DNA from: a virus
Reading direction: 5' to 3' (one strand)
IMG/VR virus record: IMGVR_UViG_3300008450_008027
Coordinates: 1-43,134 of that record
Length of the DNA: 43,134 nucleotides
Shown here: piece by piece, positions 1-43,134 of the stretch
How positions within the stretch are numbered: position 1 is the stretch's first letter
Layout of the letters: the number at the start of each line of letters is the position of its first letter
Notes under the pieces: generated by a model
Database searches by the model: none
The model's input: the letters and a program-made list of their open reading frames with translations, nothing else
What the model was told of the DNA's origin: nothing
Translations under genes and position numbers: made by a program

Positions 1-1
1 G

Positions 2-991
2 TTTAATGTTGCAGCATTAAAATTTATTGAAAATATGAAAAAACGAGGCTGGAATATGATCCATTATGGACATGAATCTGCTGAAGTTGACTGTGACAAT
101 GAAGTTTGTGTGACCAATGATGAATTCGCTCCTCCCGAAGACGGTAATTTATTTTTACATCGAAAAGATTTAGAAGCAATTTATAATCAGCGAGCAATTG
201 ACGCAGTTAAAAGACGTAAAAAACCTGGAGATATGTTGTTGGCATTTTATGGGTTAGCCAATAAACCTGTAATGGATGCACACACTGATTTAAAATTACT
301 GGAACCCAGTATAGGTTATCCGCCTGAAACAGTGTACACCCAATATAGAGCGTTTGTTAGTTATAGTCAAATGCATTACTATTATGGCCTGCATCGAATG
401 TTATTAAAGCCCAGCTGGTATGATGCTGTGATTCCTAACGCATTTACTCCCAGCGAATTTGAATTTAAAGCAGACAAAGAAGATTATTTTGTATACTTGG
501 GTCGAGTAAATTACGATAAAGGCATTGATCTCTGTGTTCAAGTAACAGAAAGATTGGGTAAAAAACTTTATATTGCTGGTCCCGCTACAGACTTAAAACA
601 TTTAGGATATAGGAACGTGCCCTCTCATGTTGAGCTAGTGGGTTATGTAAATCCTGAACAGCGCAGCAAACTGATAGGCAGTGCCCAATGTTTAATGTGT
701 CCCACACACTACATTGAACCATTTGGTAATATTGCTGCTGAAGCACAATTCTGCGGAACTCCGGTGCTGGCCACAGATTGGGGTGGGTATGTGGACAGTG
801 TAGTACACGGGGTAACTGGCTTTCGTTGTAAAGATTTTGGATCGTTTGTCAGAGCTGCTGAACAAGTACAGGAATTAGATCCACAAAATTGTAGAAATTG
901 GGCCATGCAAAATTTCAGCGATGAAGTTATTCACGACAAATTTCACGAATGGCTTAACAAAATTAAAATTAACAATTTTTATCATGTATAA
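2..991 (+). CDS. GT4-type glycosyltransferase, 5' end cut by window
   Basis: The reading frame is open from base 2, and the codons before the first ATG at 35 read as plausible protein, so the gene begins upstream of the window. The C-terminal half has the GT-B/GT4 pattern. A YLGRVNYDKGIDL strand-loop lies near residue 154 (numbered from the ATG at 35), then an AGPATD segment, then EPFGNIAAEAQFCGTPVLATD with the family's EX7E pair (E228/E236) that binds the donor nucleotide sugar. It should transfer a sugar from a nucleotide donor in the cytoplasm. It heads a run of sugar-modifying genes. The acceptor (phage protein, DNA or host glycan) is unknown. Confidence 0.85.
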   Translation, partial: FNVAALKFIENMKKRGWNMIHYGHESAEVDCDNEVCVTNDEFAPPEDGNLFLHRKDLEAIYNQRAIDAVKRRKKPGDMLLAFYGLANKPVMDAHTDLKLLEPSIGYPPETVYTQYRAFVSYSQMHYYYGLHRMLLKPSWYDAVIPNAFTPSEFEFKADKEDYFVYLGRVNYDKGIDLCVQVTERLGKKLYIAGPATDLKHLGYRNVPSHVELVGYVNPEQRSKLIGSAQCLMCPTHYIEPFGNIAAEAQFCGTPVLATDWGGYVDSVVHGVTGFRCKDFGSFVRAAEQVQELDPQNCRNWAMQNFSDEVIHDKFHEWLNKIKINNFYHV

Positions 992-1394
992 AATTTACAG
1001 CAAATTAAATCCCGCAAAACATCTTCATACTGTATATCGTCTCAGCGATATCACAGATCGCAATGAAGTAGCCGAAGAACATCAGTTTTTGCAGTTAGCT
1101 ACCTTACGCATGGCCAAAGGTAAAACATTCCGGCCGCATCAACATATCTGGAAGCCAACACCAGTTGAGCAAATTATTGCACAAGAATCTTGGGTAGTGA
1201 TCAAAGGCAGCGTAGAAGTCAGTTTCTACGACACAGACGGAGCTCTATTAGAAAAACAAGTCATCAATGTAGGTGATTGTAGTATGACCTTTGAAGGTGG
1301 CCATACATATTTGATACTAGAAGACGACACTGTGGTCTATGAATATAAAACTGGCCCATATCAAGGGCAAGCACTGGACAAGGTATTTCTATGA
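984..1394 (+). CDS. WbuC-like cupin-fold protein
   Basis: A 136-residue single-domain cupin. I chose the ATG at 984, which overlaps the stop of the glycosyltransferase by 8 nt; a longer frame from 921 runs deep inside that gene. Histidines in the RPHQH stretch plus the later EGGHTY segment give the metal-site layout of cupins. The ESWVVIKGSVEVSFYD strand and the closing YEYKTGPYQG resemble WbuC-type cupins of O-antigen fucosamine loci. Such proteins are thought to act on sugar intermediates, but the reaction is not settled. It is translationally coupled on both sides (ATGA with the next gene), so it belongs to the glycan operon. Confidence 0.65.
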   Translation: MYKIYSKLNPAKHLHTVYRLSDITDRNEVAEEHQFLQLATLRMAKGKTFRPHQHIWKPTPVEQIIAQESWVVIKGSVEVSFYDTDGALLEKQVINVGDCSMTFEGGHTYLILEDDTVVYEYKTGPYQGQALDKVFL

Positions 1395-1918
1395 TTAAAG
1401 GTGACGATGTTTACATCAGTCCCAGCGCAGAAATACGCAGACCTGAACTATGTAAGATTGGTAATCATGTAGCCATAGACAGTTTTTTCTATTGTACTAC
1501 TAAATTAGACATTGGAGACTATGTTCATATTAGCCCGCAAGTAGCAGTTATAGGTGGCAAGGAAACTGCACTGTATGTCGAAGACTTTTGTTTTCTCAGT
1601 GTGGGGTCTAAGTACATTTGCGGCAGTGAAACGTTTCATGGAGCAGGACTAATTGGCCCACTGATTCCCAAAGAATATCAAGATGAACAACAACTATGGC
1701 CAATTACACTTAAGAGATTCAGTGGGGCATTGGCTAACAGTGTAATTTTACCCGGCGTTACCATGGCTGAAGGCAGTGTACTGGGCGCTAACAGTTTACT
1801 TAAAGAAGATACTGAGCCTTGGACAGTGTATGCTGGTAATCCTGCTCGACCAATTCGAAAACGAGAAATGCACCAAGCATACGATTATGCAGAAAAATTA
1901 GGATACAAATACCAATGA
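1391..1918 (+). CDS. Hexapeptide-repeat (left-handed beta-helix) acyltransferase
   Basis: A 175-residue protein with the periodic small/hydrophobic pattern of left-handed beta-helix acyltransferases (CKIGNHVAID, LDIGDYVHIS, VILPGVTMAEGSVLGANSLL). It ends in the typical YAGNPARPIRKR cap of the WbbJ/maltose O-acetyltransferase group. These enzymes acetylate sugars using acetyl-CoA. The usual catalytic His is probably the one in SETFHGAG near residue 83. The start ATG overlaps the previous stop (ATGA) and its own stop overlaps the next gene. In context it likely acetylates a sugar made or transferred by its neighbours. Confidence 0.8.
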   Translation: MIKGDDVYISPSAEIRRPELCKIGNHVAIDSFFYCTTKLDIGDYVHISPQVAVIGGKETALYVEDFCFLSVGSKYICGSETFHGAGLIGPLIPKEYQDEQQLWPITLKRFSGALANSVILPGVTMAEGSVLGANSLLKEDTEPWTVYAGNPARPIRKREMHQAYDYAEKLGYKYQ

Positions 1919-2604
1919 GCAAATTTAATAGTTGGCCTTCGGGCAAATTACCAAAAGAATTTCAACGTCCTGAGTTGGATTTAGTCAAGCAACTAGGATA
2001 CCATTGGGATGATCCCCGAGATGTTGTTGGTATATTTGAAAGAAAAGTTGCAGAGTTTGCCGGAGCAAAATACGGTATAAGTGTAGATTGTTGCACACAT
2101 GGAGTATTCCTAAGTTTGAAGTATTTAAATGCACAAGGGCTAGTAGAAATACCTAAACATACGTACCAAAGTATTCCTATGTATATTAAACATGCAGGTT
2201 GTCATCCCACATTCAGAGATGAACAGTGGAGCGGTGCGTATCAATTGAAACCCTATCCAGTCTGGGATGCAGCAACTCGATGGCGCCGAGGCATGTACCT
2301 GGGAGGTATGCACGTAGTTAGTTTTCAAATTAAAAAACGTATTCCCATTGGTCGCGGCGGCATGATTCTAACTGATGATAAACAAGCCTACGATTGGCTG
2401 TGCAAAGCAAGATACGATGGCAGAGATTTAGACGTAAGTCAATGGGACGATGATGCAGACGTATGTGGCTGGCATATGTACATGACTCCCGAAGATGCCG
2501 CTCGAGGTATAATCCTAATGGATCAAGTGCCCGACGATACACCCGATTGTGGTAGTTGGGAAAACTATGCGGATCTGAGTAAAAAGAAATTGTGGAAAGA
2601 ATAA
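1915..2604 (+). CDS. DegT/DnrJ/EryC1-like PLP aminotransferase, short form
   Basis: A 229-residue protein that aligns by eye with the large PLP domain of DegT-type sugar aminotransferases: FERKVAEFAGAKYGISVDCCTHGVFLSL near the N terminus, VWDAAT in place of the usual EDAA, and SFQIKKRIPIGRGGMILTDD containing the expected Schiff-base lysine. The family is normally about 370 residues, so the C-terminal domain is largely missing here without a visible frameshift. It could be a compact nucleotide-sugar aminotransferase or a non-catalytic relative. It starts by overlapping the acyltransferase stop, and the gmd gene starts one base after its stop. Confidence 0.7.
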   Translation: MSKFNSWPSGKLPKEFQRPELDLVKQLGYHWDDPRDVVGIFERKVAEFAGAKYGISVDCCTHGVFLSLKYLNAQGLVEIPKHTYQSIPMYIKHAGCHPTFRDEQWSGAYQLKPYPVWDAATRWRRGMYLGGMHVVSFQIKKRIPIGRGGMILTDDKQAYDWLCKARYDGRDLDVSQWDDDADVCGWHMYMTPEDAARGIILMDQVPDDTPDCGSWENYADLSKKKLWKE

Positions 2605-2605
2605 C

Positions 2606-3577
2606 ATGAAAAAGAAAGCATTGATTACAGGTATTAATGGACAAGACGGTAGTTATCTGTCAGAGTACCTGTTAAGTTTAAACTATGATGTGTACGGCAT
2701 TGTTCGTCGTCACAGTGTACCCGAAGGACAGAGTAGTAGATTAGAACATATCAACGATAAGATTACACGCATCTATGGCGATTTAACGGACGAAATGAGT
2801 ATTGCCAATGTGGTCAATCAAGTAAAGCCAGACGAGATTTACAACCTTGGAGCAATGAGTCATGTGCGTATTAGCTTTGATATGCCTGCATTTACCATTA
2901 AAACAAATAGTGTGGGTGTACTAAACATGTTGGAAGCGTACAGACAATTTTGTCCTGGCGCAAAGTTTTACCAAGCCAGTTCCAGTGAAATGTTTGGAAA
3001 CAGTATAGATTCCGATGGAGTACAAAGATTAACAACTCCAATGGTTCCAGTTAGTCCATACGGATGTAGTAAAGTTATGGGTTACAACTTGACTCGTCAT
3101 TACCGAGATGCTTATAAGCTACATGCCTGTAACGGAATTTTGTTTAATCATGAAAGTCCGCGCCGCGGCACAAACTTTGTGACTAACAAAGTTGTTAAGA
3201 CAGCAGTAGAAATTAAACGAGGACTAACAGACAAATTAGAACTCGGCAACCTAGACAGTAGCAGGGATTGGGGACACAGTTACGATTATGTCCGAGCCAT
3301 GCATTTAATCACTAACAGTGACACGCCCAGAGATTGGGTAGTGGCCACAGGAGAAAGTCATACAGTTCGAGAACTTTGTAAATATGTGTTTGACAGTCTG
3401 GACATGAACTACGAAAATTATGTAGTTCAAAATCAAAAATTTTTACGGCCCGAAGAATTAAAGTTCCTTAAAGGCGACAGCGCACCTATACGCAGTGAAC
3501 TAGGATGGAAACCAAAATATACTTTTGAAACAATGTTGGATGAAATGATTGCACATTGGATGGAAGAAATAAAATGA
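2606..3577 (+). CDS. gmd: GDP-mannose 4,6-dehydratase
   Basis: A 323-residue extended short-chain dehydrogenase. It has the NADP-binding GINGQDG near residue 9, RRHSVPEGQSSRLEH (the GMD-type RRxS segment), ASSSEMFG with catalytic Ser-Glu, and YGCSK as the YxxxK motif. A dimer/substrate segment NHESPRRGTNFVTNKV follows. The enzyme converts GDP-mannose to GDP-4-keto-6-deoxymannose, the precursor of GDP-fucose, GDP-rhamnose and GDP-perosamine. No GDP-fucose synthase is visible in this window, so the second step must come from the host, from elsewhere in the genome, or from the DegT-like neighbour if the product is an amino sugar. The downstream gene overlaps by ATGA. Confidence 0.95.
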   Translation: MKKKALITGINGQDGSYLSEYLLSLNYDVYGIVRRHSVPEGQSSRLEHINDKITRIYGDLTDEMSIANVVNQVKPDEIYNLGAMSHVRISFDMPAFTIKTNSVGVLNMLEAYRQFCPGAKFYQASSSEMFGNSIDSDGVQRLTTPMVPVSPYGCSKVMGYNLTRHYRDAYKLHACNGILFNHESPRRGTNFVTNKVVKTAVEIKRGLTDKLELGNLDSSRDWGHSYDYVRAMHLITNSDTPRDWVVATGESHTVRELCKYVFDSLDMNYENYVVQNQKFLRPEELKFLKGDSAPIRSELGWKPKYTFETMLDEMIAHWMEEIK

Positions 3578-4416
3578 AAAATCATATCTATGTAATGCCC
3601 GGCGGCGGCCCTTTTAGTCGATTTCTGCAATGCGGAGTTATACCGTTAGCAGACATTGATTTTGACAATGTATTTTTAACTTTGAGTGCTTTTGAAGAAG
3701 ACACAAGGAATGACGAGTATCTTCAAGAAGCAGTGGATCACATTGTGAGAAATAGAACAGCCATGCAAAGTTACGGAATAGAACATCCTTATGATCATAT
3801 CATGGGATACGTATTAAATCAAACCACAGATAAGACCTACGAGTATAAAGGATTTTTGCCAATTGGCAAAATGTACACAAAAAACAGCCCTATAGAAGAC
3901 AGTAATAGATTGTCAGACTATAAGCGTGTGCTTAATAAGATTCATATTAATAATGAAATTACCACTAAAGTGGATAACTTATGTAAATTAGTTAATATTA
4001 ATTCACGCACTCTGGGTGTTCACGTAAGAATGACCACTATGGCAGTTCATACTAATTATAATCTAATTACGCACGAAGATTATTGTCGAACCATTGACAA
4101 TCAGCTAGCCACTGGTGACTGGGATGGGCTGTATGTAGCCACAGACAACGTTGAATCTTTGGTAAAGATGGAACAACGATACGGGCATATAATTAGATAC
4201 TATCCAAATTTATGGAGATTGCCCACCGAACAAATTACAGAACGATGGCAATGGTCCTGGGAATATGATGCTTTTTTTCATAAAAGATTTTGGCAAGAAA
4301 GCTTTATGGAAGCAATGACATTGGCTCGGTGTGGTGGCATGATATGCAGAGACAGTAACTTTAGTAATGCGGCTGTGGTGTTTAGCAATAGTTTAAAAAG
4401 GATAGTGCGAGTTTAA
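3574..4416 (+). CDS. Fucosyltransferase-fold (GT11/GT23-like) protein
   Basis: A 280-residue protein; I chose the ATG at 3574, which overlaps the gmd stop (ATGA), rather than an upstream in-gene ATG at 3556. Three segments match the GT-B fucosyltransferase superfamily (FUT8/NodZ/GT11/O-fucosyltransferase): LGVHVRMT (the HxR motif, near residue 150), GLYVATDN near 177, and ARCGGMICRDSNFSNAAVVFS near 251. Those residues bind GDP-fucose in the family. Placement directly after GDP-mannose dehydratase supports a 6-deoxyhexose donor. Sequence drift is large, so the exact linkage and acceptor cannot be stated. Confidence 0.65.
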   Translation: MKNHIYVMPGGGPFSRFLQCGVIPLADIDFDNVFLTLSAFEEDTRNDEYLQEAVDHIVRNRTAMQSYGIEHPYDHIMGYVLNQTTDKTYEYKGFLPIGKMYTKNSPIEDSNRLSDYKRVLNKIHINNEITTKVDNLCKLVNINSRTLGVHVRMTTMAVHTNYNLITHEDYCRTIDNQLATGDWDGLYVATDNVESLVKMEQRYGHIIRYYPNLWRLPTEQITERWQWSWEYDAFFHKRFWQESFMEAMTLARCGGMICRDSNFSNAAVVFSNSLKRIVRV

Positions 4417-4418
4417 AA

Positions 4419-5186
4419 ATGAATCATGCATTTTTTGTTACCTCAAGTATCGAGTTAGATCCTGCTCGCAATTTTAAAGGGACAAGGAAACGCACAGTCT
4501 TTTCTACCAATGAAAGACTGGTTCAAACAATTAAAACTATAACTAATCTCAGTGAGAAAGATCCTTCGGCACCTATTTACTTAATAGATTCGTCTGCTAG
4601 GACATTCGATCAATTAAATTGTATAGGCGTAAAGAATCTTCATTATATTAAACTACAAGAACTAAATCCTGCGGTAGCAGACATAGTAAGGACTCATTCG
4701 TCGAAATCATACTGCGAATGTTTGATGATACTGGAATTTTTTAAACATTATAAAAAAGAATTACAAAAATATAATTTTGTAACAAAGATATGCGCTCGTT
4801 ACACACTATCAGATAATTACAATACAGATTTGTTTACTCCTGAAAATACAGATAAGTTTTTTATGAAAAAAGAACTTATGTGGGACAATGAGCATATTAA
4901 TTTTTTAACAGAAGTACAACTGCCCCGGGATTTATTAGTTGACAATAAACTTTATGGATTTTATACTGTAGCACATGCCATGGGAAATCAAAAAATTGAT
5001 CAGTACGAAGCAATAATAGCAGCATCTGCACAGATGGCAGCAGAACACGGCAAGTATTATCATCAAGATGTCGAATATACATTACATCTGTATTTGAGAT
5101 TGTTTGGTCTTCTCAAAGATGTAATCATTGTTGATTGGACTGTGGATGGTCGCTGTGGTGTTACTGGGGATTGGGTGAGGTATTAA
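4419..5186 (+). CDS. Unknown protein in glycan block
   Basis: A 255-residue protein that I do not recognise. It starts MNHAFFVTSSIEL and has alternating hydrophobic strands and helices; APIYLIDSS and KICARYTLSDNY segments are reminiscent of a nucleotide-binding glycosyltransferase fold, but there is no clear DxD or EX7E motif. There is no signal peptide or membrane segment. It sits 2 nt after the fucosyltransferase-like gene, and the next gene's ATG follows its stop directly, so it is in the same transcript. A role in glycan assembly is inferred only from position. Confidence 0.7.
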   Translation: MNHAFFVTSSIELDPARNFKGTRKRTVFSTNERLVQTIKTITNLSEKDPSAPIYLIDSSARTFDQLNCIGVKNLHYIKLQELNPAVADIVRTHSSKSYCECLMILEFFKHYKKELQKYNFVTKICARYTLSDNYNTDLFTPENTDKFFMKKELMWDNEHINFLTEVQLPRDLLVDNKLYGFYTVAHAMGNQKIDQYEAIIAASAQMAAEHGKYYHQDVEYTLHLYLRLFGLLKDVIIVDWTVDGRCGVTGDWVRY

Positions 5187-6032
5187 ATGCACATTATTAA
5201 ACAAATAGGATATATGCCAGGGTACGGACTTGACAGTCTGCATCGTTTCACAAAACAATTTAACAAACGTATTTCACTCAGCGTGGACAATATTAATAGT
5301 TGTCCAGACGCAGAGTTTAAAGTATTAATGCAAAGTGAACCTCCTAATCTTTATATAATGTTTTGCGGGCTGGTACAAGAAAATTATCAAAATTTTGATT
5401 TGGTACTGACCTATGATGATAGATTGTTGTCCTTGCCTAATGCTGTAGAATTCTGTCCTGTTGGGTCTTGGATATCCGACGATCTAAAACTAGAAAAAAG
5501 AAATCAAATTAGTTATATGATGAGCAGCAAATTAAATGGCACTGCTTATCATATGCGATATATGATAATGCGCCGATTTGAAAAAATAAAATCTATAGGT
5601 GAATTTGATTTGTTATGGCATCGTAGTCCCCCAAGAGTACCCAGTAAAGATCCGTTTTTTGCAAATGCAAAATTTAACATTGCCTGCGAAAATCAAATTA
5701 TGACAAACATGTTTACTGAAAAACTGTTGGACTGTTTTAAAACTTTAACAGTGCCCATTTATTATGGATGCACAAACATTGAAAAATATTTCAATCCCAA
5801 AGGTATTATTCAATTTAACACAATAGAAGAACTCGAGAACATTCTCGAAAATTTAACACCTGACGTATACGACGAAATGCTGCCATATCTTCATGAAAAT
5901 TTTGAAGCAGCCAAGCCCTATTGGGAAAAAACAATTTATCAAAGAATAGAAGATGAAATTGAAAAAGCGTTGAATAAACCGTCAATGTTTGAAGACGAAA
6001 ATAATTTACTTTACACAGTTTTGCTTGAATAA
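5187..6032 (+). CDS. GT10-family fucosyltransferase
   Basis: A 281-residue protein. Its C-terminal half carries the GT10 (alpha-1,3/1,4-fucosyltransferase) signature FNIACENQ...TEKLLDCFKTLTVPIYYG (residues about 163-194), followed by CTNIEKYFNPKGIIQF. In the family this region binds GDP-fucose; the FxxxxEN and TEKxxD elements are intact. The N-terminal half, the acceptor domain, is diverged. It should transfer fucose or a related 6-deoxysugar to a glycan. With GMD and the GT11/23-like gene two positions upstream, the operon looks built for 6-deoxyhexose decoration. It starts immediately after the preceding stop. Confidence 0.85.
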   Translation: MHIIKQIGYMPGYGLDSLHRFTKQFNKRISLSVDNINSCPDAEFKVLMQSEPPNLYIMFCGLVQENYQNFDLVLTYDDRLLSLPNAVEFCPVGSWISDDLKLEKRNQISYMMSSKLNGTAYHMRYMIMRRFEKIKSIGEFDLLWHRSPPRVPSKDPFFANAKFNIACENQIMTNMFTEKLLDCFKTLTVPIYYGCTNIEKYFNPKGIIQFNTIEELENILENLTPDVYDEMLPYLHENFEAAKPYWEKTIYQRIEDEIEKALNKPSMFEDENNLLYTVLLE

Positions 6033-6041
6033 GTACAATAT

Positions 6042-6599
6042 ATGAAAACTAATCTATTAATCACTGATAATTTCTATAGCGATCCAGATTCTGTCAGAAG
6101 TTTTGCACTACAACAACCGTTTGATGTCACCGGTAACTATCCCGGAGCAAGGACCAAAAGTTTTCTTACACCAGATCTCAAAGAAACTGTGCAAACAATA
6201 ATTTGGAATGCAGGTGGTGAAGTGACTAATTGGTATGAAAAAGATGGATATACTGGGGCATATCAACTTACCACAGCAGCAGATCGCAGTTGGATACACA
6301 CGGACCATTTTAATAAATGGGCTGGGGTATTGTATCTAACACCCGATGCTCCAATAAGTAGTGGTACTGGTCTATTCAGATATAAAGAAAACGGTGCAAC
6401 TACTGCTGCTGAAATGGGAGATAGGTCCTACGATGCACAAGACATGACTAAATGGGACTTATACGATATAATGGCCAACAAATATAATCGATTAGTCTTA
6501 TACCGTGGCGATTTATTCCACAGTAGTTTAGACTATTTTGGCAGCAATCTACACGATGGTCGTTTATTTCAGCTGTTCTTTTTTGACACTGTTTATTAA
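6042..6599 (+). CDS. 2OG-Fe(II) oxygenase-like protein (DUF6445 type), copy 1
   Basis: A 185-residue protein with the jelly-roll layout of DUF6445 / 2-oxoglutarate-Fe(II) oxygenases. Metal ligands would be H86 and D88 in SWIHTDHFNKWAGVLYLTPD and the distal H160 in DLFHSSLDYFG; R174 in DGRLFQLFFF would hold 2-oxoglutarate. The substrate is unknown. It is followed 2 nt later by a clear paralogue with all of these residues kept, so the pair is a tandem duplication. Because it follows glycosyltransferases, protein or sugar hydroxylation of virion components is a reasonable but unproven idea. Confidence 0.8.
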   Translation: MKTNLLITDNFYSDPDSVRSFALQQPFDVTGNYPGARTKSFLTPDLKETVQTIIWNAGGEVTNWYEKDGYTGAYQLTTAADRSWIHTDHFNKWAGVLYLTPDAPISSGTGLFRYKENGATTAAEMGDRSYDAQDMTKWDLYDIMANKYNRLVLYRGDLFHSSLDYFGSNLHDGRLFQLFFFDTVY

Positions 6600-6601
6600 T
6601 T

Positions 6602-7153
6602 ATGAAAACAAATTTAATTATTGTGGATAATTTTTATAGTAATCCTGACGGAGTTCGGTCTTTTGCACTTAGTCAAGAGTTTACTAAACAAGCTAATTTT
6701 CCGGGCCGCCGAACTAAATCATTTTTAAACCAAGGCACTAAAGATACTGTACAAAATATCTTACGTAACGCAGGCGGCCTAGTCACCAATTGGAATGAGT
6801 CAGACGGATCCACTGGCAGTTTTGAAATGGCATTTGCACGAGATCGCAGTTGGATCCACACAGATCATTATAATACTTGGGCTGGGGTATTATATTTAAC
6901 ACCTGATGCTCCGTTAAGTGGGGGCACAGGTTTATATCGTTACAAAAAAACTGGGGCTGCAATTGCCAGCGAATTAGAAGAATACGAATCACAGGACATG
7001 ACCAAATGGGAATTGTGTGATACTGTAGCAAATCGATATAATCGATTAGTTTTATATCGCAGTGAGCAGTTTCATAACAGCTTAGATTATTTTGGATCTG
7101 ACATGGAAACGGGCAGATTATTTCAGCTTTTCTTTATAACAACAGAATTTTAA
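6602..7153 (+). CDS. 2OG-Fe(II) oxygenase-like protein (DUF6445 type), copy 2
   Basis: A 183-residue paralogue of the gene before it, with more than half of the residues identical by eye and the same start (MKTNL). H86/D88 in SWIHTDHYNTWAGVLYLTPD, H158 in EQFHNSLDYFG and the Arg in TGRLFQLFF are conserved. Differences cluster in the region between residues 40 and 80 and around 115-130, where substrate contacts would be expected, so the two copies may have split substrates. Spacing is 2 nt, indicating a shared transcript. Confidence 0.8.
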   Translation: MKTNLIIVDNFYSNPDGVRSFALSQEFTKQANFPGRRTKSFLNQGTKDTVQNILRNAGGLVTNWNESDGSTGSFEMAFARDRSWIHTDHYNTWAGVLYLTPDAPLSGGTGLYRYKKTGAAIASELEEYESQDMTKWELCDTVANRYNRLVLYRSEQFHNSLDYFGSDMETGRLFQLFFITTEF

Positions 7154-7164
7154 AAGGTATAACA

Positions 7165-7689
7165 ATGATTTATAAGGTTCCTAACTTTCTCGACAGTGAT
7201 GTACTATCAGCACTTAGAAAAAAATTCGAAACATCTAGAGGGCAAGCTGTTTTTGAAGTTAATCATATGGGTCGCTGGGGTAAAGGGTTAGAAGCAGGAT
7301 CTTATGCTCCTGTTTTAATATTGCCTATACCTGAATTCAGAGACTACTTGATTGAAAAATATCAAGCAATGGATCCAATATTCAAGGAATATGCAAATCT
7401 GAATTGCTTTATGCATATTTGGCTACCAGGCAGTCAAATTAATTTTCATCATGACGCCAGCGATGATAATCCCAGACTGAGCAGTACAATTTATATTAAT
7501 GAAAATTGGAATTGGAACTGGGGAGGCTTATTTTTATATGATGATCCCGACGCTGGCCAAGGATGGGTTTATCCGCATGAAAATTTAATGGTCTGGTTTA
7601 AGCCTCCTATTTTTCATGCTACATCGATGGTAACTGCAATAGCAGAACATCCTAGACTTAGTATTCAACTATTTTTTAACAAATATTGA
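7165..7689 (+). CDS. 2OG-Fe(II) oxygenase, prolyl-4-hydroxylase type
   Basis: A 174-residue protein with a more canonical P4Hc fold: HIWLPGSQINFHHDASDD supplies the HxD pair (H95/H96, D97), then a beta strand STIYINENWNWNWGG, the distal His in PIFHATSMV (H151), and R164 in HPRLSIQLFFN for 2-oxoglutarate. Homologous phage enzymes hydroxylate unknown targets. The stop is followed almost directly by another oxygenase gene. The upstream context AAAAGGTATAACA before the ATG gives a reasonable ribosome binding site. Confidence 0.85.
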   Translation: MIYKVPNFLDSDVLSALRKKFETSRGQAVFEVNHMGRWGKGLEAGSYAPVLILPIPEFRDYLIEKYQAMDPIFKEYANLNCFMHIWLPGSQINFHHDASDDNPRLSSTIYINENWNWNWGGLFLYDDPDAGQGWVYPHENLMVWFKPPIFHATSMVTAIAEHPRLSIQLFFNKY

Positions 7690-7690
7690 A

Positions 7691-8275
7691 ATGAATTTAG
7701 ATCATTGGTTTCCCAGCGTCATCGGACGGTCCGATCACTTAGATTGGTTAGATCCAATGTCTGAGGCCTTAGACGATATCTTTAACAATCCATCTACTAG
7801 ATTAAACGAAGAATTTTATTATAATGGACAAACAACCTACGGGACAAGAAATCTTACCACAGAGCCACAGTTCGCATCGTTTGTATCTTTTATACAGCAA
7901 CAGGCCTGTAATTTCTTAGAATTACAGGGGTACGATTCTGTTAAAGTTCCGTGGAAACCATTTCTATTTGCGAATAGTTTTAAACAGGGAAGTAATCATC
8001 CCAAACATTTGCACAGTCAATGTACTATTAGCGGAATTTATTATATAAAAACTCCACCTGGTAGTAGCAATATTATTTTTTATCCTAATCAACCTTTTAA
8101 AGACTTCTTTGATTATATGTTTATGATCAAGGATCCTGCCAATTGGTACAGTTTAGCTAAAACAGAATACAAGCCTTACCCTGGATTACTACTAATGTGG
8201 CCATCTTGGCTTTACCACGAAGTACCTCCCAATCACAGCACAGAACCAAGAACTAGTCTAGTTTTTAACCTGTGA
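7691..8275 (+). CDS. Putative 2OG-Fe(II) oxygenase (TIGR02466-like)
   Basis: A 194-residue protein resembling the phage/cyanophage TIGR02466 oxygenase family: a WFPSVIGRSD start, FANSFKQGSNHPKHLHSQCTISGIYYIKTP holding the first metal site, and LLMWPSWLYHEVPPNHSTEPRTSLVFNL with the distal His and the 2OG-binding Arg. It is the fourth oxygenase-type gene in a row. Its last 11 nt overlap the 3' end of the convergent Nudix gene, so the two opposing transcripts meet here. Confidence 0.75.
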   Translation: MNLDHWFPSVIGRSDHLDWLDPMSEALDDIFNNPSTRLNEEFYYNGQTTYGTRNLTTEPQFASFVSFIQQQACNFLELQGYDSVKVPWKPFLFANSFKQGSNHPKHLHSQCTISGIYYIKTPPGSSNIIFYPNQPFKDFFDYMFMIKDPANWYSLAKTEYKPYPGLLLMWPSWLYHEVPPNHSTEPRTSLVFNL

Positions 8276-8699
8276 TTTTTTCGTGTAATTTAATTTTTTC
8301 TTTAATATTTTTAAATTTAAAAGTTCTGTGGACACCAGGATGCAATGGGGTTGGGTGTAAGTCTATGGGCACCCAACAATATCCTAGGTGTTCGTGATTC
8401 AGGATAGGTACAAATTCTTCTTCTACTTTTATTAGAAAAGTATGATATACAAATCTGTTATTGTTGCTGGTATATTTTTCGATGGGAATAATTTTAGCAC
8501 CGTCAATTTGACCGCCTAATTCTTCTTTAATTTCTCGTTCTAATCCTTGCAGTATTGTTTCATTTTGTTCTATTTTACCGCCCACTATCCCCCATGTATT
8601 AGGAAATTTACTGTCATTTCTTAATAAGAACAAATATCTGTGAGTTGATGTGCAATAAATTAATGCTCCACATCCTTCTTTTATATTGTCAGTTGCCAT
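8265..8699 (-). CDS. Nudix hydrolase
   Basis: A 144-residue protein with a complete Nudix box at residues 40-63, reading GGKIEQNE, seven residues, REIKEELGG; the metal-binding REIKEE glutamates are all present. The family hydrolyses nucleoside diphosphates linked to another moiety (dNTPs, nucleotide sugars, NADH, capped RNA). The substrate cannot be read from sequence. It starts inside the 3' end of gp15 on the same strand (19-nt overlap), so it is probably co-transcribed as the last gene of the gp14-gp15 operon, and it ends in a tail-to-tail overlap with the oxygenase. Confidence 0.9.
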   Translation of the reverse strand: MATDNIKEGCGALIYCTSTHRYLFLLRNDSKFPNTWGIVGGKIEQNETILQGLEREIKEELGGQIDGAKIIPIEKYTSNNNRFVYHTFLIKVEEEFVPILNHEHLGYCWVPIDLHPTPLHPGVHRTFKFKNIKEKIKLHEKITG

Positions 8700-10297
8700 T
8701 TTCCTGCAGGATAAAAACCTTCATAACTCTTGGACCAGCTTGATCCGTTCCACTTGTATTGAGTTCCAGTTGTTAAATTTGTTACGTATTCGGTTTGAGT
8801 TTCGTATCTACTAGAAAATACTACAGCCCAATGTTGTCCATTAAATTCTATAATGTCATTAGCATACGCTTCTATTAGAGTATTGTCAATTCCCAACCAA
8901 TTGTATGCTGGCTGAGCGCCAGACGCAGACACATAGTCATTGACTAATAAGTATCGAGTTCCATCGGCTAAATCCTGTAAATTTTTATTTGGTCTAGCAC
9001 TTTGCGGATCGATGATAGCATTTACCGGTTCTAATGTGTTTACAGGAATAGTATCAATGTCTGGGGTCCATAACAACGCAGTGTCGTCAACGGGATTATA
9101 GGCTACAGTGCCGATAACTTCATTGCCGTCGTCGAGTTCTAATCTAATAGTACTAGTTCCATTTACCAAATTTCCATAAACATTGATTAGATCTCTCCAT
9201 GGTTCAGACGGGCCCTCTTTACGAGTGGTAGCAGTGAACACAATCCTGTCTCCGATGTTTCCTGTGATTAAATTACTGGCAGTTACAGTATCTCCGTTGA
9301 TTCCAATTACTATACAGTTCGGCACAGTTGTAATAGTCGGACTGGCATTGCTGGTAATGCTCAATCCGGATATAACCATATTATTCGAAATTCCGTCAGT
9401 GTCAGACAATATGACGTTGGCATTCGCTGTAACCGGTGCTAACAATTCTTTGATAACTTGAACACCAAAGTCTTCTGTAACGTGCTGATCGTATTTTACC
9501 AGTCGAAGTTCGTTATCAAATAATATAACACCATAAGTCAATGGTGTAAAATACTGCCGGGACAGTAACTTTTCGTCATCGTAGATGGCTTCGTTAATTC
9601 CGCCAGATCCGTCAAATATACTGGCAATAATTTTTTGCACTACCCCTAACTTCTTTACTAGTGCAGGAGCACTGATAAAAATAGGCAATTCAAAAGTCAG
9701 TGTTGCAACATCAATTGGGTTATCAGTGCCCATTGGCACGGTTCTGGAACTCCAATTCACATTGGTTAGTAGAACATAGGTAATACTGGTCCAATCGATG
9801 TAATTGTCAGTGCTTTGAATTTCTAAAGCAGGATTGAATAATATAGTTAATTGTTCTAACAGTTGTAGTTTTTGTTCAGTATTACTGGTCCAAATATCTA
9901 AATTCAATGTAAGTTTATATGGCACAGGCATCAAGCGTTCTACAGTAAACACATCGCCTTGTGTGGTACTCATTTGACCAGTTGAGGGATCAAAATATCT
10001 TTCTCGAAGATTTAACTTACCTACATAAGTGGGATTTTGCAATCTTTCTCGATCGTAGGTAAGACCACTAACGTACACAGCCATTGCTGGAACTGCATTT
10101 AAAACATTTTCGCTGTTCTGTTGAATAATGCTGGCAACTTGTCTACTGCTATCGCCGTATATTACAGGAACTCGTTGTAATGCTATAACACTGTTACGAT
10201 CTCTGCCAAATTCCACTTGAAAGTTTGAAACCATACGAATAAATTGTATGATATATCTTCTTATTTGTTGATCGTAAAAAAAACTTTGTAAACTCAT
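8681..10297 (-). CDS. 15: gp15-like tail sheath stabiliser / tail completion protein
   Basis: A 538-residue protein. The first ~240 residues follow T4 gp15: FFYDQQIRRYIIQFIRMVSNFQVEFG, RVPVIYGDSSRQ, a segment on LPVNLDI-type strands, and FNPALEIQSTDNY. gp15 forms the terminator ring that caps the tail and joins it to the neck. T4 gp15 is about 272 residues, so this one has roughly doubled. The C-terminal extension (after ~residue 280) holds beta-rich repeats and a Trp-rich end (YKWNGSSWSKSYEGFYPAGKW) like modules seen in the sheath and gp14. I see no late element directly before its ATG; a purine run (AAGAAAGAAACA) may serve as the ribosome site. Confidence 0.75.
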   Translation of the reverse strand: MSLQSFFYDQQIRRYIIQFIRMVSNFQVEFGRDRNSVIALQRVPVIYGDSSRQVASIIQQNSENVLNAVPAMAVYVSGLTYDRERLQNPTYVGKLNLRERYFDPSTGQMSTTQGDVFTVERLMPVPYKLTLNLDIWTSNTEQKLQLLEQLTILFNPALEIQSTDNYIDWTSITYVLLTNVNWSSRTVPMGTDNPIDVATLTFELPIFISAPALVKKLGVVQKIIASIFDGSGGINEAIYDDEKLLSRQYFTPLTYGVILFDNELRLVKYDQHVTEDFGVQVIKELLAPVTANANVILSDTDGISNNMVISGLSITSNASPTITTVPNCIVIGINGDTVTASNLITGNIGDRIVFTATTRKEGPSEPWRDLINVYGNLVNGTSTIRLELDDGNEVIGTVAYNPVDDTALLWTPDIDTIPVNTLEPVNAIIDPQSARPNKNLQDLADGTRYLLVNDYVSASGAQPAYNWLGIDNTLIEAYANDIIEFNGQHWAVVFSSRYETQTEYVTNLTTGTQYKWNGSSWSKSYEGFYPAGKWQLTI

Positions 10298-10326
10298 TGT
10301 TTCTTTCTTTCTATTAGATGCACATA

Positions 10327-11700
10327 TTAATTGTCAGCTCGGGGAGTAAGTGCCTTGCTAAGACTTTGTCTAGTAGGCATAGTTTGTCCTTCGTTGTTGA
10401 CGTAAGTAGAAGTATCGTTAACAAAGATACTACGCTGAGTTTTGTTGTCCGGACCTGGAGTAAGATTGGTACGAACACCGTCTTCGATTTTAATCCATCT
10501 TGTGCCGTTATAACGGAACAAACGATTAGGAACATAGTCTGTTCTTAGAACATAGTCTCCAATGGTTGGGCTGGCTGGAAAACTTGTTCCAGCAGTAACA
10601 GGCCATCCGTTAGGGGGTATATCGTCTCCCCCAAGATATGCAGGCACATTGGAGTCTGGCGTAGTTGGTTGAGTATTTGTAAAATCCAAGGTTGAATCTA
10701 CAAATAAATTTGTTAAATCCACAGTTTGTCCTGTTGGATCGCCCGGACTGCCGTCGGGGTTTATGGGTTCAATGTACAAATCATTAATATCAGTGCCGCT
10801 CTTGGGTACATTAATTTCTGCTTGCTGAATAATTGCGTCATTGATCGAAATAAGTTTGTCTAATGTACTCACGTAGTTTCCTATAGGAGTATTGTTGGCA
10901 CTGCCTGGAACAAGCTGGTTGATGATGTCTTTGTATTCTTGACTGTCTACCAGAGGTGTAAGTTTTACCCGCCATAAGTGCGGCCACCAAGTTTGGCTAA
11001 ATCCTTCTGCTGCGAAACTGGCATCTTGTACTACATAATATCTTTTTAACACAGCTGGTATATCTTCATTTAACGGGTAGTAATCTTTCTTGTGCTGTAG
11101 TTCTAACACATCTCCGCTCATAATTTTACGACCCAGTGATGCCACAGTGTCATTGAGATGGAAAGTCATATAAACAGTGTCTGCACTTAAAAAGATACCG
11201 AATTGTTTTAAATCAAAATCATTATCATTAACAGTATAAACACCCCGAAGAGTATAGACGGAAGTATCATATTTTCGATCCCTATTTTCTAAAAACAATA
11301 AATCCTGGATATTTAAAGCACTCTGATTTTGATAAACAGGTTGAGTAGCATCTTTCCAGTATACATTAAGTGGTTGTCCTGATGTTATGGCAGAAGTAAC
11401 ATTGGCACTTATAGTAACAGTGTTGATAGTTACATTTGTTCCTGTTATAATTGTATTTGCTGCGATACCTATGCCACTTACAGCTTGACCAACTTCAAAT
11501 GGCGCTACATTGCCAAAATATAATGTTCTGCCAGAAACAGTGGTGTTTGCAGTGGGATACGCATTGGCTTGTACATTAGTGCCAATGTATTTGTGCAACA
11601 GTACACCAGTGCCACCAATGGTAAATTCTTCTGATATTCTTTTATCAAAAAATTTGTAATCGTTTGTGTGGTTATCGCGCCACATGCTAAGTCTGGGCAT
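10327..11700 (-). CDS. 14: gp14-like neck protein
   Basis: A 457-residue protein starting MPRLSMWRDNHTNDYKFFDKRISEEFTIGGTGVLLHKYIG, the N-terminal pattern of gp14 neck proteins in T4-like phages. The middle (SVYTLRGVYTVNDNDFDLKQFGIFLSADTV, SGDVLELQHKKDYY, WWPHLWRVKL) matches the gp14 order of elements. gp14 forms part of the neck ring that closes the head and attaches the tail. An insertion near residues 40-110 and a C-terminal module (GDYVLRTDYVPNRLFRYNGTRW) make it longer than T4's 256. A late-like ATAAATA lies 20 nt upstream, and gp15 follows 29 nt downstream. Confidence 0.72.
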   Translation of the reverse strand: MPRLSMWRDNHTNDYKFFDKRISEEFTIGGTGVLLHKYIGTNVQANAYPTANTTVSGRTLYFGNVAPFEVGQAVSGIGIAANTIITGTNVTINTVTISANVTSAITSGQPLNVYWKDATQPVYQNQSALNIQDLLFLENRDRKYDTSVYTLRGVYTVNDNDFDLKQFGIFLSADTVYMTFHLNDTVASLGRKIMSGDVLELQHKKDYYPLNEDIPAVLKRYYVVQDASFAAEGFSQTWWPHLWRVKLTPLVDSQEYKDIINQLVPGSANNTPIGNYVSTLDKLISINDAIIQQAEINVPKSGTDINDLYIEPINPDGSPGDPTGQTVDLTNLFVDSTLDFTNTQPTTPDSNVPAYLGGDDIPPNGWPVTAGTSFPASPTIGDYVLRTDYVPNRLFRYNGTRWIKIEDGVRTNLTPGPDNKTQRSIFVNDTSTYVNNEGQTMPTRQSLSKALTPRADN

Positions 11701-11720
11701 TTTTGATTCCGTTTATCTTA

Positions 11721-11727
11721 TATTTAT
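11721..11727 (-). promoter_or_regulatory. Late promoter-like element for gp14
   Basis: Read on the minus strand the sequence is CCATAAATATAAG, 20 nt before the gp14 ATG. It matches the T4 late -10 element (TATAAATA) in seven of eight bases. It shares a 69-nt divergent spacer with a sigma70 promoter facing the other way. Confidence 0.65.
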
Positions 11728-11734
11728 GGTTAAG

Positions 11735-11763
11735 TTGACATAAAAAACCGTTTCTAGTATAAT
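11735..11763 (+). promoter_or_regulatory. Sigma70-type promoter, apparently leaderless
   Basis: TTGACA at 11735-11740 and TATAAT at 11758-11763 with exactly 17 bp between them. The ATG of the next gene starts at 11770, 7 nt past the -10 box, where transcription would be expected to begin; no Shine-Dalgarno can fit. Confidence 0.85.
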
Positions 11764-11769
11764 AGTGGA

Positions 11770-12054
11770 ATGGAGAGTACTGTAAATTCGGATCATTTTA
11801 TCCATTTAAAATTGATAAATCGAATAGTAGATTGCGGGAAACAAATTCATTCGTACCCATCTGGGCAAGTGAAACGAGATCTGTTAAAAATGTATGACAA
11901 TGTCACAGATTTAAATACAAAACGAGATAAAGCAAAAGTAGAATGTAAACGGTTGGGACGTATCACAGCCGAATACGAACGAAGACAAAAAGATTTAGAA
12001 GTTTCAATTGATCAATTGGAACAGTATATCATCATGGCACTTTTGATTAAGTAG
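11770..12054 (+). CDS. Small charged helical protein
   Basis: A 94-residue protein of unknown function. It has a heptad-like stretch from about residue 45 (DLNTKRDKAKVECKRL, EYERRQKDLEVSIDQLEQYI) that predicts a coiled coil, with no membrane segment. The chosen ATG lies right at the predicted start point of a perfect sigma70 promoter, so the mRNA would be leaderless; the next in-frame Met is at residue 40 and also lacks a ribosome site. The next gene follows 9 nt later with a good GGAG site, so the two form an early-type operon. Confidence 0.75.
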   Translation: MESTVNSDHFIHLKLINRIVDCGKQIHSYPSGQVKRDLLKMYDNVTDLNTKRDKAKVECKRLGRITAEYERRQKDLEVSIDQLEQYIIMALLIK

Positions 12055-12063
12055 GAGAAAATT

Positions 12064-13221
12064 ATGGCAGTTGTTGCTGGAATTAAGATTAAAAATAAAG
12101 AAACTAAAGTTCGAAATCCGCTGTTTGCGGATGAAAAATACACAGGCGGCGAGCCACAGTGGCCTGAAGAATCAGTGGACTGGTCAGATGATCAATTCGA
12201 CAGCTTGCTTCGTCGTAGTTTCTACTACTATAACTATTATTACAATCAAAAAGATTGTAAAAAATATGTGGTAGAATGGATGAAAACTATCCCAAGTTGG
12301 AATAAAGAGCAGATTAAAGCATTTGAACGCAGTTCGGATCGAAGCATTCCGATGACAGCCTGTAGTCTTATTATGGCCCGCCGTGCTGGGATGACATTTA
12401 GGGCTCGTCATACTGAATTCTTAATTAAAACGATAGACAGTGCAATTGAGCAAGCTGAGCCCGAAGCACTGGTGGAAACTAGTGCAAAACCCATCGAAGT
12501 CTATAAGCCTACAATACAAGACCGACTGTCAGAAAAAACCAGCGAACTGATCGGCGAATTGGAAGGTCTGTACGACGACATAGATAATACCACTGTAAAG
12601 TTTTATAACTGGTTTACAGACAACAACGTAGTACAAAGTCAGCTTTCAAAATACGAAAACGTATATCAAAAAAGAAAAGCTGAACTAGAAGAAGCACAAC
12701 TTAAAGCAGATCCTCAGCTAAAAGAAGGCTACAGTCATTACAAAGCAGCAGATTTTAAAAAACACATTAAATGGATAGATGATCTGCTGGCAGCAATTGA
12801 GCAATATCGTGGTGTCAAGAAAGCTACTAAAAAAGCAAGAGTTAAAAAAGCTCCTAGCAAAGAAAAGTTGGTGGCTAAACTTAAGTACGCCAAAGAGGAC
12901 AAACTCCTTAAAATTGTTTCTATTAATCCTGCAGATATTATTGGATCTCAGGAGTTGTGGATTTATAACACCAAGACTCGAAAATTGGGCAAATATATTG
13001 CTGCCAGTTACAAACAGCTCACTATCAAAGGAACTTCGATTGATGGATTTGACGTTGATAAGAGTGTTTGCAAGACTCTGCGTAAGCCTGATGAAAAACT
13101 CAAAGAGTTTGCAAAGGCAGGAAAAATTCAGTTGCGTAAGTTTTTGGACGAGATCAAAGCCACAGAAACCAAGCTCAACGGGCGTATCAGTGCAGATATT
13201 GTGCTATTGAAAACAGCATAA
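12064..13221 (+). CDS. Lysine-rich protein of unknown function
   Basis: A 385-residue protein, not recognised. It has a Tyr-rich stretch (RRSFYYYNYYYNQKDCKKYVVEW, residues ~51-72), a long helical/coiled-coil middle (residues ~155-260), a basic linker (KKATKKARVKKAPSKEK) and a C-terminal domain with LWIYNTKTRKLGKYIA. GTAGGAGAAAATT before the ATG gives a strong ribosome site. It is expressed from the sigma70 promoter at 11735 and is followed by an intrinsic terminator, so it is probably an early or middle gene lying among late genes. The basic linker would suit nucleic-acid binding, but that is speculation. Confidence 0.8.
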   Translation: MAVVAGIKIKNKETKVRNPLFADEKYTGGEPQWPEESVDWSDDQFDSLLRRSFYYYNYYYNQKDCKKYVVEWMKTIPSWNKEQIKAFERSSDRSIPMTACSLIMARRAGMTFRARHTEFLIKTIDSAIEQAEPEALVETSAKPIEVYKPTIQDRLSEKTSELIGELEGLYDDIDNTTVKFYNWFTDNNVVQSQLSKYENVYQKRKAELEEAQLKADPQLKEGYSHYKAADFKKHIKWIDDLLAAIEQYRGVKKATKKARVKKAPSKEKLVAKLKYAKEDKLLKIVSINPADIIGSQELWIYNTKTRKLGKYIAASYKQLTIKGTSIDGFDVDKSVCKTLRKPDEKLKEFAKAGKIQLRKFLDEIKATETKLNGRISADIVLLKTA

Positions 13222-13241
13222 CGATTAACTCCCCAAACCAC

Positions 13242-13278
13242 AGTCCTGTTAGCTAAATATTGCTAACAGGACTTTTTT
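13242..13278 (+). terminator. Intrinsic terminator whose loop holds a late element
   Basis: A perfect 12-bp stem (13242-13253 with 13262-13273), an 8-nt loop and a run of six T right before the gp13 ATG. The loop reads TAAATATT, so a late promoter-like CTAAATA (13253-13259) sits inside the terminator. Early read-through would stop here, while late transcription can begin from the same sequence. Confidence 0.85.
13253..13259 (+). promoter_or_regulatory. Late promoter-like element for gp13
   Basis: CTAAATA within the terminator loop, 19 nt before the gp13 ATG. It is one base off the common ATAAATA form seen at other late genes in this window. Confidence 0.5.
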
Positions 13279-14448
13279 ATGACAGAAGTTGTAATACAAC
13301 CCAATTTACGAAACGATCAGAGCCTTAGAGTCAAGAGTCTCGATGGTCCAGGTTTTATTAGCCAGGAAAGTGCAATAGCGGCTAACGAACAGATTCAAAC
13401 TCTTAATCAGCTTCGCAATGAAATGACTGATTACATCCGGCTACGACTAGGTGATCAGATTGTGGATGTTGAATTAGACAAAGAGCACTATGATCTTGCT
13501 ATAAAACAAGCATTAACAAAATACAGACAAAAAGCATCAAATGCTGTAGAAGAAAGTTACGCATTTTTAGACCTCTTGCCCAATGTACAAGAATATATTT
13601 TGCCAAACAATATAATGGAAGTACGGCAGATTTTTAGGCGAGGCATTGGCAGTACCACAGGAACCACAGCCAGTCAATTTGAACCATTTGCATCGGGATA
13701 TTTGAACACTTATATGTTGGTCGCTGGTAGGGTAGGTGGATTAACAAACTACGAATTATTTGCTCAGTACCAGGAATTAGCCATGATGATGTTCGGGGGC
13801 TATATTAATTATACATGGAATCGTGTGACTAAAAAACTGACTCTTGTGAGAAAAATTCCCTACGATGACGGTGTAGTGGTATCTCCGACGTCTATTACCG
13901 CAGCAAATACAGTAGTGAACAGTGTCATTACAATTGTACTTCCTGCTCCGCAAACGAAATTAAAAGTTAACAGCAGTATATACATACAAAATTGTTCTGT
14001 ACAAGGGTACAGTACACAGTACAGAATACAAACTATTGACGCTACCAGCACTGTGATTACAGTATTAGCTAATCAAACTCTTGGTGCAGCTAGTGTAACT
14101 GGCACTGCTTTGCAAAGAACACAGATTTCTTTTCAAACATATCAGGATGAAACCAACGATTATCAGCCTGAAAGTGTGTTACTTTGGATATACAACTACA
14201 AGCCAGACAGTATGTTGCTCAGTGACCCTCAAGTTTACCCTTGGTTACAAGAGTATGCTCTTGCATTTTCCAAAAGCATATTGGGACAAGCACGTGGTAA
14301 ATTTGGCACTATCGCTGGTCCGGGCGGTGGAACAACACTTAACGGAGCAGCATTATTAGCAGAAGCCCAAGCTGAAATGGAACAACTCGAAAAAGATCTA
14401 GCCAACTATGTCGATGGATCACAACCGTTGACATGGGTTATTGGATAA
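13279..14448 (+). CDS. 13: gp13-like neck (head completion) protein
   Basis: A 389-residue protein with the gp13 layout: an N-terminal helical part (LRNEMTDYIRLRLGDQIVDVELDKEHYDLAIKQALTKYRQ), LLPNVQEYILPNNIMEVRQIFRRG, and a C-terminal WLQEYALAFSKSILGQARGKFGTIAGPGGGTTLNGAALLAEAQAEMEQLEKDL. In T4, gp13 and gp14 form the neck ring. A beta-rich insertion (residues ~195-280) is additional. Unusually, gp13 is here on the strand opposite to gp14 and gp15, which in T4 follow it directly. Its ATG comes straight after the T-run of the upstream terminator. Confidence 0.82.
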   Translation: MTEVVIQPNLRNDQSLRVKSLDGPGFISQESAIAANEQIQTLNQLRNEMTDYIRLRLGDQIVDVELDKEHYDLAIKQALTKYRQKASNAVEESYAFLDLLPNVQEYILPNNIMEVRQIFRRGIGSTTGTTASQFEPFASGYLNTYMLVAGRVGGLTNYELFAQYQELAMMMFGGYINYTWNRVTKKLTLVRKIPYDDGVVVSPTSITAANTVVNSVITIVLPAPQTKLKVNSSIYIQNCSVQGYSTQYRIQTIDATSTVITVLANQTLGAASVTGTALQRTQISFQTYQDETNDYQPESVLLWIYNYKPDSMLLSDPQVYPWLQEYALAFSKSILGQARGKFGTIAGPGGGTTLNGAALLAEAQAEMEQLEKDLANYVDGSQPLTWVIG

Positions 14449-14456
14449 TGTAAAAT
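14428..14456 (+). promoter_or_regulatory. Sigma70-type promoter for the dNMP kinase
   Basis: TTGACA at 14428-14433, 17 bp, TAAAAT at 14451-14456. It lies across the last codons of gp13, 22 nt before the kinase ATG, so the kinase can be expressed early although it sits among late genes. Confidence 0.7.
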
Positions 14457-14459
14457 AGC

Positions 14460-14474
14460 AACTCCTTAGGAGTT
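14460..14474 (+). promoter_or_regulatory. Hairpin sequestering the kinase Shine-Dalgarno
   Basis: A 6-bp stem (AACTCC with GGAGTT) and a 3-nt loop. Its 3' arm is the AGGAG ribosome site, 6 nt before the ATG at 14478. Pairing would hide the site, so translation may depend on where the transcript starts or on melting of the stem. It is too short, without a good T-run, to be a strong terminator. Confidence 0.5.
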
Positions 14475-14477
14475 TCT

Positions 14478-15074
14478 ATGATTATTGGTATTTGCGGTCT
14501 TATTGGCGCAGGCAAAGACACTGCCGCTGATTATTTGGTCAACTTTCACGAATTTCGCAGGGACAGCTTTGCAGCTACTCTTAAAGATGCAGTTGCGTCT
14601 GTGTTTGGTTGGGATCGAGATCTACTAGAAGGCCGAACAAAGACAGCCCGAGAATGGCGTGAGCAAATCGATCCATGGTGGGCTGCTCGTTTAAATATGC
14701 CAAATTTAACTCCGAGACTTGCCCTGCAACTTTGGGGCACAGAAGTTTGTCGAAAAGGATTCCACGATGAAATTTGGATTGCCAGCGTGGAAAATAAAAT
14801 CCGTCAAAGTAAAGACAACATTGTTATCAGTGATTGCCGTTTCCCCAACGAGATATCCAGCATTCGCAATGCGGGCGGTAGGGTGATTAGAATTACCAGA
14901 GGACAGAATCCAGATTGGTTTGCTGTTGCCAGACGTAACCCGGAACTAATGTCAATTCAACACCCCGAAGTTCATGCCAGTGAATACAGTTGGGCTGCTA
15001 CGGATTTTGATTTTGTTATCGACAATAACGGGTCAATTGAAGACTTGTATGCTCAACTTAAAAATCTGGTGTAA
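14478..15074 (+). CDS. 1: Deoxynucleoside monophosphate kinase (T4 gp1-like)
   Basis: A 198-residue P-loop kinase: GLIGAGKDT at residues 7-15 is the Walker A motif. The segments RDSFAATLKDAVASVFGWDRDLLEG, LQLWGTEVCRKGFHDEIWI and VISDCRFPNEISSIRNAGGRVIRITR match T4 dNMP kinase. It phosphorylates dNMPs to dNDPs for phage DNA synthesis, in T4 including the modified base precursor. It has its own sigma70 promoter and a hairpin at the ribosome site. Its last 17 nt overlap the convergent minus-strand gene. Confidence 0.9.
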   Translation: MIIGICGLIGAGKDTAADYLVNFHEFRRDSFAATLKDAVASVFGWDRDLLEGRTKTAREWREQIDPWWAARLNMPNLTPRLALQLWGTEVCRKGFHDEIWIASVENKIRQSKDNIVISDCRFPNEISSIRNAGGRVIRITRGQNPDWFAVARRNPELMSIQHPEVHASEYSWAATDFDFVIDNNGSIEDLYAQLKNLV

Positions 15075-15408
15075 TCGGACTTTCACGCCAAGGCAGTTTA
15101 GATGCAGACACTTCTACTCTACAATTTAAACACACTGTCTTTAAATTAATACGGTCTGTATTTCGTAAATTACCGTCCAAGTGAAAAACAGTCATTTGTT
15201 TTTCTGGGAATTTTGCCCTATAACCACATTTTTCACAAACAGGTTTTTTCCTGTATCCTGCTTTAAACCAGATAGGTGGGAGAGGCTTAAGTTTTTTTCC
15301 TTTTCTAATACAGCTATCACACATTCGTCTAAAGTGATAGCGCCCTTCTGCGATATAGTTTATAGCAGAAGGGTTTTGATTGCAGGCTAAACAGGTAGGT
15401 CGTTGCAT
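15058..15408 (-). CDS. Zinc-ribbon / HNH-like protein
   Basis: About 116 residues from the ATG at 15408; an upstream in-frame ATG at 15462 gives 134. I prefer 15408 because a late-like GTAAATA ends exactly 5 nt before it, as at other genes here. Four CxxC pairs are visible (CLACN, CDSC, CEKCG, CLNC). The C-terminal part, FHLDGNLRNTDRINLKTVCLNC, has the His-Asn-Asn-Cys spacing of HNH/beta-beta-alpha-metal nucleases. It may be a small HNH endonuclease or a zinc-binding regulator. It runs opposite to its neighbours and overlaps the dNMP kinase tail-to-tail. Confidence 0.7.
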   Translation of the reverse strand: MQRPTCLACNQNPSAINYIAEGRYHFRRMCDSCIRKGKKLKPLPPIWFKAGYRKKPVCEKCGYRAKFPEKQMTVFHLDGNLRNTDRINLKTVCLNCRVEVSASKLPWRESPITPDF

Positions 15409-15413
15409 GTTTG

Positions 15414-15419
15414 TATTTA
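15414..15419 (-). promoter_or_regulatory. Late-like element 5 nt before the ATG of the HNH-like gene
   Basis: On the minus strand it reads GTAAATA, then CAAAC, then ATG at 15408. The spacing puts the predicted start of transcription on the A of the ATG. Confidence 0.5.
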
Positions 15420-15467
15420 CTAAACCTTTGCAAAGGTGAACCAAACTGCCTATATTTTTCATGTTTC

Positions 15468-15475
15468 GATAAATA
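15468..15475 (+). promoter_or_regulatory. Late promoter-like element for the tail sheath
   Basis: GATAAATA lies 29 nt before the sheath ATG. Unlike several other late genes here, it leaves a leader of about 24 nt carrying a GAGG ribosome site (AATGAGGACATGAAAC), fitting a very highly expressed structural gene. Confidence 0.7.
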
Positions 15476-15504
15476 TCTTTAACAGTTTAATGAGGACATG
15501 AAAC

Positions 15505-18500
15505 ATGGCATTAGTTTCTCCAGGCGTACAAGTAACAGTTATAGATGAAAGCAATTATGCACCAGCAGCGTTGGGATCTGTAGCTTACCTTTTGTTAGCA
15601 ACCGCCGAAAATAAAGTTGCACCGGGCGGAACTGCATTTGCAGCAGGTACATTAGCAGAAAATGCAGGCAAAGTATATACTATTACTAGTCAGCGTGATC
15701 TGGTTACTACTTTTGGGACACCAATTTTTAAAACTACAGCAGGTGGTGCACCTATTAACGGTGACGAACAAAACGAATACGGATTGTTGGCAGCATACAG
15801 TGCATTAGGGGTCAGCAATACAATTTATATTCAAAGAGCAGATGTTGATTTGGGCGCCCTTAACGGAACAACTACTCGACCATTGTCTAATCCTTCAGCA
15901 GGTAATTTATGGTTAGATGTTGGATCTAGCAATTGGGGTATTTTTGAGTGGAATGCAAGCACTAATTCGTTTACACAAAAAACTCCGTCGGTTATCACTT
16001 CCACAGAGTATCTTGCCAGTGATAATTTTACACCTAATACAACAGTGGGCACAGTCGGTGATTACATTGTTAATGCATATGACAATGAAAATCCCGTTTT
16101 CTATAAACGATATGATAACACTTGGCAACAAGTGGGTAACGTTGGTTGGCAAACTGGTATCCCAACAGTTACTGGAACACAGACAAATCCGGTGGTATCA
16201 AGTTTAAGTTATATTTTAATCAACGGAACAAACGTTTCTATCACTGGCGGTTCGAATGTAACAACAATTGCAGCACAAATTAATTCTGCAAGTGTTACAG
16301 GTATTCTTGCTCGTGTTTCGAACGGACAGTTAATAATTACAGCGAATTCTGCTGCAACAAATTCTGCAGCAAATATTCAAGCTGGAGTTGGTGGTGGCAA
16401 TGCTATTTCTACTTTAGGTATTACAGCAGGAACGTATCCAGCGGCCGCAACTAGCATAGCTCCATATTTCAGTGTGCCAGTCTGGCAGAGCAATGCTGCT
16501 CCTACTGGAAGTGTGTGGCAAAAAGCCAGTGCTTTGGGCAACGGCGAAAATATGGCTCTTAAAGAGTTTAATAGTTCGACATTGGCTTGGAATCCTTTAA
16601 CAGTTAACAGCTATGCAAATGTATTCGCAGCAACGTTTGGACTAGATCCAACAGGAGGCGGTTCTAATATTATCGAGGGCACTGCATTTAATCAGTACAA
16701 TCCTAATGAAAATGATACACTAGCAAATCAAATTTGGTATCGTAAAAATACTGGGGCAACAATTTTAACTGGAAATACCACTTCTCCTGTGGTACCAGGA
16801 GTAGGTGCAGCATTCACAATTCAAACAAGAGCAAATGCTAGTTTATCTACTGTAACCACTGTTTCAGTGACTGTGTCAACAGGAACAATTAATGGATTAA
16901 TCCAAGCTATTGCCAGTGCTTGCGGAACTGCAGGAGTTACTGACATTGTTGGCGGAGTAGATTCAAGCGGCGCATTTACTATCACTCACCAAAAGGGTGG
17001 AGATATGGTTCTGACAGATGGGGCTCAAACTCCATTGGCCAATGTTGCAATAGTAGCTGGAGCAACCAATGTTTATGCCTCTCCGGCAAATGCCAGCGTG
17101 CTAATTGGCACAAATTGGCAACCATTGAGCAACGAAAATACATATGACAAAGCATATACGGCTGCAATAACACAACCGTATGATGCTCCTGCTAGCGGAA
17201 CATTATGGTATTACAATACACCAAGTCGTGTAGATATCATGGTAAGTAACGGAAGCGCATGGTTGGGATATCAGAATCTAAGCAGCGACATTCGTGGTTA
17301 TAATTTAACACAAACAAATCCAAACGGACCAATTATTTCTACATCGCAGCCCACAAAACAAGACGATAGTACACCATTAGTACTAGGAGATTTATGGTTA
17401 GATTCTAGCGATTTAGAAAACTATCCAAAACTATACAGATATCAAAATGTGTCTGGTATTAATCAGTGGGTGTTAATTGATAACACTGATAGCGTAAGTC
17501 AAAATGGTATTCTATTTGCAGATGCTCGTTGGGCTCCAGATGGTGCTGTTAATACAACTGACCCAGCAACAGGCGCTATCCCAACTATCAAATCGTTGCT
17601 AACAAGCAATCACACTGATTTAGATGCACCAGATCCAGCACTATATCCTAGAGGTACATTGCTATGGAACACCCGTGCAAGCGGATACAATGTTAAGGAA
17701 TATAGACCTAACTACTTTAGTCAGCAAGCATATCCATTAGACTCTGCACAAACAGAAACTGGCGCATGGGTTACAGTAAGCGGTTTTGACGTTACCGGAG
17801 TGCCAAATTTTGGTCGTAAAGCTCCACGTGGTGTAGTTGTTGCTGCATTAAAGTCCAGCATCGACAGCAGTACAGAATTGAGAGAAGACGCAAACCAGTT
17901 TAACTTAATCAGCTGCCCTGGATATCCAGAACTTATTCCTAACATGATTGCGTTGAATGAAGATCGCGATAATACAGCGTTCATCATTGGTGATTCACCA
18001 ATGAGACTGCAAGCCACTGGAACAGCAATCCAAGGATGGGCACAAAATACTAGTGATGTAACCAGCACTGGCGAATACGGTTTAGCCACTGTTAACCCTT
18101 ATGTGGGTGTATATTATCCACAAGGTCAAACAAATGATCTAAGTGGGACCGCAGTGGTTGTACCGTCAAGTCATGCAGTAATTCGTGCAATGATTAAGAG
18201 TGACAATATTAGCTATCCATGGTTAGCGCCTGCTGGAACACGTCGTGGTCTAATTGATAATTTAAACGCAATTGGCTACATTGATCAAGACAGCGGAAGG
18301 TTCATTAGTATTGGTGTAACACAAGGTCTTCGTGATGTTATGTACACTAATAAAATTAATCCGTTGACATTCTTGCCAGGTAATGGTCTACTAATTTACG
18401 GACAAAAGACATTAAGTTCAACTCCTAGTGCATTAGACCGCATTAATGTTGCTAGACTGGTTAACTATCTAAGACAACAATTGAATGTGATCGCAAGGCC

Positions 18501-18789
18501 ATTTATATTTGAACCAAATGATCCAATTACTCGTAACGGTATTTTAACAGTTGTAAACAGCTTGTTAAATGACCTTGTAGCAAAACGTGGTATTACAGAC
18601 TACCTAGCAGTTTGTGATTCATCAAATAACACACCAGAACGTATTGCTAGAAATGAACTTTATGTCGATGTTGCTATTCAGCCAACAAAAGATGTTGAGT
18701 TTATTTACATACCAATTAGGTTGAAAAACCCTGGTGAAATCCAAGCTGGTAATTTAGCATCAGCTTCAGCCGTAGGAACAGGAGCATAA
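15505..18789 (+). CDS. 18: Contractile tail sheath protein (gp18-like), greatly enlarged
   Basis: 1094 residues against 659 in T4 gp18. The ends are standard sheath: N-terminal MALVSPGVQVTVIDESNYAPA and YSALGVSNTIYIQRADVDLGALNG; C-terminal LLIYGQKTLSSTPSALDRINVARLVNYLRQQL, then IRLKNPGEIQ. Between residues ~125 and ~700 are inserted modules. Several Trp-rich units (GNLWLDVGSSNWGIFEWN, GDYIVNAY...YDNTWQQVG, GTLWYYNTP...NGSAWLGYQ, GDLWLDSSDLENYPKLYRY) repeat one theme. Two units (VSITGGSNVTTIAAQINSAS and a second near residue 450) resemble flagellin/hook 'IN' modules. These should lie on the outside of the sheath. Confidence 0.92.
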   Translation: MALVSPGVQVTVIDESNYAPAALGSVAYLLLATAENKVAPGGTAFAAGTLAENAGKVYTITSQRDLVTTFGTPIFKTTAGGAPINGDEQNEYGLLAAYSALGVSNTIYIQRADVDLGALNGTTTRPLSNPSAGNLWLDVGSSNWGIFEWNASTNSFTQKTPSVITSTEYLASDNFTPNTTVGTVGDYIVNAYDNENPVFYKRYDNTWQQVGNVGWQTGIPTVTGTQTNPVVSSLSYILINGTNVSITGGSNVTTIAAQINSASVTGILARVSNGQLIITANSAATNSAANIQAGVGGGNAISTLGITAGTYPAAATSIAPYFSVPVWQSNAAPTGSVWQKASALGNGENMALKEFNSSTLAWNPLTVNSYANVFAATFGLDPTGGGSNIIEGTAFNQYNPNENDTLANQIWYRKNTGATILTGNTTSPVVPGVGAAFTIQTRANASLSTVTTVSVTVSTGTINGLIQAIASACGTAGVTDIVGGVDSSGAFTITHQKGGDMVLTDGAQTPLANVAIVAGATNVYASPANASVLIGTNWQPLSNENTYDKAYTAAITQPYDAPASGTLWYYNTPSRVDIMVSNGSAWLGYQNLSSDIRGYNLTQTNPNGPIISTSQPTKQDDSTPLVLGDLWLDSSDLENYPKLYRYQNVSGINQWVLIDNTDSVSQNGILFADARWAPDGAVNTTDPATGAIPTIKSLLTSNHTDLDAPDPALYPRGTLLWNTRASGYNVKEYRPNYFSQQAYPLDSAQTETGAWVTVSGFDVTGVPNFGRKAPRGVVVAALKSSIDSSTELREDANQFNLISCPGYPELIPNMIALNEDRDNTAFIIGDSPMRLQATGTAIQGWAQNTSDVTSTGEYGLATVNPYVGVYYPQGQTNDLSGTAVVVPSSHAVIRAMIKSDNISYPWLAPAGTRRGLIDNLNAIGYIDQDSGRFISIGVTQGLRDVMYTNKINPLTFLPGNGLLIYGQKTLSSTPSALDRINVARLVNYLRQQLNVIARPFIFEPNDPITRNGILTVVNSLLNDLVAKRGITDYLAVCDSSNNTPERIARNELYVDVAIQPTKDVEFIYIPIRLKNPGEIQAGNLASASAVGTGA

Positions 18790-18790
18790 T

Positions 18791-19408
18791 ATGGCAGTTT
18801 CATCGTTAACAAGATTTACAGTACCCTTAGGTGGTAACCAAAGTGCTACCACTCAAGGTTTATTAATGCCAAAATTAAAGTTTCGTTATCGCGTAACTTT
18901 TGAAAAATTTGGTGTAAGCAACCCTAAAACAGAAATGACCAAACAAGTTATGTCATTTGCTCGACCTCAAGTCACTTTCGATCCAGTGGAAATTCCTGTA
19001 TATAACAGTCGTGTGTACATTGCAGGCCGCCCAACTTGGAACGCAGTGGCAACTACTCTCAGAGATGATGCAGGCGGCAATGTAAGTAGACTAGTTGGCG
19101 AACAGTTACAGAAACAATACGATTTTATGGAACAGGCTAGTGCAAGTTCCGGTATTGATTACAAATTTGTAACAACAATAGAAATGTTGGACGGTGCTAA
19201 TGGAACAGTTGAACCCACTGTACTAGAAGCATGGCAATTGTATGGTTGTTTCTTAACAGATGTAAATTATAATGATTTAGATTATGGTAGCAATGACCCA
19301 GTAACTATTACAATGAGTATTCGTTACGATAACGCTATTCAAACAACAGGTGCAGGCGTTGGCTCTCCAGGCCTTACACAGTTTAATACAGCAGCTATCA
19401 CAGGCTAA
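18791..19408 (+). CDS. 19: Tail tube protein (gp19-like)
   Basis: A 205-residue protein starting 1 nt after the sheath stop. The order of elements (FRYRVTFEKFG, EMTKQVMSFARPQVTFDPVEIPVYNSRVYIAGRPTWNAVATTLRDDAGGNVSRLVGEQLQKQYDF, AWQLYGCFLTDVNYNDLDYGSNDPVTITMSIRYDNA) is that of T4-type tail tube subunits, which stack as hexamers to form the channel inside the sheath. T4 gp19 is 163 residues; the extra length is mainly in the central loop and at the C terminus. A strong terminator follows. Confidence 0.92.
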   Translation: MAVSSLTRFTVPLGGNQSATTQGLLMPKLKFRYRVTFEKFGVSNPKTEMTKQVMSFARPQVTFDPVEIPVYNSRVYIAGRPTWNAVATTLRDDAGGNVSRLVGEQLQKQYDFMEQASASSGIDYKFVTTIEMLDGANGTVEPTVLEAWQLYGCFLTDVNYNDLDYGSNDPVTITMSIRYDNAIQTTGAGVGSPGLTQFNTAAITG

Positions 19409-19427
19409 TAGTTTAAACATGTATCTA

Positions 19428-19451
19428 AAGCCCACTTCGGTGGGCTTTTTT
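19428..19451 (+). terminator. Intrinsic terminator after the tail tube gene
   Basis: An 8-bp stem (AAGCCCAC with GTGGGCTT), a TTCG tetraloop and a T-run. It closes the sheath-tube transcript; a late-like element starts 5 nt later for the next gene. Confidence 0.92.
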
Positions 19452-19455
19452 ATTT

Positions 19456-19463
19456 GATAAATA
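19456..19463 (+). promoter_or_regulatory. Late-like element 5 nt before the ATG at 19469
   Basis: GATAAATA, then five T, then ATG. There is no room for a ribosome site, so the late mRNA is predicted to begin at the start codon. Confidence 0.7.
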
Positions 19464-19468
19464 TTTTT

Positions 19469-21919
19469 ATGGCCTCATTATATAATGCCGATCTAAAGCC
19501 TATCCAAGCAGGGCAATCCACTCATCCCTACGATCATGCCACACGACTATTTTTGGCAGATAATTTTAGATTAGCTCCTAAACAGAGTTTTCTTTATTAT
19601 GTAGTAATTAATCTAGATCCAAGTCAGACTCAATTGGGCGGCGGTTTTTTAGGCGCTGCTTTAAGTTTTGCAGATAGATATCAAAGTTTAGAAACTGGGA
19701 TGCTGGTAAAAAGTGTAGACTTGCCCAAGTTTACTGTAGATACAAAAACTTTAAATGCATATAATAGAAAAAATATTATACAGACCAACATTAAGTATGA
19801 TCCAGTAGATATCAAATTTCATGATGATGCAGCAGATGTAATTACAAATTTTTGGAATGATTATTATACATATTACTACAGGGACAGTGATTACTCTACA
19901 ACGGCATACGGCCAACCATACAAGTATCAACCACGAAATAAAATAGGTTGGGGTTTTTCACCGCGAAATAATTCATTGCCAAATTTTCTAAGCAGTATTA
20001 GGATTTTTAGTTTACATAATAAAAGATTCACAGAATACTATTTGGCTAATCCAATTATTACTAATTGGAGGCACGGTGAACACAGAGCAGCTGGAAGTAA
20101 TGATACTTTAGAAAATAGTATGACTGTTGCATATGAAACTGTAAAATATTTTACAGGTTATGTAAATCCAGTAAGTGTTGATGGGTTTAGTTTATTACAT
20201 TACGACAATACTCAGAGTCCAATTTCTACTAGCACTACTAATATATACAGTGATGTAGGAATTTTAGGAGCAATCGATGGTGCTCCAAAAGATCTACGAA
20301 AACCAGATGGCACAGACGGTTCTGGCGGACCAGTGTCTAGTCTTCTATCAATGTATCGTTTATATAATAACGTTAAAAATGTTAATTTAAACAATGTTGT
20401 TGGCTCAGTTGTGGGTAACTATGGTGTTTCCGTAATAAACAATGCATTAAATGGCAGAAGTAATCCATTTAATTTTCCTATCACGCCCGGCGAATCGACA
20501 CAGACAGGCTTTAATAATATTGTTGGCAGCAGCGGCTATAGCGTAGGAACACCCGGCCCGGGAGTGTCTATTGGTGGTGCTCTTACTGGCATTGCCGTTG
20601 GAGCAGCAGTAAATACAACGAATGCGGTATTAGGCACTGTTGCTTCTGCAATTGACAGGGGAATAGTCACCGCAACCGACTCAGTAATATCAGCAGGTAG
20701 TACCGCAGTATTTGATACAGTAAATAATAATGGAACGGTGGTAGTAAATCCTGCAAGTCTTCAAACGGTTACAGGAACAACAACTGCCTCTATAGTTGAT
20801 TCATCGGGTCAAGTGGTAGCACAAATTCAAACCACTGCTACCGCATCTGGGGTATTTAATCCCGATAATTTAACAGAAAATCTAATTTACGGACAAAGAA
20901 CAACGGACCCGTCCGGCCAAGAATATATCAGTAATGTATATAGAGATGGTACTGTAATAAAATATGATGCTGCTACTGGGAACCCTTTGCAATACATTCC
21001 TGGATCTGCTACAGCATCAGTTATTGGTACCCCTGGGCAAGTTGTTCCAATAACACAAGATACACGAACTCTTGCAGCTCGAGGCGTAACACTACCAAGC
21101 AACGGTGTACAATACAGAACAGATCCACAAACAGGTATAGTATATACTGTTGGCGGAACTACCAGCGCAGTAATTACTAACACTATTGCTGGCGCTACTG
21201 GCGCAGTATCTGGACTGTATGCTGGTCAAGCAATTAATCAAGCACTAAGCAATACATTCCTTGGTAAATCTCTTATTGGCAGAACTATTGCTACATCGTT
21301 GTCCACTGTTACAGGAGCTGCGATAGGAAGAGCAGTTAATAATGGTCTTCAGCCTATTATTAATAAAGCGTCGGGTGCAATCGTTCAAGCTTGGGACGAT
21401 TCAGCTGACAAAGTTAAAAATGTAGTTTCTTCATGGACTGGTACCGGTGGATATGATCCGTCTAAACCATTAGATAATATAGTAGGACCTCCGATATCAG
21501 ATGGATTTGGTGGAGTTAAATATACGTATAAAGACGGAACTGTGCGATCTGTAGATGCCGAAGGAGTTCAAGTAGTGGCACCAGGAAATAATGACACTGG
21601 ATTATTGAGTTTCTACAACAGAGCACCTGGCGTAAATTCAGATTCAGCAGCAGCAGGACCTCCATTCGGCGCTGTATGGACTACCACAGATGGTATTCCG
21701 GTTAATTTTGGCGTTATCGGCGGTGCTTTAGCACAGGATAATCCGTATGAAATAACACCAGTCTCGTTGCCAATTTTAGCGGATGACACATCATCAGCAA
21801 ATCAATATTTGGCATTGGCACCTGATGATAGTTTTTATAGTTCTCCAGAAGCTTATCCTAGTTCATACAACAGCGGAATCACTGTTGCAGGATTTGGGTA
21901 CGACGACAATGTCGGATAA
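19469..21919 (+). CDS. Tail-tube-fold structural protein with long C-terminal extension (baseplate/tube initiator candidate)
   Basis: 816 residues from the ATG at 19469; a TTG 15 nt upstream lies in the late promoter itself. Residues ~1-260 have a tube-fold pattern: FLYYVVINLDPS, LVKSVDLPKFTVDTKTLNAYNRKNIIQTNIKYDPVDIKFHDD, FWNDYYTYYYRDSDY, and a final YETVKYFTGYV. Proteins with this domain form the tail tube or its baseplate initiator (gp48/gp54 role in T4). The remaining ~550 residues are Gly/Ala/Thr-rich low-complexity sequence with amphipathic stretches (AVSGLYAGQAINQALSN). It might be a baseplate-hub tube protein or an internal tube component. Position directly after the tail tube fits either. 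Confidence 0.7.
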   Translation: MASLYNADLKPIQAGQSTHPYDHATRLFLADNFRLAPKQSFLYYVVINLDPSQTQLGGGFLGAALSFADRYQSLETGMLVKSVDLPKFTVDTKTLNAYNRKNIIQTNIKYDPVDIKFHDDAADVITNFWNDYYTYYYRDSDYSTTAYGQPYKYQPRNKIGWGFSPRNNSLPNFLSSIRIFSLHNKRFTEYYLANPIITNWRHGEHRAAGSNDTLENSMTVAYETVKYFTGYVNPVSVDGFSLLHYDNTQSPISTSTTNIYSDVGILGAIDGAPKDLRKPDGTDGSGGPVSSLLSMYRLYNNVKNVNLNNVVGSVVGNYGVSVINNALNGRSNPFNFPITPGESTQTGFNNIVGSSGYSVGTPGPGVSIGGALTGIAVGAAVNTTNAVLGTVASAIDRGIVTATDSVISAGSTAVFDTVNNNGTVVVNPASLQTVTGTTTASIVDSSGQVVAQIQTTATASGVFNPDNLTENLIYGQRTTDPSGQEYISNVYRDGTVIKYDAATGNPLQYIPGSATASVIGTPGQVVPITQDTRTLAARGVTLPSNGVQYRTDPQTGIVYTVGGTTSAVITNTIAGATGAVSGLYAGQAINQALSNTFLGKSLIGRTIATSLSTVTGAAIGRAVNNGLQPIINKASGAIVQAWDDSADKVKNVVSSWTGTGGYDPSKPLDNIVGPPISDGFGGVKYTYKDGTVRSVDAEGVQVVAPGNNDTGLLSFYNRAPGVNSDSAAAGPPFGAVWTTTDGIPVNFGVIGGALAQDNPYEITPVSLPILADDTSSANQYLALAPDDSFYSSPEAYPSSYNSGITVAGFGYDDNVG

Positions 21920-21925
21920 TTAAAT

Positions 21926-22309
21926 ATGCAAGAACAATTATATAATCCAGTTCAACCCACTAACATAGAATCCAGCGGGACAACTAAAACAACAAAATAC
22001 TTTAACAATTATTTTGCTGGAACAGTTGACATTGATCAAAATATCAACGATTCAATATTAAGTTATTTTGAACAACAAACAGGCAACCCAGAAACTGCAA
22101 GATTATTGGTCCTTGCAGTAATTGAGACAGCAAAAGTTCAACGAGAAAATCCTATAGACGTTTTAAATCAGTTTCAAAAGATGCCCGAAGGTGAATTAAA
22201 CACATTTATAGCATTGTATCTTAATACTTCAAGAGTTAATACTAGCTTTCTAGGAATAAAAACAAGTCCTAACTCTAATCAATATGTTACAAGAACTATA
22301 ATAGCATGA
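21926..22309 (+). CDS. Unknown small protein between tail and head-completion genes
   Basis: A 127-residue protein I do not recognise. Its first ~45 residues look flexible (QPTNIESSGTTKTTKYF). The rest is helical (DQNINDSILSYFEQQTGNPETARLLVLAVIETAKVQ, NPIDVLNQFQKMPEGELNTFIALYLNTSRVNTSFLG). It has no signal or membrane segment. It starts 6 nt after the tube-fold gene and its stop overlaps the gp4 start (ATGA), so it is translated with gp4. A structural or assembly role is inferred from position only. Confidence 0.75.
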   Translation: MQEQLYNPVQPTNIESSGTTKTTKYFNNYFAGTVDIDQNINDSILSYFEQQTGNPETARLLVLAVIETAKVQRENPIDVLNQFQKMPEGELNTFIALYLNTSRVNTSFLGIKTSPNSNQYVTRTIIA

Positions 22310-22740
22310 GCAAGTATAGTCAGGGTAAGTATACAATAAAAAATCCTGAAAAATATATAGGAAAACGAGATCCAACTTATAGGTCTAGTTGGGAATTTGC
22401 TTTTATGAATTTTTGTGATAGTAACCCTGCAGTGGTGCAATGGGCCAGTGAAGCAATTCATGTAAATTACAGAAATCCTTTTACAAATAAAAATACAATT
22501 TATGTTCCTGATTTTTTAATCATTTATGTTGATAAAAACGGCAAACGTCACGGTGAAGTAATTGAAGTAAAGCCTACAAAAGAAACCACAATGGAAGCAG
22601 CCAGGAGCGTAAGGGACAAAGCAGCAGTGGCTCTTAACATGTACAAATGGGAAGCTGCAAGAAAATTTTGTGCAGCACAAGGTCTCACTTTTAGAGTTGT
22701 CAACGAAACTGATATTTTTGCTGGTACCAAAAAGCGGTAA
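22306..22740 (+). CDS. 4: Head completion protein (gp4-like)
   Basis: A 144-residue protein with the gp4 pattern: KNPEKYIGKRDPTYRSSWEFAFMNFCDSNPAVVQWASEAIHVNYRNP, then YVPDFLIIY and HGEVIEVKPTKE. The PDF...EVKP arrangement is that of PD-(D/E)XK/TnsA-type nuclease folds. In T4, gp4 (alias 50/65) is needed to finish the DNA-filled head before neck attachment. Length is close to T4 gp4. Its start overlaps the preceding stop, and its own TAA stop is the first half of the late element that serves the next gene. Confidence 0.88.
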   Translation: MSKYSQGKYTIKNPEKYIGKRDPTYRSSWEFAFMNFCDSNPAVVQWASEAIHVNYRNPFTNKNTIYVPDFLIIYVDKNGKRHGEVIEVKPTKETTMEAARSVRDKAAVALNMYKWEAARKFCAAQGLTFRVVNETDIFAGTKKR

Positions 22741-22743
22741 ATA
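22738..22743 (+). promoter_or_regulatory. Late-like element overlapping the gp4 stop
   Basis: TAAATA (GGTAAATA in context), then CCGTT, then ATG at 22749. The gp4 stop codon is part of the element. The 5-nt spacing again predicts a transcript starting at the ATG. Confidence 0.6.
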
Positions 22744-22748
22744 CCGTT

Positions 22749-23243
22749 ATGACGAAGAAACTTGAAGACCTTTTTAATTTGCCTGAAAAACTGCCAGACG
22801 ATGCAACACCCGAACAAGCCACCGCAGCACTAGAAGAACAAAAATCTGTGTTTGCAGACATAGACAATGCCATAGACAAAATCGATCAAGCCTTGCCTAA
22901 AGTAAAAGGCCTTGATGCCAGCGATCGAGAAATGGATGAACTGGCTGACTTAGCTAAAAATCGTTTCAATGATCTAATGGATTTGGGGATGAACATGGAA
23001 GCCAGATTCAGTGGGCAAGTATTTCAAACAGCCGGAGTACTGTTGGGTCATGCAATCACAGCCAAACAAGCCAAGTTAGATAAAAAATTGAGAATGGTGG
23101 ATCTACAGTTAAAGAAAATGAGATTAGATCATCAACTTAAACAAGACGGCGCTGGTGTAGGTAATGATGCCATTGACGGGCAAGGGGTAGTGTTAGATAG
23201 AAATGCATTATTAGCACAAATACTAAACAAACCCAAGCAATAA
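22749..23243 (+). CDS. Candidate small terminase subunit (gp16-like)
   Basis: A 164-residue protein, the same length as T4 gp16. It has an acidic N terminus, then long helices (NAIDKIDQALPKVKGLDASDREMDELADLAKNRF; NMEARFSGQVFQTAGVLLGHAITAKQAKLDKKLRMVDLQLKKMRLDHQL) and a flexible C terminus ending VVLDRNALLAQILNKPKQ. The central helical pair is what forms the ring in gp16, which regulates the large terminase and recognises DNA. Sequence identity is too low to be certain from eye. It lies between gp4 and head-type genes and appears to be made from a leaderless late mRNA. Confidence 0.65.
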   Translation: MTKKLEDLFNLPEKLPDDATPEQATAALEEQKSVFADIDNAIDKIDQALPKVKGLDASDREMDELADLAKNRFNDLMDLGMNMEARFSGQVFQTAGVLLGHAITAKQAKLDKKLRMVDLQLKKMRLDHQLKQDGAGVGNDAIDGQGVVLDRNALLAQILNKPKQ

Positions 23244-23255
23244 TTACCAGATTTT

Positions 23256-23263
23256 AATAAATA
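23256..23263 (+). promoter_or_regulatory. Late promoter-like element for the MKPFKAYLTE gene
   Basis: AATAAATA, 19 nt before the ATG at 23283, leaving room for a TTAGGA ribosome site. It lies just after the small-terminase candidate stop. Confidence 0.65.
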
Positions 23264-23282
23264 TCGTATATTAGGAATGAAT

Positions 23283-23906
23283 ATGAAACCATTTAAAGCC
23301 TATCTAACTGAAAGTCATAGAACATATGATTTTAGAATTAGATTAGCCTGCGAGCTACCAGGCGATCTAATCTCTAAAATTAAAACTGTTTTAGAAGCTT
23401 ACAAATTAGATTCTATTAGTAAACCAAAACGATTACCAATTCAAGAAACTCCAGAGTTTCCTAATATGGGACCTGTTGAAGTTAGTGTAATGGAAATTTC
23501 TTTGAACTACCCATGCAATGACGAACAAGTTAGAACATTGATTGCAGAGCGAGCAGGAATTAATCTAGCTTGTATTAAAGTTAATCCTACAAATAGCCCG
23601 TATGAAGCTGCACTGCAGGGATTAGAACAGAGTAATAAATCTTCACAGCCTGGTGAATCTGTGTTATTACAGCCTGACATGGTGGCTGAAAAAGTAGAAT
23701 CAGATTTGGTAGGAAATGCAAGAATCCCTAATTTAATTAAAGAGTTAGAAGAAACTCGCAAGTACGAGTACCCTGAAGCTGCTGGAAGCAAATCGCCCGC
23801 AGCAAAAACAACAAACGAGTTGCCGCAAGGAAGCGCAAGTCCAATCGGCACACATAAAAACAAAATAATTAACCCACGTGGTATGAAAGCAGGAAACGGA
23901 AAATGA
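23283..23906 (+). CDS. Conserved head-type protein with MKxFKxYLTE start
   Basis: 207 residues from the ATG at 23283; the TTAGGA ribosome site is 6 nt before this ATG but abuts the alternative ATG at 23277. The N terminus MKPFKAYLTES resembles the short propeptide of T4 internal head proteins (MKTYQEFIAE), with a possible prohead-protease site after the Glu (LTE/S). An alpha-beta domain follows (RTYDFRIRLACELP, VEVSVMEISLNYPC), then a Pro/Gln-rich tail. The function is unknown; related proteins are common in aquatic T4-like phages. Its stop overlaps the next start. Confidence 0.75.
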   Translation: MKPFKAYLTESHRTYDFRIRLACELPGDLISKIKTVLEAYKLDSISKPKRLPIQETPEFPNMGPVEVSVMEISLNYPCNDEQVRTLIAERAGINLACIKVNPTNSPYEAALQGLEQSNKSSQPGESVLLQPDMVAEKVESDLVGNARIPNLIKELEETRKYEYPEAAGSKSPAAKTTNELPQGSASPIGTHKNKIINPRGMKAGNGK

Positions 23907-26101
23907 GCGATAACATTTATAATATTCTAAATAATTTTAATAAAGTAGCTCAGGAGCCTCAAAAGCCTGCTACACAATCACAACCTAAAGCTAAAACGCA
24001 GCTTCAAGAAAGCATGGATCATGTACTAGCAGAGAAGTATATGGGATTTAAAAAGGCCGCCAGTGCTGATAAAAAATCAGGCGAAGGCGACTCATTACGT
24101 ATTGGTTCAAACCTTCCACAAAGCGACACTGAAACATTTGGGATTGAACCAGGTAGAGGTTACAAGGTTAACACCCCCAAAGACTGGAAGCCCGGTGACA
24201 GACCACGTGCTATACAGCAACTTATCCCTACGCAAGATAAAAAAGACCACATTCGTAGCCGTTTAGGCAAACATAAAGCCCCAGTACTGCCAGAAGGTGA
24301 AGTTGAAGAAAGCGGATTACAAGCATACTTAGGCAATAAGAAGTATGGTAAAGACGGCATGGATGCGTTACGCAAAGCAGGCCGTGATGGCGCCAGTAAA
24401 GAAAAAATGGCTAAGATCCGTGCCAAACATGACAAGATGGACGAAGCTGCTAAACCGGACTATATTGATTTAGATAAAGATGGCAATAAAGCTGAGCCTA
24501 TGAAAAAAGCTGCCAAAGATGCCAAGTCTAAGAAAGTACAAGAAGTTGCACCTCCAGGAGCTAAAGCAGAACGCATGGTCAAGCATATCAAAAAAGGATA
24601 TGCCAAAGACGGCAAACTATCTAAGACAGAAAAAAGCAAAGCATACGGCGCGGCCTGGAAAGCACATAACAAAGGCAAAATTGAAGAAGCAATTAAAGCC
24701 ATGTATGAAGCTGGATTTAGTAAAGAACAGATCATCGAAGGATGGGATGACATGATGAAGTCTGTTGAAAAACGAAGTAAAGATAAAGGTACTGGAAAGT
24801 TTGACAAGAAACAAATTTCCACAGGCACTGTTTATACTCGTAAATATGATCCAAAAACTGGCGAAACTGATGACAGTGAAAACGTAACAGCAGTTAAACG
24901 TGGCCGCGGGCGTCCTAAAAAATCTACGTTTGAAAGTTCTACTACTGCCAATAAAATGATTGCTGAACATTTCAGAGAGTTCATTGAAGGTAGTATTCAA
25001 GGTGGTGTATGGACATCTAATCCTCCTAAGAAAGGACAACCTAATGTACCTGTTCCGCAAAATATAGATGGCGGAAGTGCAAGTCCCGCACCTAAAACAC
25101 CACAATCTCCGAAACCATCTACTCCTAAGACTTCAGAACCCCCAATGGGTTCTATTAAAGGTGGAGTATGGACTGCTGAACCGCCAAAGCCAGGTGAAAA
25201 AGGAGTAGCTGTTCCTAGTGCTCTGCCAGAAGATGACATGGAAGAAGGCAATGCATTTGGCGGCGCAGTTGCAAAAGCCAAAGCAGACGGAGTGCAACCT
25301 GGTGAAACTATTAAAGTAGGTGGTAAAACTTATCCTGTCAAAGAAGGCGAAGAGCTATTACAAATGCTTCGTATTGCTGGCATTAAAGTATTAGAAGATA
25401 CACAGCTAGACGAATGCGGTATGAGTTCTATGGGCAATGGCATGATGGGTCAGCATGAACAAGAAGGCCGAATGAATGTCAGTACTAATATGAGCAGCGA
25501 TGGCAACAAAAGTGTGACTATTACTGCCGATGGTAACTCTGCATTAGAACTAATGCAAATGCTAAAACTAGCAGGCATGGGCGGTGACGGCGAAATGTCG
25601 CATGAACACCCAAAAAGTGTTATGGTTGTTAGTACAGGGGACGATGAAGAAGAATTAAGTGAAAGAATGCCTTTGCCTAAGATAGGAGCCGACGGTCAAT
25701 TTGATCCAGGTGATATGCAAAAATTGCAGCAAGCAAGAGCCAACCGTGAGCAAATGAGTTTGGAATTATCAAAACAACATGCATTAAATACTGCTAAACC
25801 AGAAACTTTAAAACCTTCAACTTCAACTCCAGCAGCTCCAGTGTCACAAGGAGTTCCAACAAACGTTCCAGAAGAAGAAGTAGATGAAGCCAAAGACGAA
25901 CGTTATCATGCAAACACTACTCCAGAAGAACATGTAATGCCTGTACAAGTACAAACTAAAGGCGGTAATGGTGACGTAGCCGGTAGAGAAAAGAAAATGA
26001 CTCCGCATGGATATCAATTTGGTGACAACCCTCAAGCAATGAAAGAAAGCATGAGTTTGAAACTGATTAAAGAATACGAAGCTATTAAGGTGAAAAAATG
26101 A
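23903..26101 (+). CDS. Large low-complexity, Lys/Glu-rich putative head or core protein
   Basis: 732 residues with little regular fold. Visible elements: a Ca-loop-like YIDLDKDGNKAEPM at ~187-200; an AT-hook-like RGRGRPKK at 333-340; two copies of a GGVWT..PP..G...VAVP unit at ~367-385 and ~420-438; a Met-rich central part; and a C terminus MKESMSLKLIKEYEAIKVKK. Several xxE sites followed by small residues could be prohead-protease targets. A DNA-associated internal or scaffold protein is possible, since it is highly charged and lies among head-type genes, but nothing fixes the function. ATGA overlaps tie it to both neighbours. Confidence 0.7.
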   Translation: MSDNIYNILNNFNKVAQEPQKPATQSQPKAKTQLQESMDHVLAEKYMGFKKAASADKKSGEGDSLRIGSNLPQSDTETFGIEPGRGYKVNTPKDWKPGDRPRAIQQLIPTQDKKDHIRSRLGKHKAPVLPEGEVEESGLQAYLGNKKYGKDGMDALRKAGRDGASKEKMAKIRAKHDKMDEAAKPDYIDLDKDGNKAEPMKKAAKDAKSKKVQEVAPPGAKAERMVKHIKKGYAKDGKLSKTEKSKAYGAAWKAHNKGKIEEAIKAMYEAGFSKEQIIEGWDDMMKSVEKRSKDKGTGKFDKKQISTGTVYTRKYDPKTGETDDSENVTAVKRGRGRPKKSTFESSTTANKMIAEHFREFIEGSIQGGVWTSNPPKKGQPNVPVPQNIDGGSASPAPKTPQSPKPSTPKTSEPPMGSIKGGVWTAEPPKPGEKGVAVPSALPEDDMEEGNAFGGAVAKAKADGVQPGETIKVGGKTYPVKEGEELLQMLRIAGIKVLEDTQLDECGMSSMGNGMMGQHEQEGRMNVSTNMSSDGNKSVTITADGNSALELMQMLKLAGMGGDGEMSHEHPKSVMVVSTGDDEEELSERMPLPKIGADGQFDPGDMQKLQQARANREQMSLELSKQHALNTAKPETLKPSTSTPAAPVSQGVPTNVPEEEVDEAKDERYHANTTPEEHVMPVQVQTKGGNGDVAGREKKMTPHGYQFGDNPQAMKESMSLKLIKEYEAIKVKK

Positions 26102-27153
26102 AAATACGTGACGTCATTGTAGAAAACAATATTGAACTAGGTGATAGCTTCGATATCGAATTGGGCAACATAGTTATCGAAACTGGTATTGTTGGTTTTA
26201 TGCATGATGGCGTCATAGTAGAAGCCGACGAGAAAACAATGACATTACTAGGTATTAGTGGTGCCTTGTTTGAAAGTGTAAAATTAGCAGAAGTAAGCCT
26301 GGGTGGTTATCATAAAAAAGCTTCTATGGGTAAAGCTATGGCACAAATGAATGCTGTATTTGCTGCTAGTCCCGAAGAGCGCGAAAAGAATCTTGCAATT
26401 GCTAAACGTCGAGAGCGAGGATTAGCTAGAGTTAAAACTAGGTCTGACAAGGCCATGGCTGCTCAACGAGAGAAAGCACAAGCAGATGCATTGACTCAAG
26501 ATAGAGCAAATTTACCAGAACTAAAAGCTGCATTGGCCAAGTTGGAAAGAGAATTTGATCCTTCATTCGAATACAGTGACGATCATAGTTTCTGGACAAG
26601 ACAACGGGGAATCAAAGATAGTATCAGTGGATTGCAGCAGAGAATTGCCCGTGCGAGTCAACAGGATGTAACTGAAGGTCGAATGGCCGAAGTCGATGAT
26701 CTATTTCAAAATTTAGCAAACGGTACTATGGATATCTATGATGTTATGAACAATCCACAGGATGCCGTTGAGAAATATGTATCTGAAAAATTACAAGATA
26801 TGTACGACAACATTTCTATAGACAATCGTTTACATCCAGATGACGACTTCGAGCAAATCATTGATATTATGGGAGAACAACTGGCAGATGAATATGGCAC
26901 AGACGAAATGCAAGAAGCCAAATATCAAGGCAGGGAAGTTGCATTAGGCAAGCCCATGCAAGGTGATGTTAAAAAATCTAAAGTGTATGTCCGCGGACCA
27001 AAAGGCAATGTTGTTAAGGTAAACTTTGGCGATAAAAAGATGAAGATTAAAAAATCAAATCCTAAACGCCGTAAAAGTTTTAGGGCAAGACATAATTGTG
27101 CCAATCCTGGTCCAAGGTGGAAAGCTCGTTACTGGTCGTGCCGTGCTTGGTAA
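26098..27153 (+). CDS. Head-type protein with MKIRDVIVE start and basic Cys C terminus
   Basis: A 351-residue protein. It begins MKIRDVIVENNIEL, again a short leader ending in a prohead-protease-like xxE site. The middle is charged and helical (EEREKNLAIAKRRERGLARV, NLPELKAALAKLEREFD). The last ~35 residues form a basic module, KKSNPKRRKSFRARHNC...WKARYWSC, that recurs at the C termini of phage head-associated proteins and may bind nucleic acid or zinc. Start overlaps the preceding stop; the next gene begins 3 nt later. Confidence 0.72.
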   Translation: MKIRDVIVENNIELGDSFDIELGNIVIETGIVGFMHDGVIVEADEKTMTLLGISGALFESVKLAEVSLGGYHKKASMGKAMAQMNAVFAASPEEREKNLAIAKRRERGLARVKTRSDKAMAAQREKAQADALTQDRANLPELKAALAKLEREFDPSFEYSDDHSFWTRQRGIKDSISGLQQRIARASQQDVTEGRMAEVDDLFQNLANGTMDIYDVMNNPQDAVEKYVSEKLQDMYDNISIDNRLHPDDDFEQIIDIMGEQLADEYGTDEMQEAKYQGREVALGKPMQGDVKKSKVYVRGPKGNVVKVNFGDKKMKIKKSNPKRRKSFRARHNCANPGPRWKARYWSCRAW

Positions 27154-27156
27154 TAT

Positions 27157-27540
27157 ATGAAAATTAAAGATATTATCTTAGAAGATAAAGTAGGAGATAT
27201 TCCTCCTCGACTACAACAAGCCACTGTGGGAATGGATAAATTTCGCGATGCCCAATTCGCTGACAGAGTATACGAATTAAATCGTGTAATGATGGCAGTG
27301 GCCGCAGCAGATGGAATAAATCCATTAGCGCCTGAAGTAGACGGAGAATCCTGGGCTGGTAGAAATAATTTAGCTTTTCCTTACACTCCCGAAGAACAAA
27401 AAATGTTGAAAGATGCTTTTGGTGTAGTAGGCAGTCACTATGAAGATTTAAATAATGGTGATTTTAAAAGTAGAGAACTTAACAGTACAAATAAAACCAG
27501 TCCGGTAGCCAAACCTAAAAAGAACAAGTATGGCGTATAA
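27157..27540 (+). CDS. Small MKIKDIILE-type protein
   Basis: A 127-residue protein with an N terminus (MKIKDIILEDK) nearly the same as the gene before it, suggesting the same processing or targeting signal. The middle, FADRVYELNRVMMAVAAADGINPLAPEVDGESWAGRNNLAFPYTPEEQKMLKDAF, looks like a small folded domain; the last 20 residues are flexible and basic (SPVAKPKKNKYGV). Function unknown; probably co-made with the head-type genes. Its stop overlaps the next ATG (TAATG). Confidence 0.7.
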   Translation: MKIKDIILEDKVGDIPPRLQQATVGMDKFRDAQFADRVYELNRVMMAVAAADGINPLAPEVDGESWAGRNNLAFPYTPEEQKMLKDAFGVVGSHYEDLNNGDFKSRELNSTNKTSPVAKPKKNKYGV

Positions 27541-27749
27541 TGGACGAAATTCAAGAACTTAAAATGTTAGCCGGGATTGGCAATCGTCCCAAATGGAGTA
27601 CCTATGAAGGCTATCCTGGCAGTAACATCAGCGTTACCGGAAATGAAAAAGCCCAGCTGATGCGTAAAAACGACATCAAACCGGGCACTGACGCTTGGTT
27701 TAAACTTTGGTTTAGTAAACCGTATCTTACAAAAGAAACTCCTATCTAA
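27540..27749 (+). CDS. Small ELKMLAGI-type protein
   Basis: A 69-residue protein beginning MDEIQELKMLAGIGN, a leader pattern seen repeatedly in small proteins of aquatic T4-like phages; the C terminus of the protein at 30594-32060 has a similar LLKQLAGITK. The rest (SNISVTGNEKAQLMRKNDIKPGTDAWFKLWFSKPYLT) looks like a small compact domain. Function unknown. The ATG overlaps the previous stop codon. Confidence 0.65.
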   Translation: MDEIQELKMLAGIGNRPKWSTYEGYPGSNISVTGNEKAQLMRKNDIKPGTDAWFKLWFSKPYLTKETPI

Positions 27750-27768
27750 TTAGTTTTACCTAACCGGT

Positions 27769-27776
27769 GATAAATA
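27769..27776 (+). promoter_or_regulatory. Late-like element 5 nt before the GIY-YIG ATG
   Basis: GATAAATA, then AGTAT, then ATG at 27782. The exact 5-nt spacing and lack of ribosome site match the other predicted leaderless late genes. Confidence 0.65.
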
Positions 27777-27781
27777 AGTAT

Positions 27782-28411
27782 ATGAATACTTATTATGTCT
27801 ACGCCTATTTAAGAAAAGATGGCACTCCGTATTATATTGGTAAGGGTACAGGAGACCGCGCATTTACTAAAAGCAGGGGAGAAATAGGTAAACCGACAAA
27901 AGATAGAATAATTATCGTCGAATCGAATTTGACTAATGTTGGTGCATTGGCTTTAGAGCGCAGACTTATTAAGTGGTACGGTAGAAAAGATTTAGGTACC
28001 GGTATTTTACGCAATCAAACAGACGGTGGTGACGGTGTTGTCGGTTATGTTTATACACCAGAGCAAAAAGAGATAAAGTCTAAACGATTGAAAGGGATAA
28101 AGAAAAAGCCACTTTCGGAAAGTACTAAGCAAAAATTAAGAGATATTAATTTGGGAAAACATTTAGCACCATTTACACCAGAGCATAAACAAAAAATTTC
28201 AAAAGCACTAAAAGGTAAGGCACGAAGTGCTGCCCACAGTGAAAAATTGTCAGCTGCCCTTAAAGGCAGGACTCCTGCCAATGAAGAACGAGTAAACTAT
28301 TTGAAAGCAATGGAGGCAGGAAAGACAGAATGCGAATACTGCGGTAAAGTTACCATTTTAGGAAACTACCGCAGATGGCATGGTAATAATTGTCGTTACA
28401 AAACTATCTAA
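27782..28411 (+). CDS. GIY-YIG homing-type endonuclease with NUMOD3 repeats
   Basis: 209 residues from the ATG at 27782; a GTG five codons upstream lies in the promoter element. The N-terminal [24 protein letters not shown] is a GIY-YIG catalytic module with the later [10 protein letters not shown] and NQTDGGDG. Residues ~95-175 hold NUMOD3-type DNA-binding repeats ([29 protein letters not shown] and similar). The end has a CEYCGKV...HGNNC zinc finger. It is a seg/mob-type mobile endonuclease that would cut related phage genomes. It overlaps the convergent HNH gene by 4 nt. Confidence 0.92.
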
Positions 28412-28932
28412 GACTTTGGCTTAATGCCCAAATATTGATACCAACTCTCATGTCGGACCTGTACAGGCCGTTCCCTCCACTTTTTAATTAGTTGAAAGTG
28501 ATCTGGTTTATACGGCATCCGAAGTGGCTTAATCAGCTTGTGGCCTTTTTTATGGTTACAATCTTTACAAGCCGTTACACTGTTTTCCCAAGTAGTTTTT
28601 CCTCCTTGAGCACGTGGGATCACGTGGTCTAGCGTAAGTTCTTTGTGTTCGAAAACTTCGCTACAGTACTGACATTGGTACATGTCACGTAGAAACATGT
28701 TACTACGTGAAAACTTTGCTGACTTTTTAAAGTGGAAATATTCTTTGGTAACTGCAACACAGGGCACATTCATACTGAAATTTTCACTACGAATTACCCA
28801 GTCTTCATATTCTTCAACCACAGTGATGCGATCCAAGAAGTAAAGTTTGACAGCATGTTGCCAACCTATAACACTTAGAGGTAAAACTGAAATTGGATTG
28901 TAGTCGCTGTTCAGCAGCAGTACATCAGACAT
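28408..28932 (-). CDS. HNH endonuclease
   Basis: A 174-residue protein with an HNH module at residues ~85-135: [54 protein letters not shown]. The two CxxC pairs bind structural zinc, [10 protein letters not shown] carries the catalytic His, and WENSVTAC the Asn. The N-terminal ~80 residues match the group of HNH proteins starting [17 protein letters not shown], found in many bacteria and phages. It could be a homing enzyme or a packaging-associated HNH; it stands directly before the large terminase on the opposite strand. Confidence 0.9.
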
Positions 28933-28955
28933 TTTGAAATCTCACTGGTTAATTC

Positions 28956-28963
28956 AATAAATA
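28956..28963 (+). promoter_or_regulatory. Late promoter-like element before the large terminase
   Basis: CAATAAATA followed by CTATT and then ATG TAA at 28969. The usual leaderless spacing is present, but the ATG is followed immediately by a stop. The terminase ATG is 33 nt further on and has no clear ribosome site. Confidence 0.6.
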
Positions 28964-29001
28964 CTATTATGTAATATTTACTTATTTAGAGCAACCGAAA
29001 T

Positions 29002-30567
29002 ATGGCAAAACCTTTAGAAAATGTGCTGATAAAAAAGCCAAATATGCAGGAAAGCTACACTGAACAACAACTTCGAGAAGTTATTAACTGTGCAGATCCT
29101 GTAACAGGTCCGCAATATTTTCTTGACAATTATTTTTACATCCAGCATCCCACCAGAGGGCGTATGCTCTATCAGCCTTTCGAATATCAACGTAGGTTAG
29201 TAAACACTTACCATAATTATAGATACAGTATAAGTCTCATGCCTCGCCAAACAGGAAAGTCTACTACGGCTGCGGGCTATCTGCTTTGGTATGCAATGTT
29301 TGTGCCTGACAGTACAATTTTGGTGGCAGCACACAAATACACCGGATCCCAGGAAATTATGCAGCGTATTCGTTATGCATATGAAAGTGTACCTGATTTT
29401 ATTCGCGCTGGTGTTACTAGTTATAATAAAGGCAGTATAGATTTTGATAATGGATCTCGCATAGTCAGCGCCACTACTACAGAAAATACCGGTCGTGGTA
29501 TGTCTATATCATTGTTATACTGCGACGAGTTTGCATTCGTTCGGCCAACTATTGCCAGTGAGTTTTGGACTTCTATTAGTCCTACGTTAGCAACTGGTGG
29601 TAAGTGTATTATCACAAGCACACCCAACAGCGATGAAGACCAATTTGCACAGATTTGGAGACAAGCAAACAAGTGCATCGACGAATACGGTAACGAAACT
29701 GAATTAGGTGTTAACGGGTTCAGATCGTACAGAAGCAAATGGCAAGAACACCCTGATAGAGACGATGTATGGGCCACTGAAATGCGGGCTCAACTGGGAG
29801 AAGAACGTTTTCGTAGAGAAATGGAATGTGAATTCATTATATATGATGAGACACTAATTAATCCTATTTTTCTAACAGAAATGGCCGGCATTGATCCTTT
29901 GATAAAACAAGGTCAAGTACGTTGGTATAAAAAGCCCGAGCAAGGAAACGTGTATATTGTTGCACTAGACCCTAGTTTAGGCACAGGTGGTGACCCAGCA
30001 GCAATTCAAGTACTAGAGCTACCTAGTATGAAACAGATAGCAGAGTGGCAACATAATAAAACGCCAGTTCAAACCCAAATTAAAATTTTATCTGAAATTA
30101 CAAAAACTTTAGTTGAATCTACAAAATCTAACAATGATGTTTATTACAGTGTTGAAAACAATACCTTAGGTGAAGCTGCTTTGGTGGCTATAAGTGAATT
30201 TGGCGAAGAAAATATTAAAGGTATGTTTTTAAGTGAGCCCAAAAAACAAGGATCTAATAGAGTGTACCGAAAAGGTTTTACTACTACTAACAAATCAAAA
30301 TTATCTGCTTGTGCTAAATTAAAAAATTTAATCGAAACCAGAAAATTACATGTTGCCAGTAAAGCCCTGGTCAGCGAATTGAAAACTTTTATTGCATCTG
30401 GCAGTGGGTATGCCGCGAAACTTGGGGAAACAGATGATTTGGTTATGTCGTTGATTCTTGCTGTTAGAATGGCAGTGTTCTTAAGAGAATTCGACCCGAA
30501 CTTGGACGAAAAACTAAAAGATGACAGGGACGACATAATAATGCCAATGCCCTTCATAATGATTTGA
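29002..30567 (+). CDS. 17: Large terminase subunit (gp17-like)
   Basis: 521 residues. The ATPase domain has Walker A SLMPRQTGKST (80-88), Walker B LLYCDEF (171-177) and the coupling motif ITSTPNS (~206-211). The nuclease domain has IVALDPSLGTGGDPAA (D323 as first metal ligand), YSVENNTLGE and DDLVMSLILAV. It packages DNA into proheads and cuts concatemers. Length is somewhat below T4 gp17 (610), lacking part of the N-terminal region. The start context AACCGAAATATGG lacks a Shine-Dalgarno; a late element with an abortive ATG-stop lies upstream. Confidence 0.96.
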   Translation: MAKPLENVLIKKPNMQESYTEQQLREVINCADPVTGPQYFLDNYFYIQHPTRGRMLYQPFEYQRRLVNTYHNYRYSISLMPRQTGKSTTAAGYLLWYAMFVPDSTILVAAHKYTGSQEIMQRIRYAYESVPDFIRAGVTSYNKGSIDFDNGSRIVSATTTENTGRGMSISLLYCDEFAFVRPTIASEFWTSISPTLATGGKCIITSTPNSDEDQFAQIWRQANKCIDEYGNETELGVNGFRSYRSKWQEHPDRDDVWATEMRAQLGEERFRREMECEFIIYDETLINPIFLTEMAGIDPLIKQGQVRWYKKPEQGNVYIVALDPSLGTGGDPAAIQVLELPSMKQIAEWQHNKTPVQTQIKILSEITKTLVESTKSNNDVYYSVENNTLGEAALVAISEFGEENIKGMFLSEPKKQGSNRVYRKGFTTTNKSKLSACAKLKNLIETRKLHVASKALVSELKTFIASGSGYAAKLGETDDLVMSLILAVRMAVFLREFDPNLDEKLKDDRDDIIMPMPFIMI

Positions 30568-30578
30568 TAACCGTTTAG

Positions 30579-30586
30579 CATAAATA
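30579..30586 (+). promoter_or_regulatory. Late-like element 7 nt before the ATG at 30594
   Basis: CATAAATA, then TAATACC, then ATG. Spacing is 2 nt longer than at the other predicted leaderless genes; the transcript would carry about two bases before the ATG. Confidence 0.6.
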
Positions 30587-30593
30587 TAATACC

Positions 30594-32060
30594 ATGATTG
30601 AAATTGATAAAGTAGCTGAAAATTTATTTGACAAGATTCGCAGCCGATTTGACTCTGTTAACATCGGAGACGAAAACGCCAAAGCCACGCTGGACCCTTC
30701 CTTGGCCAGATTTTTTAATTTCGATTATATCAGAGATGGCAAAGAGTTTGGAAACATAACAATCAGTCTAGTAGATGACAACAATCTCAAAGTTTATTTT
30801 GATAAAGAGATTGATAAAGGCATGACTCCAGAAGAAAAAAAAGTATGGTATGCTTTTTTAAAAAATTTAAGACTTTTTGCTAAAAGAAATTTATTAACTT
30901 TTGACATTAGGGATATTGCCAAAAGCGGATTAAATTTGCGAGATCTTAAACATGCTAATAAAAATGCAGAAGTATTGAACAAAGACGATATCCGTGTAAC
31001 AGAAAGTAAACAATACGGAACAAGTCGCAGCAGCTATGAACTTTACGACAATGTAAAAATTATAGCCAGACACAGCAAGCCAATTGTAGACGAAACTCTT
31101 CCCGGTGCAAGAAGCCGAAATATACAGGCATTCTACATCGAGAATTCCTTGGGTGAACGATTCAGACTGCCCGAAGGCACTACATTTAATGGCGCAAGAG
31201 CATATGCTCGTCACGTAAAAAACAATGGTGCAATACACGACGATTTTGGACAACATATAACTAAAATTATTAAAGAAATGTCGTCTTTGAAATTGTTTGT
31301 TCGAAATATGCGGGGCAGGACCTTCGAAGACATCGAGACGTCTCAAATGGTAGAAAGTGCCATTGATCATTATGGTAAATTGCATCGAGACTTATTTACT
31401 ATACGAGGTCAGCGCGGGTATGAACAATATAAATCATTGTGGCAACCAGAAGTAATGGATGAAGACCAATTCGATATCGACGAACTTCGTGAACGATTTG
31501 TTCGCAAAGTATTTGATGATAGATTAATGGATGCACTGCCTGTGGTTCGACGAGCGTATATGCAAAGAAAAAATGCAGTGTCGGATGAATTCGAATCGTG
31601 GGCCAACGGTATAATTGAAAATATCGGTAATACTATAGACGATCAAAATAAAAAACATGCCAGCTTAAAATTGGATGTGGAAGAAGACGCAGAAGATGGC
31701 AACGGCAACACAGACAGTCCATTTGCAAACAGCTTAACTTCAGCTGACTCGGATGGCAATGTAATAGACGGCGACGCAGAGGACGAACAACTAGTTCAAC
31801 TTTTTCAAGAGCATGGATTCGAATTTAGATTCAGTGACGGAGTGTATTATTTTGAAAGTCGAGAAGAACTAGAGCGAGCTAAAGATATTATAGCAGCATG
31901 GGATCCACATTTTGAATTCCCTCGTATGGGAGTTTATGAATATGGGTACGGCAGCTACGGAAGTACCACTGCTGATAGAGAAATTGGTAGCTACAGCAAT
32001 GGTGTAATGGAAGAACTAGAAACCAATCTTCTCAAACAGTTAGCTGGTATTACCAAATAA
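30594..32060 (+). CDS. Unknown 488-residue protein after terminase
   Basis: Not recognised. The portal (gp20) would be expected near gp17, but this protein lacks portal hallmarks. It begins IDKVAENLFDKIRSRFDSVNIG and has an alpha-beta N-terminal half. Helical segments follow (MVESAIDHYGKLHRDLFTIRGQRGYEQYKSLW, ELRERFVRKVFDDRLMDALPVVRRAYMQRKN). A strongly acidic linker (~residues 360-400) leads to a C-terminal domain with GFEFRFSDGVYYFESREELERAKDI, ending MEELETNLLKQLAGITK. Similar proteins are carried by aquatic T4-like phages with no assigned role. Probably late-expressed. Confidence 0.75.
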   Translation: MIEIDKVAENLFDKIRSRFDSVNIGDENAKATLDPSLARFFNFDYIRDGKEFGNITISLVDDNNLKVYFDKEIDKGMTPEEKKVWYAFLKNLRLFAKRNLLTFDIRDIAKSGLNLRDLKHANKNAEVLNKDDIRVTESKQYGTSRSSYELYDNVKIIARHSKPIVDETLPGARSRNIQAFYIENSLGERFRLPEGTTFNGARAYARHVKNNGAIHDDFGQHITKIIKEMSSLKLFVRNMRGRTFEDIETSQMVESAIDHYGKLHRDLFTIRGQRGYEQYKSLWQPEVMDEDQFDIDELRERFVRKVFDDRLMDALPVVRRAYMQRKNAVSDEFESWANGIIENIGNTIDDQNKKHASLKLDVEEDAEDGNGNTDSPFANSLTSADSDGNVIDGDAEDEQLVQLFQEHGFEFRFSDGVYYFESREELERAKDIIAAWDPHFEFPRMGVYEYGYGSYGSTTADREIGSYSNGVMEELETNLLKQLAGITK

Positions 32061-32124
32061 CTTGAGTTCTATCTCTGGCACAGTTATACTTTAATTGTGC
32101 TAAACAAATTTTTAATCTTTTGTC

Positions 32125-32154
32125 TTGACAGACTAAATACAAATGTTATATACT
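32125..32154 (+). promoter_or_regulatory. Sigma70-type promoter of the gp32 operon
   Basis: TTGACA at 32125-32130 and TATACT at 32149-32154 (18 bp spacing). It would drive gp32, uvsX and the genes after them early in infection. Confidence 0.75.
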
Positions 32155-32171
32155 GCAACGGTGCAGTGTAT
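32147..32171 (+). promoter_or_regulatory. Inverted repeat over the gp32 promoter -10 and start region
   Basis: TATACTGCA, loop ACGG, TGCAGT-G-TATA form a near-perfect hairpin with one bulged G. As DNA it could be an operator; as RNA it would be the 5' hairpin of the gp32 leader. T4 gp32 represses its own translation by binding a structured leader, so a similar role is possible. Confidence 0.45.
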
Positions 32172-32216
32172 ATCTAAGCACAACAAAGACCATCTTAAAT
32201 TACATAGGAGAACATT

Positions 32217-33206
32217 ATGGCAACATCTTTAGCAGAAATTCGCGCAAAATTACAAGCGCAAGAGAGCAAAGGCCAAGGCGGCCAATCAGGCGGAGACAAT
32301 GGCATTTACGCTCATTGGAACATCCCAGAAGGCACTACAGCTCGTGTACGATTCCTTCCAGACGCAAACACTAAAAACACTTTTTTCTGGGTCGAACGAC
32401 TAATGATTAAACTGCCTTTTGCAGGCATTAAAGGTCAGGTAGACAGCAAGCCCACTTTTGTGCAAGTACCTTGCGTAGAAATGTGGGGCGAAGCTTGCCC
32501 AATCTTGGCAGAAGTACGTACATGGTTCAAGGACAAGAGTCTTGAAGAAATGGGTCGTAAATATTGGAAGAAAAAATCTTATCTATTCCAAGGTTTTGTT
32601 CGCGATAATCCGCTGAGCGATGACAAGCCAACTGACAATCCGATCCGTCGTTTTATTATTAGCCCTCAGATTTTTAATCTGGTAAAAAATGCACTCATGG
32701 ATCCAGAATTGGAAAATCTACCCACCGACTACGAAGGCGGCTTGGATTTTAACATTAAGAAAACTAGTAAAGGCGGATACGCCGATTATAATACTAGTAC
32801 TTGGGCTCGTAAAGAAAGTGCATTGACTCAAGCCGAACTTGAAGCAGTTGAGAAGTTTGGATTATATAATCTGGCAGACTTTTTGCCTAAAAAGCCCAGT
32901 GACGTTGAGTTGAAGATCATTAAAGAAATGTTCGAAGCCAGTGTAAACGGTGAACCATTTGATGCAGACAAGTGGAGTGCTTATTACAAACCGGCCGGCA
33001 TGGCTGTGGCTGCTGGCAACAAGTCCGATGACACCACCCCTGCGGCAAAACCTGTAGCAGTGTCTCGTCCAGTACCTGCGGCAACACATGACGATCCTCC
33101 ATTTGAAGTAGACGAGCCAGAAGTCACTGCACCAGTAGCAGCAGCTAAACCTGCTAGTCAACGTGCAGAAGATATTTTGGCAATGATTCGTAATCGTCAA
33201 AAGTAA
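32217..33206 (+). CDS. 32: Single-stranded DNA-binding protein (gp32-like)
   Basis: A 329-residue protein. The N-terminal MATSLAEIRAKLQA is the basic cooperativity arm; the core has ARVRFLPDANTKNTFFWVER, GRKYWKKKSYLFQGFV, NPIRRFIISPQIFNLVKNAL and ADYNTSTWARKES. The C terminus is Pro/Ala-rich with an acidic patch (DDPPFEVDEPE). T4 gp32 has a zinc site including CPVC; here the matching segment reads CPIL (C94...L97), so one Cys is missing and the zinc finger is probably lost. It coats ssDNA in replication and recombination. ATAGGAG before the ATG is a strong ribosome site. Confidence 0.94.
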   Translation: MATSLAEIRAKLQAQESKGQGGQSGGDNGIYAHWNIPEGTTARVRFLPDANTKNTFFWVERLMIKLPFAGIKGQVDSKPTFVQVPCVEMWGEACPILAEVRTWFKDKSLEEMGRKYWKKKSYLFQGFVRDNPLSDDKPTDNPIRRFIISPQIFNLVKNALMDPELENLPTDYEGGLDFNIKKTSKGGYADYNTSTWARKESALTQAELEAVEKFGLYNLADFLPKKPSDVELKIIKEMFEASVNGEPFDADKWSAYYKPAGMAVAAGNKSDDTTPAAKPVAVSRPVPAATHDDPPFEVDEPEVTAPVAAAKPASQRAEDILAMIRNRQK

Positions 33207-34024
33207 TGAAACTTACAGTTGTACTAGGCGCCTCAGGAGAGGCGTCTTTTGACATCTCACTCAACGACAACAACTTTGTCCGTAAATGGCTGAATGAATT
33301 TCGTTGGTGCCTGGACAATTGTAATATCAACCAACAAGAAGCGTTTTCGGGTTTACTGACTTTAAGTGAAGCTGAGCAAATTTTAAGAAGTGCTTGTGTC
33401 ACTATTAATAAGTATTTGAAAAATTTCATTGAAATTCGTACAGATTTTGTCTCTCAACCACAAGAATATTTCAATTACCTGCATTTAAAATTTGAACAGT
33501 TAAGTGGAGAGTTTGGTAAACCCACCAAACTGTTTAGTATTGCAAAGCCAGAGCTCAAAGAAGCTATACGCAATCTGAATTATTTTGTTCATAGAATTGA
33601 AAAAAAACAAAAAGTGATTCCCAGTCTTTATTTGAGTTTTAATAAAGATCAATATCGACGACTTCCGTTGGAAAAATCAGACTACGAATATTTTGATTTT
33701 AAATTTCCACCCGGCACGTTATGTTTACATTATGTTGAACTTGGAAAAGAATTTTTAGATTTGTACGAAGATAATTTATCCGTCGAATATTCAAATTTTA
33801 AAAATTTACACTATTACAGCGGAGAAGCATCTCTTATGTTAAGTGAAGTTGATTTTTTTAAAGATTTAAAATATGTAGAATGGATTAAATCGAATAAGTT
33901 CGATCCTTATGATAAAACATTAGGACATGGTCGTATTCCTTTGGGCTCGGTTGACAACCCGGCCGATGTTTATAGTAAAATTCAAGAACACAAACATATA
34001 AAAAATATTTTAATTAAGGACTAA
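33206..34024 (+). CDS. Unknown protein between gp32 and uvsX
   Basis: A 272-residue protein, not recognised. It starts at the last base of the gp32 stop (TAATG), so it is coupled to gp32. It has helical segments (LSEAEQILRSACVTINKYLKNFIEI, KEAIRNLNYFVHRIEKKQK) and a C-terminal half rich in Tyr/Phe/Asp (DYEYFDFKFPPGTLCLHYVELGKEFLDLYEDN). It has no membrane segment. Its place inside a gp32-uvsX operon suggests replication or recombination, without direct evidence. Confidence 0.78.
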   Translation: MKLTVVLGASGEASFDISLNDNNFVRKWLNEFRWCLDNCNINQQEAFSGLLTLSEAEQILRSACVTINKYLKNFIEIRTDFVSQPQEYFNYLHLKFEQLSGEFGKPTKLFSIAKPELKEAIRNLNYFVHRIEKKQKVIPSLYLSFNKDQYRRLPLEKSDYEYFDFKFPPGTLCLHYVELGKEFLDLYEDNLSVEYSNFKNLHYYSGEASLMLSEVDFFKDLKYVEWIKSNKFDPYDKTLGHGRIPLGSVDNPADVYSKIQEHKHIKNILIKD

Positions 34025-34026
34025 TT

Positions 34027-35094
34027 GTGGCAAATAAACCATTTGATTTATCAAAATTTAGAAAAAGCATCACTAAAAGTATCGACGGTATTAGCGTAGG
34101 ATTCAGAGATCCAGACACATGGATCTCTACTAACAACTATGCACTAAATTATCTTATCAGCGGGGACTTTAATAAAGGAATCCCCATGGGCAAGGTCACT
34201 GTATTTGCAGGAGAGTCTGGAGCAGGTAAAAGTTTTATTTGCTCAGGCAATCTTGTTAAAAATGCCCAACAACAAGGCATTTATGTTATCTTAATTGACA
34301 CTGAAAATGCACTGGATGAAGCATGGCTACACGCCCTGGATGTTGATACATCTGAAGATAAGCTATTAAAACTGAACATGGCAATGATTGATGACGTTGC
34401 CAAAATGATCAGCGAATTCGTTAAAGAGTATAAAACACTGCCAGAAGCAGAAAGACCTAAAGTTTTGTTTGTACTAGATTCACTGGGTATGCTTTTAACG
34501 CCAACAGACGTTAATCAGTTCCAAGCAGGCGATATGAAAGGTGACATGGGACGTAAACCCAAAGCCCTAACCGCGTTAGTGCGTAACTGTGTAAACATGT
34601 TTGGTGATTTAAACTTGGGTCTGGTGGCAACAAACCACACCTACGCAAGTCAAGACATGTTTGATCCAGACGATAAAATTAGTGGTGGTCAAGGCTTTAT
34701 CTATGCAAGCTCTGTTGTTGTCGCTATGCGTAAACTCAAGCTCAAAGAGGATGAGGATGGTAACAAAATCAGCGAAGTTAAAGGTATTCGTGCTAGCTGC
34801 AAGATTATGAAAACTCGTTATGCCAAGCCATTTGAAAGTGTTCAGGTAAAAATTCCTTACGAAACTGGTATGAACCCTTACAGTGGTTTGGTTGATATGT
34901 TTGAAGCTAAAGGTTTATTGTCGAAAGAAGGCAATAGTCTTAAATACACTCTAGCAGACGGTACAGTTATTAAGCAATTTCGCAAAGCATGGGAGCGAAA
35001 CGAAAATAATAGCTTAGATAACGTAATGGCGGATTATATTAAGAATCCCCATCAAAAATTGTCTGTTAATGATGAACAGGAAATTGAAGAATGA
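34027..35094 (+). CDS. uvsX: UvsX RecA-like recombinase
   Basis: 355 residues, starting with GTG (AAGGA ribosome site 6 nt before it). Walker A is GESGAGKS (62-69); Walker B is VLFVLDSLG (146-154). DMKGDMGRKPKALTALVR, LVATNHTY and KISGGQGFIYASSVVVAM follow as in T4 UvsX. It forms filaments on ssDNA with UvsY to drive strand exchange and recombination-dependent replication. Length is close to T4 UvsX (391). The next small gene overlaps its stop by ATGA. Confidence 0.96.
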   Translation: MANKPFDLSKFRKSITKSIDGISVGFRDPDTWISTNNYALNYLISGDFNKGIPMGKVTVFAGESGAGKSFICSGNLVKNAQQQGIYVILIDTENALDEAWLHALDVDTSEDKLLKLNMAMIDDVAKMISEFVKEYKTLPEAERPKVLFVLDSLGMLLTPTDVNQFQAGDMKGDMGRKPKALTALVRNCVNMFGDLNLGLVATNHTYASQDMFDPDDKISGGQGFIYASSVVVAMRKLKLKEDEDGNKISEVKGIRASCKIMKTRYAKPFESVQVKIPYETGMNPYSGLVDMFEAKGLLSKEGNSLKYTLADGTVIKQFRKAWERNENNSLDNVMADYIKNPHQKLSVNDEQEIEE

Positions 35095-35315
35095 CAATTG
35101 ATACAGAGTTATTAGGCGAAGTTTATTCGACACTTAAACAATATATACCTCAAAAGGACAGGCAAGAAGCCAGTGATAATCTAATGAGCATATTAGTTGA
35201 TTTATTGGGCGATATAGAACTTAAAGAATTTAGTGGGATCGACAGTTATACTAAGCGTAGTTATGATGAATATGCTGGTAATTCATTGGATGACGAAGAG
35301 GATGATGAGGAATGA
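35091..35315 (+). CDS. Small acidic protein coupled to uvsX
   Basis: A 74-residue protein with a helical N-terminal half (ELLGEVYSTLKQYIPQKDRQEASDNLMSILVDLLG) and a very acidic tail (SLDDEEDDEE). Small proteins of this type follow uvsX in many aquatic T4-like phages; the role is unknown. The acidic tail resembles those that mediate contact with ssDNA-binding or replisome proteins. Its ATG overlaps the uvsX stop and its stop abuts the radical SAM start. Confidence 0.75.
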   Translation: MTIDTELLGEVYSTLKQYIPQKDRQEASDNLMSILVDLLGDIELKEFSGIDSYTKRSYDEYAGNSLDDEEDDEE

Positions 35316-36458
35316 ATGAATAACTATTGTTCTCAGAAATTTTGGTGGTTGACTGTTGACTTAGAAAAACAAACTACCGCGAGTTGCTGTACTGCAACTG
35401 AAGAACAAATTGATAAAAACTGGATTAAAGATAACCCAGGAAAACTATTTAATACCCCGTCGCTGATCCGTGATAGGGAATTATTTCTAGAGGACAAAAG
35501 AGTACCCAATTGTGATGTTTGCTGGAAGGCAGAAGATGCTGGCATTACAAGCCGCCGGCTAAGTTTGGAATCAAATTTAAAAACTCACACAGATTTATAC
35601 TCGACTCCGTCGGTGTTACATTTTATTGTAAGTTCCGACTGTAATCTTACTTGTTCTTATTGTTCTAAACAATTTAGTAGCTCTTGGGCACAGGACATCG
35701 TAAAAAATGGTAGTTATAACGTATCATCAGATGTTAATAGGTATCAGATGACTACCCGAGATCGGGTAATTTTTAAAATGAGTCAGAAAGAATTAGAAAA
35801 TGCTCCTACCAGATCGTTACTATTAAACGAGGTAACATTATTAAATTATGATAAAATTATTATTACGGGCGGAGAACCTTTTTTATATTTAAATCTATTT
35901 AATTTAATTAAAAATCTAAATGCCACTACGACCATAGAAATATGGACAGGGTTAGGTGTTAATTCAAAACGACTATCGTCGGAAATAGAAAAAATTAAAT
36001 CGATCCCAAATGTTTGTATAGTTATTAGTGCAGAAAATATAAATGAGTTATATGAATTTAATAGATTTGGACACACATACCATCAATTTTGTAAAAATTT
36101 AGAAATTCTTAAAGAGTCAAGCATACCATTAAAGTTTAATGCAACTATGAGCAATACTACAATTTTTGGATTAGCTGATTTTATAGAAAATTATCAAGAT
36201 TATGATATAAGTTTTCAGTTGTGCTTGCACCCAACGTTTTTATCTCCCAATGTGTTAGACAGTGAAAGTAAACATCGTGTGTTGGAGTCGTTGTCGATTT
36301 ATAAAGAAAGACTTAAATCGTTATTCGAAACTGTGCCTCAAGATTATACAATAGATCAAAAAATAGAACTAACAAATTTTATTAAAGAGTTTGCAAAGAG
36401 AAGAAATTTATCATTGGATATATTTCCAAAATCTTTTATTAAATGGATTAACGAGTAA
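35316..36458 (+). CDS. Radical SAM protein (twitch/SPASM-like)
   Basis: A 380-residue protein. SSDCNLTCSYC at residues 106-116 gives the CX3CX2C that holds the 4Fe-4S cluster (C109, C113, C116). IIITGGEPF (GGEP at 185-188) binds S-adenosylmethionine. Before the barrel, SCC (~23-25) and NCDVCWKAEDAG (66-69) match the N-terminal cysteine pattern of the 'twitch domain-containing radical SAM' group and may bind a second cluster. The reaction is unknown; relatives modify peptides or small molecules. It is very AT-rich and sits between uvsX and uvsY, suggesting insertion. Its stop overlaps the next ATG. Confidence 0.9.
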   Translation: MNNYCSQKFWWLTVDLEKQTTASCCTATEEQIDKNWIKDNPGKLFNTPSLIRDRELFLEDKRVPNCDVCWKAEDAGITSRRLSLESNLKTHTDLYSTPSVLHFIVSSDCNLTCSYCSKQFSSSWAQDIVKNGSYNVSSDVNRYQMTTRDRVIFKMSQKELENAPTRSLLLNEVTLLNYDKIIITGGEPFLYLNLFNLIKNLNATTTIEIWTGLGVNSKRLSSEIEKIKSIPNVCIVISAENINELYEFNRFGHTYHQFCKNLEILKESSIPLKFNATMSNTTIFGLADFIENYQDYDISFQLCLHPTFLSPNVLDSESKHRVLESLSIYKERLKSLFETVPQDYTIDQKIELTNFIKEFAKRRNLSLDIFPKSFIKWINE

Positions 36459-36910
36459 TGTGGTATAATCAAGTTGTTCAGGATCTGGGTAATATACCTG
36501 CGTTCATAATTTACTATGAAAATGAATTAGCAGATGCTAAGTTTGATTGCACTATCAAAGGTCATTTAGAAAAAAATATTGCATCCTTGCCGGGTATAAC
36601 CGAACTTCGTTTTAATCAGTTACAAGAGATTGAAGCCATTCTTAATTATTTAAATATTCAGTTGCGTAAGATACGTAAACGGCATTTTCAAAAATATTTA
36701 GAAAATTATCCTCGAGCACTAACGAGCAGGGATGCTGAAAAGTATGTTGATGGTGAAGATGAAGTAATTGACTTTGAAACAATAATTAACGAAGTTGCCT
36801 TAGTCCGTAATAAATGGCTAGGACTTATGAAAGGCTTGGAAAGTAAAAACTTTATGATAGGCCATGTAAGTAGACTCAGAACTGCGGGCATGGAAGACAT
36901 TACTTTATAA
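36458..36910 (+). CDS. uvsY: UvsY-like recombination mediator
   Basis: A 150-residue, mostly helical protein. The C-terminal part (INEVALVRNKWLGLMKGLESKNFMIGHVSRLRTAGMED) parallels the end of T4 UvsY, including the R-G/K-N-F-x-I-xH pattern. The middle is basic (LNIQLRKIRKRHFQKYL), as in the UvsY DNA-binding region. UvsY (137 residues in T4) loads UvsX onto gp32-covered ssDNA. Operon position with gp32 and uvsX supports the call. A radical SAM gene separates it from uvsX; its ATG lies in that gene's stop. Confidence 0.75.
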   Translation: MWYNQVVQDLGNIPAFIIYYENELADAKFDCTIKGHLEKNIASLPGITELRFNQLQEIEAILNYLNIQLRKIRKRHFQKYLENYPRALTSRDAEKYVDGEDEVIDFETIINEVALVRNKWLGLMKGLESKNFMIGHVSRLRTAGMEDITL

Positions 36911-36918
36911 GTAGTTGT

Positions 36919-37680
36919 ATGAAAATTGTACTAGTAACAGGTGGATTCGACCCCATACATTCAGGGCACATTGCCTATTTTAACGCAGCCAAACAGTTAG
37001 GAGATATTCTAATTGTTGGCGTTAACAGCGACAAATGGTTAGAACGCAAAAAAAGCAGGGCATTTATGCCATGGCATGAACGTGCTACAATCATCGATAA
37101 TCTTAAAATGGTGGATTTTGTCTACGAATTTTACGATGATGACGGATCTAGTATAGATGCAATTAAGAGAGTTAGGGAAGCATATCCCGATGCAAAAATC
37201 ATTTTTGCTAATGGGGGCGATCGTACTAAAGATAATATACCAGAGATGGCTTTCGAAGATGCCAATTTGGAATTTGTTTTTGGTATCGGGGGTGAAGATA
37301 AACGTAATTCGTCTAGTTGGATATTAGAAGAATGGAAGGCACCTAAGACATCTCGCGCATGGGGGTATTACCGGATTCTGCACACTTGCGGCCCAGGAGT
37401 AAAACTTAAAGAACTCACTGTGGCACCTAAGACTTGTTTAAGTATGCAACGTCACGAAAAACGTGCAGAATTTTGGTTTGTGGCTGAAGGGCAAGCAGCA
37501 GTATATACATTGGATTCAAGCACAGATCATGATTTAAAATGTAGTTTAGTGGCCCATCAAAGTACATTTATTGATACCAATGAATGGCATATGCTATGCA
37601 ACGAAACAGATCAGCCATTAAAGCTTATTGAAATTCAATACGGCGAAAATTGTATTGAAGAAGACATCGAAAGAAAATAA
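36919..37680 (+). CDS. Cytidylyltransferase-like / cupin fusion
   Basis: A 253-residue two-domain protein. Residues 1-~135 are a nucleotidyltransferase with GGFDPIHSGHI (the HxGH motif), VNSDKWLERKK and FANGGDRTKDN, as in HldE/RfaE-C or glycerol-3-phosphate cytidylyltransferases. Residues ~150-250 form a cupin like the C-terminal domain of mannose-6-phosphate isomerase/ManC (LSMQRHEKRAEFWFVAEGQAAV, FIDTNEWHML). Such a fusion would activate a sugar or polyol phosphate and may also isomerise it. It belongs to the same (+) run as uvsY but functionally to the glycan block. Confidence 0.85.
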   Translation: MKIVLVTGGFDPIHSGHIAYFNAAKQLGDILIVGVNSDKWLERKKSRAFMPWHERATIIDNLKMVDFVYEFYDDDGSSIDAIKRVREAYPDAKIIFANGGDRTKDNIPEMAFEDANLEFVFGIGGEDKRNSSSWILEEWKAPKTSRAWGYYRILHTCGPGVKLKELTVAPKTCLSMQRHEKRAEFWFVAEGQAAVYTLDSSTDHDLKCSLVAHQSTFIDTNEWHMLCNETDQPLKLIEIQYGENCIEEDIERK

Positions 37681-37681
37681 A

Positions 37682-37759
37682 TTACCTTTTAGGTAGTCTT
37701 CCGTAATTTACCCAATCCCAATCTTCATCGGTCATTGGGATCCAATTAGTAGTATCCAT
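37682..37759 (-). CDS. Tiny protein, third of three coupled minus-strand genes
   Basis: 25 residues, Trp-rich (MDTTNWIPMTDEDWDWVNYG), ending GRLPKR. It has a GCGAGG ribosome site 5 nt before the ATG and overlaps the 3' end of the preceding gene by 14 nt. The good ribosome site and overlap make it credible despite its size; function unknown. Confidence 0.5.
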   Translation of the reverse strand: MDTTNWIPMTDEDWDWVNYGRLPKR

Positions 37760-37850
37760 TGTAGCCTCGCTTGATTGCATTTTTCCTGCTTTCAGCAATC
37801 ACTTCAGCCCAATCTACTAAAAAATTCCAGATTTTGATTGTAATTTTCAT
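37746..37850 (-). CDS. Tiny protein, second of three coupled minus-strand genes
   Basis: 34 residues, beginning MKITIKIWNFLVDWAEVIAESRK and ending KRGYNGYY. The start of translation is marked by CTAGGAGAAATTTTAT before the ATG, and the ATG overlaps the upstream stop (ATGA). It could form one amphipathic helix that binds membrane or a partner; function unknown. Confidence 0.6.
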   Translation of the reverse strand: MKITIKIWNFLVDWAEVIAESRKNAIKRGYNGYY

Positions 37851-38005
37851 ATAAAATTTCTCCTAGCAGTTTGATAGTTATAGTGCCTAATCCAAAGTTC
37901 TATTTCGGCTGCACTTTTAGGTTGTTTACTTAAAATATAAGATTCTACGTTGTCTTGGTAAGACGTTTCTTTAAAAAGACTTTTGATCCATTTTAAAAAG
38001 TTCAT
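37847..38005 (-). CDS. Small DUF3563-like protein
   Basis: 52 residues, MNFLKWIKSLFKETSYQDNV, then ESYILSKQPKSAAEIELWIRHYNYQTARRNFI. The pattern of a basic/aromatic N-terminal helix followed by YI..K.P..AA.IE.WIR.Y matches DUF3563-type small proteins found in proteobacteria and their phages; the function is unknown. AAAGGAACAAA before the ATG is a clear ribosome site. It is the first gene of a three-gene minus-strand operon, with a late-like element upstream. Confidence 0.7.
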   Translation of the reverse strand: MNFLKWIKSLFKETSYQDNVESYILSKQPKSAAEIELWIRHYNYQTARRNFI

Positions 38006-38050
38006 TTTGTTCCTTTATCAGTGTTTCTACTATTAGTGTTTCTACTAGTA

Positions 38051-38057
38051 TTTATGT
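38051..38057 (-). promoter_or_regulatory. Late-like element for the small minus-strand operon
   Basis: On the minus strand ACATAAATACTAG, about 45 nt before the ATG at 38005. It is the only promoter-like signal seen for the three small genes. Confidence 0.5.
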
Positions 38058-38096
38058 TGCGTTGCAATATCTAAACCGATATTAAAATTTCTAATA

Positions 38097-38102
38097 AATA
38101 CA
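38097..38102 (+). promoter_or_regulatory. Variant late element 5 nt before the ATG at 38108
   Basis: TAAACA (one base from TAAATA), then CTACT, then ATG. The spacing equals that of the other predicted leaderless genes, which is the main reason to list it. Confidence 0.4.
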
Positions 38103-38107
38103 CTACT

Positions 38108-39331
38108 ATGACTAACGATATTCGTAAATTTATTAATATAGTGGAAGAAGATCCGGAAAAATTACGTTCTGCAATCTCCAAACGGGTTGAAAAAATACCA
38201 GATGAACAAGACTTAACGGATATTTTAAAATTTACCAACAAGTACGGTATCAAAAAAGATGTAGAAAAATTTACAACATTGCGTAATTATAAAGGCATTG
38301 TTAGTAATGTTTTCTTAGAAGCATTAGCCAATGCAAATTTAACCGATGCTGAAATTAAAAAGTTTTTAAAAAAGCTGAGTACAGACGGAATATTAGACGA
38401 ACGGAAATTATTAACTCCACGTAAATTGCATAGCTATGCAGAATTGATAGACAGTGAATATAGAAAAACTTTTGATGCTATCAAAGTTGATATTTTTGAA
38501 AAAATTTCTGGAAAAATAGGCGAAAAAGGCGATGTGGGTAAAGGCGAATATATGTTAGACATTATTAGCCCGGGAGTAAATCGTCGTGGGGCTCCGGGGG
38601 ATTTGGATATTGATGGGACTAAAATTGAATTAAAAGCCGGCCAAAACGGAAGACTTGGTCCAGCCGGCAGTCAAGCATTGGTGGGACGTTTTTCCAGAGA
38701 ATATGCACCTATAATAAAACAGATTGACCCCGAAGCAGAGATTCCAACGGATAATAGCCAAATTGCAGAAATTTTTAATCCTAAATTAAACATGTCGGCA
38801 TTTAGTGCTTTTTTTGGCAATGACAGCAAAAAAGTAAAGCTAGCACTAAAAGCAATGTTGGAAATGCATTACCCTAGTGTAAATGTCAATTCAATGGTTA
38901 ATAAAATTGTTGGACCAAACGGTGTCATTAATGGCACAGAATTAAAAAAACAAATGCTTAACACTAGTTTTGACGTATATAAAGCTGATAAAGATTTTGA
39001 CGGTATTATAATTATGGATAGTGCAGTCACTGGATTTTTATATGTGAATAGTGGCGATGATGTTGCTGCAATATCTGACCAACTTGGTGTGAGCTTTCCA
39101 AGTTGGACAGACACACAGGGTAACTGTATGAAAGTTACATTAAGTGCAGGAGCACTTAAGGCTGCAGGACAAGCAGCAGGCATTCTACCAACAGCCAAAT
39201 CAAAACAATCGAAAGTCAGAGATCCGTCATCAGTGGCAGTTGCTACACACGGAGTGACCGGACTTAAACCAACTCGGTCAAAACCGGCTCCCGCCGCACC
39301 TACAATATCTGCACCACGTGCTCGCAGATAA
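38108..39331 (+). CDS. PD-(D/E)XK-like nuclease-fold protein of unknown role
   Basis: A 407-residue protein. Residues 161-184 read GAPGDLDIDGTKIELKAGQ and onward to GRLG, with D165/D167, E174 and K176 spaced like the PD-(D/E)XK catalytic core, and an upstream GKGEYML that could supply the helix Glu. The N terminus (MTNDIRKFINIVEEDPEK) resembles the short leaders of internal head proteins. The C terminus is a flexible, basic Pro/Ala tail. It may be a packaged or late nuclease. No ribosome site is seen before the ATG. Confidence 0.7.
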   Translation: MTNDIRKFINIVEEDPEKLRSAISKRVEKIPDEQDLTDILKFTNKYGIKKDVEKFTTLRNYKGIVSNVFLEALANANLTDAEIKKFLKKLSTDGILDERKLLTPRKLHSYAELIDSEYRKTFDAIKVDIFEKISGKIGEKGDVGKGEYMLDIISPGVNRRGAPGDLDIDGTKIELKAGQNGRLGPAGSQALVGRFSREYAPIIKQIDPEAEIPTDNSQIAEIFNPKLNMSAFSAFFGNDSKKVKLALKAMLEMHYPSVNVNSMVNKIVGPNGVINGTELKKQMLNTSFDVYKADKDFDGIIIMDSAVTGFLYVNSGDDVAAISDQLGVSFPSWTDTQGNCMKVTLSAGALKAAGQAAGILPTAKSKQSKVRDPSSVAVATHGVTGLKPTRSKPAPAAPTISAPRARR

Positions 39332-39334
39332 TGT

Positions 39335-39363
39335 TTGACATTAATTCCTGATTAGTATATAAT
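39335..39363 (+). promoter_or_regulatory. Sigma70-type promoter of the tRNA region (1)
   Basis: TTGACA at 39335-39340 and TATAAT at 39358-39363, 17 bp apart. The first tRNA begins 10 nt downstream, so transcription starts almost at the tRNA 5' end. Confidence 0.92.
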
Positions 39364-39372
39364 AACTCTATA

Positions 39373-39450
<78 letters not shown>

Positions 39451-39464
39451 TATACTTTTAATAA

Positions 39465-39677
39465 ATGAAAAACCAGCCTATTTACGTATTGAGAGAATCT
39501 GAAGTTGCGCCCAGTAATATAGTCATGACTACCGGCTCTGATGAAATGCTTAAGATTACCAAAGACGGATTTTATGTTCGTGGGGTAAAGGTACAACAAG
39601 ACGAGAGAGAAGCAGAAGCCGTGTATAGTGCTTTTTTGCAGTGGATGAGCTATATGGCGTTGACAAGAAATTATTAA
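39465..39677 (+). CDS. Small phage protein between tRNAs
   Basis: A 70-residue protein: MKNQPIYVLRESEVAPSNIV, then MLKITKDGFYVRGVKVQQDEREAEAVYSAFLQWMSYM. The strand-turn-strand DGFYVRG followed by a helix ending in W is a pattern common in small proteins of tailed phages, of unknown role. No strong ribosome site (TTTTAATAA before the ATG). Its 3' end overlaps the -35 box of the next tRNA promoter. Confidence 0.65.
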   Translation: MKNQPIYVLRESEVAPSNIVMTTGSDEMLKITKDGFYVRGVKVQQDEREAEAVYSAFLQWMSYMALTRNY

Positions 39678-39688
39678 ATCAGTATAAT
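39660..39688 (+). promoter_or_regulatory. Sigma70-type promoter of the tRNA region (2)
   Basis: TTGACA at 39660-39665, 17 bp, TATAAT at 39683-39688; tRNA-Leu starts 10 nt later. Layout is the same as promoter 1. Confidence 0.92.
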
Positions 39689-39697
39689 AGACACATT

Positions 39698-39789
39698 GCC
39701 CGGATGGTGAAATTAGGTAGACACAACAGACTTAAAATCTGTCGCTTTCCGAAAGGGGCGTGCCGGTTCGATTCCGGCTCCGGGCACCA
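39698..39789 (+). tRNA. tRNA-Leu (TAA), first copy
   Basis: Class II tRNA of 92 nt with a long variable arm (GCTTTCC-GAAA-GGGGC type), anticodon loop CTTAAAA, T loop TTCGATT, 7-bp acceptor stem and encoded CCA. A second Leu(TAA) gene lies at 42283. Confidence 0.95.
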
Positions 39790-39803
39790 ATTTAAAACAA
39801 AAG

Positions 39804-39811
39804 TATAAATA
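39804..39811 (+). promoter_or_regulatory. Perfect T4-type late element in the tRNA region
   Basis: TATAAATA, identical to the T4 late consensus, 62 nt before the small ORF at 39873. A sigma70 promoter follows it, so this ORF could be made both early and late. Confidence 0.5.
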
Positions 39812-39833
39812 ATTTTAACTTTATCAAAAGTAG

Positions 39834-39862
39834 TTGACAGAAAAGACTAAATAAATTACAAT
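39834..39862 (+). promoter_or_regulatory. Sigma70-type promoter of the tRNA region (3)
   Basis: TTGACA at 39834-39839, 17 bp, TACAAT at 39857-39862. It drives the two small ORFs that follow and ends, at least in part, at the terminator at 40039. Confidence 0.85.
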
Positions 39863-39872
39863 AGAAACTGTT

Positions 39873-40007
39873 ATGAACACATTCGCATCATTATCGCAGA
39901 TACATTGCAGAGCCAAACAGGCAGGCTTTATGCCCACCTATTGGTCTGTGATTAGTACCCTAAGTAATGATCGCACACCAGAGGGATCGGGGGTCCGGGA
40001 GACCTAA
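39873..40007 (+). CDS. Possible 44-residue protein
   Basis: ATG at 39873 opens 44 codons (MNTFASLSQIHCRAKQAGFM, then PTYWSVISTLSNDRTPEGSGVRET). It lies 11 nt after a sigma70 -10 box, so the leader is only about 4 nt and there is no ribosome site. It is followed by a terminator. The coding call is tentative; the segment could instead be a short RNA of about 200 nt. Confidence 0.35.
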   Translation: MNTFASLSQIHCRAKQAGFMPTYWSVISTLSNDRTPEGSGVRET

Positions 40008-40038
40008 GAGTAATAAAATACACTTAAACTCCAAAGGA

Positions 40039-40066
40039 CCCCAGGATTAAACACCCTGGGGTTTTT
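40039..40066 (+). terminator. Intrinsic terminator in the tRNA region
   Basis: 7-bp GC-rich stem (CCCCAGG with CCTGGGG), 9-nt loop, then TTTTTG. It separates the 39834 promoter unit from the small basic-protein gene at 40085. Confidence 0.9.
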
Positions 40067-40084
40067 GTTTATATAAAGGAGATT

Positions 40085-40246
40085 ATGAGGAAGATAGATT
40101 TAAAACGAAGAATGCGTGAGGTAAGGTTTACGACAGAGCACACTCTGACACCTGAACAGCGTAACAAGTTGATTCAGGATAAGTTAGAACGTGCTAGGCT
40201 AGACTCTGAAACTCGCAAACGAGTTGACAGTCGAACTTACGCATAA
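40085..40246 (+). CDS. Small basic protein
   Basis: A 53-residue, strongly charged, probably all-helical protein: MRKIDLKRRMREVRFTTEHT, then LTPEQRNKLIQDKLERARLDSETRKRVDSRTYA. AAAGGAGATT before the ATG is an excellent ribosome site, which supports real translation. No promoter lies between the terminator at 40039 and the ATG, so it relies on read-through. Function unknown. Confidence 0.7.
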   Translation: MRKIDLKRRMREVRFTTEHTLTPEQRNKLIQDKLERARLDSETRKRVDSRTYA

Positions 40247-40500
40247 TTTCAACAGTGTAAAAAGGTGGAAACGAGGTCCACGCTACACACTCTAAAAAGT
40301 AGCAAACGGGCGTACTGAAGCATAAAACCCATGGCGATAACATGGGGAGTCAGAATCAGGTCAGGGTATTGACCCTGTCATATCCTGCGGAAACGCAGGG
40401 TATTCTAAAACATACTACATGCACAATTGGGTAGACATGGTGTTCGCTGAGTTGAAAGATTCAGAAAGATACTTTGGTAGTATGTTTTAGAATACCTTTG
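40247..40500 (+). ncRNA. Structured non-tRNA segment 1
   Basis: No credible gene. Five hairpins follow each other: GTGGA/TCCAC, CCCATG/CATGGG, CAGGGT/ACCCTG, CCTGCG-GAAA-CGCAGG, and a long one with a perfect 20-bp stem (40399-40418 with 40477-40496) around a 58-nt loop. Such density of perfect stems argues for a stable RNA. The long stem would be an RNase III substrate. It lies between a small gene and the promoter at 40566. Confidence 0.55.
40399..40496 (+). repeat. Perfect 20-bp inverted repeat
   Basis: Arms 40399-40418 and 40477-40496 are exact reverse complements; the 58-nt loop has no open frame of note. There is no T-run after it, so it is not an ordinary terminator. Confidence 0.9.
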
Positions 40501-40565
40501 GATGAAAACAACAGTGTCTCCTTAGAAGAGCCTGTGTTAAACTAGATTTTAACCACCAAAAGTAT

Positions 40566-40594
40566 TTGACAATTATATATGTTGAATGTATACT
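40566..40594 (+). promoter_or_regulatory. Sigma70-type promoter of the tRNA region (4)
   Basis: TTGACA at 40566-40571, 17 bp, TATACT at 40589-40594, 21 nt before the ATG at 40616. It serves the small gene and probably the following tRNAs and the omega-like gene. Confidence 0.85.
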
Positions 40595-40615
40595 TGTGAA
40601 AGTTAGGAAAATAAT

Positions 40616-40795
40616 ATGAAAACAACTTCGACGTTCAAACTTAATAAAACTGTGAAAACAATGTTGGCAACAGGTCGATTTCGATCACAGGAAGATCGTA
40701 ATGGATTTAAACGTGCAATGATTGATGCACAAGTCAGCGGCGAAATGCAATCTAAAAATTCACAGAAACGTTCTAAGAACAGTGAACAAGAGTAA
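40616..40795 (+). CDS. Small basic protein upstream of tRNA-Asn
   Basis: A 59-residue protein: MKTTSTFKLNKTVKTMLATG, then RFRSQEDRNGFKRAMIDAQVSGEMQSKNSQKRSKNSEQE. GTTAGGAAAATAAT provides a ribosome site and a perfect sigma70 promoter lies just upstream. The N-terminal two thirds look folded (strand-helix-helix); the end is a flexible basic tail. Function unknown. tRNA-Asn begins 9 nt after its stop. Confidence 0.72.
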   Translation: MKTTSTFKLNKTVKTMLATGRFRSQEDRNGFKRAMIDAQVSGEMQSKNSQKRSKNSEQE

Positions 40796-40804
40796 ATAAT
40801 ATAT

Positions 40805-40881
40805 TCCCCGATAGCACAGTTGGTAGATGCGTCTGACTGTTAATCAGAATGTCCGTGGTTCGAGCCCACGTCGGGGAGCCA
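40805..40881 (+). tRNA. tRNA-Asn (GTT)
   Basis: Complete cloverleaf: acceptor TCCCCGA/TCGGGGA, anticodon stem TCTGA/TCAGA with loop CTGTTAA, T loop TTCGAGC, discriminator G, encoded CCA. Confidence 0.95.
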
Positions 40882-40890
40882 GATTTTAAT

Positions 40891-40967
40891 GCCCCGGTGA
40901 CGGAATTGGTATACGTGTTGGTCTTAGAAGCCAAATTTTAGGAGTTCGAGTCTCCTCTGGGGCACCA
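40891..40967 (+). tRNA. tRNA with TAG anticodon (Leu), short variable loop
   Basis: Acceptor GCCCCGG/CTGGGGC, anticodon loop CTTAGAA, T stem AGGAG/CTCCT, A73 and CCA encoded. Leu tRNAs are normally class II, but the variable loop here is only about 5 nt (ATTTT), unlike the two Leu(TAA) genes in this window. Confidence 0.9.
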
Positions 40968-40992
40968 AAATATAGAGTAAATAGATTTATAT

Positions 40993-41066
40993 GCGGGGTT
41001 CGTATAGTGGTAATACCTTAGCCTTCCAAGCTAAAGCGAGGAGTTCGATTCTCCTACCCCGCTCCA
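40993..41066 (+). tRNA. tRNA-Gly (TCC)
   Basis: Acceptor GCGGGGT/ACCCCGC, anticodon loop CTTCCAA, T loop TTCGATT, encoded CCA. The omega-like gene starts 22 nt later. Confidence 0.95.
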
Positions 41067-41088
41067 TTAACAATTAATTAAAGTAATA

Positions 41089-41313
41089 ATGAAAAATTTA
41101 GAATCTCGTAGTTCGTTGGTTGACACTGATAAATGTGTAGAGAACATCGGTAGCAGATTTGATTTGGTTTTAGTGGCCAGTGCAAGAAGTCGTGAGATTT
41201 CTAGGCGTAACAAGTCTAGTAATCAACTACAGCACAGGCACCCAAACATCTCTGCTCTATTAGATGTGCAAGAAGGTCGAGTAGGACGAGAATACTTGAA
41301 AAAAGTTAATTGA
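41089..41313 (+). CDS. rpoZ: RNA polymerase omega subunit-like protein
   Basis: A 74-residue protein. KCVENIGSRFDLVLVASARSR (residues 16-36) matches the core of bacterial omega (E. coli: EKIGNRFDLVLVAARRARQ), the part that clamps the beta-prime C terminus of RNA polymerase. The following SREISRRN and a C-terminal ALLDVQEGRVGREYLKKV parallel the AL.EI.EG segment of omega. It is shorter than E. coli omega (91 residues), lacking the C-terminal tail. A phage copy might replace host omega to alter polymerase after infection. No strong ribosome site is seen; it is embedded in the tRNA transcript. Confidence 0.8.
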   Translation: MKNLESRSSLVDTDKCVENIGSRFDLVLVASARSREISRRNKSSNQLQHRHPNISALLDVQEGRVGREYLKKVN

Positions 41314-41595
41314 ATAACCCGGTTTACTCTTTGCCGTAAATAAAAGAGCGTCCCTGAAACGAGAGAACAGGGGGTACACTAGGACTTGACCTTACGGTCC
41401 CGCTAACATGGGATACCGAAAACAATCTAGGGTGTGGTCTAACGCCATCCCATAAGAATAAATGTTACGGACAGAGTAACAGCTCAGTTCAGGGCTTTTG
41501 TGGTGAAAGTGGCTGAACAATTTTATAAGTGTATAACACACCCTGCCGATAAGACAGGCTCTGTTTGTGAAAATGTTGTATGCTTATAAAATTGA
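41314..41595 (+). ncRNA. Structured non-tRNA segment 2
   Basis: No credible gene in ~280 nt. Stems: CCCTG/CAGGG (41352/41368), GACC-TTAC-GGTC (41388-41399), ATGGGAT/ATCCCAT (41408/41447), TGTTAC/GTAACA (41463/41476), GTTCAG/CTGAAC (41487/41513) with an inner CTTT/AAAG, and a 20-bp helix with three G-U pairs (41519-41538 with 41574-41593) ending 2 nt before the next tRNA. It shares the loop text GAAACGAG with segment 1. A stable RNA and/or RNase III processing site is likely. Confidence 0.55.
41519..41593 (+). repeat. 20-bp imperfect inverted repeat before tRNA-Met
   Basis: Arms 41519-41538 and 41574-41593 pair over 20 bp as RNA (17 Watson-Crick, 3 G-U; the outer 11 are perfect). The 35-nt loop holds a short CCTG/CAGG stem. 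G-U pairs in place of mismatches point to selection on RNA. Confidence 0.85.
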
Positions 41596-41671
41596 TGCGG
41601 AGTGTTAGAAGAGGTATCTGGCAAGGCTCATAACCTTGAGGTCGGTGGTTCGAATCCACCCTCCGCTACCA
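41596..41671 (+). tRNA. tRNA-Met (CAT), initiator-like
   Basis: Anticodon stem CAAGG/CCTTG with loop CTCATAA, T loop TTCGAAT, encoded CCA. The 1-72 position is an unpaired T-T, a mismatch typical of initiator tRNAs, but the three consecutive G-C pairs of initiator anticodon stems are absent, so elongator use is also possible. Confidence 0.92.
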
Positions 41672-41677
41672 CAATTT

Positions 41678-41752
41678 GCGTTCTTAGCTCAGCGGTAGAG
41701 CATCTCGTTTACACCGAGAGGGTCGGAGGTTCGACACCTTCAGGACGCACCA
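41678..41752 (+). tRNA. tRNA-Val (TAC)
   Basis: Acceptor GCGTTCT/AGGACGC (one G-T pair), D arm GCTC/GAGC, anticodon stem TCTCG/CGAGA with loop TTTACAC, T loop TTCGACA, encoded CCA. It starts 6 nt after the preceding tRNA. Confidence 0.95.
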
Positions 41753-41758
41753 GTTTTT

Positions 41759-41832
41759 CTCGGTATAGTGAAATGGTATCACCCGACGTTTGGGACGTTG
41801 AAGCGCAAGTTCGATTCCTGCTACCGAGACCA
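41759..41832 (+). tRNA. tRNA-Pro (TGG)
   Basis: Acceptor CTCGGTA/TACCGAG, D stem GTGA/TCAC, anticodon loop TTTGGGA, T loop TTCGATT, A73 and encoded CCA. Confidence 0.94.
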
Positions 41833-41843
41833 AGTTTTAATAT

Positions 41844-41918
41844 GGGCTGTTAGTGATAATGGGAGCACGGGGGCTTTGCACGTCTCAGGTAAGAGTTCGA
41901 TTCTCTTACGGTCCACCA
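41844..41918 (+). tRNA. tRNA-Ala (TGC)
   Basis: Acceptor GGGCTGT/ACGGTCC contains the G3-U70 pair that defines alanine tRNAs. Anticodon stem GGGGC/GTCTC with loop TTTGCAC; T arm AAGAG/CTCTT with TTCGATT; encoded CCA. The D stem is weak (one mismatch), so the fold is less regular than its neighbours. Confidence 0.85.
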
Positions 41919-41994
41919 GTTTTAGGATAGTTACAGCAAATTCTTAGCTAAACTTTATGGTTGTCTAGCGACAAAAGCTATCCTGTTTTATAAT
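41919..41994 (+). ncRNA. Short structured spacer between tRNA-Ala and tRNA-Cys
   Basis: A closing stem AGGATAG/CTATCCT (41924-41930 with 41978-41984) surrounds a TTAGCTAA palindrome and a TTGTC-TAGC-GACAA hairpin. Its size (61 nt) and three-arm shape recall a degenerate tRNA, but there is no anticodon arm, T loop or CCA. It could be a processing element or a decayed tRNA. Confidence 0.4.
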
Positions 41995-42072
41995 GCACCG
42001 ATGGCGGAGCGGCCCAACGCAACTGTCTGCAAAACAGTAAAACCGCAGGTTCAAATCCTGCTCGGTGCTCCA
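41995..42072 (+). tRNA. tRNA-Cys (GCA)
   Basis: Acceptor GCACCGA/TCGGTGC, anticodon stem ACTGT/ACAGT with loop CTGCAAA, T loop TTCAAAT, T73, encoded CCA. Confidence 0.93.
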
Positions 42073-42095
42073 TGTTTAAAACCGAAGTACTACAT

Positions 42096-42119
42096 ACCCT
42101 ACTAAAATTTAGGGTTTTT
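42096..42119 (+). terminator. Weak intrinsic terminator after tRNA-Cys
   Basis: ACCCTA/TAGGGT stem (loop CTAAAATT... region) followed by TTTTTG. A wider AAACCGAA/TTCGGTTT pairing encloses it and ends in TTTTTT. The T-run overlaps the -35 box of the next promoter, so one transcript ends where the next begins. Confidence 0.55.
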
Positions 42120-42146
42120 GACAGTAATTCGGTTTTTTGCTATAAT
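42118..42146 (+). promoter_or_regulatory. Sigma70-type promoter of the tRNA region (5)
   Basis: TTGACA at 42118-42123, 17 bp, TATAAT at 42141-42146. It restarts transcription for structured segment 3 and the last group of tRNAs. Confidence 0.93.
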
Positions 42147-42282
42147 AGACACATGTTAAGAAATTAACATATGTTCTTTAAAAATTTATCCAACATATAA
42201 ACCGCTGTGAAGCGGTCATTATATGTAAACACATTGCCGAGCGACGAAGGAAATGAGTGATGTGTTTACATATAATGAATAT
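42147..42282 (+). ncRNA. Structured non-tRNA segment 3
   Basis: Right after a sigma70 promoter come three hairpins: ATGTTAA-GAAA-TTAACAT (42154-42171), ACCGCT-GTGA-AGCGGT (42201-42216; both loops are GNRA), and a perfect 19-bp helix (42216-42234 with 42260-42278) around a 25-nt loop. The last ends 4 nt before tRNA-Leu. No reading frame is visible. It may be a leader RNA removed by RNase III/RNase P or a stable small RNA. Confidence 0.6.
42216..42278 (+). repeat. Perfect 19-bp inverted repeat before tRNA-Leu
   Basis: Arms 42216-42234 and 42260-42278 are exact reverse complements; two G-U pairs and one C-G extend it inward. The loop is purine-rich (GCGACGAAGGAAATGAG). Confidence 0.9.
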
Positions 42283-42369
42283 GCGACTGTGGCGTAATTG
42301 GTAGCCGCAACAGACTTAAAATCTGTCGTCTTTAATGGCGTACCGGTTCGAGTCCGGTCAGTCGCACCA
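42283..42369 (+). tRNA. tRNA-Leu (TAA), second copy
   Basis: Class II, 87 nt: acceptor GCGACTG/CAGTCGC, anticodon loop CTTAAAA, long variable arm, T loop TTCGAGT, encoded CCA. It has the same anticodon as the gene at 39698 but a different body, so it is not a recent duplicate. Confidence 0.95.
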
Positions 42370-42378
42370 AGTATTATT

Positions 42379-42453
42379 GCACGATTCGTCTATCGGTTAG
42401 GACGCTGCCCTTTCAAGGCGGAAAGACGAGTTCGATTCTCGTATCGTGTACCA
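42379..42453 (+). tRNA. tRNA-Glu (TTC)
   Basis: Acceptor GCACGAT/ATCGTGT (G1-U72), anticodon loop CTTTCAA, T stem ACGAG/CTCGT with TTCGATT, encoded CCA. Confidence 0.94.
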
Positions 42454-42458
42454 GTTTT

Positions 42459-42534
42459 GCCGTGGTAGTCCTCTGGGTAGGGCATCTGATTGTCTATCAG
42501 ACTCAGGCGGGTTCGATTCCCGTCCACGGCGCCA
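42459..42534 (+). tRNA. tRNA-Asp (GTC), first copy
   Basis: Acceptor GCCGTGG/CCACGGC, anticodon stem TCTGA/TCAGA with loop TTGTCTA, T stem GCGGG/CCCGT-type with TTCGATT, discriminator G, encoded CCA. Confidence 0.93.
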
Positions 42535-42683
42535 ATTTTGTTTCAACTGTTTATCCTAACTACACATGGTTAAGTGACCTAACGGGATGTCATGTACACA
42601 GTTGGACTTGAGTTTTCGAGGAGAGTGGCAGCGAGCCTACTCTTAAACGACTGGCCTCCACAGCGTCCTGTATCTAGTTTTAA
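42535..42683 (+). ncRNA. Structured non-tRNA segment 4
   Basis: No gene seen. A stem CAACTGT/ACAGTTG (42544-42550 with 42598-42604) closes inner ATCC/GGAT and ACATG/CATGT pairs. A second hairpin AGAGT-GGC-AGCGA-GCC-T-ACTCT lies at 42622-42643. CTCCAC at about 42656 is complementary to GTGGAG inside the tRNA-Tyr-like gene downstream, so it may pair with it. Stable RNA or processing leader. Confidence 0.45.
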
Positions 42684-42770
42684 GGGGATTGCCCACTACG
42701 GCGGACTGTAAATCCGTTCCTGAAGGTAGTGAAGTCAAGGCACGTGGAGCGTTACCATCAGTCCCCACCA
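42684..42770 (+). tRNA. Atypical tRNA-Tyr-like gene (GTA)
   Basis: 87 nt with acceptor GGGGATT/AGTCCCC, anticodon arm GCGGA-CTGTAAA-TCCGT (GTA) and encoded CCA; the length fits class II tRNA-Tyr. However, the expected T loop (TTCGAAT) is missing: the best T arm is a 4-bp stem (GTGG/CCAT) with loop AGCGTTA. The D loop lacks the usual GG. Either a strongly diverged tRNA, one carrying an insertion, or a tRNA-like RNA. Confidence 0.55.
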
Positions 42771-42775
42771 AATTT

Positions 42776-42854
42776 GGCTCGTTAGCATAGTCTGGCCTAT
42801 TGCGCCGCCCTGTCACGGCGGAGGACACCGGTTCGAATCCGGTACGGGTCGCCA
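42776..42854 (+). tRNA. tRNA-Asp (GTC), second copy
   Basis: Acceptor GGCTCGT/ACGGGTC with two wobble pairs, anticodon stem CCGCC/GGCGG with loop CTGTCAC, T arm ACCGG/CCGGT with TTCGAAT, discriminator G, encoded CCA. The body is unlike the Asp gene at 42459. Confidence 0.9.
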
Positions 42855-43134
42855 AGTTTTGTCATAGTGTAGTGAGAATGCACGGGATCGCCACATAAGT
42901 CTATGCCGAAAGGCAACACTAGTATTCTAGTGCAATAGCGGTGGAACAAGGTTCAGGTACGGTAAAAACCCGTAACGACATATAAGTTTTGCAAGTGTCA
43001 GCAAGAGAAAGACACGCTAGGAAGATACTTCGAAGGTCAACCTAGTGTAGAGCAGAGAGCAGGGTCAGTACCTGTCTTAGAGCATAATGGAATGCGCTGG
43101 TCAAGTATCCCGAGTGACGTACCGAGTCCCGGCC
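42855..43134 (+). ncRNA. Structured non-tRNA segment 5, cut by window end
   Basis: No tRNA and no convincing gene. Stems: GCC-GAAA-GGC, CACTAG-TATT-CTAGTG, ACGG/CCGT around TAAAAAC, GTGTC/GACAC around 11 nt, and CTAGG/CCTAG near 43018-43043 extended by further pairs. The continuous run of short perfect hairpins resembles segments 1 and 2. Motifs of RNase P RNA, tmRNA or group I introns were looked for and not found. Confidence 0.45.

Follow-up and report, generated by a model that had tools for sequence, protein, structure and literature searches.

Predicted late promoter elements in the window

The window, a stretch of 43,134 nt from the IMG/VR record IMGVR_UViG_3300008450_008027, carries a series of TAAATA elements close to the start codons of genes that include a tail-tube-like gene, the tail sheath gp18, a virion structural gene and two genes resembling HNH and homing endonucleases (Table 1). 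The number of nucleotides between TAAATA and the start codon is referred to here as the gap. Direct reading of the letters agreed with the original prediction that TAAATA-N5-ATG stands at 15408 (-), 19469, 22749 and 27782 and that the spacing is 7 at 30594, and no Shine-Dalgarno (SD) sequence was found at any of these starts. The longer spacing and ribosome site claimed for gp18 and the gene at 23283 were likewise seen, and the sigma70 promoter at 11735 abuts its ATG as described. The one exception was 38108, where a one-base variant (TAAACA) with a spacing of 5 had been proposed; there is no such variant at that place, which has a perfect TAAATA (38095-38100) with a spacing of 7.

TAAATA-N5-ATG occurs five times in the window, against 1.31 expected from shuffles, and four of the five are at gene starts. 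The fifth, at 28958, was rejected as a leaderless gene because its ATG is directly followed by TAA and is conserved in close relatives only. As 1 of 100 shuffles of the window also reaches five matches, the window by itself is only suggestive and the relatives decide. The T4 octamer TATAAATA is nearly absent (one occurrence, 5.2 expected), and the late element of the window is (G)ATAAATA.

Table 1. Promoter elements and associated features in the window
Feature	Position	Strand	Basis or remark
Leadered late promoter: TAAATA, gap 20, ATG 11700	11698..11726	-	family comparison
Sigma70 promoter TTGACA-N17-TATAAT, N6, ATG of ORF 11770-12054	11735..11772	+	host-type promoter, predicted leaderless
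Leadered late promoter, TAAATA at 13254-13259 in loop of 12-bp terminator hairpin	13242..13281	+	fold -20.8 kcal/mol, z -6.9
TAAATA, N5, ATG of HNH-like gene 15058-15408	15406..15419	-	sequence
Leadered late promoter: TAAATA, gap 29, SD GAGGA, ATG 15505 (tail sheath gp18)	15470..15507	+	sequence
Intrinsic terminator hairpin and T-run	19427..19451	+	just upstream of 19458 promoter; fold -15.2 kcal/mol, z -2.96
TAAATA, N5, ATG of tail-tube-like gene 19469-21919	19458..19471	+	PHROG tail tube matches
TAAATA, N5, ATG of gene 22749-23243	22738..22751	+	phrog_16202, function not known
Leadered late promoter: TAAATA, gap 19, SD ATTAGGA, ATG 23283	23258..23285	+	sequence
TAAATA, N5, ATG of NUMOD3/homing-endonuclease-like gene 27782-28411	27771..27784	+	Pfam NUMOD3, PHROG homing endonuclease
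TAAATA, N5, ATG-TAA	28958..29004	+	inside 38-nt gap before terminase ATG 29002; no gene start
TAAATA, N7, ATG of virion structural gene 30594-32060	30581..30596	+	sequence
TAAATA, N7, ATG of gene 38108-39331	38095..38110	+	sequence

The arrangement at the tail-tube start is kept in all 35 IMG/VR relatives, and a hairpin with T-run before the promoter is visible in nearly all of them; in the window this terminator should keep transcription that comes from upstream out of the tube gene. In the phrog_16202 family the gap is 4-8 in 36 of 41 members and 18-24 in none, the other five lacking the motif. The HNH-like gene has a gap of 4 or 5 in 9 of 12 family members (motif absent in three), which also speaks for 15408, and against the ATG upstream of it at 15462, as its true start. 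Both states occur in the virion structural family, with a gap of 4-8 in 55 of 62 members (33 at gap 5, 13 at gap 7) and of 18-24 in the other seven. Gene 38108-39331 gave no family match; its gap is 4 or 7 in six of eight members. The NUMOD3/homing-endonuclease-like gene has few orthologues.

Among the leadered genes, the family of the gene at 23283 has gaps of 18-24 in 35 of 40 members, mostly with an AGGA-type SD, and that of ATG 11700 (-) has gaps of 19-21 in eight of nine. At ATG 13279 the 3' arm of the terminator hairpin provides an AGGA SD. The gap here is 19-21 in 8/8 relatives and TAAATA in the hairpin loop is evident in most, so the view of the 13254 element as a mere terminator loop was dropped in favour of a conserved leadered late promoter as well.

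Spacing and Shine-Dalgarno content across relatives

In the related IMG/VR loci the distance from TAAATA to the start codon is sharply bimodal, with 219 starts at 4-8 nt, 16 at 9-17 and 153 at 18-24. The short class peaks at gap 5 (40, 105, 19, 40 and 15 starts at gaps 4 to 8), while the long class is spread over gaps 18 to 24 (25, 34, 25, 30, 13, 15 and 11 starts). Counted as protein families the figures are 62 at gaps 4-8, 68 at 18-24 and 14 in the valley, and the same split is seen within single genomes: in G001 (354 kb), for example, 28 TAAATA starts fall at gaps 4-8 and no start falls at 9-13. The leader lengths implied to be missing in the clade are 4-12 nt. The short-gap peak is already present in a histogram made without start selection, and control hexamers give no such peak in the same loci. 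Two of the checks put forward with the original prediction support it: across relatives the distances form a narrow peak at 5 nt, and random in-frame ATGs form none, internal ATGs giving four matches at gaps 4-8, two of them at gap 5, among 10,808. T occupies position -1 in 88% of gap-5 starts, whereas starts at gaps 7-8 (55/219) show the pattern TACT-ATG, with A at -3. A terminator precedes 20% of the motif genes at gaps 4-6 and 18% of those at 18-24, an enrichment over the 3% found without the motif.

The two classes of late gene that had been claimed are also opposed in SD content. The SD duplex energy of the short class (-1.03 kcal/mol) gives no signal above shuffled sequence (-0.92 kcal/mol), whereas that of the long class is strong (-4.38 versus -1.77 kcal/mol shuffled). 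The difference between classes is large (Mann-Whitney p about 2e-36, on rows that are not phylogenetically independent), and is partly built in, as the short class has no room for an SD inside TAAATA. Nine families contain both classes, and in most of these the long members have the stronger SD (Wilcoxon p 0.02).

The sigma70 promoters of the clade behave similarly. L014 and L018 keep the TTGACA/TATAAT arrangement of ORF 11770-12054, and across the clade these promoters peak at gap 6 (4, 12 and 2 at gaps 5, 6 and 7; 1 at 8-12), with SD energies of -0.36 kcal/mol for short-gap genes and -5.32 kcal/mol for those with longer leaders. If both promoter types had their +1 at the A of ATG, the peak would be expected to move by one base, as it does here from 5 to 6.

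The late sigma system and comparison with other phages

In T4 late promoters TATAAATA spans -13 to -6 (PMC1524935); with N5 following, the A of ATG would be +1, in agreement with the original prediction. The bases before TAAATA are mostly G then A in both gap classes, the TAAATA core being fixed by the search itself, so that the octamer is GATAAATA-like, a close variant of TATAAATA at the -10 position; T4-like phages vary at -13/-12 (PMC1524935). No -35 element was found in either class, the composition upstream of TAAATA being nearly flat beyond the two adjoining bases. The gp55 family (phrog_234) was found in four of the seven longest relatives searched (G001, the 354-kb genome, G003, G005 and G007), the window being a fragment. 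A family search of the clade found neither gp33 (phrog_254) nor gp45 (phrog_223, PF02916); the sliding-clamp search is weak, since PF02916 failed to detect P-SSM2 too, a phage that does encode gp45.

The elements therefore resemble the late promoters of T4 (gp55/gp33/gp45) in their TAAATA core, the lack of a -35 element, their position before structural genes on either strand and the gp55-family sigma of the relatives. They differ in that G/A instead of TA precedes the core and that many abut the ATG. In the examined late region of T4, starts peak at gaps 27-28 and none falls at 4-8, which bears out the claim that a systematic leaderless late class is unlike T4. The short class was not found in the regions examined, under a similar start caller, of T4, P-SSM2, Syn9, CBB, Phosso or Atu_ph07, while cultivated PA5oct has two short-class cases. 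In this phage EST35_0222 (start 144985) has TAAATA-N5-ATG, and its record marks the protein as detected by mass spectrometry. We found no description of leaderless late genes in T4-like phages among the open-access papers searched.

Most work on bacterial leaderless translation has used a handful of E. coli mRNAs, mycobacteria and Thermus. Phage phiYS40, which has a Thermus host, belongs to a different phage lineage. Its middle and late mRNAs are mostly leaderless (PMC3594737), so a leaderless class would not be unprecedented in phages. By this published description it is, like the clade, a lytic phage with leaderless late mRNAs, predicted in our case, but the clade uses a T4-type late promoter and has leaderless-type and SD-leadered late genes side by side. 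In bacterial leaderless genes a -10 element stands at a fixed short distance before the ATG, and an SD is absent (PMC12340547, PMC4633059); the short-gap genes likewise combine a -10 element spaced so that +1 would fall on the start codon with the absence of an SD. Mapped 5' ends in Lactococcus cremoris show two modes of leader length and a lack of leaders of 4-14 nt (PMC10986495), much like the 4-12 nt hole implied here. The leaderless genes of Deinococcus-Thermus, L. cremoris and mycobacteria are, however, cellular and served by a housekeeping sigma, as opposed to structural genes under a viral late sigma. In phiKZ late transcripts a TATG motif (T-3 A T G+1) overlaps the start site (PMC7598289), but +1 is the G and is not described as a start codon, and phiKZ transcribes with its own multisubunit RNA polymerase. 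Neither this type of polymerase (PF00623) nor IF3 (PF00707) was found in seven relatives and PA5oct.

Probable leaderless late mRNAs and the alternatives

Taken together, these sequence comparisons make it very probable that the lineage produces leaderless mRNAs (leader of 0-3 nt) from gp55-type late promoters, beside a class with a minimal SD leader. The late promoters would belong to a gp55 sigma system of the T4 type, their core (G)ATAAATA lying 4-8 nt, mostly 5, before the start codon. Host RNA polymerase with the phage late sigma would begin transcription directly at the A of AUG or no more than about 3 nt ahead of it, leaving one set of late genes leaderless. This set would comprise the tail tube, the virion structural gene and several others, whose mRNAs are probably translated by recognition of the 5'-AUG instead of SD pairing. 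In other late genes the same element would give rise to a minimal, SD-bearing leader of about 13-20 nt. Sigma70 promoters of the same phages would act alike, their spacing shifted one base by their own start-site rule.

The arrangement could merely mirror a host with widespread leaderless genes, as in Thermus, with no phage-specific programme. Leaderless genes with an adjoining -10 element are common in Deinococcus-Thermus (PMC12340547), phiYS40 sets a precedent, and the sigma70-type promoters of the clade are themselves in the leaderless arrangement. We consider this explanation rather unlikely, as other genes of the same phages have strong SD leaders; in Phosso and Atu_ph07, phages of alphaproteobacteria, the examined regions are also without the trait.

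It is unlikely, too, that most genes have transcripts beginning 1-5 nt ahead of the ATG, with initiation by a short-leader route. The T4 start site may shift by a base or two, and at gaps 7-8 the A at -3 is a plausible +1, so that these genes may have leaders of 2-3 nt instead of strictly leaderless mRNAs. The modal gap of 5, however, puts +1 exactly at the A under the T4 rule, where the preceding base is usually T, and the sigma70 peak at 6 is concordant.

Some bacteria have A-rich start regions that lack an SD, and TAAATA occupies a place in which an unstructured standby site for the ribosome could function. The element might then be no promoter but an A/U-rich translation-initiation signal within the 5' UTR of longer mRNAs begun further upstream, the genes being leadered but SD-independent. 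Four observations make this very improbable: SD genes have the very same element, again preceded by G/A, at gaps 18-24, a terminator directly precedes the tube-gene element in nearly all relatives, terminators are enriched before motif genes generally, and TATAAT promoters with a -35 box behave alike, one base further. There is next to no chance that AT-rich intergenic TAAATA and start codons chosen to fit account for the pattern, since the excess is modest in the window alone but the relatives, with a peak independent of start selection, few internal matches and no peak in other phages under a similar caller, refute it.

Leaderless late transcription, as favoured here, would make the many structural genes affected in this large group of uncultivated giant T4 relatives a large natural system for leaderless translation, and some of these virion genes should be needed in large amounts. 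Orthologous virion genes would shift between leaderless and SD-leadered states within one clade, skipping leaders of 4-12 nt, and such shifts would be a natural experiment on the leader lengths that the ribosome tolerates. For this widespread group of uncultivated jumbo phages, the spacing also gives a rule, readable from the sequence, by which start codons can be corrected and late genes called. A doubtful extension is that the clade runs leaderless and minimal-SD programmes together, for its late genes as well as its sigma70 genes, and turns the host ribosome towards leaderless mRNAs late in infection, perhaps via a phage bS21. This protein is present in two of the largest relatives. The sole and weak hint of a host comes from the bS21 of G002, which shares at most about 60% identity with bS21 of gammaproteobacteria and other proteobacteria.

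Spacing of putative late promoter elements

The window, a virus record of 43,134 bases, is a jumbo T4-type myovirus fragment, with a tail sheath nearest to those of Atu_ph07, Phosso and PA5oct (~40-48% identity) and a terminase nearest to those of PA5oct-type phages (57% identity). It has 14 tRNA genes near its right end. The sequence TAAATA-N5-ATG occurs five times on its two strands, against 1.31 expected from shuffled sequence (at least five in 1 of 100 shuffles), whereas the full T4 octamer TATAAATA is rare (1 versus 5.2 expected). The original prediction had placed this motif at four gene starts, all of which carry it, and the wider spacing given for 30594 and the sigma70 promoter are likewise real; at 38108, however, the claimed TAAACA is absent and a perfect TAAATA is found instead. 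A copy at 28958 was ruled out as a gene start, as it reads ATG-TAA inside the leader of the terminase gene (ATG at 29002). The terminase mRNA is predicted to begin at this start-stop pair (28958-28973), whose ATG is kept only among close relatives. TAAATA also precedes two tRNA genes, by chance or as a tRNA-array promoter.

Putative promoter elements, start codons and class within each protein family (gap, bases between element and ATG or tRNA gene)
Feature	Position	Element	Gap	Class in family
HNH gene	15408 (-)	TAAATA	5	short, 9/12
Tail-tube-like gene	19469-21919	TAAATA	5	short, 35/35
Gene	22749	TAAATA	5	short, 36/41
Gene	27782	TAAATA	5	
Virion structural gene	30594	TAAATA	7	short, 55/62
Gene	38108	TAAATA at 38095	7	short, 6/8
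Gene	23283			leadered, 35/40
Gene	11700 (-)			leadered, 8/9
Gene	13279			leadered, 8/8
Gene	11770	sigma70 promoter at 11735	6	
tRNA-Asn	40805	TAAATA at 40793	6	
tRNA-Gly	40993	TAAATA at 40978	9	

Relatives were collected by scanning viral_contigs with the tube protein and the terminase, which gave 115 loci; a third scan with the PA5oct terminase added more. Spacing was counted on mechanically called ORFs, taking every in-frame ATG near the ORF start. The distribution was bimodal, with 33, 97, 15, 37 and 14 starts at gaps 4-8, almost none at 9-17, and 20, 35, 19 and 23 at 18-21. Control hexamers of similar composition showed neither this pattern nor the narrow peak at gap 5, apart from two that overlap TAAATA itself (ATAAAT and AAATAT), and very few internal ATGs gave a match. 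Once four large relatives were included, the pooled set held 219 starts at gaps 4-8 (short class), 16 at 9-17 and 153 at 18-24 (long class); of 10,808 internal in-frame ATGs, just 4 had a match at gaps 4-8. The spacing distribution across relatives and the comparison with random in-frame ATGs had been proposed as checks with the original prediction, and both came out in its favour. In the 354-kb relative G001 by itself, 28 TAAATA starts fall at gaps 4-8, whereas gaps 9-13 are empty. As start rows are phylogenetically non-independent, family counts are the safer measure: 62 protein families have a member at gaps 4-8, 68 at 18-24 and 14 in between.

Two classes of late gene

For the most part, a gene's class stays the same across its family, and switches are occasional. 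The tube-gene arrangement is retained down to 39% identity, with a terminator hairpin directly upstream of TAAATA in nearly all 35 relatives; such a terminator should stop upstream transcripts, so that the tube gene is most simply read from its own TAAATA promoter. The prevalence of the short class in the HNH family favours 15408 over 15462 as that gene's start.

The two classes proposed originally also differ in Shine-Dalgarno (SD) strength. For the short class, the mean anti-SD duplex energy (-1.03 kcal/mol) did not improve on that of shuffled sequence (-0.92); at gaps 18-24 it was -4.38 kcal/mol (shuffled, -1.77). Most of the nine families holding both classes have the stronger SD in their long members (Wilcoxon p 0.02), as in the 30594 family (short, 55 members, -0.49; long, 7 members, -3.94); the terminase family and one HNH family are exceptions.

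Just upstream of gene 13279, a strong 12-bp terminator hairpin (13242-13281) has the late promoter core TAAATA in its loop. The hairpin is kept by most relatives; in one (L033) its stem differs in sequence. A transcript begun at this promoter would hold the 3' arm alone, leaving AGGA free; read-through transcripts would mask it. The products of 23283, 26098 and 27157 share similar short N-terminal peptides (MKPFKAYLTES, MKIRDVIVEN and MKIKDIILED), which are reminiscent of the peptides that direct internal head proteins of T4 to the capsid.

Predicted transcription starts

The sigma70 -10 hexamer ends at -7, hence six bases from +1. T4 late promoters occupy -13 to -6 (PMC1524935), which leaves five. 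Within the clade, TAAATA peaks at gap 5 and TTGACA-N16-18-TATAAT at gap 6 (4, 12 and 2 starts at gaps 5, 6 and 7; one at 8-12). The best argument that the spacing rule concerns the RNA 5' end is this agreement of two different elements, each with the start-site rule of its promoter type. The short sigma70 class also lacks an SD (-0.36 kcal/mol versus -5.32 for longer leaders). Taking leader length as gap minus 5, 219 implied leaders are of -1 to 3 nt, 16 of 4-12 nt and 194 of 13-25 nt. Mapped leaders of Lactococcus cremoris include none between 4 and 14 nt (PMC10986495), much the same hole as in the leaders implied here. The positions of the elements and the statistics of their spacing are directly established, as are the SD contrast, the conservation and distribution of the arrangement, and the presence of gp55 (the T4-type late sigma) in relatives. 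We infer that gp55 probably uses the TAAATA elements as active promoters, that in the short class RNA would begin at the ATG, and that ribosomes would initiate there without an SD.

Individual leaderless mRNAs of phages lambda and P2 have long been described (PMC4633059), and most middle and late transcripts of Thermus phage phiYS40 are leaderless (PMC3594737); leaderless phage genes as such are thus already known. One study describes promoters that abut ORFs in Deinococcus-Thermus (PMC12340547). No report of leaderless late genes in T4-type phages was found in the open-access papers searched. What is new here is a putative gp55-type late promoter serving predicted leaderless genes beside SD-leadered ones, across a large uncultivated clade.

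Machinery and distribution

A gp55-family sigma of ~300 residues is encoded by four large relatives (G001, G003, G005 and G007), with matches also in PA5oct, Phosso, Atu_ph07, CBB, P-SSM2 and T4. No match in the clade was found for gp33, nor for gp45 by a test that missed P-SSM2 too; a multisubunit RNA polymerase and IF3 were looked for in seven relatives and PA5oct, and neither was found. Genes for ribosomal protein bS21 are present in two large relatives, G001 (L134) and G002 (L133), and PA5oct has one annotated; to connect them with leaderless translation is speculative.

On a terminase tree, the short class (here counting TAAGTA also) occurs in nearly all loci whose terminase is at least ~55% identical to that of the window. 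There were no short-class starts in the 50-kb structural regions examined of T4, P-SSM2, CBB, Phosso and Atu_ph07 or in the part of Syn9 examined, one in the part of SCTP-2 examined, and two, at gap 5, in 150 kb of PA5oct. One of the latter, EST35_0222, is annotated as detected by mass spectrometry. The second (L333, 25253 (-)) encodes a product with the N-terminus MKIKEIILENK.
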